Below are positions 1-64,000 of a stretch of DNA of 64,000 nt, in pieces. This DNA comes from Vulcanimicrobiota bacterium. Lineage in GTDB: Bacteria; Vulcanimicrobiota; Vulcanimicrobiia; Vulcanimicrobiales; Vulcanimicrobiaceae. Where the stretch lies: the NCBI GenBank assembly GCA_013036095.1, contig JAAXCW010000001.1, forward strand, positions 1 to 64,000. The letters run 5' to 3'. Both the position numbers and the translations under genes were made by a program. How positions within the stretch are numbered: position 1 is the first letter of the stretch; each line of letters begins with the position of its first letter. The notes under the pieces were generated by a model that worked only from the letters and a program-made list of their open reading frames with translations, did no database searches and had not been told where the DNA came from.

Positions 1-1
1 G

Positions 2-946
2 CCAACGCCGCCCCCGCCCACGCCCGTTCCCGCCACACCCGCGCCATCCGCGCCGTCGCCCAAACCGACGCCTTCAGCATCGCGTACTCCCGGACCGCAA
101 GCCGCGCCGCCGCCCGCTCCGACACCAACACCTTTGCCGTCCGTTATCGCCGGAAAGAAACAAGCTCGGATACTCGCTTCCATCGATTATATGAACGCGC
201 CGGCCATTTCAAATGAAAGCGCTCCCGCTCACACCATTGCTAACCAATCGTTCGGCATCCAAGGTTCGTATCTGTTCGGCGCGGCGCAGACCTTCTTAGT
301 GCAGATCGATTTCAAGCGCTACCGCTTTCCGCATGACGCCTTCCAGAAAACGCAGTTCTGCGACCCGGGGCCCGGTTGTACAACAGTCAATGCGCTTGGC
401 CAATATCAAACCGGCGTTTGTCCGGGTCCCGACCCCGGCTGCGTCACGGCGGTCGGCGCGAACCTGATCGGTAAGCAGACCGGCAGCGCACAAGAATATG
501 TGACCGCGTTCAACGGGATCGATACCGACGTCGATCTGCGCGCGGCGCTGAAAATTCTTCCGCACACCTACGCCGGCGTAGGAGCCTACTTCAAACATTA
601 CAGTTACCTCGGTTTCCCAAACATTCGTGGAGTCGGAATCGGCATATCGAAACTTCCCAATCTCGATAAGCAGCTCTCCCTGTTTGCGAGCGTCTGGTAC
701 TACCCGGCGGTGACCGGCAATTACACCTACCCGGTTTCGCCCTATCTTGGGCCGTTTTCCGGACAGACCGTGCCTTTTGGGTATAGTGTTCTCAAATATC
801 GCGCAGGCGCAACGTTCTGGTTGACCCAGACGAACTTATTCTTAGAGGCAGGCTGGGCAGGCGAATTCTTCAGGGCGACGATCAACACGCCGGTCAGCGG
901 ATGGACAGAAGGCTCGTTCTTCGGAATCGGCACGCGGTTCCCATGA
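2..946 (+). CDS. Proline-rich protein with beta-barrel-like C-terminal domain (5' truncated)
   Basis: The frame is open from the left edge, so the true start lies outside the window; 314 residues are visible. The first ~45 residues are a Pro/Ala/Thr linker (PTPPPPTPVPATPAP...). After it come ~265 residues rich in alternating aromatic and small residues (e.g. GSYLFGAAQTFLVQIDFKRY, LFASVWYYPAV) ending in an aromatic-containing strand, GIGTRFP. This looks like a secreted or outer-membrane beta-strand domain. Two CxPGPGC/CPGPDPGC-like stretches could form disulphides. The stop overlaps the next gene's ATG by 4 bp (ATGA), so the two are probably co-transcribed. No family recognised; the barrel is inferred from strand pattern only. 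Confidence 0.7.
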   Translation, partial: PTPPPPTPVPATPAPSAPSPKPTPSASRTPGPQAAPPPAPTPTPLPSVIAGKKQARILASIDYMNAPAISNESAPAHTIANQSFGIQGSYLFGAAQTFLVQIDFKRYRFPHDAFQKTQFCDPGPGCTTVNALGQYQTGVCPGPDPGCVTAVGANLIGKQTGSAQEYVTAFNGIDTDVDLRAALKILPHTYAGVGAYFKHYSYLGFPNIRGVGIGISKLPNLDKQLSLFASVWYYPAVTGNYTYPVSPYLGPFSGQTVPFGYSVLKYRAGATFWLTQTNLFLEAGWAGEFFRATINTPVSGWTEGSFFGIGTRFP

Positions 947-1560
947 AATATTTAAGTACCGCGGCGTTGGCGGCGCTCGTTTTGCTTGCGGGTTGCGGCT
1001 CGAACGGAGTAGCTCACGCACCGATCGGCGCCGGCCTCATCGCGTGCAACACTACGAATATCATCAACACCGGTTTTAATTTCGATTGGGTGTGTTGGGA
1101 CCGCACACCGATCAAGCCGGGAACGCTGCCCGGGTTTCCGACCTTTACGCTCAAAACATCCGACTCGTGTCTGCCGTCGCAAGCGGGGAATCCGTTTGCG
1201 GCTATCGAGACGCCGGCCGGCGCCGATGGCTATCTTTCGCAGCAGTTCATCGACCACGGCGTGCCGCAATCGGTCTCGTTCCGCGTGTGGGGAGGACAAG
1301 ATCCCGTCACGGTGACCGTGGGCATCGTTTTCCCGACGGGCACCTCTCGGGGCACTGAAACCATCCTCGACACGTTTACGCCGGCCCCGCTGCATGCGAG
1401 CTCAACCGCATGTACCGGCGCCGTGCCGATAACAAAGTCTTACTCATTTTCGCGAGCAGATTTTTCAGTTGGTTCGCTTATCGAGATTCGCCTGCACGTC
1501 ACGTCAAACGGCGTAAACAACGCAACCGCGAACTTCGATGATATTACATCTTCGCCTTAA
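943..1560 (+). CDS. Secreted lipoprotein of unknown function
   Basis: 205 residues. I choose the ATG at 943, which overlaps the upstream stop as ATGA, rather than an in-frame ATG at 901 that would put 14 charged residues before the signal peptide. From 943 the protein begins MKYLSTAALAALVLLAGCGS, a classical lipoprotein signal with lipobox LAGC, so it should be lipidated on Cys17 and membrane anchored. The mature part is beta-rich with several Cys (CNTTN, CW, CLPS, CTGAV) and ends in NATANFDDITSSP, like a carbohydrate-binding or beta-sandwich domain. No family recognised. It probably works with the preceding gene. Confidence 0.75.
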   Translation: MKYLSTAALAALVLLAGCGSNGVAHAPIGAGLIACNTTNIINTGFNFDWVCWDRTPIKPGTLPGFPTFTLKTSDSCLPSQAGNPFAAIETPAGADGYLSQQFIDHGVPQSVSFRVWGGQDPVTVTVGIVFPTGTSRGTETILDTFTPAPLHASSTACTGAVPITKSYSFSRADFSVGSLIEIRLHVTSNGVNNATANFDDITSSP

Positions 1561-1583
1561 TTTGCCTTAGCGCTGGCGCTGTT

Positions 1584-1711
1584 TGTCATGGTGAGCGGCC
1601 CAATATTGTCATGGTGAGCGGCCCAATATTGTCATGGTGAGCGGGCGCCATTAGGCGCCCCCGGTCGAACCACGGCCGAGCAGTGCGCGGAGCGCACGTG
1701 ACGAGGCCCGC
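1584..1711 (+). repeat. Palindromic repeat locus 1 (GTCATGG type)
   Basis: Three GTCATGGTGAGCGG heads in direct tandem are followed by the stem-loop GGGCGCC-ATTA-GGCGCCC, then CGGTCGAACCACGGCCGAGC and a GAGGCCCGC end. This is the GTCATGG...GAACCAC variant of the dispersed repeat, and it fills the gap between two convergent genes. Confidence 0.85.
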
Positions 1712-1722
1712 AGGCTACAAAG

Positions 1723-2100
1723 CTAGGAGCTCTGCGAAGATTTAAACGCCTTCCAGCCGCCGTACTCGGAGATATCTTTGTAGCCGCGCTCTTCGATCAG
1801 CGAGCGCGGATAGATCATTGCGCTGACGCTCGAACCGTCGTCGAGCACGATCGGGGCCTCGTAGAGATCGGGCGGCTCGCTCTCAAGCAACTGTTCGTGC
1901 TGCTCGGGCGTGAATTCGTATAACTCGCCCGCAATAGAAATGCCGCCGCTTTCGACTTCGTAAATCCCTGGGTGTTGATCGCGTACCGAATGCAAGCGGT
2001 ATCGCGGCGCCGTGCGCGCTTCTCCCAAGAACTTCGCGTCACCCAGGTTCTTGTGGTCGGGCTGACCGCGCAGCGCGGACCCGCAGATAAAAAACCTCAC
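1723..2100 (-). CDS. Gamma-glutamylcyclotransferase-like (allophanate hydrolase C-terminal-like) protein
   Basis: 125 residues beginning MRFFICGSALRGQPDH, the F-x-CGS-ALRGQ..H..L signature of small proteins related to the allophanate-hydrolase C-terminal domain/GGCT fold. The ending VSAMIYPRSLIEERGYKDISEYGGWKAF also fits that family. Its ATG overlaps the stop of the upstream amidohydrolase (ATGA), making it the last gene of the ureide-degradation operon. By context it should act on a small ureido or carbamoyl intermediate, but the reaction cannot be read from sequence. It stands alone, without an amidase domain. Confidence 0.75.
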   Translation of the reverse strand: MRFFICGSALRGQPDHKNLGDAKFLGEARTAPRYRLHSVRDQHPGIYEVESGGISIAGELYEFTPEQHEQLLESEPPDLYEAPIVLDDGSSVSAMIYPRSLIEERGYKDISEYGGWKAFKSSQSS

Positions 2101-3305
2101 TTGTCGACCTCCTCAATCGCGCGAGCCAGCGCCACGACTCCTAGTTCCAAATCCGCATCCGCGGTTTTCTCTTCTCCGACGTGGCTATGCCCGCCGATGC
2201 TCGGAACGAAGAGCATGGCCGCCGGAGCAATTTTTGCAATGCACATCGCGTCGTGACCCGCCCCGCTCGGTACGTCCAACGCCTTGTGTCCCATCGTTTC
2301 ACAGACGCGGTGCAGCGCGGCGCGCAGTTTACCGTCCATCTGCGTCGGCTTGTGCACGTCGAGCTTTTCGAGCATGACGCGTACGCCGCGTTCTTTCGTG
2401 ACTTTTTCCGCGGTCGCATGAAAGGCGGACTCGATTGCTTCCATCTTGGCAACGTCCGGGGAACGGTTGTCGATCGAGAAACTGACGCGCGCCGGAATGA
2501 CGTTCGTGCCGCCCGGTTCAACGACGAGGCGGCCGACCGTGACGACAGCGCCGCCGGCGTTTCGTGCGGCCGCCTCCATCGCGAGCACGATCTCGGCAGC
2601 AGCCGAAAGCGCGTCGGAACGCCGGTCCATCGGCACGGTTCCGGCGTGGCCGCTCGTTCCTTCGACGACGGCGCGGTAGCGGATCTGGCCCGTAATCGCG
2701 CTGACGACGCCGAGCTGAACGCCCGCCGCTTCGAGTACGGGGCCCTGCTCGACGTGCAATTCCAAATAGGCGGCGGCGCGCTGCTCGCCGCGCTGCGGCA
2801 AATCCAGCAATCCGCCGTCCGGCGACGCAAGCGCCTCGGCAAGAGTGACGCCCGATTCGTCGCGCAGCGCATACGCATCGTCGAGTGAAGTCAGCCGCGC
2901 AAAAACCGCGCTGCCCAAACATCCGATCGAAAAGCGGCTGCCCTCTTCTCCGACCCACGCGACGGCTTCGACCGGGTGGCGCGTCTCAACGCCCTCGCTG
3001 TCGAGCTGTTCGAGCGCGCAGAGCGCAGCGACAACCCCGTATGCACCGTCGTATGCGCCGCCCGTCGGAACCGTATCGAGATGCGAACCGACCAGAATCG
3101 GCGCCGCTGCCGGATCAATTCCGTTGCGGCGTGCAAAAAGATTGCCGATCGGATCCTGCGTCAGTTGGTAACCGCTTCCGGTCGCCCACTTCACGAAGAG
3201 TTCGCGAGCTCTGCGCTCTTGCGGCGTCGCCAGTCCGCGGTTGATGCCGTGTTCGTACTTCCCGAACTCGGCCAACTCCGCCAGCCGCTGAACGACGCTA
3301 CTCAT
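2097..3305 (-). CDS. M20-family Zn-dependent amidohydrolase (allantoate amidohydrolase / N-carbamoyl-amino-acid hydrolase)
   Basis: 402 residues, the usual length for AllC/HyuC-type enzymes. Visible signatures are VGSHLDTVPTGGAYDGAYGV (metal-binding His and Asp), GEEGSRF (catalytic and metal Glu), ELHVEQGPVLE, the dimerisation-domain stretch GTSGHAGTVPMDRRSDAL, and GAGHDAMCIAKIAPAAMLFVPS with SHVGEE near the end. The family hydrolyses N-carbamoyl or ureido bonds using two metals. Directly downstream of an allantoinase gene, its most likely substrate is allantoate, giving ureidoglycine/ureidoglycolate, CO2 and ammonia. N-carbamoyl-L-amino acids remain possible. It overlaps the following gene by 4 bp. 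Confidence 0.88.
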   Translation of the reverse strand: MSSVVQRLAELAEFGKYEHGINRGLATPQERRARELFVKWATGSGYQLTQDPIGNLFARRNGIDPAAAPILVGSHLDTVPTGGAYDGAYGVVAALCALEQLDSEGVETRHPVEAVAWVGEEGSRFSIGCLGSAVFARLTSLDDAYALRDESGVTLAEALASPDGGLLDLPQRGEQRAAAYLELHVEQGPVLEAAGVQLGVVSAITGQIRYRAVVEGTSGHAGTVPMDRRSDALSAAAEIVLAMEAAARNAGGAVVTVGRLVVEPGGTNVIPARVSFSIDNRSPDVAKMEAIESAFHATAEKVTKERGVRVMLEKLDVHKPTQMDGKLRAALHRVCETMGHKALDVPSGAGHDAMCIAKIAPAAMLFVPSIGGHSHVGEEKTADADLELGVVALARAIEEVDK

Positions 3306-3312
3306 AAAGGTT

Positions 3313-3400
3313 GGCGCGCTAACGCGCGCCCCGTTGGTTTGTCATCCTGAGCTTGTCGAAGGACCCCGAGTAGCGCGCGTGAGCGCGCATATCGAGGGGC
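3313..3400 (+). repeat. Palindromic repeat locus 2
   Basis: GTCATCCTGAGCTTGTCGAAGGAC core flanked on the left by a hairpin (GGCGCGC-TAAC-GCGCGCC) and on the right by GAGTAGCGCGCGTGAGCGCGC. It separates the allantoate amidohydrolase and allantoinase genes. Confidence 0.85.
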
Positions 3401-3403
3401 GCA

Positions 3404-4315
3404 TTACTCCGGCGCATGGTTCGCAATCCAGTGCCGGGCGATGTCGACGCGCTTGCAAATCCACACGCGTTTGTGATCGAGCACGTAGTCGAGAAAGCGG
3501 GCGAGTGCAGCGGCACGGCCTGGACGCCCGGCGAGACGCGTGTGCAAACCGACGCTCATCATCTTAGGTTGGGTCTTCCCTTCCCGGTACAACACATCGA
3601 ACGTATCCTTCATGTATTCGAAATAACCCGAAGGCGCCGTAAAACCGGGTGGAACTGAAAACTTCATGTCGTTGACGTCGAGCGTGTAAGGAATGACGAG
3701 ATGATTTTTCCCCGAGACCTTCACCCAATACGGCAAGTCGTCGTCGTAGGAGTTTGAATCGTAGAGAAATCCGCCTTCCTCCACCACGAGCCGGCGAGTG
3801 TTTTCACTTGGCGCATACCGGCAGTACCAGCCGTAAGGACGTTGGCCGATGGTCCGCTCGATCGATTCGACGGCGCGTTTCATCTCGGCGCGCTCTTGCT
3901 CTTCGCTCATATCTTGGAAGCCGACCCAGCGCCAGCCATGCGAACAGACTTCGTACCCGGCGTCGCGAATTGCGCGCGCGGCTTCCGGATTGCGCTCGAG
4001 CGCGAGCGCCGCTCCGAAGACCGTGATCGGGATGTCGCGTTCTTTGAAGATGCGCATGAGCCGCCAAAACCCCGCGCGGCTGCCGTATTCGTAGACCGAC
4101 TCGACGATCAGGTCGCGCTTGTTCGGCCCAAGCGTCGCTCCGGGAACTTCGGTGAGGTACGTCTCCGAATGCTCGTCGCCGTCGGGGATGGAATACTCCG
4201 AGCCCTCTTCATAATTCATGACGATCTGCACCGCGACTCGCGCGTCTCCGGGCCAGCACGGGTCGGGCGGATTTTCGCCGTAGCCAATGAGGTCGCGCGG
4301 ATAATTCGGATTCAC
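3404..4315 (-). CDS. puuE: Allantoinase, polysaccharide-deacetylase type (PuuE-like)
   Basis: 303 residues. The start is the GTG at 4315, which overlaps the upstream stop as GTGA and yields the conserved N-terminus NPNYPRDLIGYGENPPDP. Typical PuuE motifs follow: WPGDARVAVQIVMNYEEGSE, ETYLTEVPGA, YEYGSRAGFWRLMRIFKERD, EVCSHGWRWVGFQDM, GWYCRYAPSENTRRL and YDSNSYDDDLPYWV. This metal-independent allantoinase of the carbohydrate-esterase-4 fold converts allantoin to allantoate. Its product is the expected substrate of the downstream amidohydrolase. Confidence 0.92.
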   Translation of the reverse strand: MNPNYPRDLIGYGENPPDPCWPGDARVAVQIVMNYEEGSEYSIPDGDEHSETYLTEVPGATLGPNKRDLIVESVYEYGSRAGFWRLMRIFKERDIPITVFGAALALERNPEAARAIRDAGYEVCSHGWRWVGFQDMSEEQERAEMKRAVESIERTIGQRPYGWYCRYAPSENTRRLVVEEGGFLYDSNSYDDDLPYWVKVSGKNHLVIPYTLDVNDMKFSVPPGFTAPSGYFEYMKDTFDVLYREGKTQPKMMSVGLHTRLAGRPGRAAALARFLDYVLDHKRVWICKRVDIARHWIANHAPE

Positions 4316-5439
4316 GTCACGACCTCTTCCAAACGATCGGCATCCCGCGCAAAGACGATCTCCATCGCTATGCGTTCGCCGACCGAAACGTCGCGTCCCC
4401 AGCGGTAACTCGAATACGGCGTGTACCGCGTACCGGGCGAGCCCGGAATGCGCAGCGACACATCGTAGCAGACGAACTCTTTGGGCGGCCCCGCGACGAT
4501 CGCGCACTGCAGCGCAAACGGCCCGATAACCCCGGGCGGATTGAGCTCGCGCGCCGCCTGCAGAAACGCGGCGCCCATTTCGAAGGCTTTCTCAAGCATC
4601 GATTCCGTCAGCGTTGCGGCGATATGGCCGGCCTCTTCCAAGCGCATCGGCACGTCTTGCAGCGTGCCCAGCGCCGACGGCGGCACGTTGCGAAAACCTT
4701 CGAGGTTGGTTTGCCGGCGAGTATCCGTCCCGCAGAGTTCTAGTTCGTGCAACACGGGCGAATAAAAAAAGTTCAGGTTAACCGTCGGCCCGAGCGCATA
4801 CTCCTCGATGACCGCGTCCTGCAGTCCCTCCTCGCGCACCACATCATCGCGAATGAGCCGCTGCGAAATCTCTCGGTACTCGTGCGCCGACGAACAAAGA
4901 AAGAACGCGCGCTCGAAAGCGACCTTCGCGTGCTGCGCCTTCACCATAACAAGGCGGTCGATCTCGGCCGGACCCTTGAACTGCAGCGGATGTCGAATGC
5001 CCGCCCGCCGCAAGAGCGCATACTGATTGTTTGCTTCGCCACGTTCTTCGGCGCGCAGCAGTTTGCGGTTGCCGAACATCGGAACGCGCATACCGGCCTC
5101 GATTTGGTCGTAGGAATATTTTTCGCGCAGGTAGACTTCGAACGAGCGGTTCGCTACGAAGACGGCGTTGCGCTCGCGCAACTCGTCTTGCACCTTGGAT
5201 TCGAGTATATCGACGAACGCCTCGAGCTCCAGCGTCGCATCGACGCACCCGCGAGCAGGGTCGTCTTTCTGCGCATAATATCGGGCATACGTTTTTTCGC
5301 GGCCCTTGGCGGTGACGACCAAATTACGCAGTCCCTGCGCCCGCGCGCCCGCGGCCACTTCCAACGCGGAATGACTGCCGATTGAGCACAACGTCAGCGC
5401 CGAGCGGTCGTAGCCATCGAGGAGTGCCGCGGAATTCAC
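4312..5439 (-). CDS. PurP-like ATP-grasp ligase in the ureide operon
   Basis: 375 residues from a GTG at 5439; the more upstream in-frame sequence is Arg-rich, non-protein-like DNA. It aligns by eye with archaeal PurP (formate-dependent AICAR formylation): ALTLCSIGSHSALEVAAGAR, MRVPMFGNRKLLRAEER, VIEEYALGPTVNLNFFYSPV, LELCGTDTRRQTNLEG, GPFALQCAI. A second, closer PurP lies at 32098-33114. This copy sits between 8-oxoguanine deaminase and allantoinase genes, so a role in purine catabolism, or recapture of a purine intermediate, is likely. The substrate is unknown. The DUF1246/DUF1297 two-domain layout appears complete. Confidence 0.8.
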   Translation of the reverse strand: MNSAALLDGYDRSALTLCSIGSHSALEVAAGARAQGLRNLVVTAKGREKTYARYYAQKDDPARGCVDATLELEAFVDILESKVQDELRERNAVFVANRSFEVYLREKYSYDQIEAGMRVPMFGNRKLLRAEERGEANNQYALLRRAGIRHPLQFKGPAEIDRLVMVKAQHAKVAFERAFFLCSSAHEYREISQRLIRDDVVREEGLQDAVIEEYALGPTVNLNFFYSPVLHELELCGTDTRRQTNLEGFRNVPPSALGTLQDVPMRLEEAGHIAATLTESMLEKAFEMGAAFLQAARELNPPGVIGPFALQCAIVAGPPKEFVCYDVSLRIPGSPGTRYTPYSSYRWGRDVSVGERIAMEIVFARDADRLEEVVT

Positions 5440-5486
5440 GAGCGGCGAGGTTAGACGCGCCTGTAGGCCGTACCCGCCTTGTAGCC

Positions 5487-6842
5487 ATGACCACGCTTCT
5501 TTTGAAGAACGCGCACACGGTTGCGACTTTTGACCGCGAGCGGCACGAGCTGCACGGCGCGAGCCTCTTCTTGCGCGATAACGTCCTCGAAGCGATCGAC
5601 GCCGCCGGCGCACCCGAAAGGCCGGCCGATGCAACGATCGACTGTTCGCGCATGGTGCTGCTCCCCGGCCTCGTGAACACGCACCATCATTTCTATCAAA
5701 CGCTTACGCGCAGCGTTCCGGGAACGCAAGACGTCAAACTCTTCGATTGGCTGCAAACCCTCTATCCGATGTGGGGGCGTTTTACTCCCGACGCGATTCG
5801 CGTATCGACACAGATCGCGATCGCCGAGCTCTTGCTCTCGGGCTGCACCACATCCATGGACCACACCTACGTATGGCCCAACGGCGCGCGGGTCGATGAT
5901 CAAATCGAAGCTGCGCGCGAAATGGGCTTTCGCTTTCATGCATCGCGCGGTTCGATGTCGCTCGGCCGCTCCAAGGGCGGCTTGCCACCCGACGACGTCG
6001 TCGAAGACGAGGCGACGATCTTAAAAGATACACAGCGCGTTATCGAAAACTATCATGATCCAAAACCGTTCGCGCTGACGCGCGTCGTCGTCGCTCCCTG
6101 TTCCCCTTTTTCAGTAACGCCCGATCTGATGCGCGAGAGCATCGCGCTTGCACGCAGCGCCGGCGTGCATTCCCACACACACCTTGCCGAAACGCTGGAT
6201 GAGGAACGCTACTGCCTCGAGCATTTCGGCTGCCGCCCGGTGGAATTAGCCGAGCGGCTCGGCTGGGTCGGGAACGACGTCTGGCACGCGCATATGGTGC
6301 ACGCATCCGCTGAAGAGTGCGCGCGCCTGGGCGCCACGCGCACCGGCATTGCTTACTGCGCAAGCTCGAACATGCGGCTCGGTTCCGGCATTGCGCCAAT
6401 CTTGGCGTTGCGAGCGGCGAACGCGCGCGTCGGGCTCGGCGTCGACGGCTCCGCTTCGAACGACTCGTCCAATTTGATCGATGAAGTACGCCATGCCATG
6501 CTCTTGCAGCGCGTATCCGCCGGCATACCCGATGCGCTGACCGCTCGCGACTCGCTGGAGCTTGCGACGCGCGGCGGCGCAGAAGTTCTGGGGCGCGACG
6601 ACATCGGATCGCTCGAGCCGGGGAAAGCCGCGGACATCGCCGGCTGGTCGATCGATTCGCTCGAGCTTTCTGGCGGCGCGGTGCACGACGCCGTCGCGTC
6701 GCTGGTCTTCTGCCATCCGCAGCGCGCCGACCTCGTCATCGTCAACGGCGAGGAGCGCGTCCGCAACGGCGAACTGCTGAACTTCGATCTGCAAGCGACA
6801 GTTAACCGGGCGAACGAGATCGCCAAAGCACTTGCGGGCTAA
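5487..6842 (+). CDS. 8-oxoguanine deaminase (amidohydrolase superfamily)
   Basis: 451 residues from the ATG at 5487 (MTTLLLKNAHTVATFD). Metal-site motif NTHHHFYQ has its His run at residues 66-68. Others are CTTSMDHTYVWPNG, HSHTHLAETLDEERYC, WHAHMVH, CASSNMRLGSGIAP and GLGVDGSASNDSSN, with the catalytic Asp. This pattern is characteristic of the 8-oxoguanine deaminase/AtzB-like clade, which turns 8-oxoguanine into urate and ammonia. Urate feeds the allantoin route encoded divergently on the other strand, so the 50-bp gap at 5440-5486 should hold promoters for both directions. No urate oxidase is in the window. Confidence 0.87.
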   Translation: MTTLLLKNAHTVATFDRERHELHGASLFLRDNVLEAIDAAGAPERPADATIDCSRMVLLPGLVNTHHHFYQTLTRSVPGTQDVKLFDWLQTLYPMWGRFTPDAIRVSTQIAIAELLLSGCTTSMDHTYVWPNGARVDDQIEAAREMGFRFHASRGSMSLGRSKGGLPPDDVVEDEATILKDTQRVIENYHDPKPFALTRVVVAPCSPFSVTPDLMRESIALARSAGVHSHTHLAETLDEERYCLEHFGCRPVELAERLGWVGNDVWHAHMVHASAEECARLGATRTGIAYCASSNMRLGSGIAPILALRAANARVGLGVDGSASNDSSNLIDEVRHAMLLQRVSAGIPDALTARDSLELATRGGAEVLGRDDIGSLEPGKAADIAGWSIDSLELSGGAVHDAVASLVFCHPQRADLVIVNGEERVRNGELLNFDLQATVNRANEIAKALAG

Positions 6843-6852
6843 GGAACACTAC

Positions 6853-6933
6853 GTCATGGTGATAATCGTGTCATGGTGAGCAGCGCATCTTTGATGCGCG
6901 TATCGAACCACGGCCGAGCTTGGCGAGGCCCGC
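6853..6933 (+). repeat. Palindromic repeat locus 3 (GTCATGG type)
   Basis: Two GTCATGGTGA heads, the stem-loop GCGCATC-TTT-GATGCGC, then TCGAACCACGGCCGAGCTTGGCGAGGCCCGC. It lies between the convergent deaminase and hicB genes. Confidence 0.85.
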
Positions 6934-6934
6934 G

Positions 6935-7153
6935 CTATGGTATTGAAATGCTCTCTGCGAAGGAGTGCGGTTCGGGGATTGGTTCGTTAAGCTCTCGCAA
7001 CGCATCGATATAAGTTTCAATCGCATCGCGGACATTGCGTGCCGCATCCGCGCGGGATTCGCCCCAGCTGAAGCAGCCAGGCAAATCGGGAACCAGGGCA
7101 CCCCAGCCCCCATCGCTCGCCTGCTCCAATAGAGCCACATAAGTTTTGCTCAT
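6935..7153 (-). CDS. hicB: HicB-family antitoxin
   Basis: 72 residues: the HicB partial RNase-H fold with the family pattern [29 protein letters not shown] followed by an amphipathic helix [18 protein letters not shown]. It is the short HicB form without a recognisable C-terminal DNA-binding domain. Its ATG overlaps the stop of hicA (ATGA), the normal hicA-hicB order. It should bind and neutralise HicA. Confidence 0.88.
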
Positions 7154-7341
7154 TTCAACCCTGCTTGCTTCAAAATCGTCTTTAAGATCCCCAGCGGCAC
7201 TTCCCTAGCCGAACCGTGGAATGGAACCGCTACGATCCGCGTGCCATCCGGGTGACGATATATTCGATGACTCCCCTTGCCTTCCCTAACGAAGGTCCAG
7301 CCAAATTCTTCTAGGAGCGCCACCAGGTCGCGCGTTTTCAC
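7150..7341 (-). CDS. hicA: HicA-family mRNA interferase toxin
   Basis: 63 residues from the GTG at 7341 ([15 protein letters not shown]); the open frame upstream is Arg-rich and not protein-like. It has the double-stranded-RNA-binding-like HicA fold with the catalytic His in [13 protein letters not shown] (His25) and a C-terminal [12 protein letters not shown] helix, at the family's usual length. It is expected to cleave mRNA independently of ribosomes and to be held in check by the co-encoded HicB. Confidence 0.88.
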
Positions 7342-7397
7342 GAAGCAAATTATTCGTACCAAGTGTTGTCCCAGTATTGCTAGAAAGTGGCGGAATC

Positions 7398-7919
7398 GTG
7401 CAGCTTGATTTCCGCCGCCCCTCGCCCGCGCTCGCGCCCGCGTTCGAGAAATTTTTGAACGCGTTTCTTCCTGGCGATCACGACATGTGGCCCGCGGATA
7501 GCATCTTCGGCCTCGCACGTACCGATATGCCCAAATATCTTGAGTTCTTGGACGGCGCCTCCAAAGGCCGCGGCCTGCCTGAGCGCTGGGTTACATCCGA
7601 TACGTATTGGGTATTTGCGGGAGACGAAATGGCTGGAGAGATTCACGTGCGCCACTACGTGCGCGGGATGCTATGGCGCACGGGAGGGCACATCGGATAC
7701 TCCGTGCAACCGAAATTTCGACGCCGAGGCGTGGCAACCGCGATGCTGCGCTACGCCTGCCAGCGATTACGGGAACTTGGCGAAGCCGACGCATTACTGA
7801 CCTGCTGGGACGATAACGCCGCTTCGGCGGGCGTCATCGAAAAATGCGGCGGCGTGCGAATTGCCGATGCCGTCCATCCCGGCCGCAATATGCGGCGCTA
7901 CCTCATCCCGCTAATCTGA
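7398..7919 (+). CDS. GNAT-family N-acetyltransferase
   Basis: 173 residues from a GTG at 7398; a TTG at 7377 is an alternative start giving seven more residues. The acetyl-CoA-binding signature is [26 protein letters not shown] (R-R-G-V-A-T loop), followed by [19 protein letters not shown], the usual Asn-containing motif B. It resembles the single-domain acetyltransferases annotated as acting on small molecules; the acceptor is unknown. It is divergent from hicAB with a short shared promoter gap. Confidence 0.8.
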
Positions 7920-7984
7920 CCCGGCGCGGCTGTCACAACTACCCGCCGCCAAAGCGTTTCATCAATCTAAAGGTTGGGCCGGAA

Positions 7985-8911
7985 ATGCGAAAATACGTTC
8001 GCCCTGTACTCATTACGTTTTGTGCCGCCGCTATAGTGCTCGCGGCGGCCATATTCGCGGCGTCGCGCTCTTCGACACAGGATTATCCGGCGATAGCCCC
8101 CGTTCAGTTCGTGCGTGTAATGAAATCTGCGCTTGAGGCTCACGATATAGCACTCAAAGGAACGGAGCAAGGCGCACCGCGACTTGCAGCGCCTTCTGCG
8201 GTGGCTGCGCCGGCAACTAAATCGGCGCGCAGTTCCGCTCAGATCGCTCGGGTCGGCTCCGTAAGCCTGTTTGTCCCGAATGTCGACAAGGCAATTGCGG
8301 CTGTGTCGGCGATCGCGCGCACTCAAACCGGTGACATACTTTCGCTCGATGACACCGCCAAAAACGAACAAGGCGGCGCGCCTTCGGCAGACATGGAATT
8401 GCGGGTTCCGGATAACCGGTTCGAAGCTACCATGCGTGACCTTACGCGTGTCGGGAACACTCGAGCGCGCTCGATCAGCGCCGAGGATCTGACCACGCAG
8501 ATCGTCGATTCAGCGGCGCGCCTGCGGAATCTGCGCCGTACCGAGTTCGATATTGCGAAGATCATGGATCGCTCGGGCTCCGTCGGCCAAATCCTGGAAG
8601 CCGAAAACCAGCTTTCTTCGGTACGCGAACAAATCGAAACGCTCGACGCCCATCTCAAAGAGATGCATAATCGCGTGAGTTATTCGACCATCTCCGTGTC
8701 GCTAGCAGCCGAAGTAGCGACTGTGCCGGTAGAATCTTCCGCGACGGCGCAACTCGTCAGCGAGTGGCGCGCGGCTCGTCACGCCGTATCACAGTTCACC
8801 ATCGGCCTGATCTCGGTCATCGTTTGGGCCGCAGCATTTGTGCCGTACGTGTTGCTCGTCGCACTCTGCTGGTGGCTGGTGAAGCGGCGACTCAGCCGCA
8901 CTTCCACCTAG
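7985..8911 (+). CDS. DUF4349-type membrane-anchored protein
   Basis: 308 residues from the ATG at 7985 (MRKYVRPVLITFCAAAIVLAAAIFAAS), an N-terminal membrane anchor. The central part has the DUF4349 pattern: ARVGSVSLFVPNVDKAIAAVSAIA, a GDILSLDD strand, ELRVPDNRFEATMRDLTRVG, TTQIVDSAARLRNLRRTE, a coiled-coil region with ILEAENQLSSVREQIETLDAHLKEM, and SYSTISVSL. A C-terminal transmembrane helix (FTIGLISVIVWAAAFVPYVLL) ends in basic residues. Family members are envelope proteins with no settled function; most of this one should face outside the membrane. Confidence 0.82.
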   Translation: MRKYVRPVLITFCAAAIVLAAAIFAASRSSTQDYPAIAPVQFVRVMKSALEAHDIALKGTEQGAPRLAAPSAVAAPATKSARSSAQIARVGSVSLFVPNVDKAIAAVSAIARTQTGDILSLDDTAKNEQGGAPSADMELRVPDNRFEATMRDLTRVGNTRARSISAEDLTTQIVDSAARLRNLRRTEFDIAKIMDRSGSVGQILEAENQLSSVREQIETLDAHLKEMHNRVSYSTISVSLAAEVATVPVESSATAQLVSEWRAARHAVSQFTIGLISVIVWAAAFVPYVLLVALCWWLVKRRLSRTST

Positions 8912-8930
8912 CGAGACCTCGCTAAACGCG

Positions 8931-8939
8931 TGATATACT
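8931..8939 (+). promoter_or_regulatory. Extended -10 promoter for a leaderless uma2 transcript
   Basis: TG-A-TATACT, an extended -10, ends 8 bases before the ATG at 8948. Transcription would therefore start at or just before the start codon, and no Shine-Dalgarno is seen. Confidence 0.5.
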
Positions 8940-8947
8940 CATGTGGC

Positions 8948-9487
8948 ATGGACACGCTGCGCGATACGCTCTCGGACAAGCCTGCGATCGAAACCATCGA
9001 CGGCCGGCCTGCACGCAAGGTGAGTCCACAACGAACCCATGCCCTCGTGCAATCCAACGCCCTTATTATCCTTCGGCGGTGCGCCGGCTCTCGCGGTCAG
9101 GTTGCGACCGAATGGGACTTCAGACTCGGCGTCGCTGATGGAACAAACACGCTCCTCGTCCCGGATCTCGCGTATGTTGCGATCGAGCGTCTGCGCGCCT
9201 TGTCTCGAGCCGATCGTGAGCAGCCGCCGTTTGCACCGGACATCGCCGTTGAAGTGCGGTCCCGGTCGTACCGCGAGCAATTCTTTCGGGAAAAAGCGCG
9301 CAAATATCTTGCAACCGGCGCAGCCTTAGTTCTCGACGTCGACCCCGCAAAGCGGCTCGTCACCGCCTACACTATCGCCGGTAAAACACAATATGCTAAC
9401 GGCGCGCGCTTTCGTCACGATGCGGTGACGTGGTTAGATTTCGAAGTCGATGAACTTTTTGCGGATATTGACCTGCCGAACGGCTAG
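8948..9487 (+). CDS. Uma2-family (DUF820) restriction-endonuclease-like protein, copy 1
   Basis: 179 residues from the ATG at 8948. It shows the PD-(D/E)xK-type Uma2 layout: KPAIETIDGRPARKVSP, LLVPDLAYV (conserved Asp), PDIAVEVRSRSYRE (conserved Glu) and GAALVLDVDPAKRLV. It is paralogous to 30086-30622, and the two N-termini align without gaps (eight residues before DKP), which supports this start. Uma2 proteins are common as scattered paralogues in some phyla and their function is unsettled. The stop overlaps the convergent neighbour by 4 bp. Confidence 0.83.
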   Translation: MDTLRDTLSDKPAIETIDGRPARKVSPQRTHALVQSNALIILRRCAGSRGQVATEWDFRLGVADGTNTLLVPDLAYVAIERLRALSRADREQPPFAPDIAVEVRSRSYREQFFREKARKYLATGAALVLDVDPAKRLVTAYTIAGKTQYANGARFRHDAVTWLDFEVDELFADIDLPNG

Positions 9488-11232
9488 GTCGATGTACTGA
9501 GCCGTAGCTGCGAACGGAGCTGCACGATCTCGCGCTCGCGTTCAAGGGCATGCAAATGTTCGTAGGCGGTCGCCGAAGCGTGAGCAAGCGCGTTGAGAAG
9601 CTCCTCTTCTTCGCCGTCGATAGGCTCGCCGTTCACATGGTTTCCGTACAGCACGACCGCAATCACGCGGCGCCCCACGGTGATGGGCAATCCGAACGCC
9701 GGTTTAGCGTCGCCCTTTGGAATCGACGCATGCGAGCGCGGGACGTCCTCCAAGAATACGCCCGCAGGTGACGAGCGTGCGAAAAGAATGAGCGGATCGT
9801 CCGGATCCAGATGATCGGCTGCATCGTCCCAATCGCGCGCGCAGGTTCTAACATATGCGCCTTCATCCGCCCGAAAGAGAGCCGCAGAGGTCAGCTGCAG
9901 CGCGGCCGCAGTTTCATCGCAGAGCATCGTCTCGATCGTCTCTATTCTCTCGGTGAACGGCAGCGCGCGCGTGATGTGCCGTATACGCTCGAGCGCGCGG
10001 TGCCGGCTCGCAAAAAAGACGCGCTCCACGAAACGATCGATGCGCCGGTGCAAGCCGCGGAGCCAAAAACTGAACGCGACGGCCAAGCCCACTTCGACGA
10101 ATGTTGCAAGGCGTGCATCCTGGAGCCGCCGGGCGAAAAACCAGTCGGCGATCGCCAGCAAAGCCACCGGAATTGCCGTAAGCGCCGCATAGACGATGGC
10201 GCGGCCGCCGAAAATTCGAACGTCGATAATACGGCCGCGCACCAGCGCATAGGCAAATGCGACCGGCGCCGGGTTGAAAAGCGTCAGATAAGAAACCCAG
10301 AGCGCGTTGGCGTGAAGCACTTGATCGGTGAAAAATATTCCCAATATCCCCAGGTAAACGGCGACCGCTACGGCTACCCAGCGCATGCGAAGAGTCTCCG
10401 CGCCGCGCGTATTCCAGTAACGAGCTATGAAGGCACCGGCTCCCAGGAAGTTGGCGAGCCATGCGCACGAAACGAAAACGTTGTAGAGCGGGTCGTTTTC
10501 TCCGTCGATAAATGCGACGGTATAGAAATGCCCGTAGTACATCAAAAAGAAGAGCACCATGATAGTCGGGACGGCGCGGTCGACCAGCCTCCACCGGCCG
10601 ATCGCAGTCCCCGTCGGAAAGCGCAAGCAAAGTAACAGATAACCCCACGACTGCGCGAGCGGAAGTAATGCGGCGGCAAATGCTGCCGGCGGCTCCGCCC
10701 AGGGCGGAGAGACATGCATCCAGGCGGTATTGGCAAACGGACCGATCATTGCGAAGCAAAAGATCATGAACGCAAGCGACAGTGTCGAACGCGAAGCGAA
10801 ATAGAACGCGCAGCCCAGAACGACATAAATGATGGCCGCCAGTATTTTAGCCAGATCGACGACGAGCAGGCCTGTGGATATGGGCTCGGGACGCTGAGCA
10901 ATCAGGGTTACCGTCGTGCCATGGCCTTCGCGGATAATTGGAAGCGTCTTGGGAGTGCCGGCGCGTAAATGCCCCGACCGAATCCAGATACGCATCGTCC
11001 ATCCGGCCCGAGCGTAATCGATGCGATCGCCCGGGCGCATGCCTGCGATGGATGCCGCAGTGCCGGGCAGCACCGCTTTTAGCGTGCCCGAGGGGTAATC
11101 GACGGTCGCGCCAATCGGCGCAGGATTCAAGCCCATGAAATTGCCGCTGTCGAGCATCAACTGTACAACCGGAAACGACAGCGTAAACGCGGCCGCTAAG
11201 ATAATCCATAGTGCGGCGCCGCGTCGCTTCAG
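9484..11232 (-). CDS. PDZ-7TM-GAF membrane sensor-like protein with probable CTG start
   Basis: 582 residues if begun at the CTG at 11232. That start gives a basic-hydrophobic N-terminal helix (KRRGAALWIILAAAFTLSF), has AAGGGG seven bases upstream, and overlaps the xanthine dehydrogenase stop as CTGA. The first conventional starts (TTG 11160, ATG 11157) would cut off this helix. A PDZ-like segment follows (GTLKAVLPGTAASIAGMRPGDRID), then about seven to eight transmembrane helices, a short helical linker (LERIRHITRALPFTERIETIETML) and a GAF-like domain (PAFGLPITVGRRVIAVVLYGN). It ends in a coiled coil, with no kinase, HTH or cyclase domain. The layout resembles the input half of a histidine kinase; the output partner is unknown. 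Confidence 0.75.
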   Translation of the reverse strand: MKRRGAALWIILAAAFTLSFPVVQLMLDSGNFMGLNPAPIGATVDYPSGTLKAVLPGTAASIAGMRPGDRIDYARAGWTMRIWIRSGHLRAGTPKTLPIIREGHGTTVTLIAQRPEPISTGLLVVDLAKILAAIIYVVLGCAFYFASRSTLSLAFMIFCFAMIGPFANTAWMHVSPPWAEPPAAFAAALLPLAQSWGYLLLCLRFPTGTAIGRWRLVDRAVPTIMVLFFLMYYGHFYTVAFIDGENDPLYNVFVSCAWLANFLGAGAFIARYWNTRGAETLRMRWVAVAVAVYLGILGIFFTDQVLHANALWVSYLTLFNPAPVAFAYALVRGRIIDVRIFGGRAIVYAALTAIPVALLAIADWFFARRLQDARLATFVEVGLAVAFSFWLRGLHRRIDRFVERVFFASRHRALERIRHITRALPFTERIETIETMLCDETAAALQLTSAALFRADEGAYVRTCARDWDDAADHLDPDDPLILFARSSPAGVFLEDVPRSHASIPKGDAKPAFGLPITVGRRVIAVVLYGNHVNGEPIDGEEEELLNALAHASATAYEHLHALEREREIVQLRSQLRLSTST

Positions 11233-13487
11233 GCGGTTACCCCTTCCGCACTATGCGATCTTGCAATCGCCGCCAAGACGCGCTCGGGCGTAAACGGTAC
11301 TTGCGTCACCCACGCGCCGGTCGCCGCGTGAATCGCGTTAGCGACCGCTGCCGCAAAAGGAACGAGCGCCATCTCTGCCACGCCGCGCGCGCCGAACGGA
11401 CCGTTCGGATCGGCCAACTCCATAATGACGGGATAGACCTCGGTCGGCATGTCAAGCGTCGTCGGCAAAAGATACGTGCTGAAATGCGGCGTGAGGATTC
11501 TTCCGTCGCGGCACTGGAAGTTTTCGGTGAGCGCGTAACCCACCGCTTGCGCTAAGCACCCCTCGATCTGGCCTTCCACTTGCTGCTTGTTGATCGCACG
11601 GCCGACGTCGTGCACGCTGATGATGCGCAACACGCGCACCAAACCGGTCGCCGTGTCGACTTCGACTTCGACGGCTTGCGAAACGTAACCGTAATTGAAG
11701 TGCGGAAAGCCTTTGCCGGTCTCGGGCTCGAGCGGCGTGGTTTCCTCTGGGCGGAATTGCACCGTCGCCTTTGCCTCTTTACCGGGAAACCTCTGAAGCG
11801 CCGCCGTCGCCGCGTCCTTAACCGCCCGGCCGCCCATGAAGGTCATGCGCGACGCCGAAGCGCTGCCGGCGTTGGGCGACTCGTGGCTGTCCTCCGCAAT
11901 CAATTCGATGCGGTCCAGCGGTACCTTGAGCGTAGCCGCGCAGATCGTTCGCATAACGAGATGTGCGCCCTGTCCGCACTCGGCTGCGCCGATGCGCAGC
12001 ACGACGCGATCGATCTCCTGTTCACCGTACAGCTCAACGGTGGCCGTCGCCTGATCCGGAAAACCAAATGAATAACCGACGTTCTTAATCCCCGAAGCGA
12101 TCCCCACGCCTCGCCGCAGCATCGTGTCATAGGCGCCGCTCACAAAAGTGTCATCCTGAGTGCGCATCTTCGATGCGCGTGTCGAAGGACGAAGGACGGC
12201 CGAGCTTGGCGAGGCCCCGTTACTCTTAAAGCGCGCCGCCATCTCCGCTACACACCGCTCGAGCACGGGTAAAGCACTGACACCTTGCGGCAATGGCGTT
12301 TGCGTTGCGGTCAAGCTGCCTTCACGGTACATGTTGCGCCGGCGAATCTCGACCGGATCGATGCCGAGGGCCAACGCCAATCGCGTAACCATAGATTCCG
12401 CGGCGAAGTGCGCCTGCGGTAAACCGAAACCTCGGAAGGCGCCGCACGGCACATTGTTCGTGTAGACGACGTATCCGTCGGTGGCGACGTTTTCAATCTC
12501 GTACGTCCCCGACGCGCCGACCGTCGCGCCCTTGAGCACTTCGACACTCGTGCTTGCGTACGCGCCGCCGTCGGCGAGCAACTCGGTTTGCGCGGCAACG
12601 ATCTTCCCGTCTTTGTTCGCCGCCCACTTCGACCGAATAAAATACGGATGGCGCTTTTGATGGCCGACGATCGACTCCTCGCGGTTCCACACCAGCGCCG
12701 AAGGCCGCTTCAGTTTCCACGTTGCCAACGCCAGCAGCGGTTGGACGATCAAATCCTCACGGCCGCCGAACGCGCCGCCGATCTTCGCGTACCTGATCAC
12801 CACGTCGTCCTCGGCGAGCTGCAGCATCTTGGCGATCTGCCTGCGGTCCTCGTGCAGCCATTGTCCGGCCGTTTCGATCACGAGCCTCTTGCCTTCGTAA
12901 TATGCGATGCCGGCGTCGGGCTGAAGATACGCATGCTCTTGCCACGATGTGGAAAACTCTTCTTCTATAACGACGTCCGCCGAAGCGAACGCGGCATCCA
13001 CGTCGCCCTTCCGAATACGGACACGGCCAAGAATATTGCCGTCGCGATCCGCGTGGACCAGCGGGGCATCGGACGCCATCGCGGCGCGCGCATCGGAAAC
13101 GATCGGCAAGTCTTCGTACTCGACGCGCATGAGTTTTGCAGCTACTTCAGCGGCTTCAAGAGTTTCCGCGGCTACCAGCGCTACGCGGTCGCCGACGAAG
13201 CGTACCTTGTCGTCGCACAACAGCGGTTGGTCGTCGTCGATCAACCCGAAGCGGTTGTACGGAACGTCTGTCGCCGTAAACACGGCAAGGACACCCGGAT
13301 GCGCCAAGGCCGCCGAAGTATCGACCGAAAGAATGCGCGCGTGCGCGCGGTTGGCGAACACGGCCTTCAGTTGGACCATATCGGCGCGCACCAAGTCGGC
13401 CGGGTACAGCGCCGCGCCGGTCACTTTGCCTAGCGCATCCGGCCGCGCCACTGCCTGGCCGATCAAAGTATTATCGGGCCGTCGCAT
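11229..13487 (-). CDS. Xanthine dehydrogenase-type molybdopterin-binding subunit with in-frame repeat insertion
   Basis: 752 residues. The N-terminal Ald_Xan_dh domain (RPDALGKVTGAALYPADL...) is followed by Moco-binding domains: YLQPDAGIAYYEG, GGAFGGRED, GAFRGFGLPQAHFA, GAAECGQGAHLVM and ISVHDVGRAINKQQVEGQIEG, with GPFGARGVAEMALVP carrying the active-site Glu region. It should oxidise hypoxanthine/xanthine or a similar N-heterocycle. Residues ~423-446 (RPSTRASKMRTQDDTF) are encoded by a dispersed repeat at 12150-12219, in a likely surface loop. It forms one operon with the FAD/[2Fe-2S] subunit. The substrate is inferred from the neighbouring deaminase and allantoin genes. Confidence 0.9.
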   Translation of the reverse strand: MRRPDNTLIGQAVARPDALGKVTGAALYPADLVRADMVQLKAVFANRAHARILSVDTSAALAHPGVLAVFTATDVPYNRFGLIDDDQPLLCDDKVRFVGDRVALVAAETLEAAEVAAKLMRVEYEDLPIVSDARAAMASDAPLVHADRDGNILGRVRIRKGDVDAAFASADVVIEEEFSTSWQEHAYLQPDAGIAYYEGKRLVIETAGQWLHEDRRQIAKMLQLAEDDVVIRYAKIGGAFGGREDLIVQPLLALATWKLKRPSALVWNREESIVGHQKRHPYFIRSKWAANKDGKIVAAQTELLADGGAYASTSVEVLKGATVGASGTYEIENVATDGYVVYTNNVPCGAFRGFGLPQAHFAAESMVTRLALALGIDPVEIRRRNMYREGSLTATQTPLPQGVSALPVLERCVAEMAARFKSNGASPSSAVLRPSTRASKMRTQDDTFVSGAYDTMLRRGVGIASGIKNVGYSFGFPDQATATVELYGEQEIDRVVLRIGAAECGQGAHLVMRTICAATLKVPLDRIELIAEDSHESPNAGSASASRMTFMGGRAVKDAATAALQRFPGKEAKATVQFRPEETTPLEPETGKGFPHFNYGYVSQAVEVEVDTATGLVRVLRIISVHDVGRAINKQQVEGQIEGCLAQAVGYALTENFQCRDGRILTPHFSTYLLPTTLDMPTEVYPVIMELADPNGPFGARGVAEMALVPFAAAVANAIHAATGAWVTQVPFTPERVLAAIARSHSAEGVTA
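12150..12219 (+). repeat. Palindromic repeat locus 4, inside the XDH large subunit gene
   Basis: GTCATCCTGAG, stem-loop GCGCATC-TTC-GATGCGC, GTCGAAGGACGAAGGACGGCCGAGCTTGG and GAGGCCCCG. It is read in frame on the minus strand as RPSTRASKMRTQDDTF, so the host gene is not interrupted. Confidence 0.9.
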
Positions 13488-15027
13488 TTACTTTGTCATC
13501 CTGAGTAGCGTTCGCCCTCGGCGAACGCGTAGTCGAAGGACGAGGGCTTTCTTCATGCCTCATCTGCTCGCTGGCTTGCTGCATCGCGTCGAGGATCTTC
13601 CGGTAACCGGTACAGCGGCAAATATTTCCGCTAATGGCGGTTTGATGCTGTTCGAGTGTCGGAGCTTCGCATTCTTGCAAGAGCTTGGCGCCCGCCATCA
13701 ACATACCGGGTATGCAAAACCCGCACTGCACGGCGCCGCGCTCGATGTAAGCCTGCTGCAGCGGATGCAATGGTATGTCATCCTGAGTTTGTCGAAGGAC
13801 GTTATGACTCGCAGCTAGGCCTTCAATCGTAACGAGCACGTGGCCGTGCGCTTGCGCGGCCGGAACGAGACACGACATCACCGCCTGCCCGTCGATCCAA
13901 ACAGTGCATGCGCCGCATTCTCCCTCGGCGCAGCCTTCTTTCGATCCCGTGAGCGAAGCATTCTCGCGCAAGGCGTTGAGCAGCGTCTTACGCCCAGCGT
14001 CGCGCATCTCGGCGCGTTTGCCGTTGATCATCGTTACAATCGTGCCGTCGAACTCGCTGGTGGAAAGCGCCGGCGCCTCGCCCGTGTCGAGCAAGATGTG
14101 GCGATCGGGCAGGCCGTCCGCGCATGAGTCGCCGGCAATGCGCTGCAAGCTGCGCTCTACGAGCGCGCTAACCGCGAGCCGCCGGTACTCCGCGCTGCCG
14201 CGCACGTCACCGATCGGCGAAACGTCATCGAGCACCGCTTCTGACGCCGATGCCATCGTCTCCGCGCTCAACGCCTTCCCAATCAGCGCCGCCTCAGCGT
14301 TTTTCGCGCGCACGATCGTCGGCGCCAAACAGCCGAGCGCGATCCTCGCCTCGCTAATATTGTCATCCTGAGTAGCGGTCGCCCTCGGCGACCGCGTAGT
14401 CGAAGGAGCGTTGCTGAACGAAACAACCGTCGCAACGCTTATCACCGAAATCGCTTGTGCGCGGCGTAAGCCGAGCTTGAGAAATATCCCGCGTTCATTT
14501 TCGGCTAAAGGACGCACGCGAATTTCACGCAGCAGCTCGTCCGGGCGCATCACGGTCTGCCGGAAGCCCGTAAAAAAGTCGGCGATGTCGATTGTGCGCT
14601 CGCCATCGACGCTTTGCAGCACGACTTCGCCGCCCATCGCGATCAACGGGACGATCGTGTCGTTTGCGGGGGAAGCGGTAACCAAGTTGCCGGCGAGTGT
14701 CGCGCGCGTGCGAATCTGCGGCGCGCCGACTTCGACGCACGCTTGCACGAGCGGCAGCGCGCGCTGGGCGCACGCTTGCGAGGCGAGCACGTCATTGTGC
14801 GTCGCGAGTCCGCCAATCGCGATGCGCTCGCCTTCGTCGCGAACGTATTTCAGCTCGGTGAGCTGCGTAACGTCTATCAGCGTTTCCGTCGGCTTGACCC
14901 CGCGCTGCAGCTCGACGAGCACGTCGGTGCCGCCCGACACAATGCGGGCCGCTGCACCGTATTCGCGGAGCAATGCAAGCGCCCGCGCTATCGAACGCGG
15001 CTGAAAGTACTGCTGCCACAGCATCAC
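13471..15027 (-). CDS. Fused FAD-binding and [2Fe-2S] subunit of xanthine dehydrogenase, with three repeat insertions
   Basis: 518 residues. Residues 1 to ~290 are a CoxM-type FAD domain (ARIVSGGTDVLVELQRG, VGAPQIRTRATLAGNLVTASPANDT). Residues ~325-485 are a CoxS-type domain with the plant-ferredoxin Cys set (GCAEGECGACTVWIDG...C) and the second cluster (CGFCIPGM...CRCTGYRKI). The FAD-then-FeS order is the reverse of the long eukaryotic XDH. Repeat peptides interrupt it at ~208-222 (STTRSPRATATQDDN), ~410-417 (RQTQDDI) and in the C-terminal tail (RPSTTRSPRANATQDDK). All keep frame and avoid the Cys ligands. Start is GTG 15027 or ATG 15024. The tail overlaps the next gene by 17 bp. Confidence 0.9.
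   Translation of the reverse strand: MMLWQQYFQPRSIARALALLREYGAAARIVSGGTDVLVELQRGVKPTETLIDVTQLTELKYVRDEGERIAIGGLATHNDVLASQACAQRALPLVQACVEVGAPQIRTRATLAGNLVTASPANDTIVPLIAMGGEVVLQSVDGERTIDIADFFTGFRQTVMRPDELLREIRVRPLAENERGIFLKLGLRRAQAISVISVATVVSFSNAPSTTRSPRATATQDDNISEARIALGCLAPTIVRAKNAEAALIGKALSAETMASASEAVLDDVSPIGDVRGSAEYRRLAVSALVERSLQRIAGDSCADGLPDRHILLDTGEAPALSTSEFDGTIVTMINGKRAEMRDAGRKTLLNALRENASLTGSKEGCAEGECGACTVWIDGQAVMSCLVPAAQAHGHVLVTIEGLAASHNVLRQTQDDIPLHPLQQAYIERGAVQCGFCIPGMLMAGAKLLQECEAPTLEQHQTAISGNICRCTGYRKILDAMQQASEQMRHEESPRPSTTRSPRANATQDDKVNATAR
13495..13543 (+). repeat. Palindromic repeat locus 5, 3' end of the FAD/FeS subunit gene
   Basis: GTCATCCTGAGTAGC, stem-loop GTTCGCC-CTC-GGCGAAC, GTAGTCGAAGGACGAG. 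It encodes the C-terminal tail containing NATQDDK on the minus strand. Confidence 0.9.
13777..13800 (+). repeat. Palindromic repeat locus 6, minimal unit inside the FeS domain
   Basis: GTCATCCTGAGTTTGTCGAAGGAC: head joined straight to tail with no inner stem-loop. It inserts about eight codons (LRQTQDDI) between the two iron-sulphur subdomains. Confidence 0.9.
14362..14407 (+). repeat. Palindromic repeat locus 7, inside the FAD domain
   Basis: GTCATCCTGAGTAGC, stem-loop GGTCGCC-CTC-GGCGACC, GTAGTCGAAGGA. It is read in frame on the minus strand as STTRSPRATATQDD. Confidence 0.9.
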
Positions 15028-15058
15028 GGTCGGACTTCACCGGGCCCCCGTTGAAGCC

Positions 15059-16168
15059 ATGCGCATGCACGAATTGCTCGGGCCGATCCGCCGCCTTCAA
15101 GAGGCCGGCGAACGCGTTGCCCTGGCGACGCTTGTGGACGTCCTGCGCTCCGCGCCGCGCGACCCCGGTGCGGTCATGGCGATCTCGTCGGCCGGCACGC
15201 TCCTCGGCTCGATCAGCGGTGGCTGCGTCGAGTCGGCCCTGGCGCAAGAAGCCGCGGCAGTGCTGCGCGACGGAAATCCCCGTCTCGTGCAATACGGCCT
15301 TTCCGACGCCGACGCCCAAGCCGTCGGCCTCAGCTGCGGCGGAACGCTTAGCGTCCTGGTCGAGGCCTTGGAGGCCGCCGAAACCGCTGCCATCGAACGC
15401 CGCCTGTCATCTGAAAACCTCGTCGCTGAAGCGATCCGGCTCGACGAGGCCGGACGCGCAAACCGCCTCTTTCTTTTTGAAGACTCCGTCATCGGTTCGC
15501 TCGGCAACACGCGGCTCGACGACGTGGTTGCGGCTGAAGTGCGCGCCTCGATTGCAGGCGACGCCACCGAAATTCGCATGTTCGGCGATGAAGGCGAACC
15601 GCACGGCGACGTTAGCGTTTTCATTCATCGCACGTTAGCAAAACCGCGCATGTACGTTTTCGGCGCGATCGATTTCGCGCATGCGATGGTGCGCGTCGCC
15701 AAATTGCTCGGCTACGACGTCACGCTCTGCGACGCGCGACCGGCTTTCGCAACACCCGAACGTTTTCCCGAAGCCGATCGCGTGGTCGTTGCGTGGCCCG
15801 ACGATTTTTTGCGCGAATCGCCGGTCGACGAGCGCACCGCGATCGTCGCGCTAACACACGACGAGAAATTCGACATCCCGCTAATTCGCGCGGCATTGCA
15901 AACAAACGCCGGATATATCGGCGTGATGGGCAGCCGGCGCACCAACGAACGGCGCATGACGCAATTGCGCGAGTTGGGGATGACGCCCGAAGAACTCGCG
16001 CGGCTCAATGCACCGATCGGGCTCGACTTAGGCGCGCGCACGCCTGAAGAAACCGCGATCGCCATTGCCGCCGAGATCGTGGCGCTGCGCCACGGCCGCG
16101 AAGGCGGGAGGCTCACAACTGGCAGCGGGCCGGTGAGAGGACATTGGAAGTCACCGCAGTTGTCCTAG
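15059..16168 (+). CDS. xdhC: XdhC/CoxI-family molybdenum cofactor insertion factor
   Basis: 369 residues. The N-terminal XdhC_CoxI domain has ERVALATLVDVLRSAPRDPGAVMAIS and GSISGGCVESALAQEA. The C-terminal Rossmann-like XdhC_C domain has YVFGAIDFAHAMVRVAKLLGYDVTLCDAR, GYIGVMGSRRTNERRM and PIGLDLGARTPEETAIAIAAEIVA. Such proteins bind sulphurated Moco and deliver it to XDH apoenzyme. It is divergent from the XDH structural genes with only 31 bp between starts, so a compact shared promoter region is expected. Confidence 0.92.
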   Translation: MRMHELLGPIRRLQEAGERVALATLVDVLRSAPRDPGAVMAISSAGTLLGSISGGCVESALAQEAAAVLRDGNPRLVQYGLSDADAQAVGLSCGGTLSVLVEALEAAETAAIERRLSSENLVAEAIRLDEAGRANRLFLFEDSVIGSLGNTRLDDVVAAEVRASIAGDATEIRMFGDEGEPHGDVSVFIHRTLAKPRMYVFGAIDFAHAMVRVAKLLGYDVTLCDARPAFATPERFPEADRVVVAWPDDFLRESPVDERTAIVALTHDEKFDIPLIRAALQTNAGYIGVMGSRRTNERRMTQLRELGMTPEELARLNAPIGLDLGARTPEETAIAIAAEIVALRHGREGGRLTTGSGPVRGHWKSPQLS

Positions 16169-16704
16169 CGGCGGGACGCTCTTCGCGCATGGGCGCGCAG
16201 AAGCTCCTCATGGACGTGCGCGGCGTCCCGATGCTCGATCGCGTGCTCGACGCCTGCCGCGATTTCGAAACGATCGTCGTCAGTTCGCCCGAGGTAGCAC
16301 CGCACATTCGTCTGCGCCCGCGCATACAAGTCATTCAAAACAATCGACCCGAGCAAGGCATGGCGCACTCGTTCGAGATCGCCAACGGCGCCGCGCCCCC
16401 CGAACACGCCCTGCTGGTTTTTCTCGGCGATAAGCCGCTCGTCACCGCCACGCTCGCGAACACGATCGCTCAGCGCGCGATGGAGACGGACGCCGACGTC
16501 TGTTTTCCCGAACGCGATGGCGTGGGCGGTCACCCCGTCTACTTCTCGCCGCGCGCGAGAACGCGTCTCGAGGTGACCACCGGAGATTCGCTGCAAAGTT
16601 TGCGCGACGATCCGGAGTTGTTACGGGTAGCGGTACCCATCGATGACGAAGGCGCATACGACGATGTAAACGAGCCCGCGCAGCTCCGGACTATGAACGG
16701 CTGA
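16144..16704 (+). CDS. mocA: MocA-type molybdenum cofactor cytidylyltransferase (MobA-like NTP transferase)
   Basis: 186 residues from a TTG at 16144, preceded by GAGAGG and overlapping xdhC by 25 bp. It has the nucleotidyltransferase signature VVLAAGRSSRMGAQKLLMDVRG, then GMAHSFEIA, a FLGDKPLV metal-binding Asp motif, and GHPVYFSPR. In XDH systems this enzyme makes the MCD form of Moco. Its co-transcription with xdhC supports that assignment over MobA (guanylyl transfer) or an unrelated sugar nucleotidyltransferase. Confidence 0.87.
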   Translation: MEVTAVVLAAGRSSRMGAQKLLMDVRGVPMLDRVLDACRDFETIVVSSPEVAPHIRLRPRIQVIQNNRPEQGMAHSFEIANGAAPPEHALLVFLGDKPLVTATLANTIAQRAMETDADVCFPERDGVGGHPVYFSPRARTRLEVTTGDSLQSLRDDPELLRVAVPIDDEGAYDDVNEPAQLRTMNG

Positions 16705-16714
16705 CGATGCGTAT

Positions 16715-16720
16715 TATAAT
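16715..16720 (+). promoter_or_regulatory. -10 box TATAAT for a leaderless transcript
   Basis: A perfect TATAAT ends 9 bases before the ATG at 16730. No Shine-Dalgarno lies between them, so initiation at or next to the start codon is likely. Confidence 0.6.
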
Positions 16721-16729
16721 GAACCGGTA

Positions 16730-17380
16730 ATGCTGCTAGCAGCCGTCGCTCTCCCTGCCTTGCTGGCGCCGCAAGTCCGCACCGGACAACAGCTCCGCTA
16801 CCACACCACGTGGACGCGGCAAATCAATGGTCCGCAACTGGCAGCCGCAAGTCCGACTGTGACCGGTGTTACGTACACGGTGACCGTCTCGGACGGCTCG
16901 CCCGCGCATGTTTCCTGGACGCGCCGGTACACCGGCGGATCGAATTCGCTGCTCAAATTTGCCAGTGATATCTCCGGTCAAGTCGTCGATCGTGACAGCG
17001 GGAAAGCCGCCGGTCTTCCTGTCTTCATCTACAACACGGCGCTTCTTGGACAACCGCCGGGGCTGTTGCGGCCCGGCGTCAGTTGGACGAATTCGATCCA
17101 CCACGGCGGAGCCTACGAGCTTTGGAGCAGCACGGTCACGGACGCGAACGCGGCGACCGGTCTTGTTCGGTTGCGCCTTTCCTTTCAGGGTCACAGCGGC
17201 TCGGGTTTCATCGGCGACAAGTATCTGCGCGATCAGCGTGAGGACGGAGAGGCCGTCTTCGTGCACGGGATCATGACCAAGCTCACGCTGCAGGGCGCGG
17301 AGACGATAACCTCTACTCAATCGCGCATCGTCGAAACCGTCGCGATCGAAACGCAGCTGGAGGATCCCGGAAGCCCTTAG
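16730..17380 (+). CDS. Secreted protein of unknown function
   Basis: 216 residues. A short hydrophobic N-terminus (MLLAAVALPALLAPQV) without basic residues could be a signal peptide. The rest is beta-rich with many Thr/Ser/Val (VTGVTYTVTVSDGSPAHVSWTRRYTGG; GLVRLRLSFQGHSGSGFIGDKYL). The perfect -10 box beside the ATG gives it its own leaderless promoter, separating it from the xdhC-mocA pair. No family recognised. Confidence 0.65.
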   Translation: MLLAAVALPALLAPQVRTGQQLRYHTTWTRQINGPQLAAASPTVTGVTYTVTVSDGSPAHVSWTRRYTGGSNSLLKFASDISGQVVDRDSGKAAGLPVFIYNTALLGQPPGLLRPGVSWTNSIHHGGAYELWSSTVTDANAATGLVRLRLSFQGHSGSGFIGDKYLRDQREDGEAVFVHGIMTKLTLQGAETITSTQSRIVETVAIETQLEDPGSP

Positions 17381-17405
17381 GCGGCCCCGCGGCGAAGAGG
17401 CCCGC

Positions 17406-18914
17406 ATGCAAGCTCCCGTAAGAACGCGGACCATTACCCATTTCATAGGCGGTAAGGCCTACGGCGAGGACGCGGCGCGCTTCGGCGACGTCTACGATCC
17501 GGCGCGCGGCGACGTGCAAGCACACGTCGCTTTTGCAGACCAAGCAACCGTCGACCTCGCGGTGCAGACCGCGAAAACCGCGCAAGCCGCATGGGGCCGT
17601 ACCCCACTGGGAAAGCGCGCAGAAATCTTCTTCGCCTTCCGCGCCTTGATGAAAGAACACGCGACACAATTCGGCGAGATCCTCGCAAGCGAGCACGGCA
17701 AGATCGTCAGCGACGCCGAGGGAGAGGTTGCGCGTGCGCTCGAGGTTGTCGATTTTGCATGCTCGCTCACCCATCTCCTGAAGGGCGAGTTCAGCGAAAA
17801 CGTCTCGACCACGATCGACACCTACTCGATGCGCCAACCGGTCGGAGTCTGCGCCGGCATCACCCCGTTTAACTTTCCGATGATGGTCCCAACGTGGATG
17901 TTCGCGATATCGATCGCATGCGGCAACACGTTCGTATTGAAACCCTCCGAACGCGACCCGTCGGCTTCGCTGCTGATCGCGGACCTCCTCAAGCGCGCCG
18001 GATTGCCGGATGGCGTCTTCAACGTTGTGCACGGCGATAAAGTCGCGGTCGACGCACTGCTGACGCATCCCGGCGTCAACGCAGTCAGCTTTGTCGGCTC
18101 GACGCCGATCGCAAAATACATCTACCAAACCGCCGCGGCTCACGGCAAGCGCGTGCAAGCGCTGGGCGGCGCGAAAAACCACATGGTCGTTATGCCCGAC
18201 GCCGATCTCGATTCGGCCGCCGACGCGCTGGTTTCGGCCGGCTACGGCTCGGCCGGACAACGCTGCATGGCGATCTCGGCGTCGATAACGGTCGGTGACA
18301 CCGCCGACGCGCTTATGAACCGGATCAAGGAACGCATAGGCAAACTCAAGATCGGCCCCGGTTTCGATCGCGGCAACGACATGGGGCCCGTAGTCTCGCC
18401 CGCCGCGCGCGATCGCATCCTGGATTACATCAAACAAGGTGAGGCGGCCGGCGCAAAGCTGGTCGTGGACGGACGCGATTTTCGCGTGAGCGGTTACGAG
18501 AACGGGTTCTTCATCGGACCGACACTGTTCGATAACGTCACACCGAAAATGTCTATCTACTCCGACGAAATCTTCGGCCCGGTGTTGGTGAACACGCGCG
18601 TCGGCTCGCTCGACGAAGCGCTTCAAATGCTCCGCGACAATCCTTACGGCAACGGCACGTCGATCTTCACGCGCAGCGGCGCGGCAGCTCGCCGGTTCCA
18701 GAGCGAAGTCGAGGTCGGCATGATCGGCATTAATGTCCCGATTCCGGTCCCGGTCGGCTATTACAGTTTTGGCGGATGGAAGGCGTCGCTTTTCGGCGAC
18801 CTGCACATCTACGGCGAAGACGGCTTCCGCTTCTACACGCGCGGCAAGGTGATCACGTCGCGCTGGCACGATTCCAACGCTGGCGTGAACCTGGGTTTCC
18901 CCACGCATAAATGA
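17406..18914 (+). CDS. mmsA: CoA-acylating (methyl)malonate-semialdehyde dehydrogenase
   Basis: 502 residues, ALDH superfamily. Key stretches: GITPFNFPMMVPTWMFAI, SFVGSTPIAKYIYQTAA, ALGGAKNHMVVMPDAD, catalytic Cys287 in AGQRCMAIS, EIFGPVL, and NPYGNGTSIFTRSG. The AGQRCMA pattern and the lack of the usual general-base Glu motif fit the CoA-dependent MmsA/IolA branch, which yields acetyl-CoA or propionyl-CoA. At the head of the pyrimidine-degradation operon it would convert malonic semialdehyde from beta-alanine to acetyl-CoA and CO2. Its stop overlaps preT by 4 bp (ATGA). Confidence 0.9.
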   Translation: MQAPVRTRTITHFIGGKAYGEDAARFGDVYDPARGDVQAHVAFADQATVDLAVQTAKTAQAAWGRTPLGKRAEIFFAFRALMKEHATQFGEILASEHGKIVSDAEGEVARALEVVDFACSLTHLLKGEFSENVSTTIDTYSMRQPVGVCAGITPFNFPMMVPTWMFAISIACGNTFVLKPSERDPSASLLIADLLKRAGLPDGVFNVVHGDKVAVDALLTHPGVNAVSFVGSTPIAKYIYQTAAAHGKRVQALGGAKNHMVVMPDADLDSAADALVSAGYGSAGQRCMAISASITVGDTADALMNRIKERIGKLKIGPGFDRGNDMGPVVSPAARDRILDYIKQGEAAGAKLVVDGRDFRVSGYENGFFIGPTLFDNVTPKMSIYSDEIFGPVLVNTRVGSLDEALQMLRDNPYGNGTSIFTRSGAAARRFQSEVEVGMIGINVPIPVPVGYYSFGGWKASLFGDLHIYGEDGFRFYTRGKVITSRWHDSNAGVNLGFPTHK

Positions 18915-20245
18915 GCGAACAGCTCGGCGCGTCGATCCATAAGCCGCTCTCGGAGATCGAAGTCACGATCGAAGCGAACCGCTGTTTGTATTGCTACGAT
19001 GCTCCATGTATGAATGCGTGTCCGACGCACATCGACGTCGCTTCCTTCATTCAAAAGATATCGACCGGCAACGTGAAGGGCAGCGCCCGCACGATCATGG
19101 ACGCGAACGCGATGGGCGCGAGTTGCGCGCGCGTCTGTCCCACCGAAGAACTCTGCGAAGGCGCGTGCGTCTATAACGAGGCCGGTGATTCGCCGATCCG
19201 TATCGGCGATCTGCAGCGTTACGCGCTCGACTACGTCGCCGCGCGCGATATCCAACTCTTCGAGCCGGGGCCCGACAGCGGAAAACGCGTCGCGATCATC
19301 GGCGGCGGCCCGGCCGGTCTCTCTACTGCGCGCGACTTGCGCCGGCTCGGCCATGCGGTCACGATTTTCGAATCGAAAGAACAACTGGGCGGCCTCAACA
19401 CTTACGGCATCGTGCCGTTCCGGCTTTCGGTTGAAACGGCGCTGTGGGAAGCCGAACAAGTCGTGCGGCTGGGTTTGGACGTGCGCACCGGCGTGCGCGT
19501 CGGCTTCGACTTGACGCTCGAGCAGCTGGTCAAGGATTACGATGCCGTTGTCTTGGCGTGCGGCATGGGCAACGTCCCGAAACTCGGGATCGAAGGCGAA
19601 AACCTGGAAGGCGTTTGGGACGCACTCGATTTCATCGAACGCGCGAAGCTCGGCAAGCCGATACCGGATCTCGGCGAACGCGTCGCAGTGATCGGCGCGG
19701 GGAATACCGCCATCGACGCGCTGACCTGCGCCAAGCGACTATCAATCGCGCGCGGCAAAGAAGCACGCGTCATCTGCTACTACCGCCGCGGCGCCGAACA
19801 AATGACCGCCTACCAATTCGAGTACGACTTCGCCAAGGAAGAGGGCATCGAGTTCCGCTTCTTCTCCGCCCCCACGCGCGTCATCGGACAAAACCTGCAC
19901 GTCAACGCCGTCGAATTCGTGCGCACGCAATTGGAAACGCAAGGCGACCGTGAGGTGGTCACTCCGCTTGCCGGAACCGAATTTACCGAGCCCGTCGACA
20001 CGCTCATTTCGGCGATCGGTCAGAGCCGCCTGATCGAAACCTTCGAACGCTTAGGCATCGCGCACGATTTCGGCGTCGTCAAAGTGGACGACTCTCTGCA
20101 AAGCTCGCGCCCGGGCGTCTGGGCCGCCGGCGATTGCATCTTTGAAAAAGGCATGCGCGAAGCCATGGTCGTCGAGGTAGCGCAGCAGGGCAAACTGGCG
20201 GCACAATCGATCGACGCCTACCTGAACGCGAAGGTACCGGCATGA
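18911..20245 (+). CDS. preT: NAD-dependent dihydropyrimidine dehydrogenase, subunit PreT
   Basis: 444 residues. The N-terminal iron-sulphur region (CLYCYDAPCMNACPTHID; GASCARVCPTEELCEGACVY) is like that of glutamate synthase small subunits. It is followed by FAD binding (VAIIGGGPAGLSTARDLRRLGHAVTIFE) and NAD(P)H binding (VAVIGAGNTAIDALTCAKRL). The C-terminal FAD motif is GVWAAGDCIFEKGMREAMVVEVAQQGKLAA. PreT passes electrons from NADH to PreA in the first reductive step of uracil/thymine breakdown. Confidence 0.93.
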   Translation: MSEQLGASIHKPLSEIEVTIEANRCLYCYDAPCMNACPTHIDVASFIQKISTGNVKGSARTIMDANAMGASCARVCPTEELCEGACVYNEAGDSPIRIGDLQRYALDYVAARDIQLFEPGPDSGKRVAIIGGGPAGLSTARDLRRLGHAVTIFESKEQLGGLNTYGIVPFRLSVETALWEAEQVVRLGLDVRTGVRVGFDLTLEQLVKDYDAVVLACGMGNVPKLGIEGENLEGVWDALDFIERAKLGKPIPDLGERVAVIGAGNTAIDALTCAKRLSIARGKEARVICYYRRGAEQMTAYQFEYDFAKEEGIEFRFFSAPTRVIGQNLHVNAVEFVRTQLETQGDREVVTPLAGTEFTEPVDTLISAIGQSRLIETFERLGIAHDFGVVKVDDSLQSSRPGVWAAGDCIFEKGMREAMVVEVAQQGKLAAQSIDAYLNAKVPA

Positions 20246-20274
20246 CGCTGTGCGTGATGGTGGGCGTTAATAGT

Positions 20275-20327
20275 GTCATCCTGAGCAGTGCGCCGTCAGG
20301 CGCGCGTCCTCGAAGGGCGAGGCCCGC
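20275..20327 (+). repeat. Palindromic repeat locus 8, between preT and preA
   Basis: GTCATCCTGAGCAG, imperfect stem-loop TGCGCC-GTCA-GGCGCG, CTCGAAGGGCGAGGCCCGC. Although the flanking genes are on the plus strand, the repeat has the same orientation as the copies in minus-strand genes. Confidence 0.85.
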
Positions 20328-20340
20328 ATGAAAGTAGCGT

Positions 20341-21600
20341 ATGGCAAACTTAGAGAGTAACCTCGCCGGAATTAAAAGCCCCAACCCATTCTGGCTCGCG
20401 TCGGCGCCGCCGACGAACAGCGGTTACCAAGTCATGCGCGCGTTCGAAGCCGGCTGGGGAGGCGCCGTATGGAAAACGCTCGGGACGCCGATCGTGAACG
20501 TCACTTCTCGCTTCGCCGCACTCGACTACAAACAAAACAAGATCATCGGTTTGAACAACATCGAGTTGATTACCGATCGCCCGCTCGATGTAAACCTGAA
20601 GGAAATCGCCGAGTGCAAGAAAGCTTTCCCCGATCGCACGATCATCGCATCGCTGATGGAAGTTTGCGAACAGAAAGCGTGGCACGAACTGGTGAAGCGC
20701 GTCCAAGAAGTGGACATCGACGGCTTCGAACTGAACTTCGGCTGCCCGCACGGCATGAGCGAGCGCGGTATGGGCTCGGCGGTCGGGCAGCACCCCGATC
20801 TGATCGCCCAAGTCGCCGAGTGGACCAAAGAAGTCGCCCGCGTTCCCGTGATCGTGAAGCTGACGCCGAACATCACCGACATCCGTTTCGGTGCGCGTGC
20901 GGCGTCAGAAGGCGGCGCGGATGCGGTCAGCCTCATTAACACCATCAACAGTTTGATTGGCGTCGACCTCGAGACTTGGAACCCCGTCCCGCACGTCGAC
21001 GGCAAAAGCAGCCATGGCGGGTACTGCGGGCCGGCAGTCAAGCCGATCGCGCTCAACATGGTCAACGAGTGCGCGCGCGACCCGCAAGTGACAATCCCAA
21101 TCTCGGGCATCGGCGGAATCGAGACCTGGAAGGACGCGGTCGAGTTCTTGCTCCTGGGTGCGAGCAACGTGCAAATCTGCACGGCCGCGATGCACCACGG
21201 CTTCCGCATTGTCGAAGACATGATCGACGGCCTGAACAATTATCTCGACGAACGCGGCCTCGCGAGCGTTCGGGACCTGGTCGGCGGAGCCGCCAACCGC
21301 ATCACGACTTGGGAAAACCTGAACCTCAACTACAAGATCGTCGCGCGCATTGACCAAGACAAGTGCATTCACTGCAACAAATGTTACGTTGCCTGCGAAG
21401 ATGCAGCTCATCAGTGCATCGACCGCATCACGAACAACGGCTCATCCACGGTGGTTGTCGACGAACAAGAGTGCGTCGGCTGCAACCTCTGCCAAATGGT
21501 CTGCCCCGTCGAGGACTGCATCGAGATGGTGCAAATCGATACGGGCTTGCCGCCCGAATCGTGGAAGCAGCGCAGTATCCGTCTTGAAGCGCTGACGTAA
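20341..21600 (+). CDS. preA: NAD-dependent dihydropyrimidine dehydrogenase, subunit PreA
   Basis: 419 residues. The FMN-binding dihydroorotate-dehydrogenase-like barrel has SNPFWLASAPPTNSGYQVMRAFEAGWGG-like residues at the N-terminus, DGFELNFGCPHGM, VIVKLTPNITDI, GGYCGPAVKPIALNMV and GIGGIETWKDAVEFLLLGA. Two C-terminal [4Fe-4S] motifs follow (CIHCNKCYVACEDAAHQC and CVGCNLCQMVCPVEDC). It reduces uracil or thymine to the dihydro form. Its TAA overlaps the hydA ATG by one base. Confidence 0.94.
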   Translation: MANLESNLAGIKSPNPFWLASAPPTNSGYQVMRAFEAGWGGAVWKTLGTPIVNVTSRFAALDYKQNKIIGLNNIELITDRPLDVNLKEIAECKKAFPDRTIIASLMEVCEQKAWHELVKRVQEVDIDGFELNFGCPHGMSERGMGSAVGQHPDLIAQVAEWTKEVARVPVIVKLTPNITDIRFGARAASEGGADAVSLINTINSLIGVDLETWNPVPHVDGKSSHGGYCGPAVKPIALNMVNECARDPQVTIPISGIGGIETWKDAVEFLLLGASNVQICTAAMHHGFRIVEDMIDGLNNYLDERGLASVRDLVGGAANRITTWENLNLNYKIVARIDQDKCIHCNKCYVACEDAAHQCIDRITNNGSSTVVVDEQECVGCNLCQMVCPVEDCIEMVQIDTGLPPESWKQRSIRLEALT

Positions 21601-22988
21601 TGGGGACGCTTATCCGCGGCGGTACCGTCGTCACCGCGACCGATACCTACGACGCTGACATTTTGATCGAGGGCGAAACGATCGCCACGATTGGCCGGAA
21701 TCTCGACGCGAGCAAACACGCGGTCGTCGACGCGAGCAACGCCTTCGTCTTTCCCGGCGGCATCGATCCGCACACGCACTTCGACATGCCGTTCGGCGGC
21801 ACGGTTACCGCCGACGATTTCGAGACCGGCACGCGCGGCGCAGCGATGGGCGGCACGACGACCGTGGTGGATTTCGCGCTGCACACGCGCGGAGATTCGC
21901 TGCAGAATGCGCTCGACAAGTGGAAAGAAAAGGCGGCCGGCAAAGCCGTCATCGACTACGCCTTCCACTTAACGATCGCCGACGGCCGCGATGAGACGAT
22001 GGCCGAGATCCCCGAGATGATCGCCGCCGGTGTCAACTCGTTCAAAGTCTTCATGGCGTACAAGCACGTGCTCTACGTCGACGATGAGACGATCTTCAAA
22101 ACACTGCAAGCCTGTCGCGACGCCGGCGGGCTGGTGCAAGTGCACGCCGAAAACGGCGACGTGATCGAAGTGATCACAAAACAGGCGCTGGCCGCAGGCA
22201 AGACCGAACCGAAGTGGCATGCACTTACGCGCCCGGTGGAGTGCGAAGGGGAGGCAACCCATCGCGCGATTCGTCTGGCCGAAATCGCCGGCGCGCCGCT
22301 TTACGTGGTGCACGTCAGCAGCGCGATGGCCGCGGACGCGATCAGCGACGGCCGCAAACGCGGCTTACCGGTCTACGGCGAAACGTGTCCGCAATATCTG
22401 GTCTGCGACTTCACCGACTACGAGCGCCCCAACTTCGAGGGCGCTAAATACGTGCTCTCGCCGCCGATCCGCGAAAAATGGAATCAAGCCGTTCTGCTGC
22501 GCAAGCTCAAGAACATGGAACTGCACAGTTTCGGCTCCGACCACTGCTCGTTCAACTTGTGCGGTCAGAAAGAGCTCGGCAAGAACGATTTCTCGAAGAT
22601 TCCCAACGGCGCGCCGACGGCCGAGGATCGCCTTGCGATACTCTGGCAAGTCGGCGTCAACAGCGGCGTCCTCGGCCCGAACCAATTCGTCGCGCTCTGC
22701 TCTACGAACCCGGCCAAATTCTTCGGACTCTTCCCGCGCAAGGGCACGATCGCGGTGGGCAGCGATGCCGATGTCGTCGTTTGGGATCCCAAGAAAAAGC
22801 GCACGATTTCAGCCAAGAACCATCATATGAACGTCGACAACAATGTCTTCGAAGGAATGACCGTCGAAGGCCGCCCGCGCTACGTCTTCTCGCGCGGCAA
22901 GATGGTAGCCGACGGCGACACATTCACCGGCGCCAAAGGCGCCGGCAAACATCAGAAGAGCGCCCGTTATTATCCGGTGCAGGTGTAG
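21600..22988 (+). CDS. hydA: Dihydropyrimidinase
   Basis: 462 residues, cyclic amidohydrolase. Metal-binding PGGIDPHTHFDMPFGG, the carboxylated lysine region SFKVFMAYKHVLY (Lys149), VHAENGDV, YVVHVSSAMAAD and GSDHCSFNLCGQKELGKNDFSKIPNG are the standard dihydropyrimidinase motifs. It opens dihydrouracil to N-carbamoyl-beta-alanine. The stop codon lies at the very end of the left arm of a 31-bp inverted repeat that bounds the next intergenic region. Confidence 0.94.
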   Translation: MGTLIRGGTVVTATDTYDADILIEGETIATIGRNLDASKHAVVDASNAFVFPGGIDPHTHFDMPFGGTVTADDFETGTRGAAMGGTTTVVDFALHTRGDSLQNALDKWKEKAAGKAVIDYAFHLTIADGRDETMAEIPEMIAAGVNSFKVFMAYKHVLYVDDETIFKTLQACRDAGGLVQVHAENGDVIEVITKQALAAGKTEPKWHALTRPVECEGEATHRAIRLAEIAGAPLYVVHVSSAMAADAISDGRKRGLPVYGETCPQYLVCDFTDYERPNFEGAKYVLSPPIREKWNQAVLLRKLKNMELHSFGSDHCSFNLCGQKELGKNDFSKIPNGAPTAEDRLAILWQVGVNSGVLGPNQFVALCSTNPAKFFGLFPRKGTIAVGSDADVVVWDPKKKRTISAKNHHMNVDNNVFEGMTVEGRPRYVFSRGKMVADGDTFTGAKGAGKHQKSARYYPVQV

Positions 22989-23151
22989 GATGGAAGAACC
23001 CGTGCCCTGTTCCGGAATGTGCGACATTTTCGAGCTCGACAGGATGTCGACTTCAAAACTTTGTTTTCTCGAAAATGCGCTCAAGCGGCAAAAAAACATG
23101 GACGTTTTTTTTGCCGGCGGTTCCGGAACTGGGTGTGGGTTCTTCCATCCT
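22987..23151 (+). repeat. 165-bp element with 31-bp inverted ends and three internal hairpins
   Basis: The outer arms (22987-23017 and 23121-23151) pair with four mismatches, starting AGGATGGAAGAACCC and ending TTCCGGAA. Inside are a perfect 10-bp inverted repeat (CATTTTCGAG at 23025-23034 with CTCGAAAATG at 23068-23077) and, within it, the hairpin TCGACA-GGA-TGTCGA (23036-23050). A second internal hairpin is GGCAAAAAAA / TTTTTTTGCC (23087-23115). It could be a MITE-like insertion or a structured intercistronic RNA that tunes the downstream gene. No coding potential was seen. Confidence 0.8.
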
Positions 23152-23171
23152 TCAACAAATAGGATAGGTGA

Positions 23172-24056
23172 ATGGAATCTAAAGTGACGATCGGCCTAAT
23201 ACAGGCCCACCACGACACCGACGGCGCGCAGCCCGTCGACGTACATAAGAAAGAAGCGACGGACAAGCACATCAAGCTCATCCGCGAGGCCAAGCAAAAG
23301 GGCGCGCAGATCGTGTGCCTGCAAGAGCTGTTTTACGGCCCCTACTTCTGCACGGAACAAACCCCGAAGTGGTATACCGCGGTCGAGCAGATTCCCGACG
23401 GCCCAACGACCAAACTCATGCAAGACCTCGCGAAAGAGCTCGGCATCGTGCTGGTCGTGCCGATGTACGAGGAAGACTTCGCCGGCGTCTACTACAACAC
23501 GGCGGCAGTCATCGACGCCGGCGGAAAATACCTCGGCAAATACCGCAAGCACCATATCCCGCAAGTGCAAGCTGGGCCACAGGGGTGCGGTTTCTGGGAA
23601 AAATATTACTTCCGCCCCGGAAATTTGGGCTACCCGGTTTTCGAAACCGCTTTTGCAAAGGTGGGCGTCTACATCTGCTACGATCGCCATTTCCCGGAAG
23701 GCGCGCGCATGCTGGGCTTACACGGTGCGGAGATCGTTTTTAACCCGTCCGCGACCGTCGCCGGCCTTTCCGAGTATCTCTGGAAGCTCGAACAACCCGC
23801 GCACGCGGTTGCCAACGGCTATTACGTCGGCGCGATCAACCGCGTCGGCGTGGAACCGCCTTGGAACATGGGCGAATTCTACGGGCAATCGTACTTGGTC
23901 GACCCGCGCGGCAATTTCGTCGCCGTCGGCAGCCGCGACAAAGATGAAGTCGTCATCGGCGTGATGGATCGCGATCTGATAACCGAGGTGCGCAACACCT
24001 GGCAGTTCTACCGCGATCGCCGCCCCGAAACATACGAAGACCTCGTTCGGGTCTAA
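23172..24056 (+). CDS. Beta-ureidopropionase (N-carbamoyl-beta-alanine amidohydrolase), nitrilase superfamily
   Basis: 294 residues with the nitrilase triad: Glu52 (CLQELFYG), Lys126 (YRKHHIP) and Cys169 (YICYDRHFPEGAR). The HHIPQV and GFWEKYYFRPGN stretches are typical of bacterial beta-ureidopropionase/N-carbamoylputrescine amidase. After hydA in a uracil-degradation operon, the substrate is most likely N-carbamoyl-beta-alanine, giving beta-alanine, CO2 and ammonia. AGGATAGG just before the ATG serves as ribosome-binding site. Confidence 0.92.
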   Translation: MESKVTIGLIQAHHDTDGAQPVDVHKKEATDKHIKLIREAKQKGAQIVCLQELFYGPYFCTEQTPKWYTAVEQIPDGPTTKLMQDLAKELGIVLVVPMYEEDFAGVYYNTAAVIDAGGKYLGKYRKHHIPQVQAGPQGCGFWEKYYFRPGNLGYPVFETAFAKVGVYICYDRHFPEGARMLGLHGAEIVFNPSATVAGLSEYLWKLEQPAHAVANGYYVGAINRVGVEPPWNMGEFYGQSYLVDPRGNFVAVGSRDKDEVVIGVMDRDLITEVRNTWQFYRDRRPETYEDLVRV

Positions 24057-24057
24057 C

Positions 24058-25569
24058 GTGAACACGACCGCAACGCAGCTGCGCGTGGGCGACGTCGTCG
24101 TCCTGACGGACGCCGCACACAAAGAGGCCGAGCAGAATCACTCCATGTGGAATGAAGACCTGCGGCCGTGCACCCTCGCCGAACACTCGTGGCCCGGATC
24201 GAAGTTTGCGTCACTGTGGATCGGCATGTGCCTGTGCATTCCAACCTACACGCTCGCCGGCAGCATGATATCGATCGGCATGAATTGGTGGGAAGCGGTC
24301 CTGGCGATATTCCTAGGAAGCGTCGTCGTTCTGAGCGCGATTCTGTTCGTGGCGCACGCCGGAACGAAATACGGCATACCGTATCCGGTCTTCGCGCGCT
24401 TATGGTTTGGAACGCGCGGCGCGCACATTCCCGCGCTGGCGCGCGCGCTTATCGCGGCCGGCTGGTTCGGAATAAACTCCTGGTTTGGCGGTCAGGCGCT
24501 CGACGCGATCCTGTCCACGGTATTGCCCGCATGGCGGGGCTTGGACGCGCAGTGGGGCCATTACCAGCAACACACGTGGCTTGCATTCGCGCTCTTCTGG
24601 CTCTTAAACGTCGCCATCGCGATGCGCGGCGCGCAAGCGATCGGGCGGCTCGCGCAAATTGCCGCGCCGACGGTCGGCATCGCCGCAATCGCTTTGCTCG
24701 CGTGGGCAGCGCACGCCGCCGGTGGTTTCGGGCCGATGCTGGCGGCGCCGGCAAAAATACACGGCGGCCAATTCTGGATACAGTTCTTGCCTTCGGTCGT
24801 CGGCGTGATCGGTTTCTGGGCGACGCTCGCGCTGAACATTCCGGACTACACGCGCTACGCCCGTACTCAGCGCGGACAAATGCTGGGGCAGGTGCTCTCG
24901 ATGCCGCTTGCGATGGCGCTCTTCTCGTTCCTCGGCATCGCGGTCACGTCGGCGACCGTGAAGATCTTCGGTACGGCCATGTGGAACCCGGTCGACTTGA
25001 TCGAGAAGTTTCCGCTCGCGGTCATCGTCATCGCCGGTGTGATCGTCATCCTCTCATCGGTGACAATCAACGTCGGAGCCAACGTCATGGCACCCGCGCG
25101 CGCATTCGAAAATCTGTGGCCGCGGTACATCAACTTCGCAATCGGCGCCGTTTTGACGGGACTGCTGAGTTTGGTGCTGCAGCCATGGCGCGTGCTCGAA
25201 ACGTCGCAGACATATGTCTTTCTCTGGCTTGGAACCTACGGACTGATGCTCGGAGCCTTCGACGGAATAGCCATTGCCGATTATTGGCTGGTCCGTAAGC
25301 GCCGGCTGGATCTCGCGCAACTCTACACTCCGCGCGGCGTCTACGGTTACGCCGGCGGTTTCAATCTGCGCGCGGTCGGCGCGCTGGTCGCCGGCTGGGG
25401 CATCGCGCTGATCGGATTTTTCGTGACGCCGGTCCATTTCTTGTGGAGCGGAGGGTGGATCTTCAGCCTCTTGGGCGGCCTGCTCGCCTACTGGCTGCTG
25501 ATGCGCGGAGACCGCTCGGTCATCACCGAAGAACAATTTGACGCCATCACGGCGACGGAGGCAGACTAA
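24058..25569 (+). CDS. NCS1-family nucleobase:cation symporter
   Basis: 503 residues from a GTG at 24058, one base after the previous stop. About twelve hydrophobic helices; N-terminal family motif LRPCTLAEHSWPGSKFASLWIGMC, then GTKYGIPYPVFARLWFGTRGAHIPALARA, WFGINSWFGGQA, NIPDYTRYARTQRGQMLGQ and a late GAFDGIAIADYWLVRKRRLDL. NCS1 carriers import uracil, allantoin, hydantoins or cytosine. The operon suggests a pyrimidine, but allantoin is possible because the window also encodes allantoin breakdown. Confidence 0.9.
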   Translation: MNTTATQLRVGDVVVLTDAAHKEAEQNHSMWNEDLRPCTLAEHSWPGSKFASLWIGMCLCIPTYTLAGSMISIGMNWWEAVLAIFLGSVVVLSAILFVAHAGTKYGIPYPVFARLWFGTRGAHIPALARALIAAGWFGINSWFGGQALDAILSTVLPAWRGLDAQWGHYQQHTWLAFALFWLLNVAIAMRGAQAIGRLAQIAAPTVGIAAIALLAWAAHAAGGFGPMLAAPAKIHGGQFWIQFLPSVVGVIGFWATLALNIPDYTRYARTQRGQMLGQVLSMPLAMALFSFLGIAVTSATVKIFGTAMWNPVDLIEKFPLAVIVIAGVIVILSSVTINVGANVMAPARAFENLWPRYINFAIGAVLTGLLSLVLQPWRVLETSQTYVFLWLGTYGLMLGAFDGIAIADYWLVRKRRLDLAQLYTPRGVYGYAGGFNLRAVGALVAGWGIALIGFFVTPVHFLWSGGWIFSLLGGLLAYWLLMRGDRSVITEEQFDAITATEAD

Positions 25570-26861
25570 TGCAGTTGCTCAAGAAAAAGAACGCCGACCG
25601 CGCGAAGAAACATGTCTTCGCCGCGCAGCAAACGTATTACGAGCAGCCGCTGACGCTCACGGGCGGCCACGGCACGCGGGTCCGCGACGACGAAGGCAAC
25701 GAATACCTCGACGCGTTCGCCGGCATTGCGACCAACACGGTCGGGTACGGCGAAACCGAAGTCGCGCAAGCGGTCGCCGAGCAAGCCAAGAAGCTGATGC
25801 ACGTCTCGACGCTCTACTTGACCGACGAAATGCTCGATCTGGCCGAAAAGATCTCCGAGATCGCGCCCGAGGGCATGACGAAAACATTCTTCTCGAATTC
25901 AGGTTCCGAAGCCAACGAGATGGCCGCGCTCATTTCGCGCCTTGCGAAAAATTCGACCGACTTTCTTTCGCTCGAACAAGCCTATCACGGCCGAACGCTG
26001 TACACGGTCGCGCTCGCCGGCCAAAGCAACTGGCGCAATTTCGGTCCCGTCGTACCGCACGTTGCATTCGTGCCGAGCCCGTACTGCTACCGGTGTCCGC
26101 TCGGCATGACCTACCCGTCGTGCGGCATCGCTTGCGCGAAGGCGGCAAAGCGCGTTATCGAAACGCAGACGAACGGCAATCCCGCAGCGATGATCGCCGA
26201 GACGATCGCCGGCGTCGGCGGTATCATCACGCCGCCCCATGAGTACTTTAAAGTTTTGAAAGAGACGCTCGAACCGTTCGGCACGCTTTTTATTGCCGAC
26301 GAAGTGCAGACCGGCTGGGGACGGCTCGGCGACGGCATGTTCGGCATCACCGGAACCTACGGCGTCGTGCCCGACATCATCACGTCGGCGAAAGGCCTGG
26401 CGAGCGGGATGCCGATCGCCGTCACGATCACGCGACCCGAACTCGCCGACGTCTTTAAGGGCCCGCACATTAACACGTTCGGCGGCAACGCGCTATCGGC
26501 CACAGCCGCCCGCGTCACCCTCGAAGTCATCGAAAAGCGCGACCTGATCGCCAACGCGAAGCGCCAGGGTGAAAAACTCTTGGCCGGCTTGCGCGATCTG
26601 CAAAAACGCTTCCCGCTGATCGGCGATGTGCGCGGCCACGGCCTGATGATCGGCGTGGAACTCGTGCTCGACCAAAAGACGAAAGCCTATGCGCCGAACG
26701 AAGCCTCGCGCATGCTCGAAGAGATGCGTAAGCGCAAGGTCCTAATCGGCAAGGGCGGACGTTTCGGCAACGTGCTGCGCATTCAGCCGCCGCTGATCTT
26801 CGACGACAACGACACGGCCGAATTCCTACGGGCCTTCAGCGAGTCTCTAGCCGCGCTGTAA
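25569..26861 (+). CDS. Class III PLP-dependent aminotransferase (probable beta-alanine transaminase)
   Basis: 430 residues. Class III pattern: GNEYLDAFAGIATNTVGYG, FFSNSGSEANEMA, YHGRTLYTVALAG, LFIADEVQTGWGRLG, the PLP lysine in ITSAKGLASGMPIA, and NTFGGNALSATAARVTLEVI. A Cys-rich insert (YCYRCPLGMTYPSCGIAC) matches the AGXT2-like branch. In this operon it should convert beta-alanine to malonic semialdehyde for MmsA. Its ATG overlaps the permease stop by one base (TAATG). Confidence 0.9.
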   Translation: MQLLKKKNADRAKKHVFAAQQTYYEQPLTLTGGHGTRVRDDEGNEYLDAFAGIATNTVGYGETEVAQAVAEQAKKLMHVSTLYLTDEMLDLAEKISEIAPEGMTKTFFSNSGSEANEMAALISRLAKNSTDFLSLEQAYHGRTLYTVALAGQSNWRNFGPVVPHVAFVPSPYCYRCPLGMTYPSCGIACAKAAKRVIETQTNGNPAAMIAETIAGVGGIITPPHEYFKVLKETLEPFGTLFIADEVQTGWGRLGDGMFGITGTYGVVPDIITSAKGLASGMPIAVTITRPELADVFKGPHINTFGGNALSATAARVTLEVIEKRDLIANAKRQGEKLLAGLRDLQKRFPLIGDVRGHGLMIGVELVLDQKTKAYAPNEASRMLEEMRKRKVLIGKGGRFGNVLRIQPPLIFDDNDTAEFLRAFSESLAAL

Positions 26862-26877
26862 GCGCGGCGCGCATATT

Positions 26878-27018
26878 GTCATGGGTGAGCCGGACACATT
26901 GTGTCATGGTGAGCGGGCACATATTGTCATGGTGAGCCCAGTAATGTCATCCTGAGCGTAGCGTTTCGCCTTTAGCGAAACGCGAAGTCGAAGGACGGCC
27001 GAGCTTGTCGAGGCCCGC
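26878..27018 (+). repeat. Palindromic repeat locus 9, composite of both head types
   Basis: Three GTCATGG(G)TGAGC heads are followed by a full GTCATCCTGAGCGTA copy with stem-loop GTTTCGC-CTTTA-GCGAAAC, GTCGAAGGACGGCCGAGCTTGTCGAGGCCCGC. It lies between convergent genes and shows that the two head variants belong to one family. Confidence 0.88.
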
Positions 27019-27029
27019 TAGTGGGCGCC

Positions 27030-27383
27030 TTATTTCAGCAGATTGGCAGCCAGCTCTTCGAGTCTGCCTTCGAGGCTCTGGCGAGTACTGATGACGCCGC
27101 GCATGCTTGGAAACGAGGTGGCGGCACGCAGACGCGCTGCGAAATCTGCCCGAACGGCGGAATCGAACTCCGAAAAATCGGCGTAGCCGGCGACTTCGGC
27201 CGCGGCTTCGCTGGCGTCGTACATGCGCTTGACGAGCGAGCGTTCGAGGTCGGCGCGACAGTCGTCGCTACAATAAAGCGGTACGGCGCACGCCTGCATG
27301 GCTCCGACCGCTCGACTATGGCGTATTGACCCGGCGCACCAGAGGCAAGGGATGAAGCCGAGATCTGCGCACTCGTCACCCAC
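27030..27383 (-). CDS. Small Cys-rich (probable zinc-finger) protein
   Basis: 117 residues from a GTG at 27383. Cys pattern CxWC (PCLWCAGS) and CSDDC (LYCSDDCRADLE) would suit a treble-clef/MYND-like zinc site, followed by two amphipathic helices. It lies directly downstream of the LuxR-type gene, with a candidate operator 12 bp before its start. Overlapping open frames exist on both strands; this one is preferred for its Cys pairs and position. No family recognised. Confidence 0.5.
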   Translation of the reverse strand: MGDECADLGFIPCLWCAGSIRHSRAVGAMQACAVPLYCSDDCRADLERSLVKRMYDASEAAAEVAGYADFSEFDSAVRADFAARLRAATSFPSMRGVISTRQSLEGRLEELAANLLK

Positions 27384-27393
27384 ACCCGTAGGT

Positions 27394-27409
27394 TAGTACG
27401 GAAGTACTA
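27394..27409 (+). promoter_or_regulatory. Candidate operator TAGTAC-N4-GTACTA
   Basis: Perfect 6-bp inverted repeat with a 4-bp spacer, just upstream of the small Cys-rich gene. The same AGTAC-N4-GTACT core occurs at 28983-28996 upstream of the LuxR-type gene. Confidence 0.5.
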
Positions 27410-27418
27410 GTCTTCCTT

Positions 27419-28945
27419 CTAAGCTCGCTTCCGGCTCCGAAAAAGGCCGGCCAGCTGGGTCCGGTTGGTGACGTTATAAGTCCGGAAGAGCTGCGCAATG
27501 TGATTGCGCACGGTGTAGGGGCTGCGGTCCAGCGCCTTGGCGATGCCGGCGTTGCTCTTTCCCTCCAGCAGCAAATCGAGTACGCGCCGCTGCGCTTTGG
27601 AAAGCCGCCGGCTGTCGGCACCCTCATCGCCGGCCTCGGCAATCTCGCGCGCGACCCAGCTCTTGGGCCACGGCGCAATTTTCTGACGCGCCTCGATCAG
27701 CCACGCCGCCTCGCCTGTCGCGCGGTATAAGGCCAGCGCGCAGAGCGCGGTTCGCCAGCCGTAGTGAAACGCATCGAAGATCTCGCGCCCTTCGGAAAGC
27801 AGCGCGATCGCTTCTTCTTTTTCGCCCAGTTCGAGCATCGCTTTGCCGGCCGAGTACGCCGCAAACGCTCGCGTCCGGGGATCGTCGTCATAGGAAATCC
27901 CAGGCATCACGGGCGTGTTCAGCGAGCGAAATTGCGCGAGATATTTCTGCGAAAGCGCTGGATCGATCGTGGCAAACAATTCGGCCAAGACGAACAGCGA
28001 AGACCGTTCCTCCCGCTGCGTCTCCGACCACGAAAGATGCTGCGCGACTTCGTGCGCCTCGTGCAGCACGTCTTGCGCGAACGTGTGCTCGCCTGTGTTG
28101 CGCGCAAGATATGCCCGGTCGGTCAAACAGAGCACACGCCAATGCTCCGAAGGCGCGAGCGCGGAGGCCGCGCGAAAGGCGCGGAAAGCCGCCAATTCGT
28201 CGCCTTGCAATGCGTCGATCCAACCGATGTAACGTTGCGTTTGAAACTGCTCGAGCCGCGTGCCCGCTGCCCATTCCATCGAACCGTAAATCTCTCTGGC
28301 CCTGTCAGCTTCCTCGGTAAGCGGTAGTTCGCGGGCCAACAGGCTCAGCGTTCGAAGCGCCTTGGCGCGGTAATACTCGTCGGCTGCTTCAGCCGTCGCA
28401 AGTACGTCGAGTGCAGTCACGAGCTCACCCACTTGCCGCTCGGTGTCACGACGGCGCACGGCGATCCACGACAGCAGCACGTGCGCGCGCGCGCGGTTAT
28501 TCGGCGACGGATCTTGGAGCGCGCGCTCCATCAAGGCGGCGCTTTCCCGGTGCTCGTGCTCCAGCCACGCGAGCAGACCCTTATAAAAAATCGCGTCTGC
28601 TTGCAATTGACTGCCGGGTGCGGCTTTTTCAAGCGCGCGATCGAGCCGGAGGCGCGCTGTTGAAAAGTCGTTCGTCTCGGAGTAGGCCGCGCCTAGGAGA
28701 ATGTCGCGCTCGATCTCGGACTGCGAATCTTTCGTCTTCAAACCCGCGAGCCGTTCGATCATCTCGAGATAGCGCTGCTCGCGAAAATCTACGCGCGCGG
28801 ACAGCAAGGCGGCTCGAACGGGATCGCGCCCGCCGAGCTCGTCCAAGAAACGCCGGCAACCCGGGTAATCCGCCGACAAGAAGATAGCGTTAAAGCCGTC
28901 TTCGTTGAAGCGCGCCGTACGGCTCGATTGCTTGAGTGTAGCCAT
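27419..28945 (-). CDS. LuxR-family transcriptional regulator with TPR-like sensor region
   Basis: 508 residues. Residues ~25-420 form repeated helical hairpins typical of TPR-like signalling proteins (e.g. ILLGAAYSETNDFSTARLRLDRAL, AYSAGKAMLELGEKEEAIALLSEG). The last ~65 residues are a LuxR/GerE HTH: LSKAQRRVLDLLLEGKSNAGIAKALDRSPYTVRNHIAQLF. There is no NACHT/P-loop or receiver domain, so this is a compact MalT-like form without ATPase. AGTAC-N4-GTACT sites upstream of this gene and of the next suggest autoregulation. Confidence 0.82.
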   Translation of the reverse strand: MATLKQSSRTARFNEDGFNAIFLSADYPGCRRFLDELGGRDPVRAALLSARVDFREQRYLEMIERLAGLKTKDSQSEIERDILLGAAYSETNDFSTARLRLDRALEKAAPGSQLQADAIFYKGLLAWLEHEHRESAALMERALQDPSPNNRARAHVLLSWIAVRRRDTERQVGELVTALDVLATAEAADEYYRAKALRTLSLLARELPLTEEADRAREIYGSMEWAAGTRLEQFQTQRYIGWIDALQGDELAAFRAFRAASALAPSEHWRVLCLTDRAYLARNTGEHTFAQDVLHEAHEVAQHLSWSETQREERSSLFVLAELFATIDPALSQKYLAQFRSLNTPVMPGISYDDDPRTRAFAAYSAGKAMLELGEKEEAIALLSEGREIFDAFHYGWRTALCALALYRATGEAAWLIEARQKIAPWPKSWVAREIAEAGDEGADSRRLSKAQRRVLDLLLEGKSNAGIAKALDRSPYTVRNHIAQLFRTYNVTNRTQLAGLFRSRKRA

Positions 28946-28948
28946 GAT

Positions 28949-28968
28949 GCGGCGGGAGAACCCGCCGC
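28949..28968 (-). promoter_or_regulatory. Hairpin immediately upstream of the luxR-type start codon
   Basis: Perfect 8-bp stem GCGGCGGG with an AGAA/TTCT loop, ending three bases before the ATG at 28945. It occupies the place where a Shine-Dalgarno would be, so it could limit translation. It could also end transcripts from the lipoprotein gene upstream. Confidence 0.45.
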
Positions 28969-28982
28969 ACCATCCTTTTGGT

Positions 28983-28996
28983 AGTACCTTCGTACT
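28983..28996 (+). promoter_or_regulatory. Candidate operator AGTAC-N4-GTACT upstream of the luxR-type gene
   Basis: Perfect inverted repeat AGTAC-CTTC-GTACT, 38 bp before the regulator's start. It matches the site at 27394-27409. A related GTAC-TG-GTAC lies at 29241-29250. Confidence 0.5.
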
Positions 28997-29006
28997 GCCC
29001 TGCGCG

Positions 29007-29204
29007 CTACGGCGTGGGCGTCGGATCGGGGCATCCCGATTCGGGGCAATTGTTGGCCGGGCCGCCCCCGTTGTCAGCCTTCTGAACCTGCGGTGGCTTC
29101 TGTTGCTGGGCAGTAAGCGGGACGAGCGTGGAGCCCTTGGAGGTGCAGGCCTGCAGCGAGCAAGCGAAGGCGGCGAGGCATAATGCGATAAGTAGCTTTT
29201 TCAT
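29007..29204 (-). CDS. Small lipoprotein
   Basis: 65 residues: MKKLLIALCLAAFACSLQACTSK, a clear lipoprotein signal with lipobox LQAC (Cys20). The mature part is short and low-complexity, with a CPESGCPDPTPTP end that could form a disulphide. AAAGG lies upstream of the ATG. No family recognised. Confidence 0.75.
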   Translation of the reverse strand: MKKLLIALCLAAFACSLQACTSKGSTLVPLTAQQQKPPQVQKADNGGGPANNCPESGCPDPTPTP

Positions 29205-29216
29205 AGTGACCTTTCT

Positions 29217-29232
29217 GGCACCGGTAGGTGCC
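29217..29232. promoter_or_regulatory. Perfect 16-bp hairpin/palindrome upstream of the lipoprotein gene
   Basis: GGCACC-GGTA-GGTGCC, 13 bp before the lipoprotein ATG; either an operator or an mRNA hairpin. Confidence 0.4.
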
Positions 29233-29301
29233 GGGAAGGTGTACTGGTACGAAAAACCTACTGCGAAGCCTTGAAAGCGGGCGCCGCCCGGGAGGACTGC
29301 G

Positions 29302-29676
29302 ATGCTAAACAGCTTTCCAATGAACGGTTTTGTGCCGACTAAGGACGCCGCGAGGGCGCGGGCCTTCTACGAAGGTGTACTTGGATTTGAGTTCATCAGC
29401 GACAACGAGTACGTGGCGACCTACCGCGCCGGCGCGAACCGAATCATGCTGCAAAAAGGCGCGACGCTGGAACCGCTGCAGCGCACGATCGTCGGCTGGG
29501 AAGTCACCCGGATCCGCGATGTCGTCGCCGAGCTCACCAAACGCGGCGTAACCTTCGAGCGCCTAGGAATGGATTGGATGAAGCAGGACGATCTGGGAAT
29601 CTGGGACAGCTCGGACGGAAGCGTTGCCTGGTTCAAAGATCCCGACGGCAACACGCTCTCAGTCTCGGAACATTAG
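29302..29676 (+). CDS. VOC (glyoxalase/bleomycin-resistance fold) protein
   Basis: 124 residues with the paired beta-alpha-beta-beta-beta modules of the VOC fold: FVPTKDAARARAFYEGVLGFEFISD at the start and VAWFKDPDGNTLSVSEH at the end. The first-module metal ligand position (FVPTKD) has no His or Glu, so metal binding may be incomplete. A GGGAGG ribosome-binding site precedes the ATG. Substrate unknown. Confidence 0.83.
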   Translation: MLNSFPMNGFVPTKDAARARAFYEGVLGFEFISDNEYVATYRAGANRIMLQKGATLEPLQRTIVGWEVTRIRDVVAELTKRGVTFERLGMDWMKQDDLGIWDSSDGSVAWFKDPDGNTLSVSEH

Positions 29677-29678
29677 CC

Positions 29679-30089
29679 CTACTGCTTCGGTTTAAAGTTT
29701 AGCGATAACGAGTTGATGCAGTAGCGCGTGCCTTCGGGGCCGGGGCCGTCGTCGAAGACGTGGCCGAGGTGGGAGTCGCAGCGCTTGCATCGGACCTCGA
29801 CGCGATGCATGCCGAGCGTATCGTCATCTAACAACCGGACGTTTTGTTGCTCTTCCGGACGCGTGAAACTCGGCCAGCCGCAATGTGATTCGAATTTCGA
29901 ATCCGATTTGAAGAGCGGAGCGCCGCACGCGCCGCACGTGTACGTACCTTCGTCATCGACGCTGAGGAGCGAGCCCGTGAACGGACGCTCCGTGCCCGCT
30001 TCGCGCAGAATGTGGTAGCGCTCGGCTCCGAGCTCGTTACGCCATTCTTCTTCAGTTTTCGCAACGTCGGGCGCTGCGTCGTGTTTCAT
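29679..30089 (-). CDS. msrB: Peptide-methionine (R)-S-oxide reductase MsrB
   Basis: 136 residues from the ATG at 30089, which overlaps the upstream Uma2 stop as ATGA; a longer in-frame start would add a Cys/Arg-rich stretch not found in MsrB. Zinc-binding pairs CGACG and CKRC, the HCGWPSF motif, HLGHVFDDGPGPEGTRYCINSLSLNF with the catalytic Cys in RYCINS. It reduces methionine-R-sulfoxide in proteins. Confidence 0.93.
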   Translation of the reverse strand: MKHDAAPDVAKTEEEWRNELGAERYHILREAGTERPFTGSLLSVDDEGTYTCGACGAPLFKSDSKFESHCGWPSFTRPEEQQNVRLLDDDTLGMHRVEVRCKRCDSHLGHVFDDGPGPEGTRYCINSLSLNFKPKQ

Positions 30090-30622
30090 GACGGATCCAA
30101 ATCTGCAAAAACCGCATCCACGTCGAATTGCAGCCAAGGCAGGGCCGGATGTTTGAAGCGTTCTCCCGCGTAATATTCGCGCACTCCATCGGCAGCATGT
30201 GCGATAATGCGACGCGCCTTGGGATCAACGTCGAGCGCCAGGATCGAACCCGTTGCGACGTAGCGCGAAATTTTCTTTGCGAGATAGCGCAGATTGTCTG
30301 AAGGCGAACGCACCTCGATGGCAATCTCCGGTGACAGCGGCGGTTTCTCTCGACCGTGCCCGGTCAATCGTTCTCGCCGCTCGCGGCTCAGAAAGGCGAC
30401 ATCAGGAACGAACTCCGTTTTCTTTGTGCCCACAATGGCGCCAGGGTCGAATCGTACCTCAGTCACAACGATTCCACGATCGCCGGCGCAGGCTTTGACG
30501 ACTGCCACAAGGGCAACCTGAACGAGCCCGTGACTAATCTTGGGGCTCACCTTGGGATAGGGCCGGCCGTCGAGGTACTCGATTTCCGGCTTGTCGCACA
30601 TCGTGGTCGCCATACTCTGCAT
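30086..30622 (-). CDS. Uma2-family (DUF820) restriction-endonuclease-like protein, copy 2
   Basis: 178 residues from the ATG at 30622; this start aligns exactly with copy 1 (8948-9487) and lies 5 bases from an extended -10. Motifs: KPEIEYLDGRPYPKVSP, FVPDVAFL, PEIAIEVRSPSDN, ALDVDPKARRI. Its stop overlaps the msrB start, so the two are co-transcribed, an unusual pairing. Confidence 0.82.
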   Translation of the reverse strand: MQSMATTMCDKPEIEYLDGRPYPKVSPKISHGLVQVALVAVVKACAGDRGIVVTEVRFDPGAIVGTKKTEFVPDVAFLSRERRERLTGHGREKPPLSPEIAIEVRSPSDNLRYLAKKISRYVATGSILALDVDPKARRIIAHAADGVREYYAGERFKHPALPWLQFDVDAVFADLDPS

Positions 30623-30627
30623 CTCAC

Positions 30628-30636
30628 ATAATACCA
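30628..30636 (-). promoter_or_regulatory. Extended -10 promoter for a leaderless uma2-msrB transcript
   Basis: On the minus strand TG-G-TATTAT ends 5 bases before the ATG at 30622. The geometry is similar to the promoter of the other Uma2 gene. Confidence 0.5.
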
Positions 30637-30670
30637 TCACGCGCTAGCCCCTAATGGAGAGGGGCAAAAG

Positions 30671-30694
30671 AAAAAAGGCGCCGGGGCGCCTTTT
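30671..30694 (-). terminator. Rho-independent terminator after the DUF1059 gene
   Basis: AAAAGGCGCC-GGG-GCGCCTTTT stem-loop followed on the minus strand by a run of T. It ends the short DUF1059 transcript. Confidence 0.8.
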
Positions 30695-30712
30695 CGATGA
30701 CTGCGACGCGCT

Positions 30713-30904
30713 TTAGGTAAGTGCGCCTTCTTTAATACCGGACCGTATTTGGCTGCGCAGTTCGGGCGTATCTTCATGCTTGTGCACCCTGACCGCGTGC
30801 GTGACCGCCGAGTCGAGCAATTCTTCTTCGGTGTCGGCCGCGATTGCGATGGTGCAGTTATTTTCGCTGGGAAATTCGCGGCAATCGATGGTTTTACGAG
30901 CCAT
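30713..30904 (-). CDS. DUF1059 small protein
   Basis: 63 residues from the ATG at 30904, with AAAGGGG well placed upstream. The sequence KTIDCREFPSENNCTIAIAADTEEELLDSAVTHAVRVHKHED fits the DUF1059 pattern: an early Cys, then a TEEELL..A..HA..VH helix. Own terminator; probably a monocistronic cytosolic protein. Function unknown in the family. Confidence 0.8.
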   Translation of the reverse strand: MARKTIDCREFPSENNCTIAIAADTEEELLDSAVTHAVRVHKHEDTPELRSQIRSGIKEGALT

Positions 30905-30968
30905 AGAGACCCCTTTCCACATTGTGGACCTGAAAGGTACCGCCCGCCAGAACCCGTCTCCTCCAACC

Positions 30969-32057
30969 TTAGAGGGAGAGTAATTTGCGAGCCTGGGGCG
31001 TGTCCTGGTACTCGACGGTCAGGATAGCACGCATGTGCGTGCGAGCGGCGTTTGCATCCGGCGTGCCGATTTTTCCGAGCGTGGTATACATGTCGAGTAG
31101 GAGCTGCGGCAGGTCTCGGTCGCGCGGATAGACTTTGTGCATGTCGTCGATCGCGGTGGCGATCTGCACGGCCGCGTTGCTTTCTTGCGAAGTGTAGCCA
31201 TAGCCGATCATGAAATTGACGCGCTTGAGTTCGTTTTGAATGCCGAGAATCGACATTCCCATCGGCCCGAAATACTCGTCCGCGGGCGCCAGCGTCGTTA
31301 AATACACGTCGTGCGGTTGTGACTTGACGCTGGCGATGAGCGGCGGCGCGTTTGCCAGGCGCAGCCTGTTGAGCACCGCCTGAGCGTTGACTTGGTCGCC
31401 CTGCGTGTAGCTTTCCGCGCCGGCAGCCGCATTGCGCAACGCGTTAAGGAAAGACGGCCCCCACGTGGAGGGCAAATTGGCGATCGGAAACGCCGGTGCG
31501 TTCGCATGCACGAAGGCTAAACTGCGCCACGAGGCGTCGCCGCTGATCAGGTAGCCGCGCCAGTTCGCCTCGACCCGCTCCAATTGTGCGTTCGCGTCGC
31601 GGGGATAGGCCTGCAATAGCGCGGTGGCATCTTCGTCGGCATATTGTGCGAGCGCGATGGGATCTTCGAGCGCGTTGACCCGCGCGAGCAAATCCTTGGC
31701 TTTGGTCTGCTCCGCGCGATCGGGATTGTTTTTCTGAACGAAGAGCGCCGCCTCGCGCACCCACCACGGTACAGCTTCGTGATTGATGAGCGGATCGTAA
31801 TGTAAGGCAGACGCCATATCGACCGTCAGTTGCGCCAGGTTAGCATAACCCGGATCGTTTGGCCGCTGCAGCGAGTACGCGCGGCCGGCGTTAAAGATCG
31901 TTGAGAGATATTCTTGCTGATTGTAAAACGTCCAGCCCTGCGCAGCGCCCTTTTCGAACGATGCCTTCATCTGTGCGTACAGCGTGGCGGGATCGGCCAT
32001 GAGCGTCGCGCTCGCCCGCAACGGCAACAAGAGCGCTAGTAACGCCCCCATTATCAT
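30969..32057 (-). CDS. Secreted alpha-helical protein of unknown function
   Basis: 362 residues from the ATG at 32057 (MIMGALLALLLPLRASATLMA), a signal peptide; 32051 is an alternative ATG. The longer open frame to 32108 would read a dispersed repeat as STTRPLRRPLLR, so it is rejected, yet the 32057 ATG itself comes from the repeat's CAGGATGA. The mature protein is helical and repeat-like (FYNQQEYLSTIFNAGRAYSLQRPNDPGYANLAQL; ALLQAYPRDANAQLERVEAN), as in TPR-like scaffolds. No family recognised. It follows PurP-2 closely. Confidence 0.65.
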   Translation of the reverse strand: MIMGALLALLLPLRASATLMADPATLYAQMKASFEKGAAQGWTFYNQQEYLSTIFNAGRAYSLQRPNDPGYANLAQLTVDMASALHYDPLINHEAVPWWVREAALFVQKNNPDRAEQTKAKDLLARVNALEDPIALAQYADEDATALLQAYPRDANAQLERVEANWRGYLISGDASWRSLAFVHANAPAFPIANLPSTWGPSFLNALRNAAAGAESYTQGDQVNAQAVLNRLRLANAPPLIASVKSQPHDVYLTTLAPADEYFGPMGMSILGIQNELKRVNFMIGYGYTSQESNAAVQIATAIDDMHKVYPRDRDLPQLLLDMYTTLGKIGTPDANAARTHMRAILTVEYQDTPQARKLLSL

Positions 32058-32098
32058 CCTGAGTAGAGGCCGCCTTAGCGGCCTCGTAGTCGAAGGAC
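32054..32098 (+). repeat. Palindromic repeat locus 10, between purP-2 and the secreted-protein gene
   Basis: TCATCCTGAGTAG, stem-loop AGGCCGC-CTTA-GCGGCCT, CGTAGTCGAAGGACTA. It provides the stop codon of purP-2 at one edge and a start codon of the next gene at the other. Confidence 0.88.
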
Positions 32099-33114
32099 TA
32101 CCCATCATCTAATACCATTCCCAGTTTATTACTCGAAATGGCATTTTTGAGTTCCCTGGCAATCCGGCGCCCGGTCGACATGGGCTCCGAGTAATTCAGG
32201 TATGAATACGGCGAGCCGTCGATGAAGAGGTTGGTCCCCGCTACAATGCGCGCGGAAATCTCCATCACGAAGAACTGCATGTCGGGCGTAATGATCGTCT
32301 CGATGCAGAACGCGCCGAATAATCCCTTCGGCCCGCAAATCTCCTTACTAACCTGCACGACCGCCTCGCCCATGCGGTAGGCTTCCGCCAGCATTGATTC
32401 GCGCAGCGAGACCGGCGAGTTGCCGACGACAACATATGAAGGGCTGACGTCCATGCCTTCCTGCGCCGCTGCCGGAATTCGGCCAAGGGAGTCGACGTTG
32501 GTTTCGTACCGGCGATCCATGCTCATGATCTCGAGCCGGTCTTCCAGCGGCGAGTAAAAATAATGCACGTAAAGGGGAACGCCGACGATGTACTCTTGTA
32601 TGATGTGTTCTTCTTTGAGGTGCGCGGCGCGCGCTTCGAAGTCGGCGGTATCGCGGATGAACATGTACCCTTTTCCGCCCTTGGCCCCGTACAGCTTCAC
32701 AATAACGGGACGGTCAATATCGCTGCCCGTTTGAAATTGGCGGGGCAGCGTGAGCCCTGCGCGTGAGAGCCACTGGCGCTGCAGTTCGCGGCTCGCTTCC
32801 CAGTCGAGCACAGCTTTGTTTCCGAAATAGGGAATCGTCATGCGCTTGTGCTCGTCGAGGGAAAGATATGCTACGAACGAGCCGTGCGGCACAATGATAA
32901 TCTTGCGCTTTTCGAGCTCGCCGATGAGTTTTGGAAACTCTTGGTACCGCTCGACGCCGATCACTTCATCGACGAAACGGAATGAACGATACAATGCTTC
33001 GGTGTCGCGGTTCGCGATTGCCAGCGTTCCGAATCCTTCGTCGTGCGCGCCTTTAAGAATTTGAAGCGCCGAATGCGATCCGAGCGTTGCAACAGTGTAA
33101 GACCGGTTCGGCAT
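32098..33114 (-). CDS. purP: PurP: formate-dependent AICAR formyl ligase
   Basis: 338 residues, usual PurP length. N-terminal domain YTVATLGSHSALQILKGAHDEGFGTLAI, then KRMTIPYFGNKAVLDWEASRELQRQWL, ATP-grasp residues IVKLYGAKGGKGYMFI, IIQEYIVGVPLYVHYFYSP, MSMDRRYETNVDSLGR, GPKGLFGAFCIETI and EISARIVAGTNLFIDGSPYS. In archaea PurP makes FAICAR from AICAR, formate and ATP in place of the PurH transformylase. Its start overlaps a PurS-like gene (TAATG), and other purine genes lie ~2 kb away. No PurH or PurO is in the window. Confidence 0.88.
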   Translation of the reverse strand: MPNRSYTVATLGSHSALQILKGAHDEGFGTLAIANRDTEALYRSFRFVDEVIGVERYQEFPKLIGELEKRKIIIVPHGSFVAYLSLDEHKRMTIPYFGNKAVLDWEASRELQRQWLSRAGLTLPRQFQTGSDIDRPVIVKLYGAKGGKGYMFIRDTADFEARAAHLKEEHIIQEYIVGVPLYVHYFYSPLEDRLEIMSMDRRYETNVDSLGRIPAAAQEGMDVSPSYVVVGNSPVSLRESMLAEAYRMGEAVVQVSKEICGPKGLFGAFCIETIITPDMQFFVMEISARIVAGTNLFIDGSPYSYLNYSEPMSTGRRIARELKNAISSNKLGMVLDDG

Positions 33115-33536
33115 TATGTGATGGCGCGTTCGATCGCCGGATTACAGAGGAGCTTCTCGATCGCCGCAGCGACCGTTGCCTTGTCCGCCGGTCGATCTTC
33201 TCCGGTAAATAGCCGCCACGCCACGTAATGAATTGCGGCCACGTTCGATGGGCGCGGCGACGCATGGCCGCCACTGGGCATACTGACAACCCAGGTCTCC
33301 CCCACTCGCGGCGTGGGTGAATCGAGTATTTCCAGGACGTGCTTGTTTGGATTGAACAACGATTCGTTGCGCTTCACGCTGACGGCGACGTCTTCGCTCG
33401 ATCCCGGCCCCGCGAATTGCCAAATATCGGCCCGCTCCACGCGGGCCACATCAACTCCGAGCCGGCGCAAAGCCGTCAAAGCGCTGAACGCGGTGTTGTC
33501 GGGAATCTTCAGTTTAATGGCAATGGTGTGCAGCAC
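33114..33536 (-). CDS. purS: PurS-like protein with internal insertion
   Basis: 140 residues from a GTG at 33536. The first ~40 residues read like PurS: HTIAIKLKIPDNTAFSALTALRRLGV then VARVERADIWQF. The last ~20 (ATVAAAIEKLLCNPAIERAIT) match the PurS ending EKLLANxVIEDY. Between them is an extra ~60-70-residue segment, where the normal PurS has only a short strand-turn. PurS links PurQ and PurL in FGAM synthase; the short PurL here needs a PurS, and none lies next to purQ/purL. The operon is purS-purP. Assignment rests on motif similarity only. Confidence 0.6.
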   Translation of the reverse strand: MLHTIAIKLKIPDNTAFSALTALRRLGVDVARVERADIWQFAGPGSSEDVAVSVKRNESLFNPNKHVLEILDSPTPRVGETWVVSMPSGGHASPRPSNVAAIHYVAWRLFTGEDRPADKATVAAAIEKLLCNPAIERAIT

Positions 33537-33635
33537 GTTAGAGGCCGTGGATACCCGCCCACGCTCCGAGGGTCCTCTGCAGCATGAAAAACGGGGGAGC
33601 GGGCGAAAAGCCCTAGCTCTCGAGAGGTTATACGC

Positions 33636-35141
33636 ATGAACACTCAACGCATTCGTTTCTTTGCAATCCTCACGGCGCTGATCTTCGGCCTCCAGATGGT
33701 CCGCATTGCGCCGGCCTCGGCTCAGACGATTCCTATTTCCGATAGTTTTTCGCAGACCGGCACGCAGACGACGACGACCGCCATCGATGCAAACGGAAAT
33801 ACGGTCACGACCGTAACCAGAGACCTCTCGGGGCCGCTAAACAATGGCAATCCCGCAAACAATGCGCAGCCCGGCGCGACCTCGCAAACAAATCACGATG
33901 TGACGACCACTACGACCGACCCAAACGGTCACGAGCTCGACCGCACCGATACGCACGTCCACGAAAACCTCGACAAAGACGGCAAGCCGATCGGCCGCAC
34001 GACGCGCACGTCGACCGATCATACCGACTGGAAAAAAGGCGTAAGGAACCACACTTCAAAAACCGTCACGGAGGATCCGCGAACCGGGGAAAAAACCGTT
34101 GACGATTTTACCACGGAAGATACGTTCTTCGGCGCGGGACCAACCGGTAAATGGGAACAAACCGACGGGCACCAAACGGTAACCGAAGAGAAGAAAGGCA
34201 GCCCCCCTAAGAAAACGATCGATCGCAAGTACGAATGGCCCGAAGGCATTTGGAAAAGCACGCTCGCCTTGTTGCAGCCGGCCATTCCGCAAGCCGGATC
34301 AGGTGCCGGCACGGAGCAAGTTTTTGCTCCAAACGTTTCCGGCCCGGGCTCGGAAATCGTTGCGACCGTCGTCGATTCCAACCAGAATTCAGACCAAAGT
34401 GGACCCACGGATCAAGTGACGGTGCAATTCGACGACAAGAAGGGCGGCCACCACTTCTTCCGGACGTTTACCGATCCCAATGGCCACGTGAACTTCAAGC
34501 TGCCGGCCTACGCCGCCGCTTTTGAGTTGTTCACTCACTTTACGGCGGATCACAAAGCCGGACCGGCCGCCGCACGCTGCTTGGTCGACGGAAATGCAAC
34601 GGTTCCCGGTACGCAAGCCGTCGCGAACGTGCCCTCAACCGGAGAGGCGATTACGCGCGCATCGTCGGCCTACGAGCGCGGCACGAACAACCTCGTGGAC
34701 CTGCAGACGCGCGGGACCGATCCACTGCGGGCGCAAATCAAGTTGAACGGAAGCACCGCCAACGTCGAAACCGTGAGCGCGTCAAACAAGGAAACAAAAG
34801 GGCTCATTTCGCAAGACGCTCCGCTCGGGCGCACGAGCGTGACCGTCGGAACTTCAAATGCGATTCCGGCCGATATCGTCCAATTGCGCGCTGATCCGAT
34901 CGGCGTCTCCGAAACCGGCGCCGTGCAAACCGTCACGGTCCATTGCGACGGCCTGCCCGCATCCGACCCGGGCACGATGTACTTTCAGGTCGGCGGAGCT
35001 GCCGTTCTTGCCGACGGCGGCACGACCACGTCGGTACCGGTGCAAAACGGCATCGCGCAGGTGCGAATCAGGGGCGTGCACTCCGGTGCTGCACTCGTCC
35101 GGTTCAAGCTCCACGCGCAAATTGCCGGCTTTTGGACTTGA
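33636..35141 (+). CDS. Secreted Thr/Asp-rich protein of unknown function
   Basis: 501 residues with a clear signal peptide (MNTQRIRFFAILTALIFGLQMVRIAPASAQ). Residues ~30-200 are polar and low in hydrophobics (TTTTAIDANGNTVTTVTRD, THVHENLDKDGKPIGRTTR), with YD-repeat-like turns. The C-terminal half contains Ig-like beta stretches (ISATVVDSN-like, DQVTVQFDDKKGGHHFFRTFTDPNGHVNF; VQTVTVHCDGLP). AGAGG precedes the ATG. It overlaps the next small membrane gene by 4 bp. No family recognised; probably a surface or extracellular protein. Confidence 0.7.
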   Translation: MNTQRIRFFAILTALIFGLQMVRIAPASAQTIPISDSFSQTGTQTTTTAIDANGNTVTTVTRDLSGPLNNGNPANNAQPGATSQTNHDVTTTTTDPNGHELDRTDTHVHENLDKDGKPIGRTTRTSTDHTDWKKGVRNHTSKTVTEDPRTGEKTVDDFTTEDTFFGAGPTGKWEQTDGHQTVTEEKKGSPPKKTIDRKYEWPEGIWKSTLALLQPAIPQAGSGAGTEQVFAPNVSGPGSEIVATVVDSNQNSDQSGPTDQVTVQFDDKKGGHHFFRTFTDPNGHVNFKLPAYAAAFELFTHFTADHKAGPAAARCLVDGNATVPGTQAVANVPSTGEAITRASSAYERGTNNLVDLQTRGTDPLRAQIKLNGSTANVETVSASNKETKGLISQDAPLGRTSVTVGTSNAIPADIVQLRADPIGVSETGAVQTVTVHCDGLPASDPGTMYFQVGGAAVLADGGTTTSVPVQNGIAQVRIRGVHSGAALVRFKLHAQIAGFWT

Positions 35142-35404
35142 TACGTTTTAACCCGTTGGCGTTAGCGCTGGCGTTCGGCGTCGCCAAAGGCGTCCTCGCC
35201 CTCTCGAATTTCGCTCCGCTGTCGTTGATGATGAACAGCACGTTTTTGCGGCACCTCCCTTTCGGATTGGCCGCGATCGGCAGTGGGTTCATGGTCACCT
35301 CGCTCATATGGAATTTCGTGGGCGGAGTTATTGCCGGCGGCTTGTTCGCGCTGATCTACAACAAAATAGCCGACGCTGCGGTTCGGGGTTCGGCGACGAC
35401 GTAA
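35138..35404 (+). CDS. Small two-helix membrane protein
   Basis: 88 residues from a TTG at 35138 overlapping the previous stop as TTGA. Two hydrophobic segments (NPLALALAFGVAKGVLALSNFAPL and FMVTSLIWNFVGGVIAGGLFALIYNKI) with a short linker. Likely co-transcribed with the secreted protein. It resembles small DUF5676-type membrane proteins, but I am not sure of that family. Confidence 0.6.
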   Translation: MIRFNPLALALAFGVAKGVLALSNFAPLSLMMNSTFLRHLPFGLAAIGSGFMVTSLIWNFVGGVIAGGLFALIYNKIADAAVRGSATT

Positions 35405-35424
35405 GCGCTGTAGGTGAGCAAGAC

Positions 35425-36189
35425 CTATTGGAGCGCTTTTGCAAATGCGCGAAAAAATGTTGCGCCGCCGGATGGGGCGAGAGTATCTTTACCTTCGGCG
35501 CGATCGGGGTGGTTAAAATTCCAAGCGTCGCGCTCGGGGTGCGGCATGATCGCCAGTACGTTGCCGGCCTTGTTCGTTAGCCCGGCGCACCGCAACGCCG
35601 AACCGTTCGGAACGGCCGCGTCGTCGACGGTTCCATCTGAATGTGCGTAAACGAACGCGATATGGCCACCCGAGGTTATTTCTTCCAAATGCTCGGCGGA
35701 CGCGGCTAAGCGCCCCTCGCCGTGAGCGGCCCATGCCGGAATGAGCGTATCGCTCGCTAGTTCCGCCGTAATCGCGCACCGCGATGGATCCGCTGCGAGC
35801 TTTATGTGGACGTGTTTGCAGATGAACTTGCCGGTAGGAGCGTTGTGCGTGAAGGCTGCCGTTGGCTTGCGAAGGGCGCCGGTTCCCGGAACGAGTCCGG
35901 CTTCGAGTAAAATCTGAGCCCCATTGCAGATGCCCAAAACCAATTTACCCTTTCCAGCCGCTTCGATCACGTAGTCCATCATCGGCTCGTGCGCCGAGAT
36001 CGCACCCGCACGAATGCGATCTTCGTACGCGAAGCCGCCCGGGAGTACATACGCGTCATATCTGAGAAGCGACGCCGCCTTACTCCAGTGGACGCTCTCC
36101 GCGTTGAGCCCTACGTCGCGGCAAATGCGAACCGTTTCGGCCTCGCTATTTGTGCCGGGGAAGACAAGCACCGCAACTTTCGCGCTCAC
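35425..36189 (-). CDS. purQ: Phosphoribosylformylglycinamidine synthase, glutaminase subunit PurQ
   Basis: 254 residues from the GTG at 36189, overlapping the purL stop as GTGA. Class I glutaminase motifs: VLVFPGTNSEAET, YVLPGGFAYEDRIRAGA, LGICNGAQILLEAGLVPG (nucleophile Cys), and NVLAIMPHPERDAW with the catalytic His. It supplies ammonia to PurL for FGAM formation. Confidence 0.94.
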   Translation of the reverse strand: MSAKVAVLVFPGTNSEAETVRICRDVGLNAESVHWSKAASLLRYDAYVLPGGFAYEDRIRAGAISAHEPMMDYVIEAAGKGKLVLGICNGAQILLEAGLVPGTGALRKPTAAFTHNAPTGKFICKHVHIKLAADPSRCAITAELASDTLIPAWAAHGEGRLAASAEHLEEITSGGHIAFVYAHSDGTVDDAAVPNGSALRCAGLTNKAGNVLAIMPHPERDAWNFNHPDRAEGKDTLAPSGGATFFRAFAKALQ

Positions 36190-38348
36190 GCGTAGATCTC
36201 GGCCAGCGGCTTTAGCCACGCAGCGCGCAGTTCGTCCAGATCCCAGAATTGGCCGCCTGAAGCGATGTCGACTTCGCCTTCGATATCTGCGACCGTCACA
36301 ATGCCTACACGCCGCCAGTCGTCAGGCGATAGCTTCCGGCTTGCAAGATCCTCGAAAGCCGCGGCTTCGGCCGCTTCGATTAACCAGCCGCGATGATGCC
36401 CTTCCTGCGCAATTCCCGTTGTGAATTCGACGCCAAAATCATTTCCGGAGGCAAACGCCATTTGTGCCGCCGCTGCCAACATGCCATCGTCTCCGATCGC
36501 TCGGACCGACAAAATCAACCTGTCGTTGATTCCCTCAAGGACCGCAACCATGCGTTTACTTTCGGTTGGCGAGTTGGTCGCATCTCCCCGAGCTCCGACA
36601 AAATACAGGCGAGAACCCGGACGTTTCAGCGCCGGAGTGACCACCTTACCAATATTGTCGAGCACCCCGATGCATCCGATTATCGGCGACGACGGGATAG
36701 CCGTTCCGGATGCTGATTCATTATACAGACTCACATTGCCGGATACAAACGGCAGCCCCAGAATTTTGGCTTCCTCCGATAGCGCCGCGACGGCGCTAAC
36801 GAGCTCCCCATAATGCTCTTCGTTATTCGGATTGCCGAAATTCAGGCAATCCGTTAAACCGATGGGTCGAGCTCCGACCGCGACGACTTTCCGAACCGCT
36901 TCGAAGACGCTTGCGCCAACGCTTAATGCTACGCCGAATGGCGCACCCGGAACCGGCGCAATGACCCCCGCGTCCGCGTGACCGCGCGGAATAACGGTCC
37001 TTCCCCGCACGACCGAATCGTATTCTTTGTACAGCGGTTCGCGCGAGCAGGCGTTTATGTGCGCCAGCGTTTTGGTTAAGGGCGCAGCCCCTCCCCGTAT
37101 GTCATCCTGAGCGGTGATGTCATCCTGAGTAAGCCTGCCCTGAGCTTGTCGAAGGGTCGAAGGACGAGCGCTACCACCGAGCGTTCTTTCAGTCGAAGGG
37201 GCGCCGGTTAGAAAATCAACCGGCACGTCCATGACGATGTCGCTACCGTACCGCATGACGTAACGCTTCTCGGCCTGCACGGCTCCGATGACGGTCGCCC
37301 GGGCGCCGCGGGCAATCTCAGGGAGCGAAAACTCTTCATTATATATGCGCAACACGTCGGCGGTCACATCGCCGGGCAAGACCCAGGCCAGCCGCTCCTG
37401 CGTTTCGCCGACGGCAATCACTTCCGGCGGCAAGTCCTGCACCGCAACGTTGACGTCGTCGAGATCGATGATCGCTCCATAGCCGCCCGCCGCACAGAGC
37501 TCCGCGGTGCAACCCATGATACCGCCGGCGCCCAAATCCTTGAAGCCGGCCGTGATTTTCTTCTCGCGCAGATATTCGAAGACGCGATAGGACGCCCGCA
37601 TGATGACATTTTTGAGAAACGGATCCGGAACCTGAACTGCGCTCTTGTTGGCTTCCTGGTTATCTTCTGCCAACGTCAGCGATGAAAATGAGGCGCCGCC
37701 GAAACCGCTTGCGTCGGTCGCTTTCCCGACGAGCACGATATCCCATCCGGCCGAGCCGTCCGGCGCCCGCGAACGTATGATCTCGCTCTCTTTCACAAGG
37801 CCCAATGCGATCACGTTGACCAGGCAATTGTCGTTGAAGCCTTCGTCGAAGTAGACGTCGCCGGCGATGTTTGGGACGCCGATCGCGTTTCCGTATGCCG
37901 CGATACCGTCGACGACTTGTTGCGCGACGTAGCGCTGGTGGGAATTCGGATCATCGACGTTGCCGAAGCGCAGGCAATCGGCCAGCGCGATCACTTCCGC
38001 GCCCATGCACAGCACGTCGCGCACGATGCCGCCGACCCCGGTCGCGGCGCCTTCGAACGGCACGACTTGTGAAGGATGGTTGTGCGATTCATGCGCGATG
38101 ACGACGCCGTAACGCTCGCCCTTGTATTCCCCGAGATGCAAGATGCCCGCATCCTCACCCGGCCCGAGGACCACGCTTGCTCCGGTCGTCGGCAACTGCT
38201 TGAGCAGGTGGCGGCTGCTCTTGTAGGAGCAATGTTCGCTCCACTGCGCATCGAACGCGTGCAGCTCGACGGTCGTTGGCTCGCGGCCCAAACCCTCGGC
38301 GATGCGGCGCAACTCGTCGGGCCGCAAGGCCAAAGCGAGCCTAGCCAA
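36186..38348 (-). CDS. purL: Phosphoribosylformylglycinamidine synthase subunit PurL, with in-frame repeat insertion
   Basis: 720 residues, the small (PurSQ-dependent) type. Motifs: WSEHCSYKSSRHLLKQLP, GIDSD-like GEDAGILHLGEYKGERYGVVIAHESHNHPSQVVPFEGAATGVGGIVRD, GLVKESEIIRSRAPDGSAGWDIVLVGKATDASGFGGASFSS, LTDCLNFGNPNNEEHYGEL and GNVSLYNES. Residues ~394-417 (STLRQAQGRLTQDDITAQDDI) come from a double dispersed repeat in the linker between the two halves. Start is TTG 38348, overlapping purC-E by 8 bp. Confidence 0.94.
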   Translation of the reverse strand: MARLALALRPDELRRIAEGLGREPTTVELHAFDAQWSEHCSYKSSRHLLKQLPTTGASVVLGPGEDAGILHLGEYKGERYGVVIAHESHNHPSQVVPFEGAATGVGGIVRDVLCMGAEVIALADCLRFGNVDDPNSHQRYVAQQVVDGIAAYGNAIGVPNIAGDVYFDEGFNDNCLVNVIALGLVKESEIIRSRAPDGSAGWDIVLVGKATDASGFGGASFSSLTLAEDNQEANKSAVQVPDPFLKNVIMRASYRVFEYLREKKITAGFKDLGAGGIMGCTAELCAAGGYGAIIDLDDVNVAVQDLPPEVIAVGETQERLAWVLPGDVTADVLRIYNEEFSLPEIARGARATVIGAVQAEKRYVMRYGSDIVMDVPVDFLTGAPSTERTLGGSARPSTLRQAQGRLTQDDITAQDDIRGGAAPLTKTLAHINACSREPLYKEYDSVVRGRTVIPRGHADAGVIAPVPGAPFGVALSVGASVFEAVRKVVAVGARPIGLTDCLNFGNPNNEEHYGELVSAVAALSEEAKILGLPFVSGNVSLYNESASGTAIPSSPIIGCIGVLDNIGKVVTPALKRPGSRLYFVGARGDATNSPTESKRMVAVLEGINDRLILSVRAIGDDGMLAAAAQMAFASGNDFGVEFTTGIAQEGHHRGWLIEAAEAAAFEDLASRKLSPDDWRRVGIVTVADIEGEVDIASGGQFWDLDELRAAWLKPLAEIYA
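37101..37167 (+). repeat. Palindromic repeat locus 11, double copy inside purL
   Basis: Two GTCATCCTGAG heads 18 bp apart, then GCCTGCCCTGAGCTTGTCGAAGGGTCGAAGGACG. Read in frame on the minus strand they give two QDD motifs. Confidence 0.9.
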
Positions 38349-39543
38349 AGTTCGGCGGGGGCTGTGCCGGCTGCATGTTGAGCGCGGCGTCGGCTTGCAG
38401 CACCGCCGAACGCATATTGGTTTGCACCATCAGCGTGCGTCCGAACATCACGGTGTCTTCTAGCCCGAGCACTTTGGCGCACTGCAGCGCCACCGCGCCG
38501 GGCTCTTTGCCGCCGGCTTCAAAAACGGGCGCACTCGTGGTGCCCTCGATGATTGCGTGTAGGGCGCCGTCGGATCCGGAAACCGTCACGTAAACCAAGC
38601 GCGCGAAGCTCGCGTCGTGTTGCTGTATGAGCTGCAATACGAAGCCCGGAGTTTTCGCGGCGCTGGCGACGTGGCGCACGATCGGTAATCCGAGTTGCGC
38701 CAGCGCTTGCGAGAGCGCGTTGACCTCGGACGTCTGATCGGGTTTCTCGGCAAAGATCGCGATCATGCCCGGACGCATGACCGGAAAATTTCCCGTCATC
38801 TCGGTCACTTGCTCATAAGCGCTCTTTACGTAGCTGAGCGCTTCGTCGTCGACCTTTTCCAGATTGCGGTAAATCTGCTTATCCAGCATCCGATCTTCAC
38901 GTCCGCCGGGCCAGATGCGCCACGAGTCGTTGTCGATCACGTCGGCGATAACGAGCTGTCCTTGGTTTTCACCGCTCGCCAGCCTGCCGAACTCCAGTTT
39001 CAGATCGACCAGCATGACGTCACGCTTCCGCCACGCGTGCGCCAATATCTCAAACGTGATGCGCGCGATTTCACTCATCGCCGCAATTTCCGGCGGCTGC
39101 GCGATATTGCGCGAGACGATTTCATCTGGCGTAATCAGAGGATCATGGTTAGCGTCATCTTTTAGAAAGAACTCGAGCATACGCGGAATGAGAATGGCGC
39201 CGCGCTGCATACCGGGATTGCGCTTCACCAGCGACCCCGCCGCCACACCGCGCACCACCGCTTCGAGCGGAATCATGTTGCAGCGGCGCACGAGCATCTC
39301 ATTTTGATCGTCGTCTTCGCCGCCGCTCAGATAGTGGGTCGGCAAACCGCAAAGATTCAGCAGCCGGAAAACGCGCGCCGTCGTTTGCGCCGCTAAACGC
39401 CCTTTGCCGGCAATCTCGTTGCGCCGCGCACCGTCGCCGGCGCTGATCGCATCGGTTTGCTTGATGACCGCGACATCCGGCTGCCCCGGGCTTTCGTAAA
39501 GCACTTTGGTCTTGCCGTGAGCGATCTCGATGCCTTTGTTCAT
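38341..39543 (-). CDS. purC: Bifunctional SAICAR synthetase - PurE-like AIR carboxylase (PAICS-like fusion)
   Basis: 400 residues from the ATG at 39543. Residues 1-~240 are PurC: EIAHGKTKVLYESPGQPDVAVIKQTDAISAGDGARR, CNMIPLEAVVRGVAAGSLVKR, MLVDLKLEFGR, VIADVIDNDSWRIWPGG. Residues ~255-395 look like the class II PurE half of animal PAICS: GMIAIFAEKPDQTSEVNALSQALAQLGLPIVRHVASAAKTP, YVTVSGSDGALHAIIEGTTSAPVF, then a long helical end. The PurC-then-PurE order matches PAICS. The PurE half is diverged, so AIR carboxylase activity is inferred. Confidence 0.82.
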   Translation of the reverse strand: MNKGIEIAHGKTKVLYESPGQPDVAVIKQTDAISAGDGARRNEIAGKGRLAAQTTARVFRLLNLCGLPTHYLSGGEDDDQNEMLVRRCNMIPLEAVVRGVAAGSLVKRNPGMQRGAILIPRMLEFFLKDDANHDPLITPDEIVSRNIAQPPEIAAMSEIARITFEILAHAWRKRDVMLVDLKLEFGRLASGENQGQLVIADVIDNDSWRIWPGGREDRMLDKQIYRNLEKVDDEALSYVKSAYEQVTEMTGNFPVMRPGMIAIFAEKPDQTSEVNALSQALAQLGLPIVRHVASAAKTPGFVLQLIQQHDASFARLVYVTVSGSDGALHAIIEGTTSAPVFEAGGKEPGAVALQCAKVLGLEDTVMFGRTLMVQTNMRSAVLQADAALNMQPAQPPPNFG

Positions 39544-39552
39544 TTCCCTATT

Positions 39553-39617
39553 GTCATCCTGAGTAGCGCGTCTTCGACGCGCGTGTCGAAGGACGGCCGA
39601 GCGACGCCGGGGCCCGC
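39553..39617 (+). repeat. Palindromic repeat locus 12, 3' end of purB
   Basis: GTCATCCTGAGTAGC, stem-loop GCGCGTC-TTC-GACGCGC, GTGTCGAAGGACGGCCGAGC...GGGGCCCGC. It supplies the purB stop codon (TGA within GGATGAC) and the last ~20 residues. Confidence 0.9.
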
Positions 39618-41032
39618 GTGATAGTCGCCTGCGCGGGAAACGGCTCAAGGTTCTCGATCCGGTCCGCAAGCGCAAGTGCGCGCGCGGGCGCACTTCCCGT
39701 GTGACCTGACGGTTCGAGCATCCGGCGAATCTCAGCCGGATCGAGGCGGCCGGTGAGCTCCGGTTCCTCCGTCAACAGCTGGCCGAGCGGGTTTTCCTTA
39801 CCGCGCGCGACGGCTTCCCACGCTCGCATCGAAGCGGCGCGCAACAGTTCGTGCGTCGCCTGGCGGTCGCCGCCGGCGCGCACGGCCTCCAGCAACACCG
39901 ACTCCGTTCCCGCGAACGGACCATAGGTGCGCAAGTTATCCGCAATGCGTTTGGTTTCAACCGTAAGCCCGTTCACCACTCGAATCGCCAACTGCACGAT
40001 TTCGTCGGTGCAGAGCAGCGCCTCGGGCAGAATCGTTCGCCTGTTCGCGCTATCGTCGAGCGTGCGCTCGAGATAATTTGTCGCCGCGTTCTGCCAGGCA
40101 ACGCCGGCATATGCTGGAAGAAGTCGCGCAAGCGAATCGATGCGCTCGCATAAGATCGGATTGCGTTTGAAGGGCATCGCGGAACTGCCGACTTGTTTCT
40201 CCCCAAACGGTTCACGAAGCTCGCCAAACTCCGGTGAGCTCAAGATGCGAATGTCGGCGGCGAATTTCGAAAGCGACGCACCGATTCCCGCAAGCGCGCT
40301 CAGGAGCAGAAAGTCCAGCTTGCGCGGATAGGTTTGTGTGCTGATATCGCGAGCCGTCAATCCGAATCGATCGAGCACCGCCCTCTCCATCGACTCCACC
40401 GAACCGGCGCCGCTGCCGTTGAGCAGTTGCTGGTATGAGGCGGCGGTCCCGACCGCTCCGCGCATGCCTTTGGCGGTGAGGTTCTCGAAAGCGAAGCGCA
40501 GCGCCGCGTCATCGATGAGTAAATCTTGTGCGTAAACGGCGAAACGGTATCCGAGCGTCGTGGGCTCAGCCGGCTGCAGATGCGTAAACGCCATGCAGAC
40601 CACGTCCGAAGTCTCGCGAATGCGCCTGGCAAATGCGCGCAGCAGGTCGCCAAGCGAAGCACCAATCATCGCCGTCGCGCGCCGCAGCCGATACGTTTCA
40701 ACCGTGTCTTCGATGTCCATCGACGTCGCGCCGAGGTGGAGCTTCCCGCCTCCGACGCGTGCCTGCGAAGCAAAAACACGGATCTCCGCCATCAGATCGT
40801 GATGGATTTCGCCTTCGATTTTTAGCGCGGCATCTACATCGACGTCGTCCGCGTGAGCGCGAATATCGTCAACTTCTTCAGCCGATACGAGCCCGTACTG
40901 CGACTGCGCTTCTGCTAAAGCCAGCCACACCTGACGCCACAGTCTGCGCCGTTCGTGCTCGGAAAAAAGCGAGCGCAGCTCGGCGCGCCCGTATCTCCAA
41001 GAGAACGGCGACGCGTAAGAATCGTAGGTCAT
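39554..41032 (-). CDS. purB: Adenylosuccinate lyase
   Basis: 492 residues. Fumarase/aspartase superfamily: SPFSWRYGRAELRSLFSEHERRRLWRQVWLALAEAQ, LHLGATSMDIEDTVETYRLR, FTHLQPAEPTTLGYRFAVYAQDL, the signature loop VGSSAMPFKRNPILCERIDSLAR, and NYLERTLDDSANRRTILPEA. The natural fold ends near EPFPAQATIT; the remaining GRPSTRASKTRYSG is repeat-encoded. It performs both the SAICAR and adenylosuccinate steps. The ATG overlaps the holA stop. Confidence 0.94.
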   Translation of the reverse strand: MTYDSYASPFSWRYGRAELRSLFSEHERRRLWRQVWLALAEAQSQYGLVSAEEVDDIRAHADDVDVDAALKIEGEIHHDLMAEIRVFASQARVGGGKLHLGATSMDIEDTVETYRLRRATAMIGASLGDLLRAFARRIRETSDVVCMAFTHLQPAEPTTLGYRFAVYAQDLLIDDAALRFAFENLTAKGMRGAVGTAASYQQLLNGSGAGSVESMERAVLDRFGLTARDISTQTYPRKLDFLLLSALAGIGASLSKFAADIRILSSPEFGELREPFGEKQVGSSAMPFKRNPILCERIDSLARLLPAYAGVAWQNAATNYLERTLDDSANRRTILPEALLCTDEIVQLAIRVVNGLTVETKRIADNLRTYGPFAGTESVLLEAVRAGGDRQATHELLRAASMRAWEAVARGKENPLGQLLTEEPELTGRLDPAEIRRMLEPSGHTGSAPARALALADRIENLEPFPAQATITRAPASLGRPSTRASKTRYSG

Positions 41033-42012
41033 GCGGTGGTCGAACGTTTCGCGCTCAGGCCGGCCAGTTCCGCGGTCAAGAGTTCGACCGCCAGCTCGGG
41101 GTCGTCGATGCGGCCGGTGACGATAGCGTCAAAGGCGCCTATCGCGCGCTCGAATGCGCGCCGGGCGCGCTGTTCCCCCACCCGGGCGGCAACCGGGCCC
41201 AGCGCCCGCGAACGCCACGCTGAGCGGCCCATCAGTTGGCCGCCGCGCGCGAGTTCCCACAATAGCCCGCATTCGGTCGCCGCCGCATAGACCAGTGGAA
41301 CGCCGGCCGTACGATCGGTCGAAAACATTTCGCGCGCGATTGCGAGCGCTTCGGCAACGCGCCCTTCAACGAGAGCGCCGGCATACTTGTACGCTTTGGG
41401 GTCTTCAATAGAAAGTGTCTCTTGCTCGAGGTCCGCAAACGTGATCTTCTTGCCCCCGAGCGCGAGCTTTTGCAGATCGTTGCGGATCGCGGCGAGATCT
41501 GCGCTGCTGCCGGCAAGCGCACCGACGACGCGCGGCTCGGCCGTCGCTTTGAGATCCGCGAGCGTTTCCTCGGTGAATCGCTTGCGCACGTCGTCGTTCG
41601 CGGTGGTGTCGATGCGCAACGCGCTGCGACCCGCCATGGCGCCGAAGGGCTGCGGACGTTGCGCGCGCGGCGAAAGTAAATCGCAGATGACCAGTATGTT
41701 GCCGTCCGGTACGCCTTCGGCCACGCTCCAAATGTCGCGCCGGATCGCGGTTTTGAGCGTTTGCGCGTCGGTTATCACGATCAGCCGCGATGTAGACAGA
41801 AACGGCATTGCCTGCACGGCTTCCCGCAGCCGGATTGTATCGTCGAGATCGCCGGCCGGAAAGCGGTCGAGGTTTAAGTCGCGCGTCTCGGCGGGAAGGA
41901 CGCGTTCGATCACGATTTCCAGCGCGCGATCGGCGAGTGCGCGCTCGGTGCCCTCGATAATCGCGAGCCTGCCGATCGCGGGCTGCTTGTCGACAAAATC
42001 GTAAAACTTCAC
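41029..42012 (-). CDS. holA: DNA polymerase III subunit delta
   Basis: 327 residues from a GTG at 42012 (VKFYDFVDKQPAIGRLAIIEGTE); a TTG at 42054 is possible. HolA pattern: GTERALADRALEIVIERVL, ETRDLNLDRFPAGDLDDTIRLREAVQAMPFLSTSRLIVITDAQ, a degenerate ATPase region without Walker A, and C-terminal collar helices AYKYAGALVEGRVAEALAIAREMF. It opens the sliding clamp within the clamp loader. It is the first gene of the purB-purC-purL-purQ run. Confidence 0.85.
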   Translation of the reverse strand: MKFYDFVDKQPAIGRLAIIEGTERALADRALEIVIERVLPAETRDLNLDRFPAGDLDDTIRLREAVQAMPFLSTSRLIVITDAQTLKTAIRRDIWSVAEGVPDGNILVICDLLSPRAQRPQPFGAMAGRSALRIDTTANDDVRKRFTEETLADLKATAEPRVVGALAGSSADLAAIRNDLQKLALGGKKITFADLEQETLSIEDPKAYKYAGALVEGRVAEALAIAREMFSTDRTAGVPLVYAAATECGLLWELARGGQLMGRSAWRSRALGPVAARVGEQRARRAFERAIGAFDAIVTGRIDDPELAVELLTAELAGLSAKRSTTA

Positions 42013-42069
42013 GCCCGGCAGTATTCGGCAGGCCGCAAAGACGCGCCTCGCCAACCCCGCGCCAACACG

Positions 42070-43551
42070 ATGAACCGATTGCCTCGCGCGGCGTTACTGA
42101 TCGTTGCGGGAATGGCAGCCTTCCGGATTGCCGTCGCGTCGCATATTCCGCTCACCGAAGACGAATCGTACTATTGGACGTGGAGCCGCCATCTCGCGCT
42201 CGGATACGTCGACCATCCGCCGATGGTTGCCTGGCTCATCGCACTGACCGCGCCGTTCGGCTCGAGCGAGCTGGCTATTCGCCTGCCGTTCATTGCGTGC
42301 GAAGCGTTTGCAGCGATCGCGCTCGGCTACACGGCGATCGCGCTGACCCGTAACGTGCGAGCGGGTGGCGCAGCCGCCGTCATCTTCGCGCTCATCGCTC
42401 AGACGCGTATGATCATCGGCGAAGCGCTCCCGGACGGTCCGTATCTCTTGTTCTGGTCGCTCGCACTGCTCTTCGCTGCGCGCGCGGCTTCGCGTGTGCG
42501 CACCGCGGATATGACCCTTTTGGGAATCGCAATTGGAGGAGCGCTGCTCTCGCGCGCTTTTGGTTTCTCACTTCTGGCCGGAGTGCTCATCTTCTCCCTT
42601 CTGCCCGCTCAGCGGCGTATGTGGAAACAGGGCTTTTGGATTGCGCCCACCATTGCAGCAGCGCTCTATTCTCCATTCGTCTATTGGAATGCAACGCACG
42701 GGTGGGCGAATTATAGTTTCACCGTCTATCGCGAAGCCTACGAAAACTTCAGCGCCGCACATCTCCTAGTGCCTTCGACGCTGCGCTTCGCACTTGAGGC
42801 TGCAGCGTTTCTCGTCGCCACGTATCTTCTGACGATCCGGCGCCGCTACGATTTGCTGGCCTGCACGGCACTCCCGCTGCCGCTGCTCCTTATCGTGCTC
42901 TCGTTTTTCGAAGGCGTCGAATCGTATTGGCTCTTGGGACCGTTTGCCTCGCTCTGCGTTGCGCTCGGCATTGCGTATGCGAATTTTCCGCTGCTCTGGA
43001 AGCGACTTGCTGCCGCGGCTTGGATCGTTCCCGCGGCTTACGCGATGCTCGCCGTTGCGGCTCTTTCGCTACCCCAGCCCACGCAAGCGGCGCTATTGCG
43101 CGCGACGGGAAACGGCGCCAAAAATATGCTCTACTCAGCGGTCTATGCGTACGCGCCGCTGGCGCGTGACATTCGCGGGCTGCTGAAAAATCACAACGCA
43201 ATCGTCATGACCGACAAATTCGAGATCGCATCCGAGCTGCTGTACCAGGGCGGCATCGAATCGACCGTCATCTCCGGAATTGGGCGCCGTCAGTGGGAGA
43301 TGTGGCAAAGTCGCTCCATCCCGACGCGCTACTTAGTGATTTTGAATGAGCCGCCGGGCGCTGACCCTGAAGTCATGCGCGTGATCGCGAACGGGTGCTC
43401 GTCCGTGAGCAGCGGTCCCACGTTACATTACGCATTCGCCGGCCCGCCACTCACGACGTTTTACACAAAATGGTGCAGGAGCGGGCGCCATGCCCGGCTA
43501 GACGCGAGTTTCCGATTGGGCAAGTCTGCATTGGGAGGAAAGATGAAATGA
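42070..43551 (+). CDS. Glycosyltransferase family 39 (ArnT/PMT-like) membrane protein
   Basis: 493 residues, about eleven to twelve transmembrane helices. The first periplasmic loop carries the lipid-phosphate-sugar motif LTEDESYYWTWSRHLALGYVDHPPMVAWLI (acidic pair plus DHPP), typical of PMT_2/ArnT-like enzymes that use polyprenyl-phosphate sugars. LPDGPYLLFWSLALLFAARA and the YWNATHGWANYSFTVYREAYE loop support this. A soluble C-terminal part starts near KNHNAIVMTDKFEIASELLYQ. Acceptor unknown. It overlaps the next gene as ATGA. Confidence 0.85.
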   Translation: MNRLPRAALLIVAGMAAFRIAVASHIPLTEDESYYWTWSRHLALGYVDHPPMVAWLIALTAPFGSSELAIRLPFIACEAFAAIALGYTAIALTRNVRAGGAAAVIFALIAQTRMIIGEALPDGPYLLFWSLALLFAARAASRVRTADMTLLGIAIGGALLSRAFGFSLLAGVLIFSLLPAQRRMWKQGFWIAPTIAAALYSPFVYWNATHGWANYSFTVYREAYENFSAAHLLVPSTLRFALEAAAFLVATYLLTIRRRYDLLACTALPLPLLLIVLSFFEGVESYWLLGPFASLCVALGIAYANFPLLWKRLAAAAWIVPAAYAMLAVAALSLPQPTQAALLRATGNGAKNMLYSAVYAYAPLARDIRGLLKNHNAIVMTDKFEIASELLYQGGIESTVISGIGRRQWEMWQSRSIPTRYLVILNEPPGADPEVMRVIANGCSSVSSGPTLHYAFAGPPLTTFYTKWCRSGRHARLDASFRLGKSALGGKMK

Positions 43552-44264
43552 GAGGCACGCGAATACCGCGCCAGGCACACGAAGAACGGCACTTCACGGC
43601 TACCGCGACTGTTCGAGATATTGTCATCGGCATGTCCGACGGTTTGACCGTTCCTTTCGCGCTCGCGGCCGGAATTTCTGGTGCGATCGCGGTTTCTCAT
43701 GTCATCGTGACTGCCGGTGTAGCCGAGCTGGCAGCCGGGGGCATATCAATGGGCCTGGGCGGTTACTTGGCCGCCCGAACCGATTTTGAACATTACGGCA
43801 GCGAGCGCACTCGTGAATTTGCAGAGATAGACGACGTTCCACGCGACGAGGCGCGCGAGGTTTTTAAAATTTTTCATGGGTATGGCCTAAGCGATCAGGA
43901 CGCTGAACGCGTCACGACCGCAATAACGTCCGATAAAAGGCGTTGGGTGGATTTCATGATGCGCTTTGAGCTGCAACTCGACAAGCCCGACAAAAAGAGA
44001 GCGCCGGTCAGCGCACTTACGATTGGGGGAGCATACGTGGCCGGCGGGATCGTGCCGCTTCTACCCTACATGCTCGTTCAAAATGCCACGCTCGCCTTAT
44101 ACTACTCGGCGGGCTTCACATTGCTCGCTTTATTTTTGTTTGGCGCGCTCAAGGGTAAGCTCACGGGGCTCGCTTGGGTTCGCAGCGCTTTACAAACGGT
44201 CGCCATCGGAGGAATAGCCGCCGGAGTAGCTTTTGCGATCGCGCGGCTCGTGAACGGTCACTAG
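43548..44264 (+). CDS. VIT1/CCC1-family iron/manganese transporter
   Basis: 238 residues from the ATG at 43548. VIT1 motifs: TVRDIVIGMSDGLTVPFALAAGISGA, AELAAGGISMGLGGYLAARTDFEHY, an acidic metal-binding-domain helix segment (ERTREFAEIDDVPRDEAREVFKIFHGYGL), then IGGAYVAGGIVPLLPYML and three more membrane helices. It should move Fe2+ or Mn2+ out of the cytosol. Why it follows a GT39 gene is unclear. Confidence 0.88.
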   Translation: MRGTRIPRQAHEERHFTATATVRDIVIGMSDGLTVPFALAAGISGAIAVSHVIVTAGVAELAAGGISMGLGGYLAARTDFEHYGSERTREFAEIDDVPRDEAREVFKIFHGYGLSDQDAERVTTAITSDKRRWVDFMMRFELQLDKPDKKRAPVSALTIGGAYVAGGIVPLLPYMLVQNATLALYYSAGFTLLALFLFGALKGKLTGLAWVRSALQTVAIGGIAAGVAFAIARLVNGH

Positions 44265-44311
44265 TTAAACTCGCCCGGCAAGGCTATACAGCGGCTCAAC
44301 GCAAGTCCTGA

Positions 44312-44485
44312 CGAGCCGGCGCTAGTGCAGCGTCCGTACACGGAGCAGCTTTTGCAACATCCGTAACCTTTGTCTCGAACGGCCAACCGACCACGCTAGC
44401 CGCAAATCAAGGATTCATCGATACGGCGAACGTTACTGGGCAAGAAATCGACGGCGGAACGGGCAGCAAGCTGTTAGCGGCTTGA
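44312..44485 (+). pseudogene. Possible 3' remnant of a secreted-protein gene
   Basis: Open frame of 57 codons following an in-frame TGA at 44309-44311, without a good start codon, ending at the TGA 44483-44485. It reads ...HGAAFATSVTFVSNGQPTTLAANQGFIDTANVTGQEIDGG, with the Thr/Asn/Gly-rich composition of local secreted proteins. It occupies most of the gap between the VIT1 and mtnA genes. It could equally be chance coding in GC-rich DNA. Confidence 0.3.
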
Positions 44486-45529
44486 CAGCAAGGCGCTCAT
44501 ATTCGGGCGCATCTGCAAATCGGGAATCGACTCACCATAAGGTGGCCGCAAAATACCATACTCGGTAACGAATGCCGTAATGAGGTGATTCGGCGTAACA
44601 TCGAACGCCGGATTGTACGCGTTGGCGCCCGGAAGCGCGCTGCGAGTTTCGCCGAAGCCGGCGACTTCGTCTGCCGATCGTTCCTCGATGGGAATATCGC
44701 GCCCGGTAGCGAGGTCGAAATCGAACGTTGAGCGCGGCGCGGCGACGTAAAACGGAATGCGGTGGTGAGCCGCCAGGATTGCTAACCCATACGTGCCGAC
44801 TTTGTTGGCCGTATCGCCGTTGCGCGCGATGCGGTCGGCGCCCACGATGACGAGATCGATCTCCTTGCGCTGCATGGAAATCGCTGCCGCAGAATCGACA
44901 ACCAGCGTTGCGTCAACTCCAGCTTGCGACAGCTCGTAATATGTCAGCCGCGCGCCCTGTAAGAGCGGGCGCGTTTCGCCAACGAAGACATGCGGCCGTT
45001 TTCCGGCGCGCGCCGCAAAGAGTATTGTCCCCAATGCAGTGCCGCCTCCGGCCGTCGCTAGCGAGCCGGTGTGGCAGTGCGTGTAGATCGTCGCGTCGCG
45101 CTCGATGAGTTCGGCCGCGGCTTCGGCGATGCGGCGGTCAACCTCGCGTTGTTCGGCATGGATAGCCTGCGCTTCGGCGAGCATGTCCTTCGAATTCAGC
45201 ACGCGCTCTACGGCCCAGCGCAGATTCACCGCGGTGGGGCGGGCCCCACGCACGCGCGCCACCGCGGCCTGGAACTTCGCGTCGTCAGCGATCTGCGAAC
45301 GTAAGAGCGCGACGCCGTACGCGCCGAAAACGCCGATGCACGGCGCGCCGCGCACCGCCAGCGTTCTTATGGCGTCTTCGAGTTGCTCGGCAGAGACCGC
45401 GCGACGGACGATCGTCTCATGCGGAAGCGACCGCTGATCGAGGTACTCGATCGCGTTGCCGGCCCAGCGAACGGCTTCTGGTGTTTCGATCGTTAAACGG
45501 ACGCCGCCGGCGCGTGCGCGGTATAGCAC
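44474..45529 (-). CDS. mtnA: Methylthioribose-1-phosphate isomerase
   Basis: 351 residues from a GTG at 45529 that overlaps the upstream zinc-ribbon gene by 37 bp; no later start would keep the conserved N-terminus. eIF2B-like family with MtnA motifs: LAVRGAPCIGVFGAYGVAL, TAVNLRWAVERVL, IYTHCHTGSLATAGGGTALG (catalytic Cys), VFVGETRPLLQGARLTYYEL, VIVGADRIARNGDTANKVGTYGLAILA (catalytic Asp). It interconverts methylthioribose- and methylthioribulose-1-phosphate in methionine salvage. No other mtn genes are in the window. Confidence 0.9.
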   Translation of the reverse strand: MLYRARAGGVRLTIETPEAVRWAGNAIEYLDQRSLPHETIVRRAVSAEQLEDAIRTLAVRGAPCIGVFGAYGVALLRSQIADDAKFQAAVARVRGARPTAVNLRWAVERVLNSKDMLAEAQAIHAEQREVDRRIAEAAAELIERDATIYTHCHTGSLATAGGGTALGTILFAARAGKRPHVFVGETRPLLQGARLTYYELSQAGVDATLVVDSAAAISMQRKEIDLVIVGADRIARNGDTANKVGTYGLAILAAHHRIPFYVAAPRSTFDFDLATGRDIPIEERSADEVAGFGETRSALPGANAYNPAFDVTPNHLITAFVTEYGILRPPYGESIPDLQMRPNMSALLSSR

Positions 45530-45801
45530 GTGCGGCAGTAGACCGGTCGATCGCCGCGCGGCTTGAACGGCACCGTGGTGTTGGTCCCGCACTCGGCGCA
45601 GACCGCCTCGAAACTCGGACGGTTCCCGCCGGCGCCGCCCGCTCCGGGAGCTTTGCGAGATTGACGGCAATCGCGGCAACGCTGAGGTTCGTTTTGGAAC
45701 CCCTTTTCAGCGTAGAATTGCTGGTCGCGAGCCGAGAAAACAAAATCCCGACCGCACTCTTTACAGGTGATGTTTTTGTCTTCCACGAGACGGGCCTCCA
45801 C
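45493..45801 (-). CDS. Double zinc-ribbon small protein
   Basis: 102 residues with two Cys4 sites. The first is CKECGRDFVFSARDQQFYAEKGFQNEPQRCRDC (zf-trcl-like ribbon); the second is CAECGTNTTVPFKPRGDRPVYCRTC. A Gly/Ala/Pro linker joins them. Such proteins are common in uncultured and Chloroflexi-like genomes and may bind nucleic acid, but the role is unknown. Confidence 0.8.
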   Translation of the reverse strand: MEARLVEDKNITCKECGRDFVFSARDQQFYAEKGFQNEPQRCRDCRQSRKAPGAGGAGGNRPSFEAVCAECGTNTTVPFKPRGDRPVYCRTCYTAHAPAASV

Positions 45802-45828
45802 GAAGTAGCAGGGGCTTGGTATCCGCTC

Positions 45829-46314
45829 TTAGCGCGCGGGAACCCTTGTGTCCGCGGGAATACCCAGCAGCGCCGCCGCCGCAAGTGCAGCGTGATAGCC
45901 TTTGTCGCCGCGCTTTGGATCCGCGCGGAACTCCGCCTGTTCGAGCGTATCGGTCGTGAGCACGCCGAATCCGATCGGCACGCCGGTCGCGAGCTGCACG
46001 TCCATAATGCCGCGCGCGGCCTCGCCCGCGACGTAATCGAAATGCGCCGTTTCTCCGCGCACCACCGCGCCAAGCGCTACGATCGCATCGGTATTGCCTT
46101 CGGAAATCACCCGCCTCGCCGCCAGCGGCAATTCGAAACAGCCCGGCACGGCGTACGTGCGTATATCTTCTTCACGCACGTTGCACGCGCGCAGCGCGCG
46201 GCGCGCCCCCGCCTCGAGCCAATCGGCGATCTGCGGATAAAAGCGCGCGGTAATGATGACGAACCGCTTCCCCTCGCAGTTGGGTGTCATGGGAAGGTCA
46301 TTACTTTCTGTCAT
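45829..46314 (-). CDS. ribH: 6,7-dimethyl-8-ribityllumazine synthase
   Basis: 161 residues. Motifs RFVIITARFYPQIADWLEAGARRAL, YAVPGCFELPLAARRV, ALGAVVRGETAHFDYVAGEAARGI and PIGFGVLTTDTLEQAEFRA are those of lumazine synthase; the catalytic His is in the ETAHFDYV segment. The ATG at 46314 lies in a dispersed repeat (CAGGATGAC); ATG 46290 is an alternative. It makes lumazine from DHBP and the RibD product, both enzymes encoded nearby. Confidence 0.93.
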   Translation of the reverse strand: MTESNDLPMTPNCEGKRFVIITARFYPQIADWLEAGARRALRACNVREEDIRTYAVPGCFELPLAARRVISEGNTDAIVALGAVVRGETAHFDYVAGEAARGIMDVQLATGVPIGFGVLTTDTLEQAEFRADPKRGDKGYHAALAAAALLGIPADTRVPAR

Positions 46315-46363
46315 CCTGAGTAGAGGTCGCCTTAGCGACCTAGTCGTCGAAGGACGAGGCCCG
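46310..46363 (+). repeat. Palindromic repeat locus 13, between ribBA and ribH
   Basis: GTCATCCTGAGTAG, stem-loop AGGTCGC-CTTA-GCGACCT, AGTCGTCGAAGGACGAGGCCCG. It encodes the C-terminal RASSFDD and stop of ribBA and provides an ATG for ribH. Confidence 0.9.
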
Positions 46364-47752
46364 ATCTAACATATGTCCCATTTTATTGCGCTTCGTCTGC
46401 ATATATTTGGTGTTAAAGGGCGTTTGCTCGGTTTGCAGCGGAACACGGTCCACGATTTTGAGGCCGTATCCTTCGAGCCCGAAGATTTTGCGCGGATTGT
46501 TGGTGATGATGCGCATCTCTTTCACACCGAGATCCGCCAGAATCTGCGAGCCGATCCCGTAATCGCGTTTATCGACCGGCAAACCGAGAGCGATATTGGC
46601 TTCCACCGTGTCCGCGCCTTGGTCTTGCAGCTCGTATGCGCGCAGTTTGTTGGCAAGCCCGATGCCGCGCCCTTCCTGGCGCAGATACAGGAAGACGCCG
46701 CGGCCTTGCGCCGCGATAATGCGCATGGCTGCATCGCGCTGCTCCGCGCAATCGCACCGGATCGAATGGAGCGCGTCACCGGTCAGGCATTCGGAGTGAA
46801 CGCGCACCGCGATATCTTTGCCGTCGCCAATCTCACCCATGACGAGCGCGACGTGCGTATTCTTGTCGATGCTGTTTTCGTAAGCGTACCCGGTCCATTC
46901 GCCGAGCGGCGTCGGGAGCTTGAACTCGGCGATGCGATGCAGCAGTTTTTCGGTGCGCCAACGGTAAGCAATCAAATCTTTGACGGTGATCAGTTTGAGG
47001 CCGTGCTTTTTGGCGAACGCGATCAGCCCGTCGAGGCGCTCCATCTTGCCGTCTTCGGCCATGATTTCGCAGATGACCCCGGCCGGATACAAGCCGGCCA
47101 ACCGCGCGAGGTCGACCGCAGCCTCCGTCTGCCCGGCGCGAACGAGCACACCGCCATCGCGCGCTCGCAACGGAAATGAATGGCCGGGCCGCAGCAAATC
47201 CGACGGCTTCGTCGCCGGATCCAGCAGTGCGGCGATCGTGGCGGATCGATCGTGCGCCGAAATTCCGGTGGTCGTCCGTCCTCGCGCCTCAACCGAAACC
47301 GTAAAAGCCGTTTCATGAAGCGCGCTATTTTCGGAAACCATCTGCGGCAAGTGCAGCTCGTCCAAACGTCTGCCGATCAGCGGCACGCAGATGAGGCCGC
47401 CCGCGTGTTTGCGCATGAAGTTGATCGCTTCGGGCGTCACCATCTGCGCGGCCATCACCAGGTCGCCTTCGTTCTCGCGATCCTCGTCGTCGAGCACGAT
47501 GACCATTTTGCCGGCGCGGATGTCGCGGACGGCGCCTTCGATCGAATCGAAGGGCGAGGATTCCTCAAGCGTGCCGTTCAGTTCAGGCAGCACTTGGGTC
47601 AGCCGCTGCAGGGAGCGGTAAGACGGCTCGCGCTGCCCGGAGCGCAGGTAGGAGATGGCGGCCTCGGTCAGCCCGCTTCGGTCGGCCAATTCCGCAGCCG
47701 TCAGGCCGGCGGAGGTCATGGCCGCATTGAGTTCGTCAGCGAAGGGGATCAC
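46340..47752 (-). CDS. ribBA: RibBA with an N-terminal XRE-type helix-turn-helix domain
   Basis: 470 residues from a GTG at 47752. Residues ~4-57 are a Cro/C1-type HTH: ADELNAAMTSAGLTAAELADRSGLTEAAISYLRSGQREPSYRSLQRL. Residues ~68-265 are DHBP synthase (FDSIEGAVRDIRAGKMVIVLDDEDRENEGDL, HDRSATI, RPGHSFPLRARDGGVL). Residues ~275-455 are GTP cyclohydrolase II (VRVHSECLTGDALHSIRCDCAEQ zinc site, YLRQEGRGIGLANKLRAYELQ). The HTH is in frame with no stop. With an 18-bp palindrome just upstream it may repress its own gene. Such a fusion is not the usual RibBA layout. Confidence 0.9.
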   Translation of the reverse strand: MIPFADELNAAMTSAGLTAAELADRSGLTEAAISYLRSGQREPSYRSLQRLTQVLPELNGTLEESSPFDSIEGAVRDIRAGKMVIVLDDEDRENEGDLVMAAQMVTPEAINFMRKHAGGLICVPLIGRRLDELHLPQMVSENSALHETAFTVSVEARGRTTTGISAHDRSATIAALLDPATKPSDLLRPGHSFPLRARDGGVLVRAGQTEAAVDLARLAGLYPAGVICEIMAEDGKMERLDGLIAFAKKHGLKLITVKDLIAYRWRTEKLLHRIAEFKLPTPLGEWTGYAYENSIDKNTHVALVMGEIGDGKDIAVRVHSECLTGDALHSIRCDCAEQRDAAMRIIAAQGRGVFLYLRQEGRGIGLANKLRAYELQDQGADTVEANIALGLPVDKRDYGIGSQILADLGVKEMRIITNNPRKIFGLEGYGLKIVDRVPLQTEQTPFNTKYMQTKRNKMGHMLDRASSFDD

Positions 47753-47772
47753 TAGTCCAGCTTACGAGGCGA

Positions 47773-47790
47773 ACTTAACAGTTGTCAAGT
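47773..47790. promoter_or_regulatory. Imperfect 18-bp palindrome and -35 box upstream of the HTH-ribBA gene
   Basis: ACTTAACAGTTGTCAAGT, half-sites agreeing at 7 of 9 positions, 21 bp before the ribBA GTG. On the minus strand it contains TTGACA, so a bound regulator would block a promoter here. Confidence 0.5.
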
Positions 47791-47858
47791 ATTTTTATGG
47801 GTCGGAAGACCTACGGCCGCTTGCTTTTTTGCCGATAGTAGGGGCGGGGGTTATTGGT

Positions 47859-48029
47859 GTGGAGCAACGCAGCAACTACGTCGCGGTCGTATTTTTCGCT
47901 TTGGGCGTGCTCATAGGCGCGCTCAGCGTCCTGTTTATAGCCCGCAACGACGCGGTTGCCCACGAGCAACTCGTGAGCAACCGCTGCAGTGCGCAGGCCT
48001 GTCAGACCGGCGCTTTACCGTTTTGGTAA
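47859..48029 (+). CDS. Small single-pass membrane protein
   Basis: 56 residues from a GTG at 47859 preceded by GGGGCGGGGG. A single membrane helix (VAVVFFALGVLIGALSVLFIA) is followed by a short soluble tail with two Cys (NRCSAQACQTGALPFW). It is divergent from ribBA, and the palindrome at 47773-47790 lies between them. No family recognised. Confidence 0.5.
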   Translation: MEQRSNYVAVVFFALGVLIGALSVLFIARNDAVAHEQLVSNRCSAQACQTGALPFW

Positions 48030-48092
48030 GTGTCCGCAGGCTAAAACAAGGGTAGCGGTCTAAGCATCCCAGCTCGATACGGAGGTTGGGAG

Positions 48093-50363
48093 ATGCTCAA
48101 AATCTTTTGGCGGCGATTCCTCGGACTTCTGCTTTGCGTATCGTTGCTCGCCCCGTGCGCGGCCACCGCGCAAACAGTCGAAAAGAAAAACAATAGCGAT
48201 TGGATTTGGATCAGTGCGGGCGTCGGCGCGTTCATCTATCTGTTGACGCACCATCACTCGCATGCCGCGCAAGAGAGCTCGCCGAGCCCGGGTCCGACGC
48301 CGACACGCGAAACGCCCAAGACCCCCGCGACTCCGCAACCGGTAGTTACCGCGACTCCTCCTGTCGTTGCACCCACCGAGAATGTTCCGTGCAAGGTGGG
48401 CGTGCGCGACGGCTACATGCAGCCGACGCAAGGAATCTGGCAAGACGACCGCATCTTTCCTGAGCCGCATATCCTGGATCGCCTCGAGGCGGATTATCCG
48501 CTCTACCAAGCTTACTATCCGCTGATCGTGAACCGTCCGACGTTGCTCGCAGGCGTGTATAAATACAACCGCGTCCCTGGCGGCATTACGTACGTCCAGG
48601 ATCGCGGAGGCGATTCCGGTCCGGGCACCATAAAACTCGGCTTCAGCACGAACTGCGATCACAAGTACGATGAACCCGTACGTTTAGAATTCGCCCTGTA
48701 CGTCGGCGGCAAGCAGACCTGGAAAAAAATCTACGACCCCGGTTACAAGGCGCCGTTCCAGGGTTACGCGCAGGTCGAAGGCGACGCCTACACAATCGGG
48801 ATTCCCGCTCCGCTCGGATACCCTTCAAACGACGTAGCCTTTACTCCCACAGAGCCGGGCGACTATGTCTTGATGGCGCACATCCAGCACTTACATGACA
48901 AGTATTGGGAAGACGTCCCGGGGTTGTTAATGACCGTGCATGGGTCGATTGTAAAGACCCGCGGTTTTGAGATTCACTATGTTCCCATTCATCTTACCGG
49001 CGCCGCTCGCGTCGCTCTAAATGACGACCCGATTGGAAAAGCGGCAAAAAGAATGGGTGAGGAGGTGGGGCTCAAGTTGCCGGATCTCTATCCGCTGCAG
49101 CCGAGCCATGGAAACTCGCAGTCGATTTTTCCGTGGAAAGTCGAATCGGATAAAGACGGCGATGTAACCGACCTCTCGCAGAGCAACCACATGTTGCACC
49201 CCGAGATTGACCTCCCCAAGAGTTTGCGCGACGCGCTGGGCCTGAATCCGGACCTTCAGCCCGGCCGGCTTAACTATGAGAACGCCCTGCTGGAAGAAAT
49301 TACCAACACCTTTGGCCTGGCGGCAGTTCTAGAAAAAGCCGGACGCATGGTCATCGTGCTGAATGACCACGACTTCGACTTGACGGGGCACAGCAATGCC
49401 GGGGCTTACACGACTTCAGAGAAGCTGATCGCCGCTCGTGCCGAAAGCGTATACACGACTATCGGACACGAGCTTGCTCACACGCTCCCATGGGATCACT
49501 CGCAAGATTCCGACGTAAGCGATAAAGATAGCGTGACTTGGATGCTCAACGAATGCCAACAAGGCTATCACAACGAAACGGGCAGGGCCGAGGGTCTTCG
49601 CTTTATTTGGAGCGGCAAAACTCCCGGCTATCGCAAGCACTACAACTACTCAACCGGCCTAATGGGACCGGTCGGGGAAGACAATTACGACGAGCAGTGC
49701 ACGTACCGCCATTTGACGGACCAGCTCAAGGGGACAATACCCGATCCGCGTGTTTTTCTGGTCCGCGGATATCTCGCGCGCAGTCCGGGCCGGTTGGCTG
49801 CTGCGTTCACGCCGTTCTACACGGTCGACAGCATGCTCGATAACGACCGCGTCGATCCTTCGCAGGATCTGCGGATCGTTTTGCGCAGCGCCTCCGGAGC
49901 GATGCTCAAGGAAGTCTCGTACAAGGCGCTGTTCGTTCGACCGGATGATATCAAGCGCACCGTCCTGCGGCACGCGCGGCTTATCGCATTCTACACGCGT
50001 ATCCCGTACGTTTCAGGAACGCGCGAGATACAGTTGGTTTCGCGCGCTCACGGCGTGCTTGCAACAAAGGTCATTACCGGTGCGCCGCCCGCCGTCCGGA
50101 TTTCGGCATCGACGAGTTCGGTCAATTCAACCGGGCGCGCCGCCCTGGAGTGGAGCATCGCGTCGAGCGCGCGCGGACCGTTTTACAGCTCGGTCTTCGA
50201 TTCAACGAACGGCGGAAAATCGTATGTCACCAAGTCCATCGAACAACCCGGCACAAGTCTGTCGCTGCGGTTGGAGGGAATCGGCCCGCACATCTTGCGC
50301 GTCGTCGTCAGCGACGGCTCTCAAAGCGGCGAAGCGACGGTAAGGGTGCAGGTAAGGCGCTAG
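48093..50363 (+). CDS. Membrane-anchored or secreted metzincin-like metalloprotease
   Basis: 756 residues with GGAGG seven bases before the ATG. N-terminal signal/anchor (RRFLGLLLCVSLLAPCAATAQ), a second hydrophobic stretch (WIWISAGVGAFIYLLT), then a Pro/Thr linker (PSPGPTPTRETPKTPATPQP). The zinc site is TIGHELAHTLPWDH: His459, Glu460, His463 and a third His469 in the spacing of HExxHxxGxxH, with Pro in place of Gly. WMLNECQ further on may be the Met-turn. The C-terminal ~150 residues are Ig-like (AVRISASTSSVNSTGRAALEWSIASS; HILRVVVSDGSQSGEATVRVQV). No known peptidase family recognised; the substrate is unknown. Confidence 0.75.
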   Translation: MLKIFWRRFLGLLLCVSLLAPCAATAQTVEKKNNSDWIWISAGVGAFIYLLTHHHSHAAQESSPSPGPTPTRETPKTPATPQPVVTATPPVVAPTENVPCKVGVRDGYMQPTQGIWQDDRIFPEPHILDRLEADYPLYQAYYPLIVNRPTLLAGVYKYNRVPGGITYVQDRGGDSGPGTIKLGFSTNCDHKYDEPVRLEFALYVGGKQTWKKIYDPGYKAPFQGYAQVEGDAYTIGIPAPLGYPSNDVAFTPTEPGDYVLMAHIQHLHDKYWEDVPGLLMTVHGSIVKTRGFEIHYVPIHLTGAARVALNDDPIGKAAKRMGEEVGLKLPDLYPLQPSHGNSQSIFPWKVESDKDGDVTDLSQSNHMLHPEIDLPKSLRDALGLNPDLQPGRLNYENALLEEITNTFGLAAVLEKAGRMVIVLNDHDFDLTGHSNAGAYTTSEKLIAARAESVYTTIGHELAHTLPWDHSQDSDVSDKDSVTWMLNECQQGYHNETGRAEGLRFIWSGKTPGYRKHYNYSTGLMGPVGEDNYDEQCTYRHLTDQLKGTIPDPRVFLVRGYLARSPGRLAAAFTPFYTVDSMLDNDRVDPSQDLRIVLRSASGAMLKEVSYKALFVRPDDIKRTVLRHARLIAFYTRIPYVSGTREIQLVSRAHGVLATKVITGAPPAVRISASTSSVNSTGRAALEWSIASSARGPFYSSVFDSTNGGKSYVTKSIEQPGTSLSLRLEGIGPHILRVVVSDGSQSGEATVRVQVRR

Positions 50364-50370
50364 CCCAAAA

Positions 50371-50399
50371 GCATGCGCCCGATTGAAGCGGGCGCATGC
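50371..50399 (-). terminator. Terminator hairpin between convergent genes
   Basis: Perfect 11-bp stem GCATGCGCCCG with a 7-base loop. On the minus strand it is followed by TTTT, so it ends the two-gene transcript from 51663; it could act weakly on the plus strand too. Confidence 0.7.
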
Positions 50400-50415
50400 G
50401 GGCGATGGAGGCTGG

Positions 50416-51051
50416 TTACTTCAGGAGCGTCGTGATGATGCCGGCGCCGCCGACGTAAACGCCGACGACCTGGCCGATCGCGATCTTATTTCCGTTGAGC
50501 ACGTTGCTCAGCGACAGATTGACGGTATTGCCGTTGAGCGCGTTGTTGAGCGCGTCGGAAATATTGATATTCGCGATGATATTGAGCAAGCTGCCTAGCA
50601 AACCCGGTGACTTGGGCGCCGGTGATGGAGACGCGTTTTGCGCGAGCGCATCGTTGAGCGTCACCGGTTGGTAGGCCACCGCCGAAGCCTGGAACTGCGA
50701 CGTGCGTTCCAACCGGCGCAGCGTTGTCGGCACGCGCTGCACTCGCAAGTTCTCGAATTTTACTTTATGCAGTTTCCGCAGCGAGGAGATTTCCTGGGGC
50801 ATGTGCGTGAGCGCATAGGTCACTTGCGCGAATGAAAGATTACCTGCTGCGATCTTCTTGACTTGTCCGTTATGCTTCCCGTTGTTGGTCGCGCCCGGAT
50901 GCGCCGTCGCCTGCGGTGCGCTCGTCGCGACGGGAACCGGCGCCATTGTGGCCGCAGGACTGGGCGCCGGCGTGGTCTGCGCCCAAACCGGGGCCGCGCT
51001 TGCCGCCGTTAACGCGGCGGCGAGAAATGCGTAGATCACTCTATTTGTCAT
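50416..51051 (-). CDS. Secreted protein, tandem paralogue B
   Basis: 211 residues with signal peptide (MTNRVIYAFLAAALTAASAAPVWAQ), a Pro/Ala/Thr linker (TTPAPSPAATMAPVPVATSAP), a basic helical middle, then VTLNDALAQNASPSPAP and a C-terminal domain DALNNALNGNTVNLSLSNVLNGNKIAIGQVVGVYVGGAGIITTLLK. The last ~55 residues closely match the upstream neighbour. The 'NN..L.N..V..SL..VLN.NKI.IGQVVG' block looks like a packed helix/strand module. No family recognised. GGAGACG precedes the ATG. Confidence 0.72.
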   Translation of the reverse strand: MTNRVIYAFLAAALTAASAAPVWAQTTPAPSPAATMAPVPVATSAPQATAHPGATNNGKHNGQVKKIAAGNLSFAQVTYALTHMPQEISSLRKLHKVKFENLRVQRVPTTLRRLERTSQFQASAVAYQPVTLNDALAQNASPSPAPKSPGLLGSLLNIIANINISDALNNALNGNTVNLSLSNVLNGNKIAIGQVVGVYVGGAGIITTLLK

Positions 51052-51063
51052 GCTCGTCTCCGC

Positions 51064-51663
51064 TTAGTTGATGATGGTGGTAATGATACCGCCGCCGTTA
51101 ATGAACAGGCCGACGACTTGGCCGATCCCGATTTTGTTCGCGTTCAGAACGTCATTGAGCGAAACGCTGACGTTGTTGTTATTGAGGATATTGTTGAGCG
51201 CGTTCGTCACGACGACGTTCGCGAAGATGTTGAGGAACGGATTGCTCGACTGCGCCAGCGCATCGTTTAACCGGAACGAGGGGTCGTATGCCTGCTGAGA
51301 ACGCCATGCCTTGACCTGCGGGACGAGCGCCGGCGGGATCTTATAGAAGCGCAGGTTCGAGTACGGAACCTTTTTCATCGCTTTGAGCCTCGCGAGTTCT
51401 TGCGATTGATGCGTCACTCCATATTTTACTTGCGCGAGCTGCAGCACGCCGCTTGCGAGCTTCTTCAATTTGTTCAGCAGCCCGCGCTTGGCCGAAGGTG
51501 AACTGGTCGTCGAGTGCATCGGGGTCGGGGTTACAGTCGGCACGGCAGGAGCCGGGGCCATGGTTGCTTGCGGGCTCGGCGCCGGCGTGGTCTGCGCGGC
51601 CGCGTTCGTCGCGAGCGCCATAACGAGGGCCGCCGTTCCGAGCGAAAACAGAAGCTTCTTCAT
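51064..51663 (-). CDS. Secreted protein, tandem paralogue A
   Basis: 199 residues with signal peptide (MKKLLFSLGTAALVMALATNAAAQ), the same TTPAPSPQATMAPAPAVP linker, a basic middle part (KRGLLNKLKKLASGVLQLAQVKYGVTHQSQELARLKAMKKV), FRLNDALAQSSNPFLNIFANVVV, and the C-terminal block NNILNNNNVSVSLNDVLNANKIGIGQVVGLFINGGGIITTIIN. GGAGAAAG is upstream. Twelve base pairs separate it from paralogue B, so they form an operon born from tandem duplication. Confidence 0.72.
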   Translation of the reverse strand: MKKLLFSLGTAALVMALATNAAAQTTPAPSPQATMAPAPAVPTVTPTPMHSTTSSPSAKRGLLNKLKKLASGVLQLAQVKYGVTHQSQELARLKAMKKVPYSNLRFYKIPPALVPQVKAWRSQQAYDPSFRLNDALAQSSNPFLNIFANVVVTNALNNILNNNNVSVSLNDVLNANKIGIGQVVGLFINGGGIITTIIN

Positions 51664-51747
51664 TAAAGTCTTTCTCCGTAGTGCAACTGGTGAGGAACTC
51701 TACGGGGAGTTGTACCCGCTTGACGGCCCGCTGCCCACCCGAGCGGG

Positions 51748-52755
51748 CTAGTGGAAAAGCGAGGGCTCGAACGTGACGATCGGCTTGAGAATCTCCGAGC
51801 GCAGCAGGGCGGCGTACGCCGCGGGCGCCTCTTCCAGCGGATAATAGGACGCACCAAGGCGTTCGGCCGTCACGACGCCTCGCTCGATGAGATCGAGCGC
51901 TGCGCGTGTGTCCGGCGGACCGCACGAGTAGCTCGGAACGAAGCGCAGATCGCGGAAATAGAGATCGTTCGGATCGAACGTAAACGGAATGCCCGGCTCG
52001 AGCGGCGTGAACATGACGACGGTCCCACCGGGAGCCGCGGCCGCGAATGCGTCGCGCAGCGCTTCAGGTGAACCAGGCCCGCAAATTACGACGTCCGCGC
52101 CGGAAAACGGCTGCACGGGACTGACGGCGCGAATGCCGAGCGAACTCGCAAAGCGCCGCCGCGACTCGATGAAATCGCTGCCTACCACCTGGGCGCCTTG
52201 TGCCTGCGCGGCCAGCCCGTGCATCAAACCCATCACACCCAGACCGATCACGTAGAGCGTGTCGCCTTCGCGAAGTCCGCCGCGGCGCAGCGATTTTACG
52301 ACGCAGGCCAGCGGCTCTACCAATGCGCCGTCGGTAAACGGCAGATCCACGGGCAGTTTTAACGTATCCCGTAGATTTTCACGCGGCACGCGGAAGTACT
52401 CGGCGAGGCCGCCGGGATCGATCTTGCTTGCACGCCACGTTGCACATTGCACGTACTCTCCGCGAGCGCATGCGCGGCATTCAAAACATGGCGCGTGGTG
52501 ATGCACGAAAACGCGATCGCCCGGTGCAAATTCCTCGCTCTGCGATTCGACCACAACGCCGGCCGGCTCGTGACCGAGCACCAGCGGCGCTTTGCGACGA
52601 ATATACCACCCCATCACGTCGCCCGTGCAGATGCCCGCTGCCCGTGTTTGCACCAGGACTTCGCCCGCGCCGATCGCCGGTACGTCGCGCGTTTCTATGC
52701 GGATGTCGTCGACGTCGTAAAGGACGGCTGCCCGCATTTTTTCGGCGCGCTTCAT
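51748..52755 (-). CDS. Zinc-dependent MDR dehydrogenase, copy 1
   Basis: 335 residues from the ATG at 52755, which overlaps the upstream stop (ATGA); ATG 52737 is an alternative. MDR fold: catalytic-zinc residues in GICTGDVMG and LGHEPAGVV, the structural-zinc Cys4 loop CFECRACARGEYVQC, and the nucleotide fold YVIGLGVMGLMHGLAAQAQGAQVVGSD. It resembles threonine/sorbitol dehydrogenases. Substrate unknown. It pairs with a second MDR gene immediately upstream (~30% similar by eye), suggesting two subunits or sequential steps. Confidence 0.85.
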   Translation of the reverse strand: MKRAEKMRAAVLYDVDDIRIETRDVPAIGAGEVLVQTRAAGICTGDVMGWYIRRKAPLVLGHEPAGVVVESQSEEFAPGDRVFVHHHAPCFECRACARGEYVQCATWRASKIDPGGLAEYFRVPRENLRDTLKLPVDLPFTDGALVEPLACVVKSLRRGGLREGDTLYVIGLGVMGLMHGLAAQAQGAQVVGSDFIESRRRFASSLGIRAVSPVQPFSGADVVICGPGSPEALRDAFAAAAPGGTVVMFTPLEPGIPFTFDPNDLYFRDLRFVPSYSCGPPDTRAALDLIERGVVTAERLGASYYPLEEAPAAYAALLRSEILKPIVTFEPSLFH

Positions 52756-53765
52756 GGCGCCACCGCGAACTTTATGCCTTCGCCGTTCTTCAAGCGCTCG
52801 AAGACCGACGCGATCTCGGCCAGCGGAACGGTTTCGGTGATCAAAGGCAGCGGGTCGATCTTCTTATCGGCGAGCAAGTCACGCGCGCGTTTGACGGCGG
52901 CGGGCGTAAAGTGAAACGGGCTCACCAAGCGGATCTCGTCGTAGTGCAGTCTAGATGCGGTAAATAGCGCCTTTGCCTCTGCCGGCAATCCGCCGAAGAA
53001 TGAAACCGTGCCCCCGCGCCGGGCCAAGTCGGGCGCCGCTTCCCATACCTCTTCCCGCCCCGTGCACTCGATCACCACGTCGGCTCCGCGATCGCGAGTG
53101 CGTTTTCGCACTTCGTCGCCGATGTTTTGGCTGCGCGCGTTCATGGTCTCTATCCCGAGATCGCGAGCGATCTTCAGGCGCGCTTCGCGGCGGCCCGCCA
53201 GCAAAACCGTGGCTCCGCTCTGCCGCAGCAGCATCGCGTGCAGCAGCCCGAACCCTCCGTCACCGATGACCAATACGGTATCGTCGGGCCCGCAATGCAG
53301 CAAGTCCAGCGAATGAACCACACACGACAACGGCTCCAGGAAAGCTGCCGTCGCGTACGAGAGATCGGCCGGCTTCGGATAGCAGTTGCGCTGTACGATT
53401 CGCTCGGGAATCGCGATGTACTCCGCGTACGCGCCGAGGATCATGGTCGCCATGATCGTTTCGCAGAGCTCTTCCTGTCCGCGTTTGCACCAGTAGCATT
53501 GGCCGCACGGGGCCGTGTGCACGCACATGACGGCGTCTCCGGCGGCAAAGCTGCTGTTATTGCTGGCCGCGACGTCGCCCGAAAACTCGTGGCCGAACGG
53601 CGTCGGCATCGGCATGCGCGGATGACCGCGCCGGTAGGCTTTGAAATCGGTGCCGTCGGTCAGCGCGGTGCGTACGCGCACGACTAGGCCGCCGGGAGGT
53701 GCCTCGGGGACGGGCACATCTTGCAATTCGATCGTCCCGGGGCGCAACAGCACGGCTGCGCGCAT
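52752..53765 (-). CDS. Zinc-dependent MDR dehydrogenase, copy 2
   Basis: 337 residues from the ATG at 53765 (MRAAVLLRPGTIELQDVPVPEAPPGGLVV). PFGHEFSGDV, the structural-zinc loop CGQCYWCKRGQEELC, LEPLSCVVHSLDLL and the Rossmann motif VLVIGDGGFGLLHAMLLRQ are typical. In the first zinc motif the usual Cys is replaced (TALTDGTDFKAYRRG, with Thr/Asp), so catalytic zinc binding may differ. It lies downstream of the thioesterase and riboflavin genes. Confidence 0.83.
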   Translation of the reverse strand: MRAAVLLRPGTIELQDVPVPEAPPGGLVVRVRTALTDGTDFKAYRRGHPRMPMPTPFGHEFSGDVAASNNSSFAAGDAVMCVHTAPCGQCYWCKRGQEELCETIMATMILGAYAEYIAIPERIVQRNCYPKPADLSYATAAFLEPLSCVVHSLDLLHCGPDDTVLVIGDGGFGLLHAMLLRQSGATVLLAGRREARLKIARDLGIETMNARSQNIGDEVRKRTRDRGADVVIECTGREEVWEAAPDLARRGGTVSFFGGLPAEAKALFTASRLHYDEIRLVSPFHFTPAAVKRARDLLADKKIDPLPLITETVPLAEIASVFERLKNGEGIKFAVAP

Positions 53766-53779
53766 CGTCTTCGAAGCGA

Positions 53780-54217
53780 TCAATCGATCTCTTCCAAACA
53801 GGCCATCAGTGCGTCGCGAATATCTTGCGGAAGCGGCCGGCTCTTGTGCGAGGTGCGGTCGATGCAGACGACCGTCACGTCCATCTGTGCGCCCGCTTCT
53901 CCCGTGCGCTCGTTGTGCATCACGGTTTTCCATTTCACCGACGACGTGCCCACATGATAGATGATCGTCTTGAGGGTCAGCCAGTCTTCCATCGCGGCGG
54001 GTTTGAAATAGTCCGCTACCACATGTACGCGCGGAAACCAAATATCGTATTTCTCGAAGACCTCGCTATACGGAAAACCGAGCTCGCGAAAGAAATCCAT
54101 TTCAGCGCGTTCGACGGCGCGTTGATAGGCCGCGAAATACATGATGCCGGCGATATCTACATCGGCCCATTGTACGAGGACGCGGCTTTCAAAAGTACGC
54201 CCTCCGGCCTTACTCAC
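53780..54217 (-). CDS. Hotdog-fold acyl-CoA thioesterase (4-hydroxybenzoyl-CoA thioesterase type)
   Basis: 145 residues from a GTG at 54217 overlapping the ribE stop as GTGA. The hotdog signature VQWADVDIAGIMYFAAYQRAVERAEMDFFRELG contains the active-site Asp region (DVDxAGIMYF). Strands VHVVADYFKPAAMEDWLTLKTIIYHVG and WKTVMHNERTGEAGAQMDVTVVCID follow. It is expected to hydrolyse acyl-CoA in the cytosol; its link to riboflavin genes is unclear. Confidence 0.85.
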   Translation of the reverse strand: MSKAGGRTFESRVLVQWADVDIAGIMYFAAYQRAVERAEMDFFRELGFPYSEVFEKYDIWFPRVHVVADYFKPAAMEDWLTLKTIIYHVGTSSVKWKTVMHNERTGEAGAQMDVTVVCIDRTSHKSRPLPQDIRDALMACLEEID

Positions 54218-54798
54218 GGCTGGACCGCATATCGCGCGATCGGATCCGCTTCGAGATTGACGAGATCTCCGGTCGCCCGGCGGCCGAGCGTCGTGCGCTC
54301 CATCGTTTCGGGAATGAGCGCGATCTCGAACCAGTCGGCGCCGACGGCCGCGACCGTCACGCTCACACCGTCGGCACTAACGAAGCCTTTCTCGCGCACG
54401 AACGGTTTCAGGCTTTGCGGCAACTCGATACGGAGTCGCGCGCCTTGTCCCTCCGGCGTGAGCGCGAGCACTTTCGCGGCCGCATCGACGTGTCCGTAGA
54501 CAAAGTGTCCACCCATTCGGTCGCCCGCGCGCAGCGCGTACTCCACATTGACGCGCTCGCCTTTGCGCGCACCCAATAAGGCCGAGCGCGCGAGCGTCTC
54601 GGGAACGACGTCAAAATCCACGACGTTGTGATCGATTGCCGTTACCGTGAGGCAGACGCCGTTGATCGCGATCGAATCTTTCGGTTCCACGTCTTCGTCC
54701 GATGCGTTCTCGCAGCGCACGCGCAAGCGAAGCCCTCCCTGGGCAGCCGGCCGTACATCCTCCACGACGCCGTTAGAAGAGATGATGCCGCTAAACAT
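54214..54798 (-). CDS. ribE: Riboflavin synthase, alpha subunit
   Basis: 194 residues, two tandem lumazine-binding barrels: MFSGIISSNGVVEDVRP ... DSIAINGVCLTVTAID in the first, GHFVYGHVDAAAKVLALTPEG ... KGFVSADGVSVTVAAV in the second. The start MFSGII is the normal MFTGI with Thr changed to Ser. It dismutates two lumazines to riboflavin. It overlaps ribD by 8 bp. Confidence 0.93.
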   Translation of the reverse strand: MFSGIISSNGVVEDVRPAAQGGLRLRVRCENASDEDVEPKDSIAINGVCLTVTAIDHNVVDFDVVPETLARSALLGARKGERVNVEYALRAGDRMGGHFVYGHVDAAAKVLALTPEGQGARLRIELPQSLKPFVREKGFVSADGVSVTVAAVGADWFEIALIPETMERTTLGRRATGDLVNLEADPIARYAVQP

Positions 54799-55885
54799 GA
54801 TGCGGAATGATGCCCGAAACGAGCGCGTCGGCGCCGAGCTGCTCGACCCGATCGATCTGAAGCTGCGTGTTTGCCAGCGCGGTTGTCGTAAAAGCGGCGA
54901 TGGCGGATGGCCCGCGCAGAAAACGCGGCGCGAAGATCCAGTGGAAGCGATCCACCAGTCCGTCTGTAAGAAGATGGCCTGCCACAGTAGGCCCTCCTTC
55001 GCACAGCAGGCTCGTTATTCCGTGCTCGCGCAACGCGTGCAAAGCGCCCGCGAGATTCAGCCGTTCGGAACCGGCGTCCCCCGAATAAACCACGTCCGCG
55101 GTTTTTTCCAAGTCAGAGAACCGGTCGCGCGACGCCGCCGGCGCGAGCACGATCGTTTTGGCGTAGCCCTTCTCTTTTTTGAAAACAGCGCTGGCCGGAT
55201 CGACCGGAGCGTTTTCGCAGATTACGACGCGCACGTACTCCCGCAGCCGCGTATGCGAAGGCCGCACGGTGAGTTGCGGATTGTCGATGCGGACCGTGCC
55301 GGCGCCGATGGCGGTCGCATCGTGCGCGATGCGCAACTCGCGCACAAACTCGCGCGCCTCTTCTCCGGTTAGCCATTCTTGCACGCCGGGCTTCGACGCG
55401 ATAAAACCGTCGAACGAAACAGCGAGCTTCAACGAGACATACGGACGGTGCGAACGGATCGCTCGCGCAAATGGTTCGATTAACGCGGCGGCGCGCGGCT
55501 CGTCGAGCACGTCGACGGAAATCTTTCTTTCGAGCAGGCTCGTGATGCCCGAACCATTGGTTTGCGGATTCGGGTCGTGCGCGCCCGCGACGACGCGAGC
55601 TAGGCCCGCCTTCTCGATCGCGTCGGTGCACGGCGGTGTGAGTCCGGTATGGTTGCACGGCTCCAGCGAGACGTACAGCGTCGATCCACGCGCGGCTTCG
55701 CCCGCGCTTTTGATCGCATTGATCTCCGCATGCGCATCCCCGGCACGATGGTGGTAGCCTTCGCCGACGATCGTTTCATCACGCACGACAACCGCACCGA
55801 CCGGCGGATTGGGCGACGTATTCCCCACACCGCGCTCGGCGAGTTCGTATGCACGATCCAAGAACAACCGGTCGAGCCTGTCCAC
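54791..55885 (-). CDS. ribD: Bifunctional riboflavin-specific deaminase/reductase RibD
   Basis: 364 residues from a GTG at 55885 (VDRLDRLFLDRAYELAERGVGNTSPNPPVGAVVV). An ATG at 55933 in the same frame would add a repeat-derived MAPAQDDSS. Deaminase zinc site GDAHAEINAI ... YVSLEPCNHTGLTPPC; reductase domain YVSLKLAVSFDGFIA, ATAIGAGTVRIDNPQLTVR and LLCEGGPTVAGHLLTDGLVDRF. It carries out the deamination and reduction steps before lumazine synthesis. No FMN riboswitch is visible upstream. Confidence 0.93.
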   Translation of the reverse strand: MDRLDRLFLDRAYELAERGVGNTSPNPPVGAVVVRDETIVGEGYHHRAGDAHAEINAIKSAGEAARGSTLYVSLEPCNHTGLTPPCTDAIEKAGLARVVAGAHDPNPQTNGSGITSLLERKISVDVLDEPRAAALIEPFARAIRSHRPYVSLKLAVSFDGFIASKPGVQEWLTGEEAREFVRELRIAHDATAIGAGTVRIDNPQLTVRPSHTRLREYVRVVICENAPVDPASAVFKKEKGYAKTIVLAPAASRDRFSDLEKTADVVYSGDAGSERLNLAGALHALREHGITSLLCEGGPTVAGHLLTDGLVDRFHWIFAPRFLRGPSAIAAFTTTALANTQLQIDRVEQLGADALVSGIIPHHV

Positions 55886-55912
55886 CGCCTGGTGATTCGG
55901 GGTCGCGCTACT

Positions 55913-56015
55913 GTCATCCTGAGCGGGCGCCATAAGGCGCCCCAGTCGAAGGACGGCCGAGCGATGTCATCCTGAGCAGCGCATCTGTGATGCGCCGGTC
56001 GAAGGGCGAGGCCCG
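55913..56015 (+). repeat. Palindromic repeat locus 14, tandem pair upstream of ribD
   Basis: First copy with stem-loop GGGCGCC-ATAA-GGCGCCC and CGGCCGAGC; second with GCGCATC-TGT-GATGCGC and GAGGCCCG. They fill the ribD-comF divergent gap and may place an ATG and QDD codons at the front of ribD. Confidence 0.9.
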
Positions 56016-56053
56016 TGCGAAACCGAGCTTGCGAAACGCGGCGGTCCGCGTGA

Positions 56054-56644
56054 ATGGAACGCATGAGGCTGCGTGCACTCTTGGATTTCGCATTTCCCCC
56101 GCAGTGTGGCGGATGTGAACGGACCGGATCCGGCCTTTGCGATACGTGCTTACCACCTGGCCCGCTTATCGAACGCGGGCTCCCCAGCCTGAACGTGTCG
56201 GCGCTGGGAATATACGACGGCGCCCTTCGCCGCGCGGTACTGGCGCTAAAGAGCGGACGACGCGACGTCGCCGAAGCTTTCGCGGAAAAGCTGCGCACGC
56301 GACTCCCGGCCAACACGATCGCGGTGCCCGTCCCAACCACTGCGGCGCGCCGCCGGCAGCGCGGCTTCGACGGCTGCGAACTGATCGCGCTACTCGCGTT
56401 CGGATCGCGTGTCGCGCCCGGCCTCATGCAGGTTCGCGGTGAAACCCAGCGTGGTCGCGGCCGCGAAGCGCGCCTTAGCCACCGTCAGCGCTTTCGTTGG
56501 CGCGCCGCGCCGCTGAACGGCTCACGCATCGTTCTGCTCGACGACGTCGTCACCACCGGAGCGACGCTTGAAGAATGCGCGCGCACCGTGCGCGGCGCGG
56601 GAGGGATGGTTACTCAGGCGCTAGTGATTGCGACCGTTCCATAA
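56054..56644 (+). CDS. ComF-family phosphoribosyltransferase-like protein
   Basis: 196 residues (ATG 56063 possible). N-terminal zinc Cys4 (CGGCERTGSGLCDTC), ALGIYDGALRRAVLALKSGRRDVAEAFAEKL, PVPTTAARRRQRGFDGCELIA, and the PRPP motif IVLLDDVVTTGATLEECARTV. ComF proteins help in DNA uptake or act as PRTases; no other competence genes are in the window. Its 3' end overlaps the convergent hydrolase gene by 35 bp. Confidence 0.88.
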   Translation: MERMRLRALLDFAFPPQCGGCERTGSGLCDTCLPPGPLIERGLPSLNVSALGIYDGALRRAVLALKSGRRDVAEAFAEKLRTRLPANTIAVPVPTTAARRRQRGFDGCELIALLAFGSRVAPGLMQVRGETQRGRGREARLSHRQRFRWRAAPLNGSRIVLLDDVVTTGATLEECARTVRGAGGMVTQALVIATVP

Positions 56645-57473
56645 ATCCCAACACTGCCACCACGAATTCATCGCAGCGCGTGATACTGCTCAAATGACCC
56701 GCACCGTGGAACGTGCAAAGCGTGGCGTGTGGATACGATCGCTTGAACGCGAGCCGTTCAGCAAGAGTAAAACCAGACTCGTTGTCCGATTCGATAATGA
56801 GCGTTGGCCCCTCGTACACTTTTGCCGGCACTGTTGCGACGGAATCGGCCACGCACTGCCCCCGGTTTGCGGCGCCTCGATTGCCGATGCGCGCGAACTC
56901 GTCGTGGGCGAAATACTCGACCCAAAACTCGCGGTCGCGGTGATCCGCCAGTAGCCGCCTGACGCGCGCGTTTAAATACGACGTCACCAAGCGCCTCGGA
57001 ATATATCCCGCGGAGCGCAGGGCAGCCCCGACGAGACGCCCGCGCCGCGGAGAATACAAGGCGGTGTTGGCGAGGATCAATCCGCGAACACGTTCCGGAT
57101 GCGCCGCCGCGAACGTTTGCGCAAAAATGCCTCCCAGTGAATGCCCCAACACAAAGCATTGAGCTGCGTCGTACTCGTGGAGAAGGCGCTCGAGCCCTTC
57201 GACAATATCGCCGACTCGGGTCACCGTCACGGGGCATCCAATCGAAAGAACGCGCGCGTGCTTCTCCAAGAGATCGATCAGATGAAACTGGGACTCCGCG
57301 CTGCCTCCACCGCCCGGCAATAACACCAGTGCCGGCTCACCTTCGCCGCCGGCGATAACGTCCCACACGTGCGCGCCGATGCGGTGCGTGCAAACGGAAT
57401 GCGTCGAGCGAAATTCGCGCAGCAGCTCGCGAGCGCTACTCGTTGGCGACAATTGCATCTTCCAATACCGCAT
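56610..57473 (-). CDS. Alpha/beta hydrolase
   Basis: 287 residues (ATG 57458 also possible, nearer the upstream gene's end). Oxyanion-region LVLLPGGGGSAESQFHLIDLL, nucleophile elbow VLGHSLGGIFAQTFAAAHPERVRGLILANT, acid in LIIESDNESGF and catalytic His in FHGAGHLSSI. A lid region with YIPRRLVTSYLNARVRRLL lies between. It resembles small-molecule esterases/lactonases; substrate unknown. Confidence 0.85.
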   Translation of the reverse strand: MRYWKMQLSPTSSARELLREFRSTHSVCTHRIGAHVWDVIAGGEGEPALVLLPGGGGSAESQFHLIDLLEKHARVLSIGCPVTVTRVGDIVEGLERLLHEYDAAQCFVLGHSLGGIFAQTFAAAHPERVRGLILANTALYSPRRGRLVGAALRSAGYIPRRLVTSYLNARVRRLLADHRDREFWVEYFAHDEFARIGNRGAANRGQCVADSVATVPAKVYEGPTLIIESDNESGFTLAERLAFKRSYPHATLCTFHGAGHLSSITRCDEFVVAVLGFMERSQSLAPE

Positions 57474-58407
57474 CGGGACCGACTTTGTAATTCATTCCGA
57501 CGATGGAATCGCGCAACACGGCGTTCTTGCCGATGCGCGACCCCTGCCATATGATCGACCGTTCAATACGCGCGCCCTCTTCGACATGCACGCCGGCGCC
57601 GACAACGCTCCCCCCGTCGATGTGGGCGGTTTCCGCCACCTCCGCATTCGGGCCGATCCAGACGCCGCCGTCCACCCAAACGCCGGGAACGCGTAACCTT
57701 CCCATCAGCACATCGGCGGTCGCGGCGCGGTACTCGCCGGGCGTCCCGATATCGTGCCATTGCGCGCCGCGCGCATCGAAACCGTAGAATGCTGCTCCGG
57801 CCCGCTGCAGCGCCGGAAAGACGTTCGTTCCGAAATCGTAAAACGTGCCGGCCGGAATGTGATCGAATATCTCCGGCGTGAAGACGTAAATTCCGGTGTT
57901 GACCAGTTTGCTGCGCTCGGTGCCTCTGGCGGGCTTTTCTTGGAACTCGGTAATTCTGCTGAAAGCGTCGGTTACGACGACGCCGTACTGATCGACTTCC
58001 TCGCGCTCGACCAGCCCGATCGTCGCGAGCGCGGCTTTCTCTTTGTGAAAAGCGACGACGCGGTCGAGCCGCATATCGGTCAAGTCGTCGCAGCCGATGA
58101 CGACGAACGAATCGCCGCCCAGAAACTCTTGCATCTGTTTGACGGCGCCGGCACTGCCGAGCAATTCTTTTTCGTGCAAGTATTCGAGCCGTGCGCCATA
58201 CGCCGAGCCGTCGCCGAGCGTCTCGACGATCATATCGGCCAAGTAGTGCACGTTGATCGCGATCTCATTAAAGCCGTACAACGTAAGATAGCGGATCAAG
58301 TGAACCGCGTTCGGTGAACCTACGACGGGTACGAGCGGCTTGGGCACTTGCTTGGTCAGCGGATAGAGCCGGGTACTCAAACCGCCCGCCAAGATCATCG
58401 CACGCAC
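57436..58407 (-). CDS. Sugar-phosphate nucleotidyltransferase with left-handed beta-helix end
   Basis: 323 residues from a GTG at 58407 (VRAMILAGGLSTRLYPLTKQVPKPLVPVVG), overlapping the wecG stop as TAGTG. Nucleotidyltransferase signature AGGLSTRLYPLT..VPKPLVPV, GSAGAVKQMQEF, VIGCDDLTDM, LVNTGIYVF. After ~240 residues come hexapeptide-repeat stretches (VWIGPNAEVAETAHIDGGSVVGAGVHVEEGARIERSII). It resembles mannose-1-phosphate guanylyltransferase or glucose-1-phosphate nucleotidyltransferase. Confidence 0.88.
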   Translation of the reverse strand: MRAMILAGGLSTRLYPLTKQVPKPLVPVVGSPNAVHLIRYLTLYGFNEIAINVHYLADMIVETLGDGSAYGARLEYLHEKELLGSAGAVKQMQEFLGGDSFVVIGCDDLTDMRLDRVVAFHKEKAALATIGLVEREEVDQYGVVVTDAFSRITEFQEKPARGTERSKLVNTGIYVFTPEIFDHIPAGTFYDFGTNVFPALQRAGAAFYGFDARGAQWHDIGTPGEYRAATADVLMGRLRVPGVWVDGGVWIGPNAEVAETAHIDGGSVVGAGVHVEEGARIERSIIWQGSRIGKNAVLRDSIVGMNYKVGPDAVLEDAIVANE

Positions 58408-59147
58408 TAGGTTTTCTCCCGCGCGAAGCGGTTGCGCACGTTTTCGCCCGCGACCAGCAGCACGAAATACGGGAGCGCGAGCTGGCGGCGCCAGCGCTGC
58501 GGCTGCGTTACCAAACGATAGAGCCATTCCAGGTGCGCCTTCCGCCAGCCATCCGGCGCTCGTTGCACGTTGCCGCTAAGAACGTCGAAAGAACCGCCGA
58601 CGCCGATTCCAACCCCGCAACCCGTTTGCGCCAAATATTCCGAGAGCCAAAACTCTTGTCGCGGAAAACCCATTCCGGCGAAAAGCATGCGCGCGCCGCT
58701 CGCGCGAATTGCGGCTGCTACCGCCGCCGATTCGCTGTCGTCGAAATATCCATCGCGCGTTCCGGCAACTTGCAGACCCGGATGCCGCGACTGCAGCGCG
58801 CCCGCGGCGCGTTCGGCGATTCCCGGCGCTCCGCCCAGCAAATACACCGGCAAGCCTTCCGCGGCGGCCCGCGCACAAAGGTGCTCGATTAACTCGACCC
58901 CCGCGACGCGCTCGCGCAGCTTCGCGCCGCGCGATCGCGCGACGCCCAGCAACCCCACCGTATCACACAACGAGAGCGCGCTCGCATTTACGACGCGGCG
59001 GTAATCCTCGTCGCGTTGCGCATAGACGACCATCTCCGTACCGAGCGTGACAACTTGCGCGCCGGTTCCTTCGCGGGCATAGCGCACGATAGCGTCGGTG
59101 GCCTGATCGGAGTCGATTGGATCGAGCTTACACCCGAGAATAATCAT
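58407..59147 (-). CDS. WecG/TagA/CpsF-family glycosyltransferase
   Basis: 246 residues. Family motifs: VVTLGTEMVVYAQRDEDYRRVVNASALSLCDTVGLLGVAR, YLLGGAPGIAERAAGAL, GMGFPRQEFWLSEY, GVGGSFDVLSGNVQRAPDGWRKAHLEWLYRLVTQPQRWRRQ. GT26 enzymes add ManNAc-type sugars to lipid-linked intermediates in cell-surface polysaccharide synthesis. It overlaps dapA by 20 bp and is followed by a sugar nucleotidyltransferase. Confidence 0.9.
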   Translation of the reverse strand: MIILGCKLDPIDSDQATDAIVRYAREGTGAQVVTLGTEMVVYAQRDEDYRRVVNASALSLCDTVGLLGVARSRGAKLRERVAGVELIEHLCARAAAEGLPVYLLGGAPGIAERAAGALQSRHPGLQVAGTRDGYFDDSESAAVAAAIRASGARMLFAGMGFPRQEFWLSEYLAQTGCGVGIGVGGSFDVLSGNVQRAPDGWRKAHLEWLYRLVTQPQRWRRQLALPYFVLLVAGENVRNRFAREKT

Positions 59148-60018
59148 ACTGCGAAAGCAGCGGCCGAAGGTTGCGGGCGAGATGTTCGGGCATCGAATCG
59201 AGCGGCAAGCGGCACTCGCCGGCGCTGAATCCGAGCTGCTTCATCGCCCATTTTACCGGGATGGGGCTAGTCGTCGCGAACAGCGCATCGATCAACGGCA
59301 AAAGCGAGGCATGAATGCGTGCGGCCTCCGAGGCGTCGCCGTTCTTATACGCTCGCACCATGGCGACGTACTCGCGCGAGCACAAGTGCGAAGCGACGCC
59401 CACGACGCCGTCCGCGCCCATCGCCAGACAGGGAAGGAACAAATGGTCGTCGCCCGCCCAAACGGTAAAGCCCGCGTCGCGGTCGCGCAGAATAAATCCG
59501 ATCTGCCGCAAATCGCCGCTCGACTCTTTTACGCCCACGATGTTTTTGTGGCTGCGCGCAAGTTTGAGCAGTGTTTCGGGCAGCATGTTGATGCCCGTGC
59601 GCCCGGGGATGTTGTAGATGACGATGGGTAGCGCCGTCGCCTCGGCAATCGCGCTGAAGTGCGCGATCATGCCGCTCTGCGGCGGCTTGTTGTAGTATGG
59701 TACGACGGCGAGAATACCATCCGCGCCGGCCTTCTCCGCAGCTTTCACCGATCGCACCGAATCGCGCGTGTTGTTGGTGCCCGCGTTGGCGATCACGGCC
59801 GCGCGCTCGCCCAACTCGTCCTTCACGGCCGAAAATAGCCGGGCGCGCTCCTCCGGGGTCATCGTTTGACCCTCGCCGGTTGAGCCGGCCACCACTAACC
59901 CATCGTTGCCACGTTCGACGAGCCACGAAGCGAGGCGAGCCGCTTCGCGGTAATCGACTTCGCCATTGCCGTCAAACGGCGTGATCATTGCCGTCACGAT
60001 CGTCCCGAGCTTCTTCAT
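59128..60018 (-). CDS. dapA: 4-hydroxy-tetrahydrodipicolinate synthase
   Basis: 296 residues. AMITPFDGNGEVDYREAARLASWLVERGNDGLVVAGSTGEGQTMTPEER, YYNKPPQSGMIAHF, the Tyr of VIYNIPGRTGINMLPETLLKL, and the Schiff-base Lys in NIVGVKESSGD are the DapA set. It condenses pyruvate with aspartate semialdehyde. The ATG overlaps lysC (ATGA). Confidence 0.94.
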   Translation of the reverse strand: MKKLGTIVTAMITPFDGNGEVDYREAARLASWLVERGNDGLVVAGSTGEGQTMTPEERARLFSAVKDELGERAAVIANAGTNNTRDSVRSVKAAEKAGADGILAVVPYYNKPPQSGMIAHFSAIAEATALPIVIYNIPGRTGINMLPETLLKLARSHKNIVGVKESSGDLRQIGFILRDRDAGFTVWAGDDHLFLPCLAMGADGVVGVASHLCSREYVAMVRAYKNGDASEAARIHASLLPLIDALFATTSPIPVKWAMKQLGFSAGECRLPLDSMPEHLARNLRPLLSQYDYSRV

Positions 60019-61385
60019 TTGATAACAGTCTTTTCGCCGGTGTTCCCCTTGTCATCCTGAGTAGAGGTCGCCTTAGCAAGCTTGTCATCCTGAGTAGATG
60101 TCGCCTTAGCAAGCTTGTCATCCTGAGTAGAGGTCGCCTTAGCAAGCTTGTCATCCTGAGTAGATGTCGCATCAGCGACATCGTAGTCGAAGGACGACAA
60201 GTGGAATTCGTCGTGCACGGCCTGTTCGGAGCGCGCGGCGTCATCGGATGGAACGAGGATCGAGACCGTGATGTTGCTGTCGGTCGCGTGGATGATCTCG
60301 ATGTTCGCTGTCGAGAGCGCCGAAACGATCCGGTGAATGACGCCTGGTTCGTAGCGCATACCTTCGCCAACAACGGAAAGCTTCGAACAAGCCTCGCGCG
60401 CGCGCACGGCCAGATTCAGATCTCCAAGGAGCTTGCGAATTTCCTCGCCGCGATCGCCTTCGACAACAAACATGACGCCGGCTTGATTGATCGTCACCTG
60501 ATCGATGGATATCCCCGCTGCTGCAAGCCGCTCGAACATATGCATTTCAAGCTGCATGCGCCGTTGCCGGTCTTCGATGTCCCCGCGAATGGCGCGAATC
60601 CAGGTGACGCGTCCCGACGCCGTGACCCCGGTGACCGGCTTGCGGGGCTCCAGCCGCGCGTCAACGACGGTTCCTTCGCCCGTCGCGAGACTGCGGATAG
60701 CATATGGCGTGCGCGTGCGCTGCGCGTAGTCAGCCGCCTTATGGTGCATGATCTTCGCACCGTGCTGCGCGAGTTCGGTCATCTCTTCGAGGCTTGCGCG
60801 ATCGATCGTGTGCGCGCCGTTCACGCGGCGCGGATCGGCGGTCATTGCGCCGGCGACGTCGGTGTAAACGTCGATGCGCTCCGCATCGAGCGCATGTCCG
60901 AGCGCAATCGCCGTCAGGTCAGTTCCACCGCGTCCCAACGTGGTAATCTGGCCGTCTTCGCTGATGCCCTGAAAGCCGGCGATAACCGGGACTTTCTTCG
61001 CCGCAAGAACGTCGCGCACGCGCTGCGTTTCGACCCGAACGATCGTCGCATCGCCGTGCACATCGTCGGTAATGATTCCGGCCTGTGCGCCGCTCAACGC
61101 GACCGCTCCGATGCCGTCGCGCTCCAATTCAGAGGCCAGAACTGCGGCGGCGATAAGTTCGCCCGACGCCAGCAGCAGATCCGCGTTCGGACCACTGCGC
61201 GCGCCGTCAATCAGCGAAAGCAGCGAGTCAGTCGCATAAGGCTGGGGCGCGCGGCCCATCGCGGAAACAACTGCAACAGGCGATTCTCCGCGTTCGATGG
61301 CCTCACGGATTCGTTCAACCGCGATGTCGCGCGTTTCGGGCGACGCGACCGACGTACCACCAAACTTCAACACAGCGATTTTCAC
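60015..61385 (-). CDS. lysC: Aspartate kinase with repeat-encoded C-terminal tail
   Basis: 456 residues from a GTG at 61385 (VKIAVLKFGGTSVASPETRDIAVERI). Kinase motifs KFGGTSVA, ASGELIAAAVLASEL, TTLGRGGTDLTAIALGHAL, YTDVAGAMTADPR; two ACT domains follow (NQAGVMFVVEGDRGEEI; SKLSVVGEGMRYEPGVIHRIVSALS). The normal protein would end near SSFDYDV. A further ~50 residues consist of four ATSTQDDKLAK-like units encoded by a 33-bp tandem array. Feedback control by lysine/threonine is expected from the ACT domains. Confidence 0.93.
   Translation of the reverse strand: MKIAVLKFGGTSVASPETRDIAVERIREAIERGESPVAVVSAMGRAPQPYATDSLLSLIDGARSGPNADLLLASGELIAAAVLASELERDGIGAVALSGAQAGIITDDVHGDATIVRVETQRVRDVLAAKKVPVIAGFQGISEDGQITTLGRGGTDLTAIALGHALDAERIDVYTDVAGAMTADPRRVNGAHTIDRASLEEMTELAQHGAKIMHHKAADYAQRTRTPYAIRSLATGEGTVVDARLEPRKPVTGVTASGRVTWIRAIRGDIEDRQRRMQLEMHMFERLAAAGISIDQVTINQAGVMFVVEGDRGEEIRKLLGDLNLAVRAREACSKLSVVGEGMRYEPGVIHRIVSALSTANIEIIHATDSNITVSILVPSDDAARSEQAVHDEFHLSSFDYDVADATSTQDDKLAKATSTQDDKLAKATSTQDDKLAKATSTQDDKGNTGEKTVIK
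60051..60197 (+). repeat. Palindromic repeat locus 15, 33-bp tandem array in lysC
   Basis: GTCATCCTGAGTAG heads at 60051, 60084, 60117 and 60150, an exact 33-bp period (11 codons). The last has stem-loop ATGTCGC-ATCA-GCGACAT and GTAGTCGAAGGACGAC. The first three lack the tail and the right arm of the stem. Confidence 0.92.
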
Positions 61386-61388
61386 GAT

Positions 61389-61459
61389 GTCATCCTGACC
61401 CAGCGATGTCATCCTGAGTAGCACGTCCTTGACGCGCGTAGTCGAAGGACGAGGCCCGC
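61389..61459 (+). repeat. Palindromic repeat locus 16, 3' end of asd
   Basis: A bare GTCATCCTGA head followed by a full copy (stem-loop GCACGTC-CTT-GACGCGC with one mismatch, GTAGTCGAAGGACGAGGCCCGC). The full copy encodes RASSFDYARQGRATQDD of Asd; the bare head gives its TGA stop. Confidence 0.9.
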
Positions 61460-62367
61460 ACGCCACGTGCGATCAGCAACTCAAGTATCTGCACAGCATT
61501 CGTCGCGGCGCCCTTGCGAAGCTGATCGCCGACGACCCACATTTGAAAGTGCCGCTTATCATCGCCGGCGGAACGCAACCGGGCGACGTGTACGTCATCG
61601 GTGCCCTCCACGTCGCGCGGCGTCACGACGCCGCTGCGATGGAACACCACAGCCGGCGCTCGGCTTAATACAAGCGCGAGCTGCTCGACCGTCGTCTCAC
61701 GTTCTGTCTCGAAAAACACCGCCTCCGAATGAGCCGTCCTCACGGGTACGCGTACCGTCGTCGCATAAAGCGGCAGCTCCGGCAGATCCAAAATCTTCCG
61801 CGTCTCGTCGCGCACTTTCAATTCTTCGCCGCTGTAGCCGTCGTCGCCGAAATCGCCGACCTTCGGCACGACGTTGCGCACGAACGCACCCTCGCCCGCG
61901 TCGAACTCCTCGAGCGCCGCGCGTCCCGCTCCGCTCACTGCCTGATATGTCGCGACATTGACGGATCGCAGCCCTGCCGCGTCCCGCACGGGTGCAAGCG
62001 CGACGCATAAGATAATCGCGGTACAGTTCCCCACCGGAAATAAATGATGCTCCGGGAGAATCGCCGAGGCGTTAATTTCCGGTACCACAAGCGGCACATC
62101 GGAACGCATGCGGTACGTGGAGCTGTTGTCGATCACCACACCGCCCCGTTCCAAAATAGGGGGCACGAACTCCGAACTCGCCTCATCCGATCCCGCAAAG
62201 AAGACGGTATCGTAGTCCGCGAGCGCTTCCGTCGAGGTTTCCAGCACCCCGCTGCGCGCGCTCGAAGCAAACAACCCTAAACGCTCGACGGGGATTTTCC
62301 GCTCGCGCAGCACCTGCACGATCGTTTCACCGACGGCTCCGGTCGCGCCAACCACGGCGACGTTCAC
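61390..62367 (-). CDS. asd: Aspartate-semialdehyde dehydrogenase
   Basis: 325 residues from a GTG at 62367. NADP fold VAVVGATGAVGETIVQVL, FAGSDEASSEFVP, VVPEINASAIL, catalytic Cys in FPVGNCTAIILCVAL, TYQAVSGAGRAALEE, and VRVPVRTAHSEAVFFETER with the catalytic His. The fold ends near NAVQILELLIARG; the following RASSFDYARQGRATQDDIAGSG is repeat-encoded. It reduces aspartyl phosphate for lysine, threonine and methionine synthesis. Four bases separate it from lysC. Confidence 0.94.
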   Translation of the reverse strand: MNVAVVGATGAVGETIVQVLRERKIPVERLGLFASSARSGVLETSTEALADYDTVFFAGSDEASSEFVPPILERGGVVIDNSSTYRMRSDVPLVVPEINASAILPEHHLFPVGNCTAIILCVALAPVRDAAGLRSVNVATYQAVSGAGRAALEEFDAGEGAFVRNVVPKVGDFGDDGYSGEELKVRDETRKILDLPELPLYATTVRVPVRTAHSEAVFFETERETTVEQLALVLSRAPAVVFHRSGVVTPRDVEGTDDVHVARLRSAGDDKRHFQMWVVGDQLRKGAATNAVQILELLIARGVRASSFDYARQGRATQDDIAGSG

Positions 62368-62372
62368 CTAAT

Positions 62373-62439
62373 TGTCATCCTGAGTAGCGCATTTGTGATG
62401 CGCGTCGTCGAAGGACGCCCGAGCCGGGTCGAGGGCCGC
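62373..62439 (+). repeat. Palindromic repeat locus 17, between asd and dapB
   Basis: GTCATCCTGAGTAGC, stem-loop GCGCATT-TGT-GATGCGC (one G-T pair), GTCGTCGAAGGACGCCCGAGCCGGGTCGAGGGCCGC. Intergenic; it occupies almost all of the gap. Confidence 0.88.
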
Positions 62440-62443
62440 TCGA

Positions 62444-63130
62444 TCACAGCTTCAAACCCACTTCAAGGCCCTCGAGTGAACGCACCATTCGGATCGCCGC
62501 AATAATGCCCGGTGCGAAGGACTCACTCGAGAAAGAATCGTGCCGGATGGTGAGCAGCTCGCCTTCATTAGAGAAAAGCACTTCTTGGTGCGAGAGCAGT
62601 CCTTTCATACGGATGCTGTGAATGGGTACGTCGGCACGGCCTCCCCCGACGTGAATGCGCTCGGCCGTGGCCGAAGCGGTCCCACTCGGTTTGTCGCGCT
62701 TATCGGCGCGGTGCATCTCGACGATTTCAACCGACGGAAAAAACTTTGCGGCCTGCTCGGCAAAGCTCATCATAAGAATCGCCCCGATAGCAAAGTTCGG
62801 AACGATCAGCGCTCCGGTTTTGTGCCGATCGCAGAGCTTTTCCAACTCGCCGCGTTCGGCCGCATTCCATTCGCTCGAACCGACCACTGGCGAAATGCCG
62901 CGCGAGACGGCGGCGCGCGCGACGACTTGCGTCACCGGGCGCGGCGTAAAGTCAACGATAACATCAGGTTTACGCTCGTCCAGCAGCTGCTCGACGTTAT
63001 CGTAGATTCCCGTCGACTGATCGGCAACCCGCGCTAAACCACCGGCGAATTCCAAGTCCGGGACCCGCTTAATCGCCTCAAATGCGAGGCGCCCCATGCG
63101 CCCTTGAGCGCCGGCGATCGCTACCTTCAC
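62444..63130 (-). CDS. dapB: 4-hydroxy-tetrahydrodipicolinate reductase
   Basis: 228 residues from a GTG at 63130, slightly shorter than most DapB. VAIAGAQGRMGRLAFEAI (nucleotide binding), DVIVDFTPRPV, PVVGSSEW, IVPNFAIGAILMM, and the catalytic region VEIVEMHRADKRDKPSGTA with the family Lys. The N-terminal NAD(P) motif and the KxxKxSGTA-type loop support the assignment. First gene of the dapB-asd-lysC-dapA run. Confidence 0.92.
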   Translation of the reverse strand: MKVAIAGAQGRMGRLAFEAIKRVPDLEFAGGLARVADQSTGIYDNVEQLLDERKPDVIVDFTPRPVTQVVARAAVSRGISPVVGSSEWNAAERGELEKLCDRHKTGALIVPNFAIGAILMMSFAEQAAKFFPSVEIVEMHRADKRDKPSGTASATAERIHVGGGRADVPIHSIRMKGLLSHQEVLFSNEGELLTIRHDSFSSESFAPGIIAAIRMVRSLEGLEVGLKL

Positions 63131-63179
63131 TCGCTATTCTTCGGCCAACCCCGGCTCGCGGCCCGCGAATGCGCCGCGT

Positions 63180-63644
63180 CTAACGCGCGGCGCGCAAGCA
63201 GGTATCGACGGAGGCGATCGTTTTACCGCCCGAGTGCACCGTCGCGTGCTGCGTGTACTCCGTCGCCGAGATGCGGTCGAACGTTGTGGCGATGCTTGCG
63301 TCGGGGTAGACGCTTCGGTAAGCAATATGGTTCGGATCGCTACCGGGCGCGCGCAGGATCGTGGCCGTTCCTTGGTCGTCGAGCACAACCGCCGTCCAGC
63401 CGCGGCGCTGCGCGTCATAGGCGACTAACTCTTCGGAGCCGCCCCCCGTAAAGGACGCGGTCTGCCGGAATGTGTGGCCGTCGCGATCGTACGCGTACGT
63501 GGCGTCGTAAGGCAAGCGTACCGCTCCCGCGCGGTACGTGCACTTCCACGAACCGACAAGGAAGTGCAGGCCGGCGATCGGCGAGGCCGTCGCCGGCAAC
63601 GTCGCAGCAAGCACGACGGCCGCGAACGTCGCGACGAAGCCCAC
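63180..63644 (-). CDS. Secreted protein, possible lipocalin-like
   Basis: 154 residues with a signal peptide (MGFVATFAAVVLAATLPATA). The mature start GLHFLVGSWKCTYRAG resembles the GxW motif of lipocalin-like or DUF1579-type barrels, followed by regular strands (TFRQTASFTGG, WTAVVLDDQGTATIL, SVDTCLRAAR). The two Cys (SWKC and DTCL) could be a disulphide. Substrate and role unknown. Confidence 0.65.
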   Translation of the reverse strand: MGFVATFAAVVLAATLPATASPIAGLHFLVGSWKCTYRAGAVRLPYDATYAYDRDGHTFRQTASFTGGGSEELVAYDAQRRGWTAVVLDDQGTATILRAPGSDPNHIAYRSVYPDASIATTFDRISATEYTQHATVHSGGKTIASVDTCLRAAR

Positions 63645-63649
63645 TTATC

Positions 63650-64000
63650 TTAGAGTTTCTCCAGCGGTGCGTATTTCAGCATCACCATTTTTTGGCCGAC
63701 GTTGGGGAAATCGATCGTGACGAGGCCGTCGCCGCCCGCGCCGATGACGCCGGATATCTTGCCTTCGCCCCATTTGGGGTGACGCACGCGATCGCCTGAC
63801 TGCAGATTCATCTTGATGCCGGCGCCCGCCGACTCGTGAATTGCGACCTCGCGCCAACGCCCGCCCGAAGGGCGAGGCAGCGCGATGCTGCCCAGCATTT
63901 CGATGTTGGGCATCTCTTCTAGAAAGCGCGACTTGGGATGCGCGAACGTGTTGCCGTACAACGTGCGGCGCTCCGCATACGAGAGGAAGAGGCGGTTCAT
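63650..64000 (-). CDS. UvrD/PcrA-type DNA helicase, C-terminal part (runs off the right edge)
   Basis: 116 visible residues, open at the right edge. NRLFLSYAERRTLYG continues helicase motif VI, FAHPKSRFLEEMP follows, and the C-terminal tudor-like domain reads GDRVRHPKWGEGKISGVIGAGGDGLVTIDFPNVGQKMVMLKYAPLEKL, the PcrA RNA-polymerase-binding module. Function in nucleotide-excision repair and replication. The Met at the very edge is probably internal. Confidence 0.9.
   Translation of the reverse strand: MNRLFLSYAERRTLYGNTFAHPKSRFLEEMPNIEMLGSIALPRPSGGRWREVAIHESAGAGIKMNLQSGDRVRHPKWGEGKISGVIGAGGDGLVTIDFPNVGQKMVMLKYAPLEKL

What the first reader, a model, noticed from the sequence alone, without database searches (positions are those of the whole stretch)
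1584..62439. A dispersed palindromic element enters protein-coding genes in frame and encodes 'TQDD' peptides
Seen directly: 17 loci carry GTCATCCTGAG (or GTCATGGTGAG) + stem-loop + GTCGAAGGAC, often with CGGCCGAGC...GAGGCCCGC. At least six copies lie inside coding regions without a frameshift or stop; on the minus strand CTCAGGATGAC reads TQDD. Known precedent: Rickettsia palindromic elements insert in frame into proteins, but their sequence differs as far as I recall. Short GTCATCCTGAG...GTCGAAGGA-like repeats also occur in other bacterial genomes I remember. The inference is an expanding nonautonomous element, or protein-tolerated repeat, in this lineage that adds unstructured surface peptides to housekeeping enzymes.
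Basis: partly seen in the sequence, partly recalled or inferred. Interest (0 to 1): 0.85.

Follow-up and report, generated by a model that had tools for sequence, protein, structure and literature searches.

The report
Hairpin repeats tolerated inside bacterial proteins
A soil bacterium of a little-known phylum carries many copies of a short DNA hairpin that keeps landing in new places, including inside enzymes without breaking their reading frames; the kind of element is known, but its paired-letter swapping and one-way orientation in one region are unusual and may help show how such hairpins spread without a known transposase.

Summary
The window has 17 loci with 25 exact heads on the + strand and 0 on the - strand; G000 has 150 exact CC-type heads and 81 of 99 family genomes carry that head. 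At least four copies are internal to genes in frame (XDH large subunit, XDH small subunit twice, PurL) and four more lie in C-terminal parts. Orthologues 86-91% identical lack the two internal XDH small-subunit inserts, so these are recent. 'TQDD' is one of four readings: 60 of 221 loci sampled in three genomes lie inside long ORFs, none in the two frames with the element's own TGA, so the DNA hairpin is the unit and the peptide a by-product. The closest known kind is CGTC/TGTC-tagged REPs, which include Rickettsia RPE-4/6 and lack a transposase; several defining features are not met. Unusual here: a compensating outer core (205 of 219 copies), interchangeable inner hairpins, turnover at the same gene slots, head-to-tail arrays, and regional strand polarity independent of gene direction. 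Y1 transposase, reverse transcriptase and IS110 were not found in 7 genus genomes. The spreading mechanism (single-stranded hairpin copying) is inferred.

The parts
1585..1711 (+). three GG-type heads in tandem (23-bp units) plus inner hairpin, GTCGAACC tail and second GGCC hairpin; no ORF of 150 codons spans it
3341..3399 (+). short form (CTT loop) plus second CCCC/GGGG hairpin; G068 has a near-identical copy, C2 lacks it, G070 has a GG-type copy in the slot
6870..6933 (+). GG-type long form plus second hairpin, after a + ORF; other + copies in the slot in G068 and G070, none in C2
12150..12218 (+). copy inside XDH large subunit (11229-13487 -), read TQDD; same loop holds other fillers in C2, G068, G073 and is short in G070
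13495..13541 (+). C-terminal copy of XDH small subunit; same slot in C2, G070 and G068 with other interiors
13777..13800 (+). short-form copy inside XDH small subunit (VLRQTQDDI in place of GK), absent in 10 of 10 aligned orthologues
14362..14407 (+). long-form copy inside XDH small subunit (PSTTRSPRATATQDDNI), absent in 10 of 10 aligned orthologues; G073 has its own different insert in this loop
20275..20327 (+). copy between two + genes; empty in C2, other copies in the slot in G070 and G073
26903..27018 (+). two GG-type heads, then a CC-type long copy with second hairpin, downstream of a + gene; a GG-type copy in the slot in G070
32053..32098 (+). copy (head ATCATCCTGAG) at the N-terminal end of ORF 30969-32108 -
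37101..37165 (+). extra head plus nested copy inside PurL (36186-38348 -), read TQDDITAQDDI; C2 has a different copy, G070 a reverse-oriented one
39553..39617 (+). copy at the PurB C-terminus and upstream of PurC; another copy in C2, a reverse-oriented one in G073, none in G070
46310..46363 (+). copy at the C-terminal end of ORF 46340-47752 -; empty in C2 and G070
55913..56015 (+). one copy set within the second hairpin of another, at the RibD N-terminal end; other copies in the same slot in C2 and G070
60051..60195 (+). four heads in 33-bp tandem plus one tail in LysC C-terminus (ATSTQDDKLAK repeats); C2 has a single head (ATQDDKAG)
61389..61459 (+). extra head plus copy at the Asd C-terminus and LysC N-terminal end; empty in C2, another copy in G070
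62374..62439 (+). copy between Asd and DapB genes; C2 has another in the slot, G070 none

Best explanation
This is a family of REP-like, apparently non-autonomous palindromic DNA elements in Candidatus Eremiobacterota. The core is T-GTCAT-[NN]-TGAG ... GTCGAA-[N'N']-AC. It holds a 3-nt loop or an exchangeable inner hairpin, and often a second hairpin of the same plan (GGCCGAG..GTCGAGGCC or CCCCGAG..GTCGAGGGG) follows. Shown: copies are present at sites that are empty in close relatives, persist at other sites, and differ in interior at the same gene slot between species. Inferred: in single-stranded form (replication or repair) the hairpin is copied or joined into new sites, or swapped between copies, by a host repair or replication activity, or by a trans-acting enzyme not detected here. 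Purifying selection then leaves copies only where tolerated: intergenic spaces, protein ends and length-variable loops, in the four frames that contain no stop of the element. The peptides are by-products.
For: Non-random and dispersed. Recent gain: inserts at 13777 and 14362 absent from 10 of 10 aligned orthologues, including ones 86-91% identical; empty or differently filled sites in C2, G070, G068, G073. Structure is what is kept: the two free outer-core bases are complementary in 205 of 219 distinct copies, by five pairings, CC/GG 152, GG/CC 43, CG/CG 7, TC/GA 2, CA/TG 1; inner stems of 6 bp or more in 98 of 113 long-loop copies with 44 distinct arms, mean stem 7.10 against 4.14 shuffled. 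One retained in-gene slot shows GG/CC in G000 and CC/GG in G070 with the rest aligned. Frame filter: 60 of 221 loci inside long ORFs, 0 in the two frames with the element's TGA. No candidate mobiliser among three families tested: Y1_Tnp 0 of 7 genus genomes and 4 of 99 in the family; RVT_1 0 of 7 and 12 of 99; IS110 0 of 7 and 19 of 99. CGTC REPs also lack one (PMC3733652). Polarity: in the sampled parts of C1 and C2, 47 of 49 intergenic loci are on + whatever the gene directions; in sampled windows with corrected GC3 skew over 0.1, 31 of 31 loci lie on the C-rich strand.
Against: Polarity is not general: neighbouring loci agree beyond chance in G000 (17/5000 permutations reach the observed) and G070 (3/5000) but not in G073 (1221/5000) or G010 (4161/5000). 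The rank correlation of corrected skew with orientation is weak: rho -0.33, p 0.037 in G000; -0.15, p 0.49 in G070; +0.34, p 0.14 in G073. At skew of 0.05 or more, 73 of 83 loci in G000 plus G070 are on the C-rich strand but only 7 of 16 in G073. Raw skew gave opposite trends in G000 and G073. Shared polarity between species is partly shared slots: of the 17 window loci, 8 have a same-direction copy or remnant in the slot in C2 and 7 in G070 (my count). So the replication link is unproven. Three transposase or RT families were tested, not all. Gene conversion and repeated insertion at one slot are not separated. No experiment shows movement.
Confidence: 0.72

Rival explanations
1. Classical GTAG-type REPs mobilised by a RAYT (Y1 tyrosine transposase) that cuts single-stranded REP hairpins.
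For: Similar size, hairpin with internal mismatches, high copy number, tag next to the hairpin foot; REP insertions that do not disrupt the frame are known for that class (PMC6006769 passages).
Against: No Y1_Tnp in G000 or in any of 7 genus genomes, and in only 4 of 99 in the family; the tag is (T)GTC, not GTAG; neighbours within 300 bp run head-to-tail (105 of 108), not as inverted pairs.
Confidence: 0.08
2. A functional RNA or DNA element kept at gene ends (terminator, mRNA stabiliser, protein-binding site), so that slots are conserved because the element does something there.
For: The same slots hold copies in several species with structure kept and sequence changed; 10 of 15 second-hairpin triloops are GNA and 4 of 7 tetraloops GNRA, loops recalled as very stable.
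Against: 60 of 221 loci are inside long ORFs; related genomes lack copies at many sites; orientation ignores transcription in C1 and C2; no Rfam family at gathering score in the window.
Confidence: 0.15
3. Selected peptide: the TQDD segments are functional additions to enzymes.
For: The four internal in-gene copies of this window all read QDD; LysC carries a four-fold TQDD repeat.
Against: Genome samples use four readings (21, 12, 11 and 16 of 60); close orthologues lack the inserts; the same loop holds unrelated fillers (XDH large subunit).
Confidence: 0.03
4. Polarity and density are artefacts of a mixed bin.
For: C1 1-82 kb and C2 238-310 kb are syntenic at about 75-89% nucleotide identity in one bin, and the bin is marked 6.6% contaminated.
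Against: The polarity recurs in both contigs, in G070 contig C8 (30 of 32 listed heads) and on one G068 contig (5 of 5 heads), other assemblies of the same region.
Confidence: 0.04

Closest known systems
CGTC-tagged REPs (Di Nocera et al. 2013, PMC3733652; abstract, passages and sections 6 and 15 read)
   Same: Unpaired (C/T)GTC tag at one end, short palindrome, high copy number, no dedicated transposase, in-gene copies, heterogeneous stems and loops.
   Different: Theirs: 8-9 bp stems, 4-5 nt loops, CCA tail, mostly HH dimers, negligible HT dimers. Here: a 4-bp outer core with tandem G.A, a 3-nt loop or an interchangeable inner hairpin, no CCA tail, head-to-tail arrays, regional polarity. Eremiobacterota is not named in the parts I read.
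Rickettsia palindromic elements RPE-4/6/7 (PMC3767692, abstract and passages read)
   Same: Insertion in ORFs without destroying the frame; ATGAC motif; orthologues with different RPE groups near the same site, with hotspot and divergence both considered.
   Different: Rickettsia is an alphaproteobacterium. Here some copies are recent and absent in near relatives, and inner and outer pairs co-vary.
RPE-1 type and small mobile sequences (Delihas review PMC2229807, passages read)
   Same: Reading frames fused in frame to host genes; in one case, gmk, the product with the insert was active with changed substrate affinity.
   Different: About 100-200 bp; here the core hairpin is about 24-47 bp.
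GTAG REPs, REPINs and RAYTs (PMC3116915, PMC2817692: search listings only; PMC6006769: passages)
   Same: Short dispersed hairpins; single-stranded hairpin recognition as a model.
   Different: GTAG tag, inverted pairs and a Y1 transposase; none of these found here.

Membership tests
CGTC-tagged REP | unpaired CGTC or TGTC tag at one end | tested here: met
   T precedes GTC in 215 of 226 first heads. GTC itself is fixed by the search pattern, so only the T is independent.
CGTC-tagged REP | complementary AT at stem positions 1 and 2 | tested here: not met
   In 62 short forms the T is paired (A in 58), but the A faces C in 53, T in 7 and G in 2: one of two positions.
CGTC-tagged REP | 8-9 bp stem and 4-5 nt loop | tested here: not met
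   Outer core of about 4 bp, G.A mismatches, then 3 nt or, in most others, an inner stretch of 17-31 nt.
CGTC-tagged REP | short unpaired tail, mostly CCA | tested here: not met
   In 62 short forms the tail reads mostly ACCCC and runs into the second hairpin.
CGTC-tagged REP | mostly HH dimers, HT negligible | tested here: not met
   105 of 108 neighbours within 300 bp have the same orientation in four genomes (heads used: G000 100 of 150, G070 99 of 105, G073 100 of 120, G010 90 of 90).
CGTC-tagged REP | no dedicated transposase | tested here: met
   Y1_Tnp, RVT_1 and IS110 not found in the 7 genus genomes; other transposase families not searched.
CGTC-tagged REP | copies within ORFs without breaking them | tested here: met
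   60 of 221 loci; orthologue alignments.
GTAG REP / RAYT | GTAG tag and Y1 transposase | tested here: not met
   Tag is TGTC; Y1_Tnp in 4 of 99 family genomes, none in the genus.
Rickettsia RPE | in-frame insertion in conserved protein genes | tested here: met
Rickettsia RPE | sequence homology to a named RPE | not tested
   No Rickettsia sequence was fetched; only the published ATGAC motif was compared.
MITE | terminal inverted repeats with target-site duplication | tested here: inconclusive
   Filled and empty sites were aligned and no duplication was evident by eye; flanks differ too much for a count.

The most novel reading that the evidence does not exclude
The hairpins spread without any transposase. 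They are copied as single-stranded DNA on one template strand of the replication fork, which gives head-to-tail arrays, strand polarity strongest where strand asymmetry is strongest, swapping of inner hairpins at a fixed slot, and simultaneous flips of both sides of the outer pair. This would be the missing propagation route of the CGTC-tagged REPs and of RPE-4/6.
Probability: 0.18. Interest if true: 0.82.

Novelty: new variant of a known kind. Interest (0 to 1): 0.5.

Why it matters
How REPs without a transposase multiply was left open when they were classified (PMC3733652). These Eremiobacterota genomes offer near relatives with filled and empty sites, a zone where orientation is almost fixed, and conserved slots in which both halves of the hairpin change together, so models of copying can be tested on sequence alone. 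They also give cases of enzymes that accept up to three inserts in one chain.

Tried and rejected
Replication strand as a genome-wide rule: raw GC skew gave opposite trends in G000 (rho -0.27, p 0.087) and G073 (+0.48, p 0.031). Gene-corrected GC3 skew gave -0.33 (p 0.037), -0.15 (p 0.49) and +0.34 (p 0.14) in G000, G070 and G073. G010, whose 90 heads all lie on one contig, alternates. DnaA was located but on contigs other than C1, C2 and G070 C8, so fork direction could not be set.

Transcription as the cause of polarity: rejected for the sampled parts of C1 and C2.

RAYT, reverse transcriptase and IS110: no match in the genus.

Protein structure: the AlphaFold2 model of XDH small subunit from a 4-row alignment failed, so surface exposure was not tested.

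Orthologue rows that failed: the C2 row of PurC and the G070 row of LysC came out as wrong-frame fragments and were not used. In one search only the 10 best loci were aligned; L020, L021 and the weaker, partial matches were left out.

Literature: the head string and its reverse complement were searched in papers; the 20 of 203 listed are on other subjects by their titles. Nothing on Eremiobacterota repeats stood out among 15 of 46 listed. These searches cover open PMC papers only.

Loop statistics rest on 23 second hairpins and are a lead only. A set of 28 copies of equal length was listed but not taken further because the inner stems lie in different registers.
Full report
Identity of the genome. 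The window is contig C1, 1-64000, of a 2.58-Mb, 19-contig bin (97% complete, 6.6% contamination). The nearest named hits of its XDH small subunit are Candidatus Eremiobacterota isolates palsa_1523 and palsa_1493. C1 1-82 kb is syntenic with C2 238-310 kb at about 75-89% identity: most likely two species in one bin. I used C2 as a relative, not as the same genome.

The observation. 17 loci, 25 exact heads on +, none on -. The genome has 150 exact CC heads, 116 forward and 34 reverse, against 1 for the reversed pattern. That head occurs in 81 of 99 family genomes, with 39 to 120 copies in the five same-genus relatives that are at least 94% complete and 30 in one that is 56% complete. The 23-base short form occurs in 55 of 149 phylum genomes, 54 of them in the family. 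A 33-base short-form query matched 25 plasmid records of other groups; the match is 100% over 21-23 bases in Rhizobium, Microvirga, Methylobacterium, Phyllobacterium and Nitratireductor (E values 0.006 to 0.07, so weak singly), which suggests that the short motif is not confined to this phylum.

Anatomy. T precedes the head in 215 of 226 first heads, with T or G before it in 181. Head and tail form an outer core whose two free bases pair in 205 of 219 distinct copies, in five combinations. GTC, TGAG and TCGA were fixed by the search patterns, so their constancy is not evidence; the pairing of the free positions is. The interior is a 3-nt loop (48 of 131 copies) or a hairpin: 98 of 113 long-loop copies have 6 or more pairs, with 44 distinct arms. 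A second hairpin of the same plan often follows. Some interiors hold a further unit: of 13 strings caught by the pattern, eight contain an added CCTGTCCTGAG or CCTGCCCTGAG, the others being tandem heads or other shapes. Tandem units can be heads alone: 23 bp at 1585, 33 bp in LysC.

Insertion into genes. XDH small subunit carries three copies. Against the 10 best orthologues, those at 13777 and 14362 are absent in all ten; G073 has its own different insert in the 14362 loop. The C-terminal copy (13495) has counterparts in C2, G070 and G068 with different interiors; G068 and G070 share the right flank and second hairpin but differ inside, so the interior was probably replaced in place there. 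XDH large subunit, PurL, PurB, LysC and Asd were compared with C2, G070, G068 or G073 where these hold a readable orthologue (two rows failed, see Tried and rejected). The XDH large-subunit loop is filled differently in the window, C2, G068 and G073 and is short in G070. The PurL loop has different copies in the window and C2 and a reverse-oriented one in G070. LysC of C2 has one head where the window has four. Asd of G070 also carries a C-terminal copy. Across the sampled sequence of three genomes, 60 of 221 non-redundant loci lie at least 40 codons inside ORFs of at least 200 codons with coding periodicity: 33 antisense and 27 sense, using four of the six frames; the two unused ones contain the element's TGA. 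These ORF calls are crude and mostly without homology; heads within 150 bp were counted once, and loci within 300 bases of a stretch end or with a context already seen were dropped.

A slot that changed both sides. In one gene shared by G000 C3 and G070 C6, the same in-frame position holds GTCATGG..CGAACC in one and GTCATCC..CGAAGG in the other, with the flanks and the second hairpin aligned. Four linked changes by independent point mutation are unlikely; replacement from another copy, or strong selection for pairing, is more likely.

Polarity. Within 300 bp, 105 of 108 neighbours share orientation (G000 18/18, G070 15/16, G073 17/19, G010 55/55, on listed heads). At longer range, neighbours agree beyond chance in G000 and G070 but not in G073 or G010. 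The region is the point: in the sampled parts of C1 (384 of 475 kb) and C2 (310 of 344 kb), 47 of 49 intergenic loci are on +, including 12 of 12 between + genes and 13 of 13 between - genes. G070 C8 has 30 of 32 listed heads in the corresponding direction and one G068 contig 5 of 5. Part of this agreement may be inherited: by my count, 8 of the 17 window loci have a same-direction copy or remnant in the slot in C2 and 7 in G070 (one more in G070 is reversed), often with another interior; the other loci have none there. The strongest gene-corrected GC3 skew of the sample lies here: in the nine 20-kb windows over 0.1 (eight in C2 80-260 kb, one in G070 C8), 31 of 31 loci are on the C-rich strand. 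C1 0-80 kb is dense and one-way with a skew of only 0.02-0.08. At 0.05 or more the figures are 73 of 83 for G000 plus G070 and 7 of 16 for G073, and the rank correlations are weak (G070 p 0.49). Windows in C3-C5, G070 and G073 were mostly chosen because they held hits, so they are not a random sample.

No mobiliser found. Y1_Tnp: none in the 7 genus genomes, 4 of 99 in the family. RVT_1: none, 12 of 99. IS110: none, 19 of 99. G055, with 245 heads, has none of the three. Other transposase families were not searched.

Comparison with what is known. In PMC3733652 (abstract, passages, sections 6 and 15) REPs fall into GTAG and CGTC classes; the CGTC tag is often TGTC, CGTC repeats have no transposase association, they occur inside genes, and RPE-4 and RPE-6 belong to them. 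PMC3767692 (abstract and passages) reports an ATGAC motif in RPE-4/6/7 and different RPE groups near the same site in orthologues. PMC2229807 (passages) reports an active guanylate kinase carrying an RPE. So in-frame palindromes are a known kind. I do not file these as CGTC REPs because stem, loop, tail and dimer arrangement were tested and not met; they work like them. My paper searches listed no description of them in Eremiobacterota; those searches cover open PMC papers and listed at most 20 titles each.

Verdict. A real, active-looking, REP-like family in which DNA structure is kept and coding sequence is tolerated background. The steps supported by sequence are dispersal, recent gain, in-frame tolerance, pair compensation, turnover at slots and regional polarity. 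The copying mechanism is inferred. On checking, I lowered the probability of the boldest reading from 0.20 to 0.18, because slots are shared between species more than I first wrote and the skew correlation in G070 is not significant.

Noticed in passing
G000 C1:1-82000 and C2:238000-310000: The same gene order occurs twice in the bin at about 75-89% nucleotide identity, so the bin probably mixes two species.
   Followed up: partly
G000 C2:80000-260000; G070 C8:120001-140000 (L130): A zone of exceptional gene-corrected GC3 skew (up to 0.25 in size) with one-way copies; what makes it asymmetric is unknown.
   Followed up: partly
window 60051-60195: LysC C-terminus carries a 33-bp (11-codon) unit repeated, each with a head and half a stem; C2 has one head only.
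   Followed up: partly
G000 C1:340596 and 333406; L126 and L091: In genes that look like S9 peptidases (motif recalled, not tested) a short copy sits in what looks like the same loop, read FDKLRMT, in G000, G070 and G073 and in a second G000 gene: possibly a copy kept in frame across the genus.
   Followed up: partly
second hairpins: Of 23 second hairpins with 5 or more pairs, 10 of 15 triloops are GNA and 4 of 7 tetraloops GNRA; small numbers.
   Followed up: no
G010 contig C1: In another genus many loci are tandem arrays of 2-6 same-direction heads about 20-120 bp apart, with the loci alternating in direction along the contig.
   Followed up: no
G055: Highest head count of the family, 143 forward and 102 reverse, mostly short form (208 full short-form matches against 245 heads); not studied further.
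   Followed up: no
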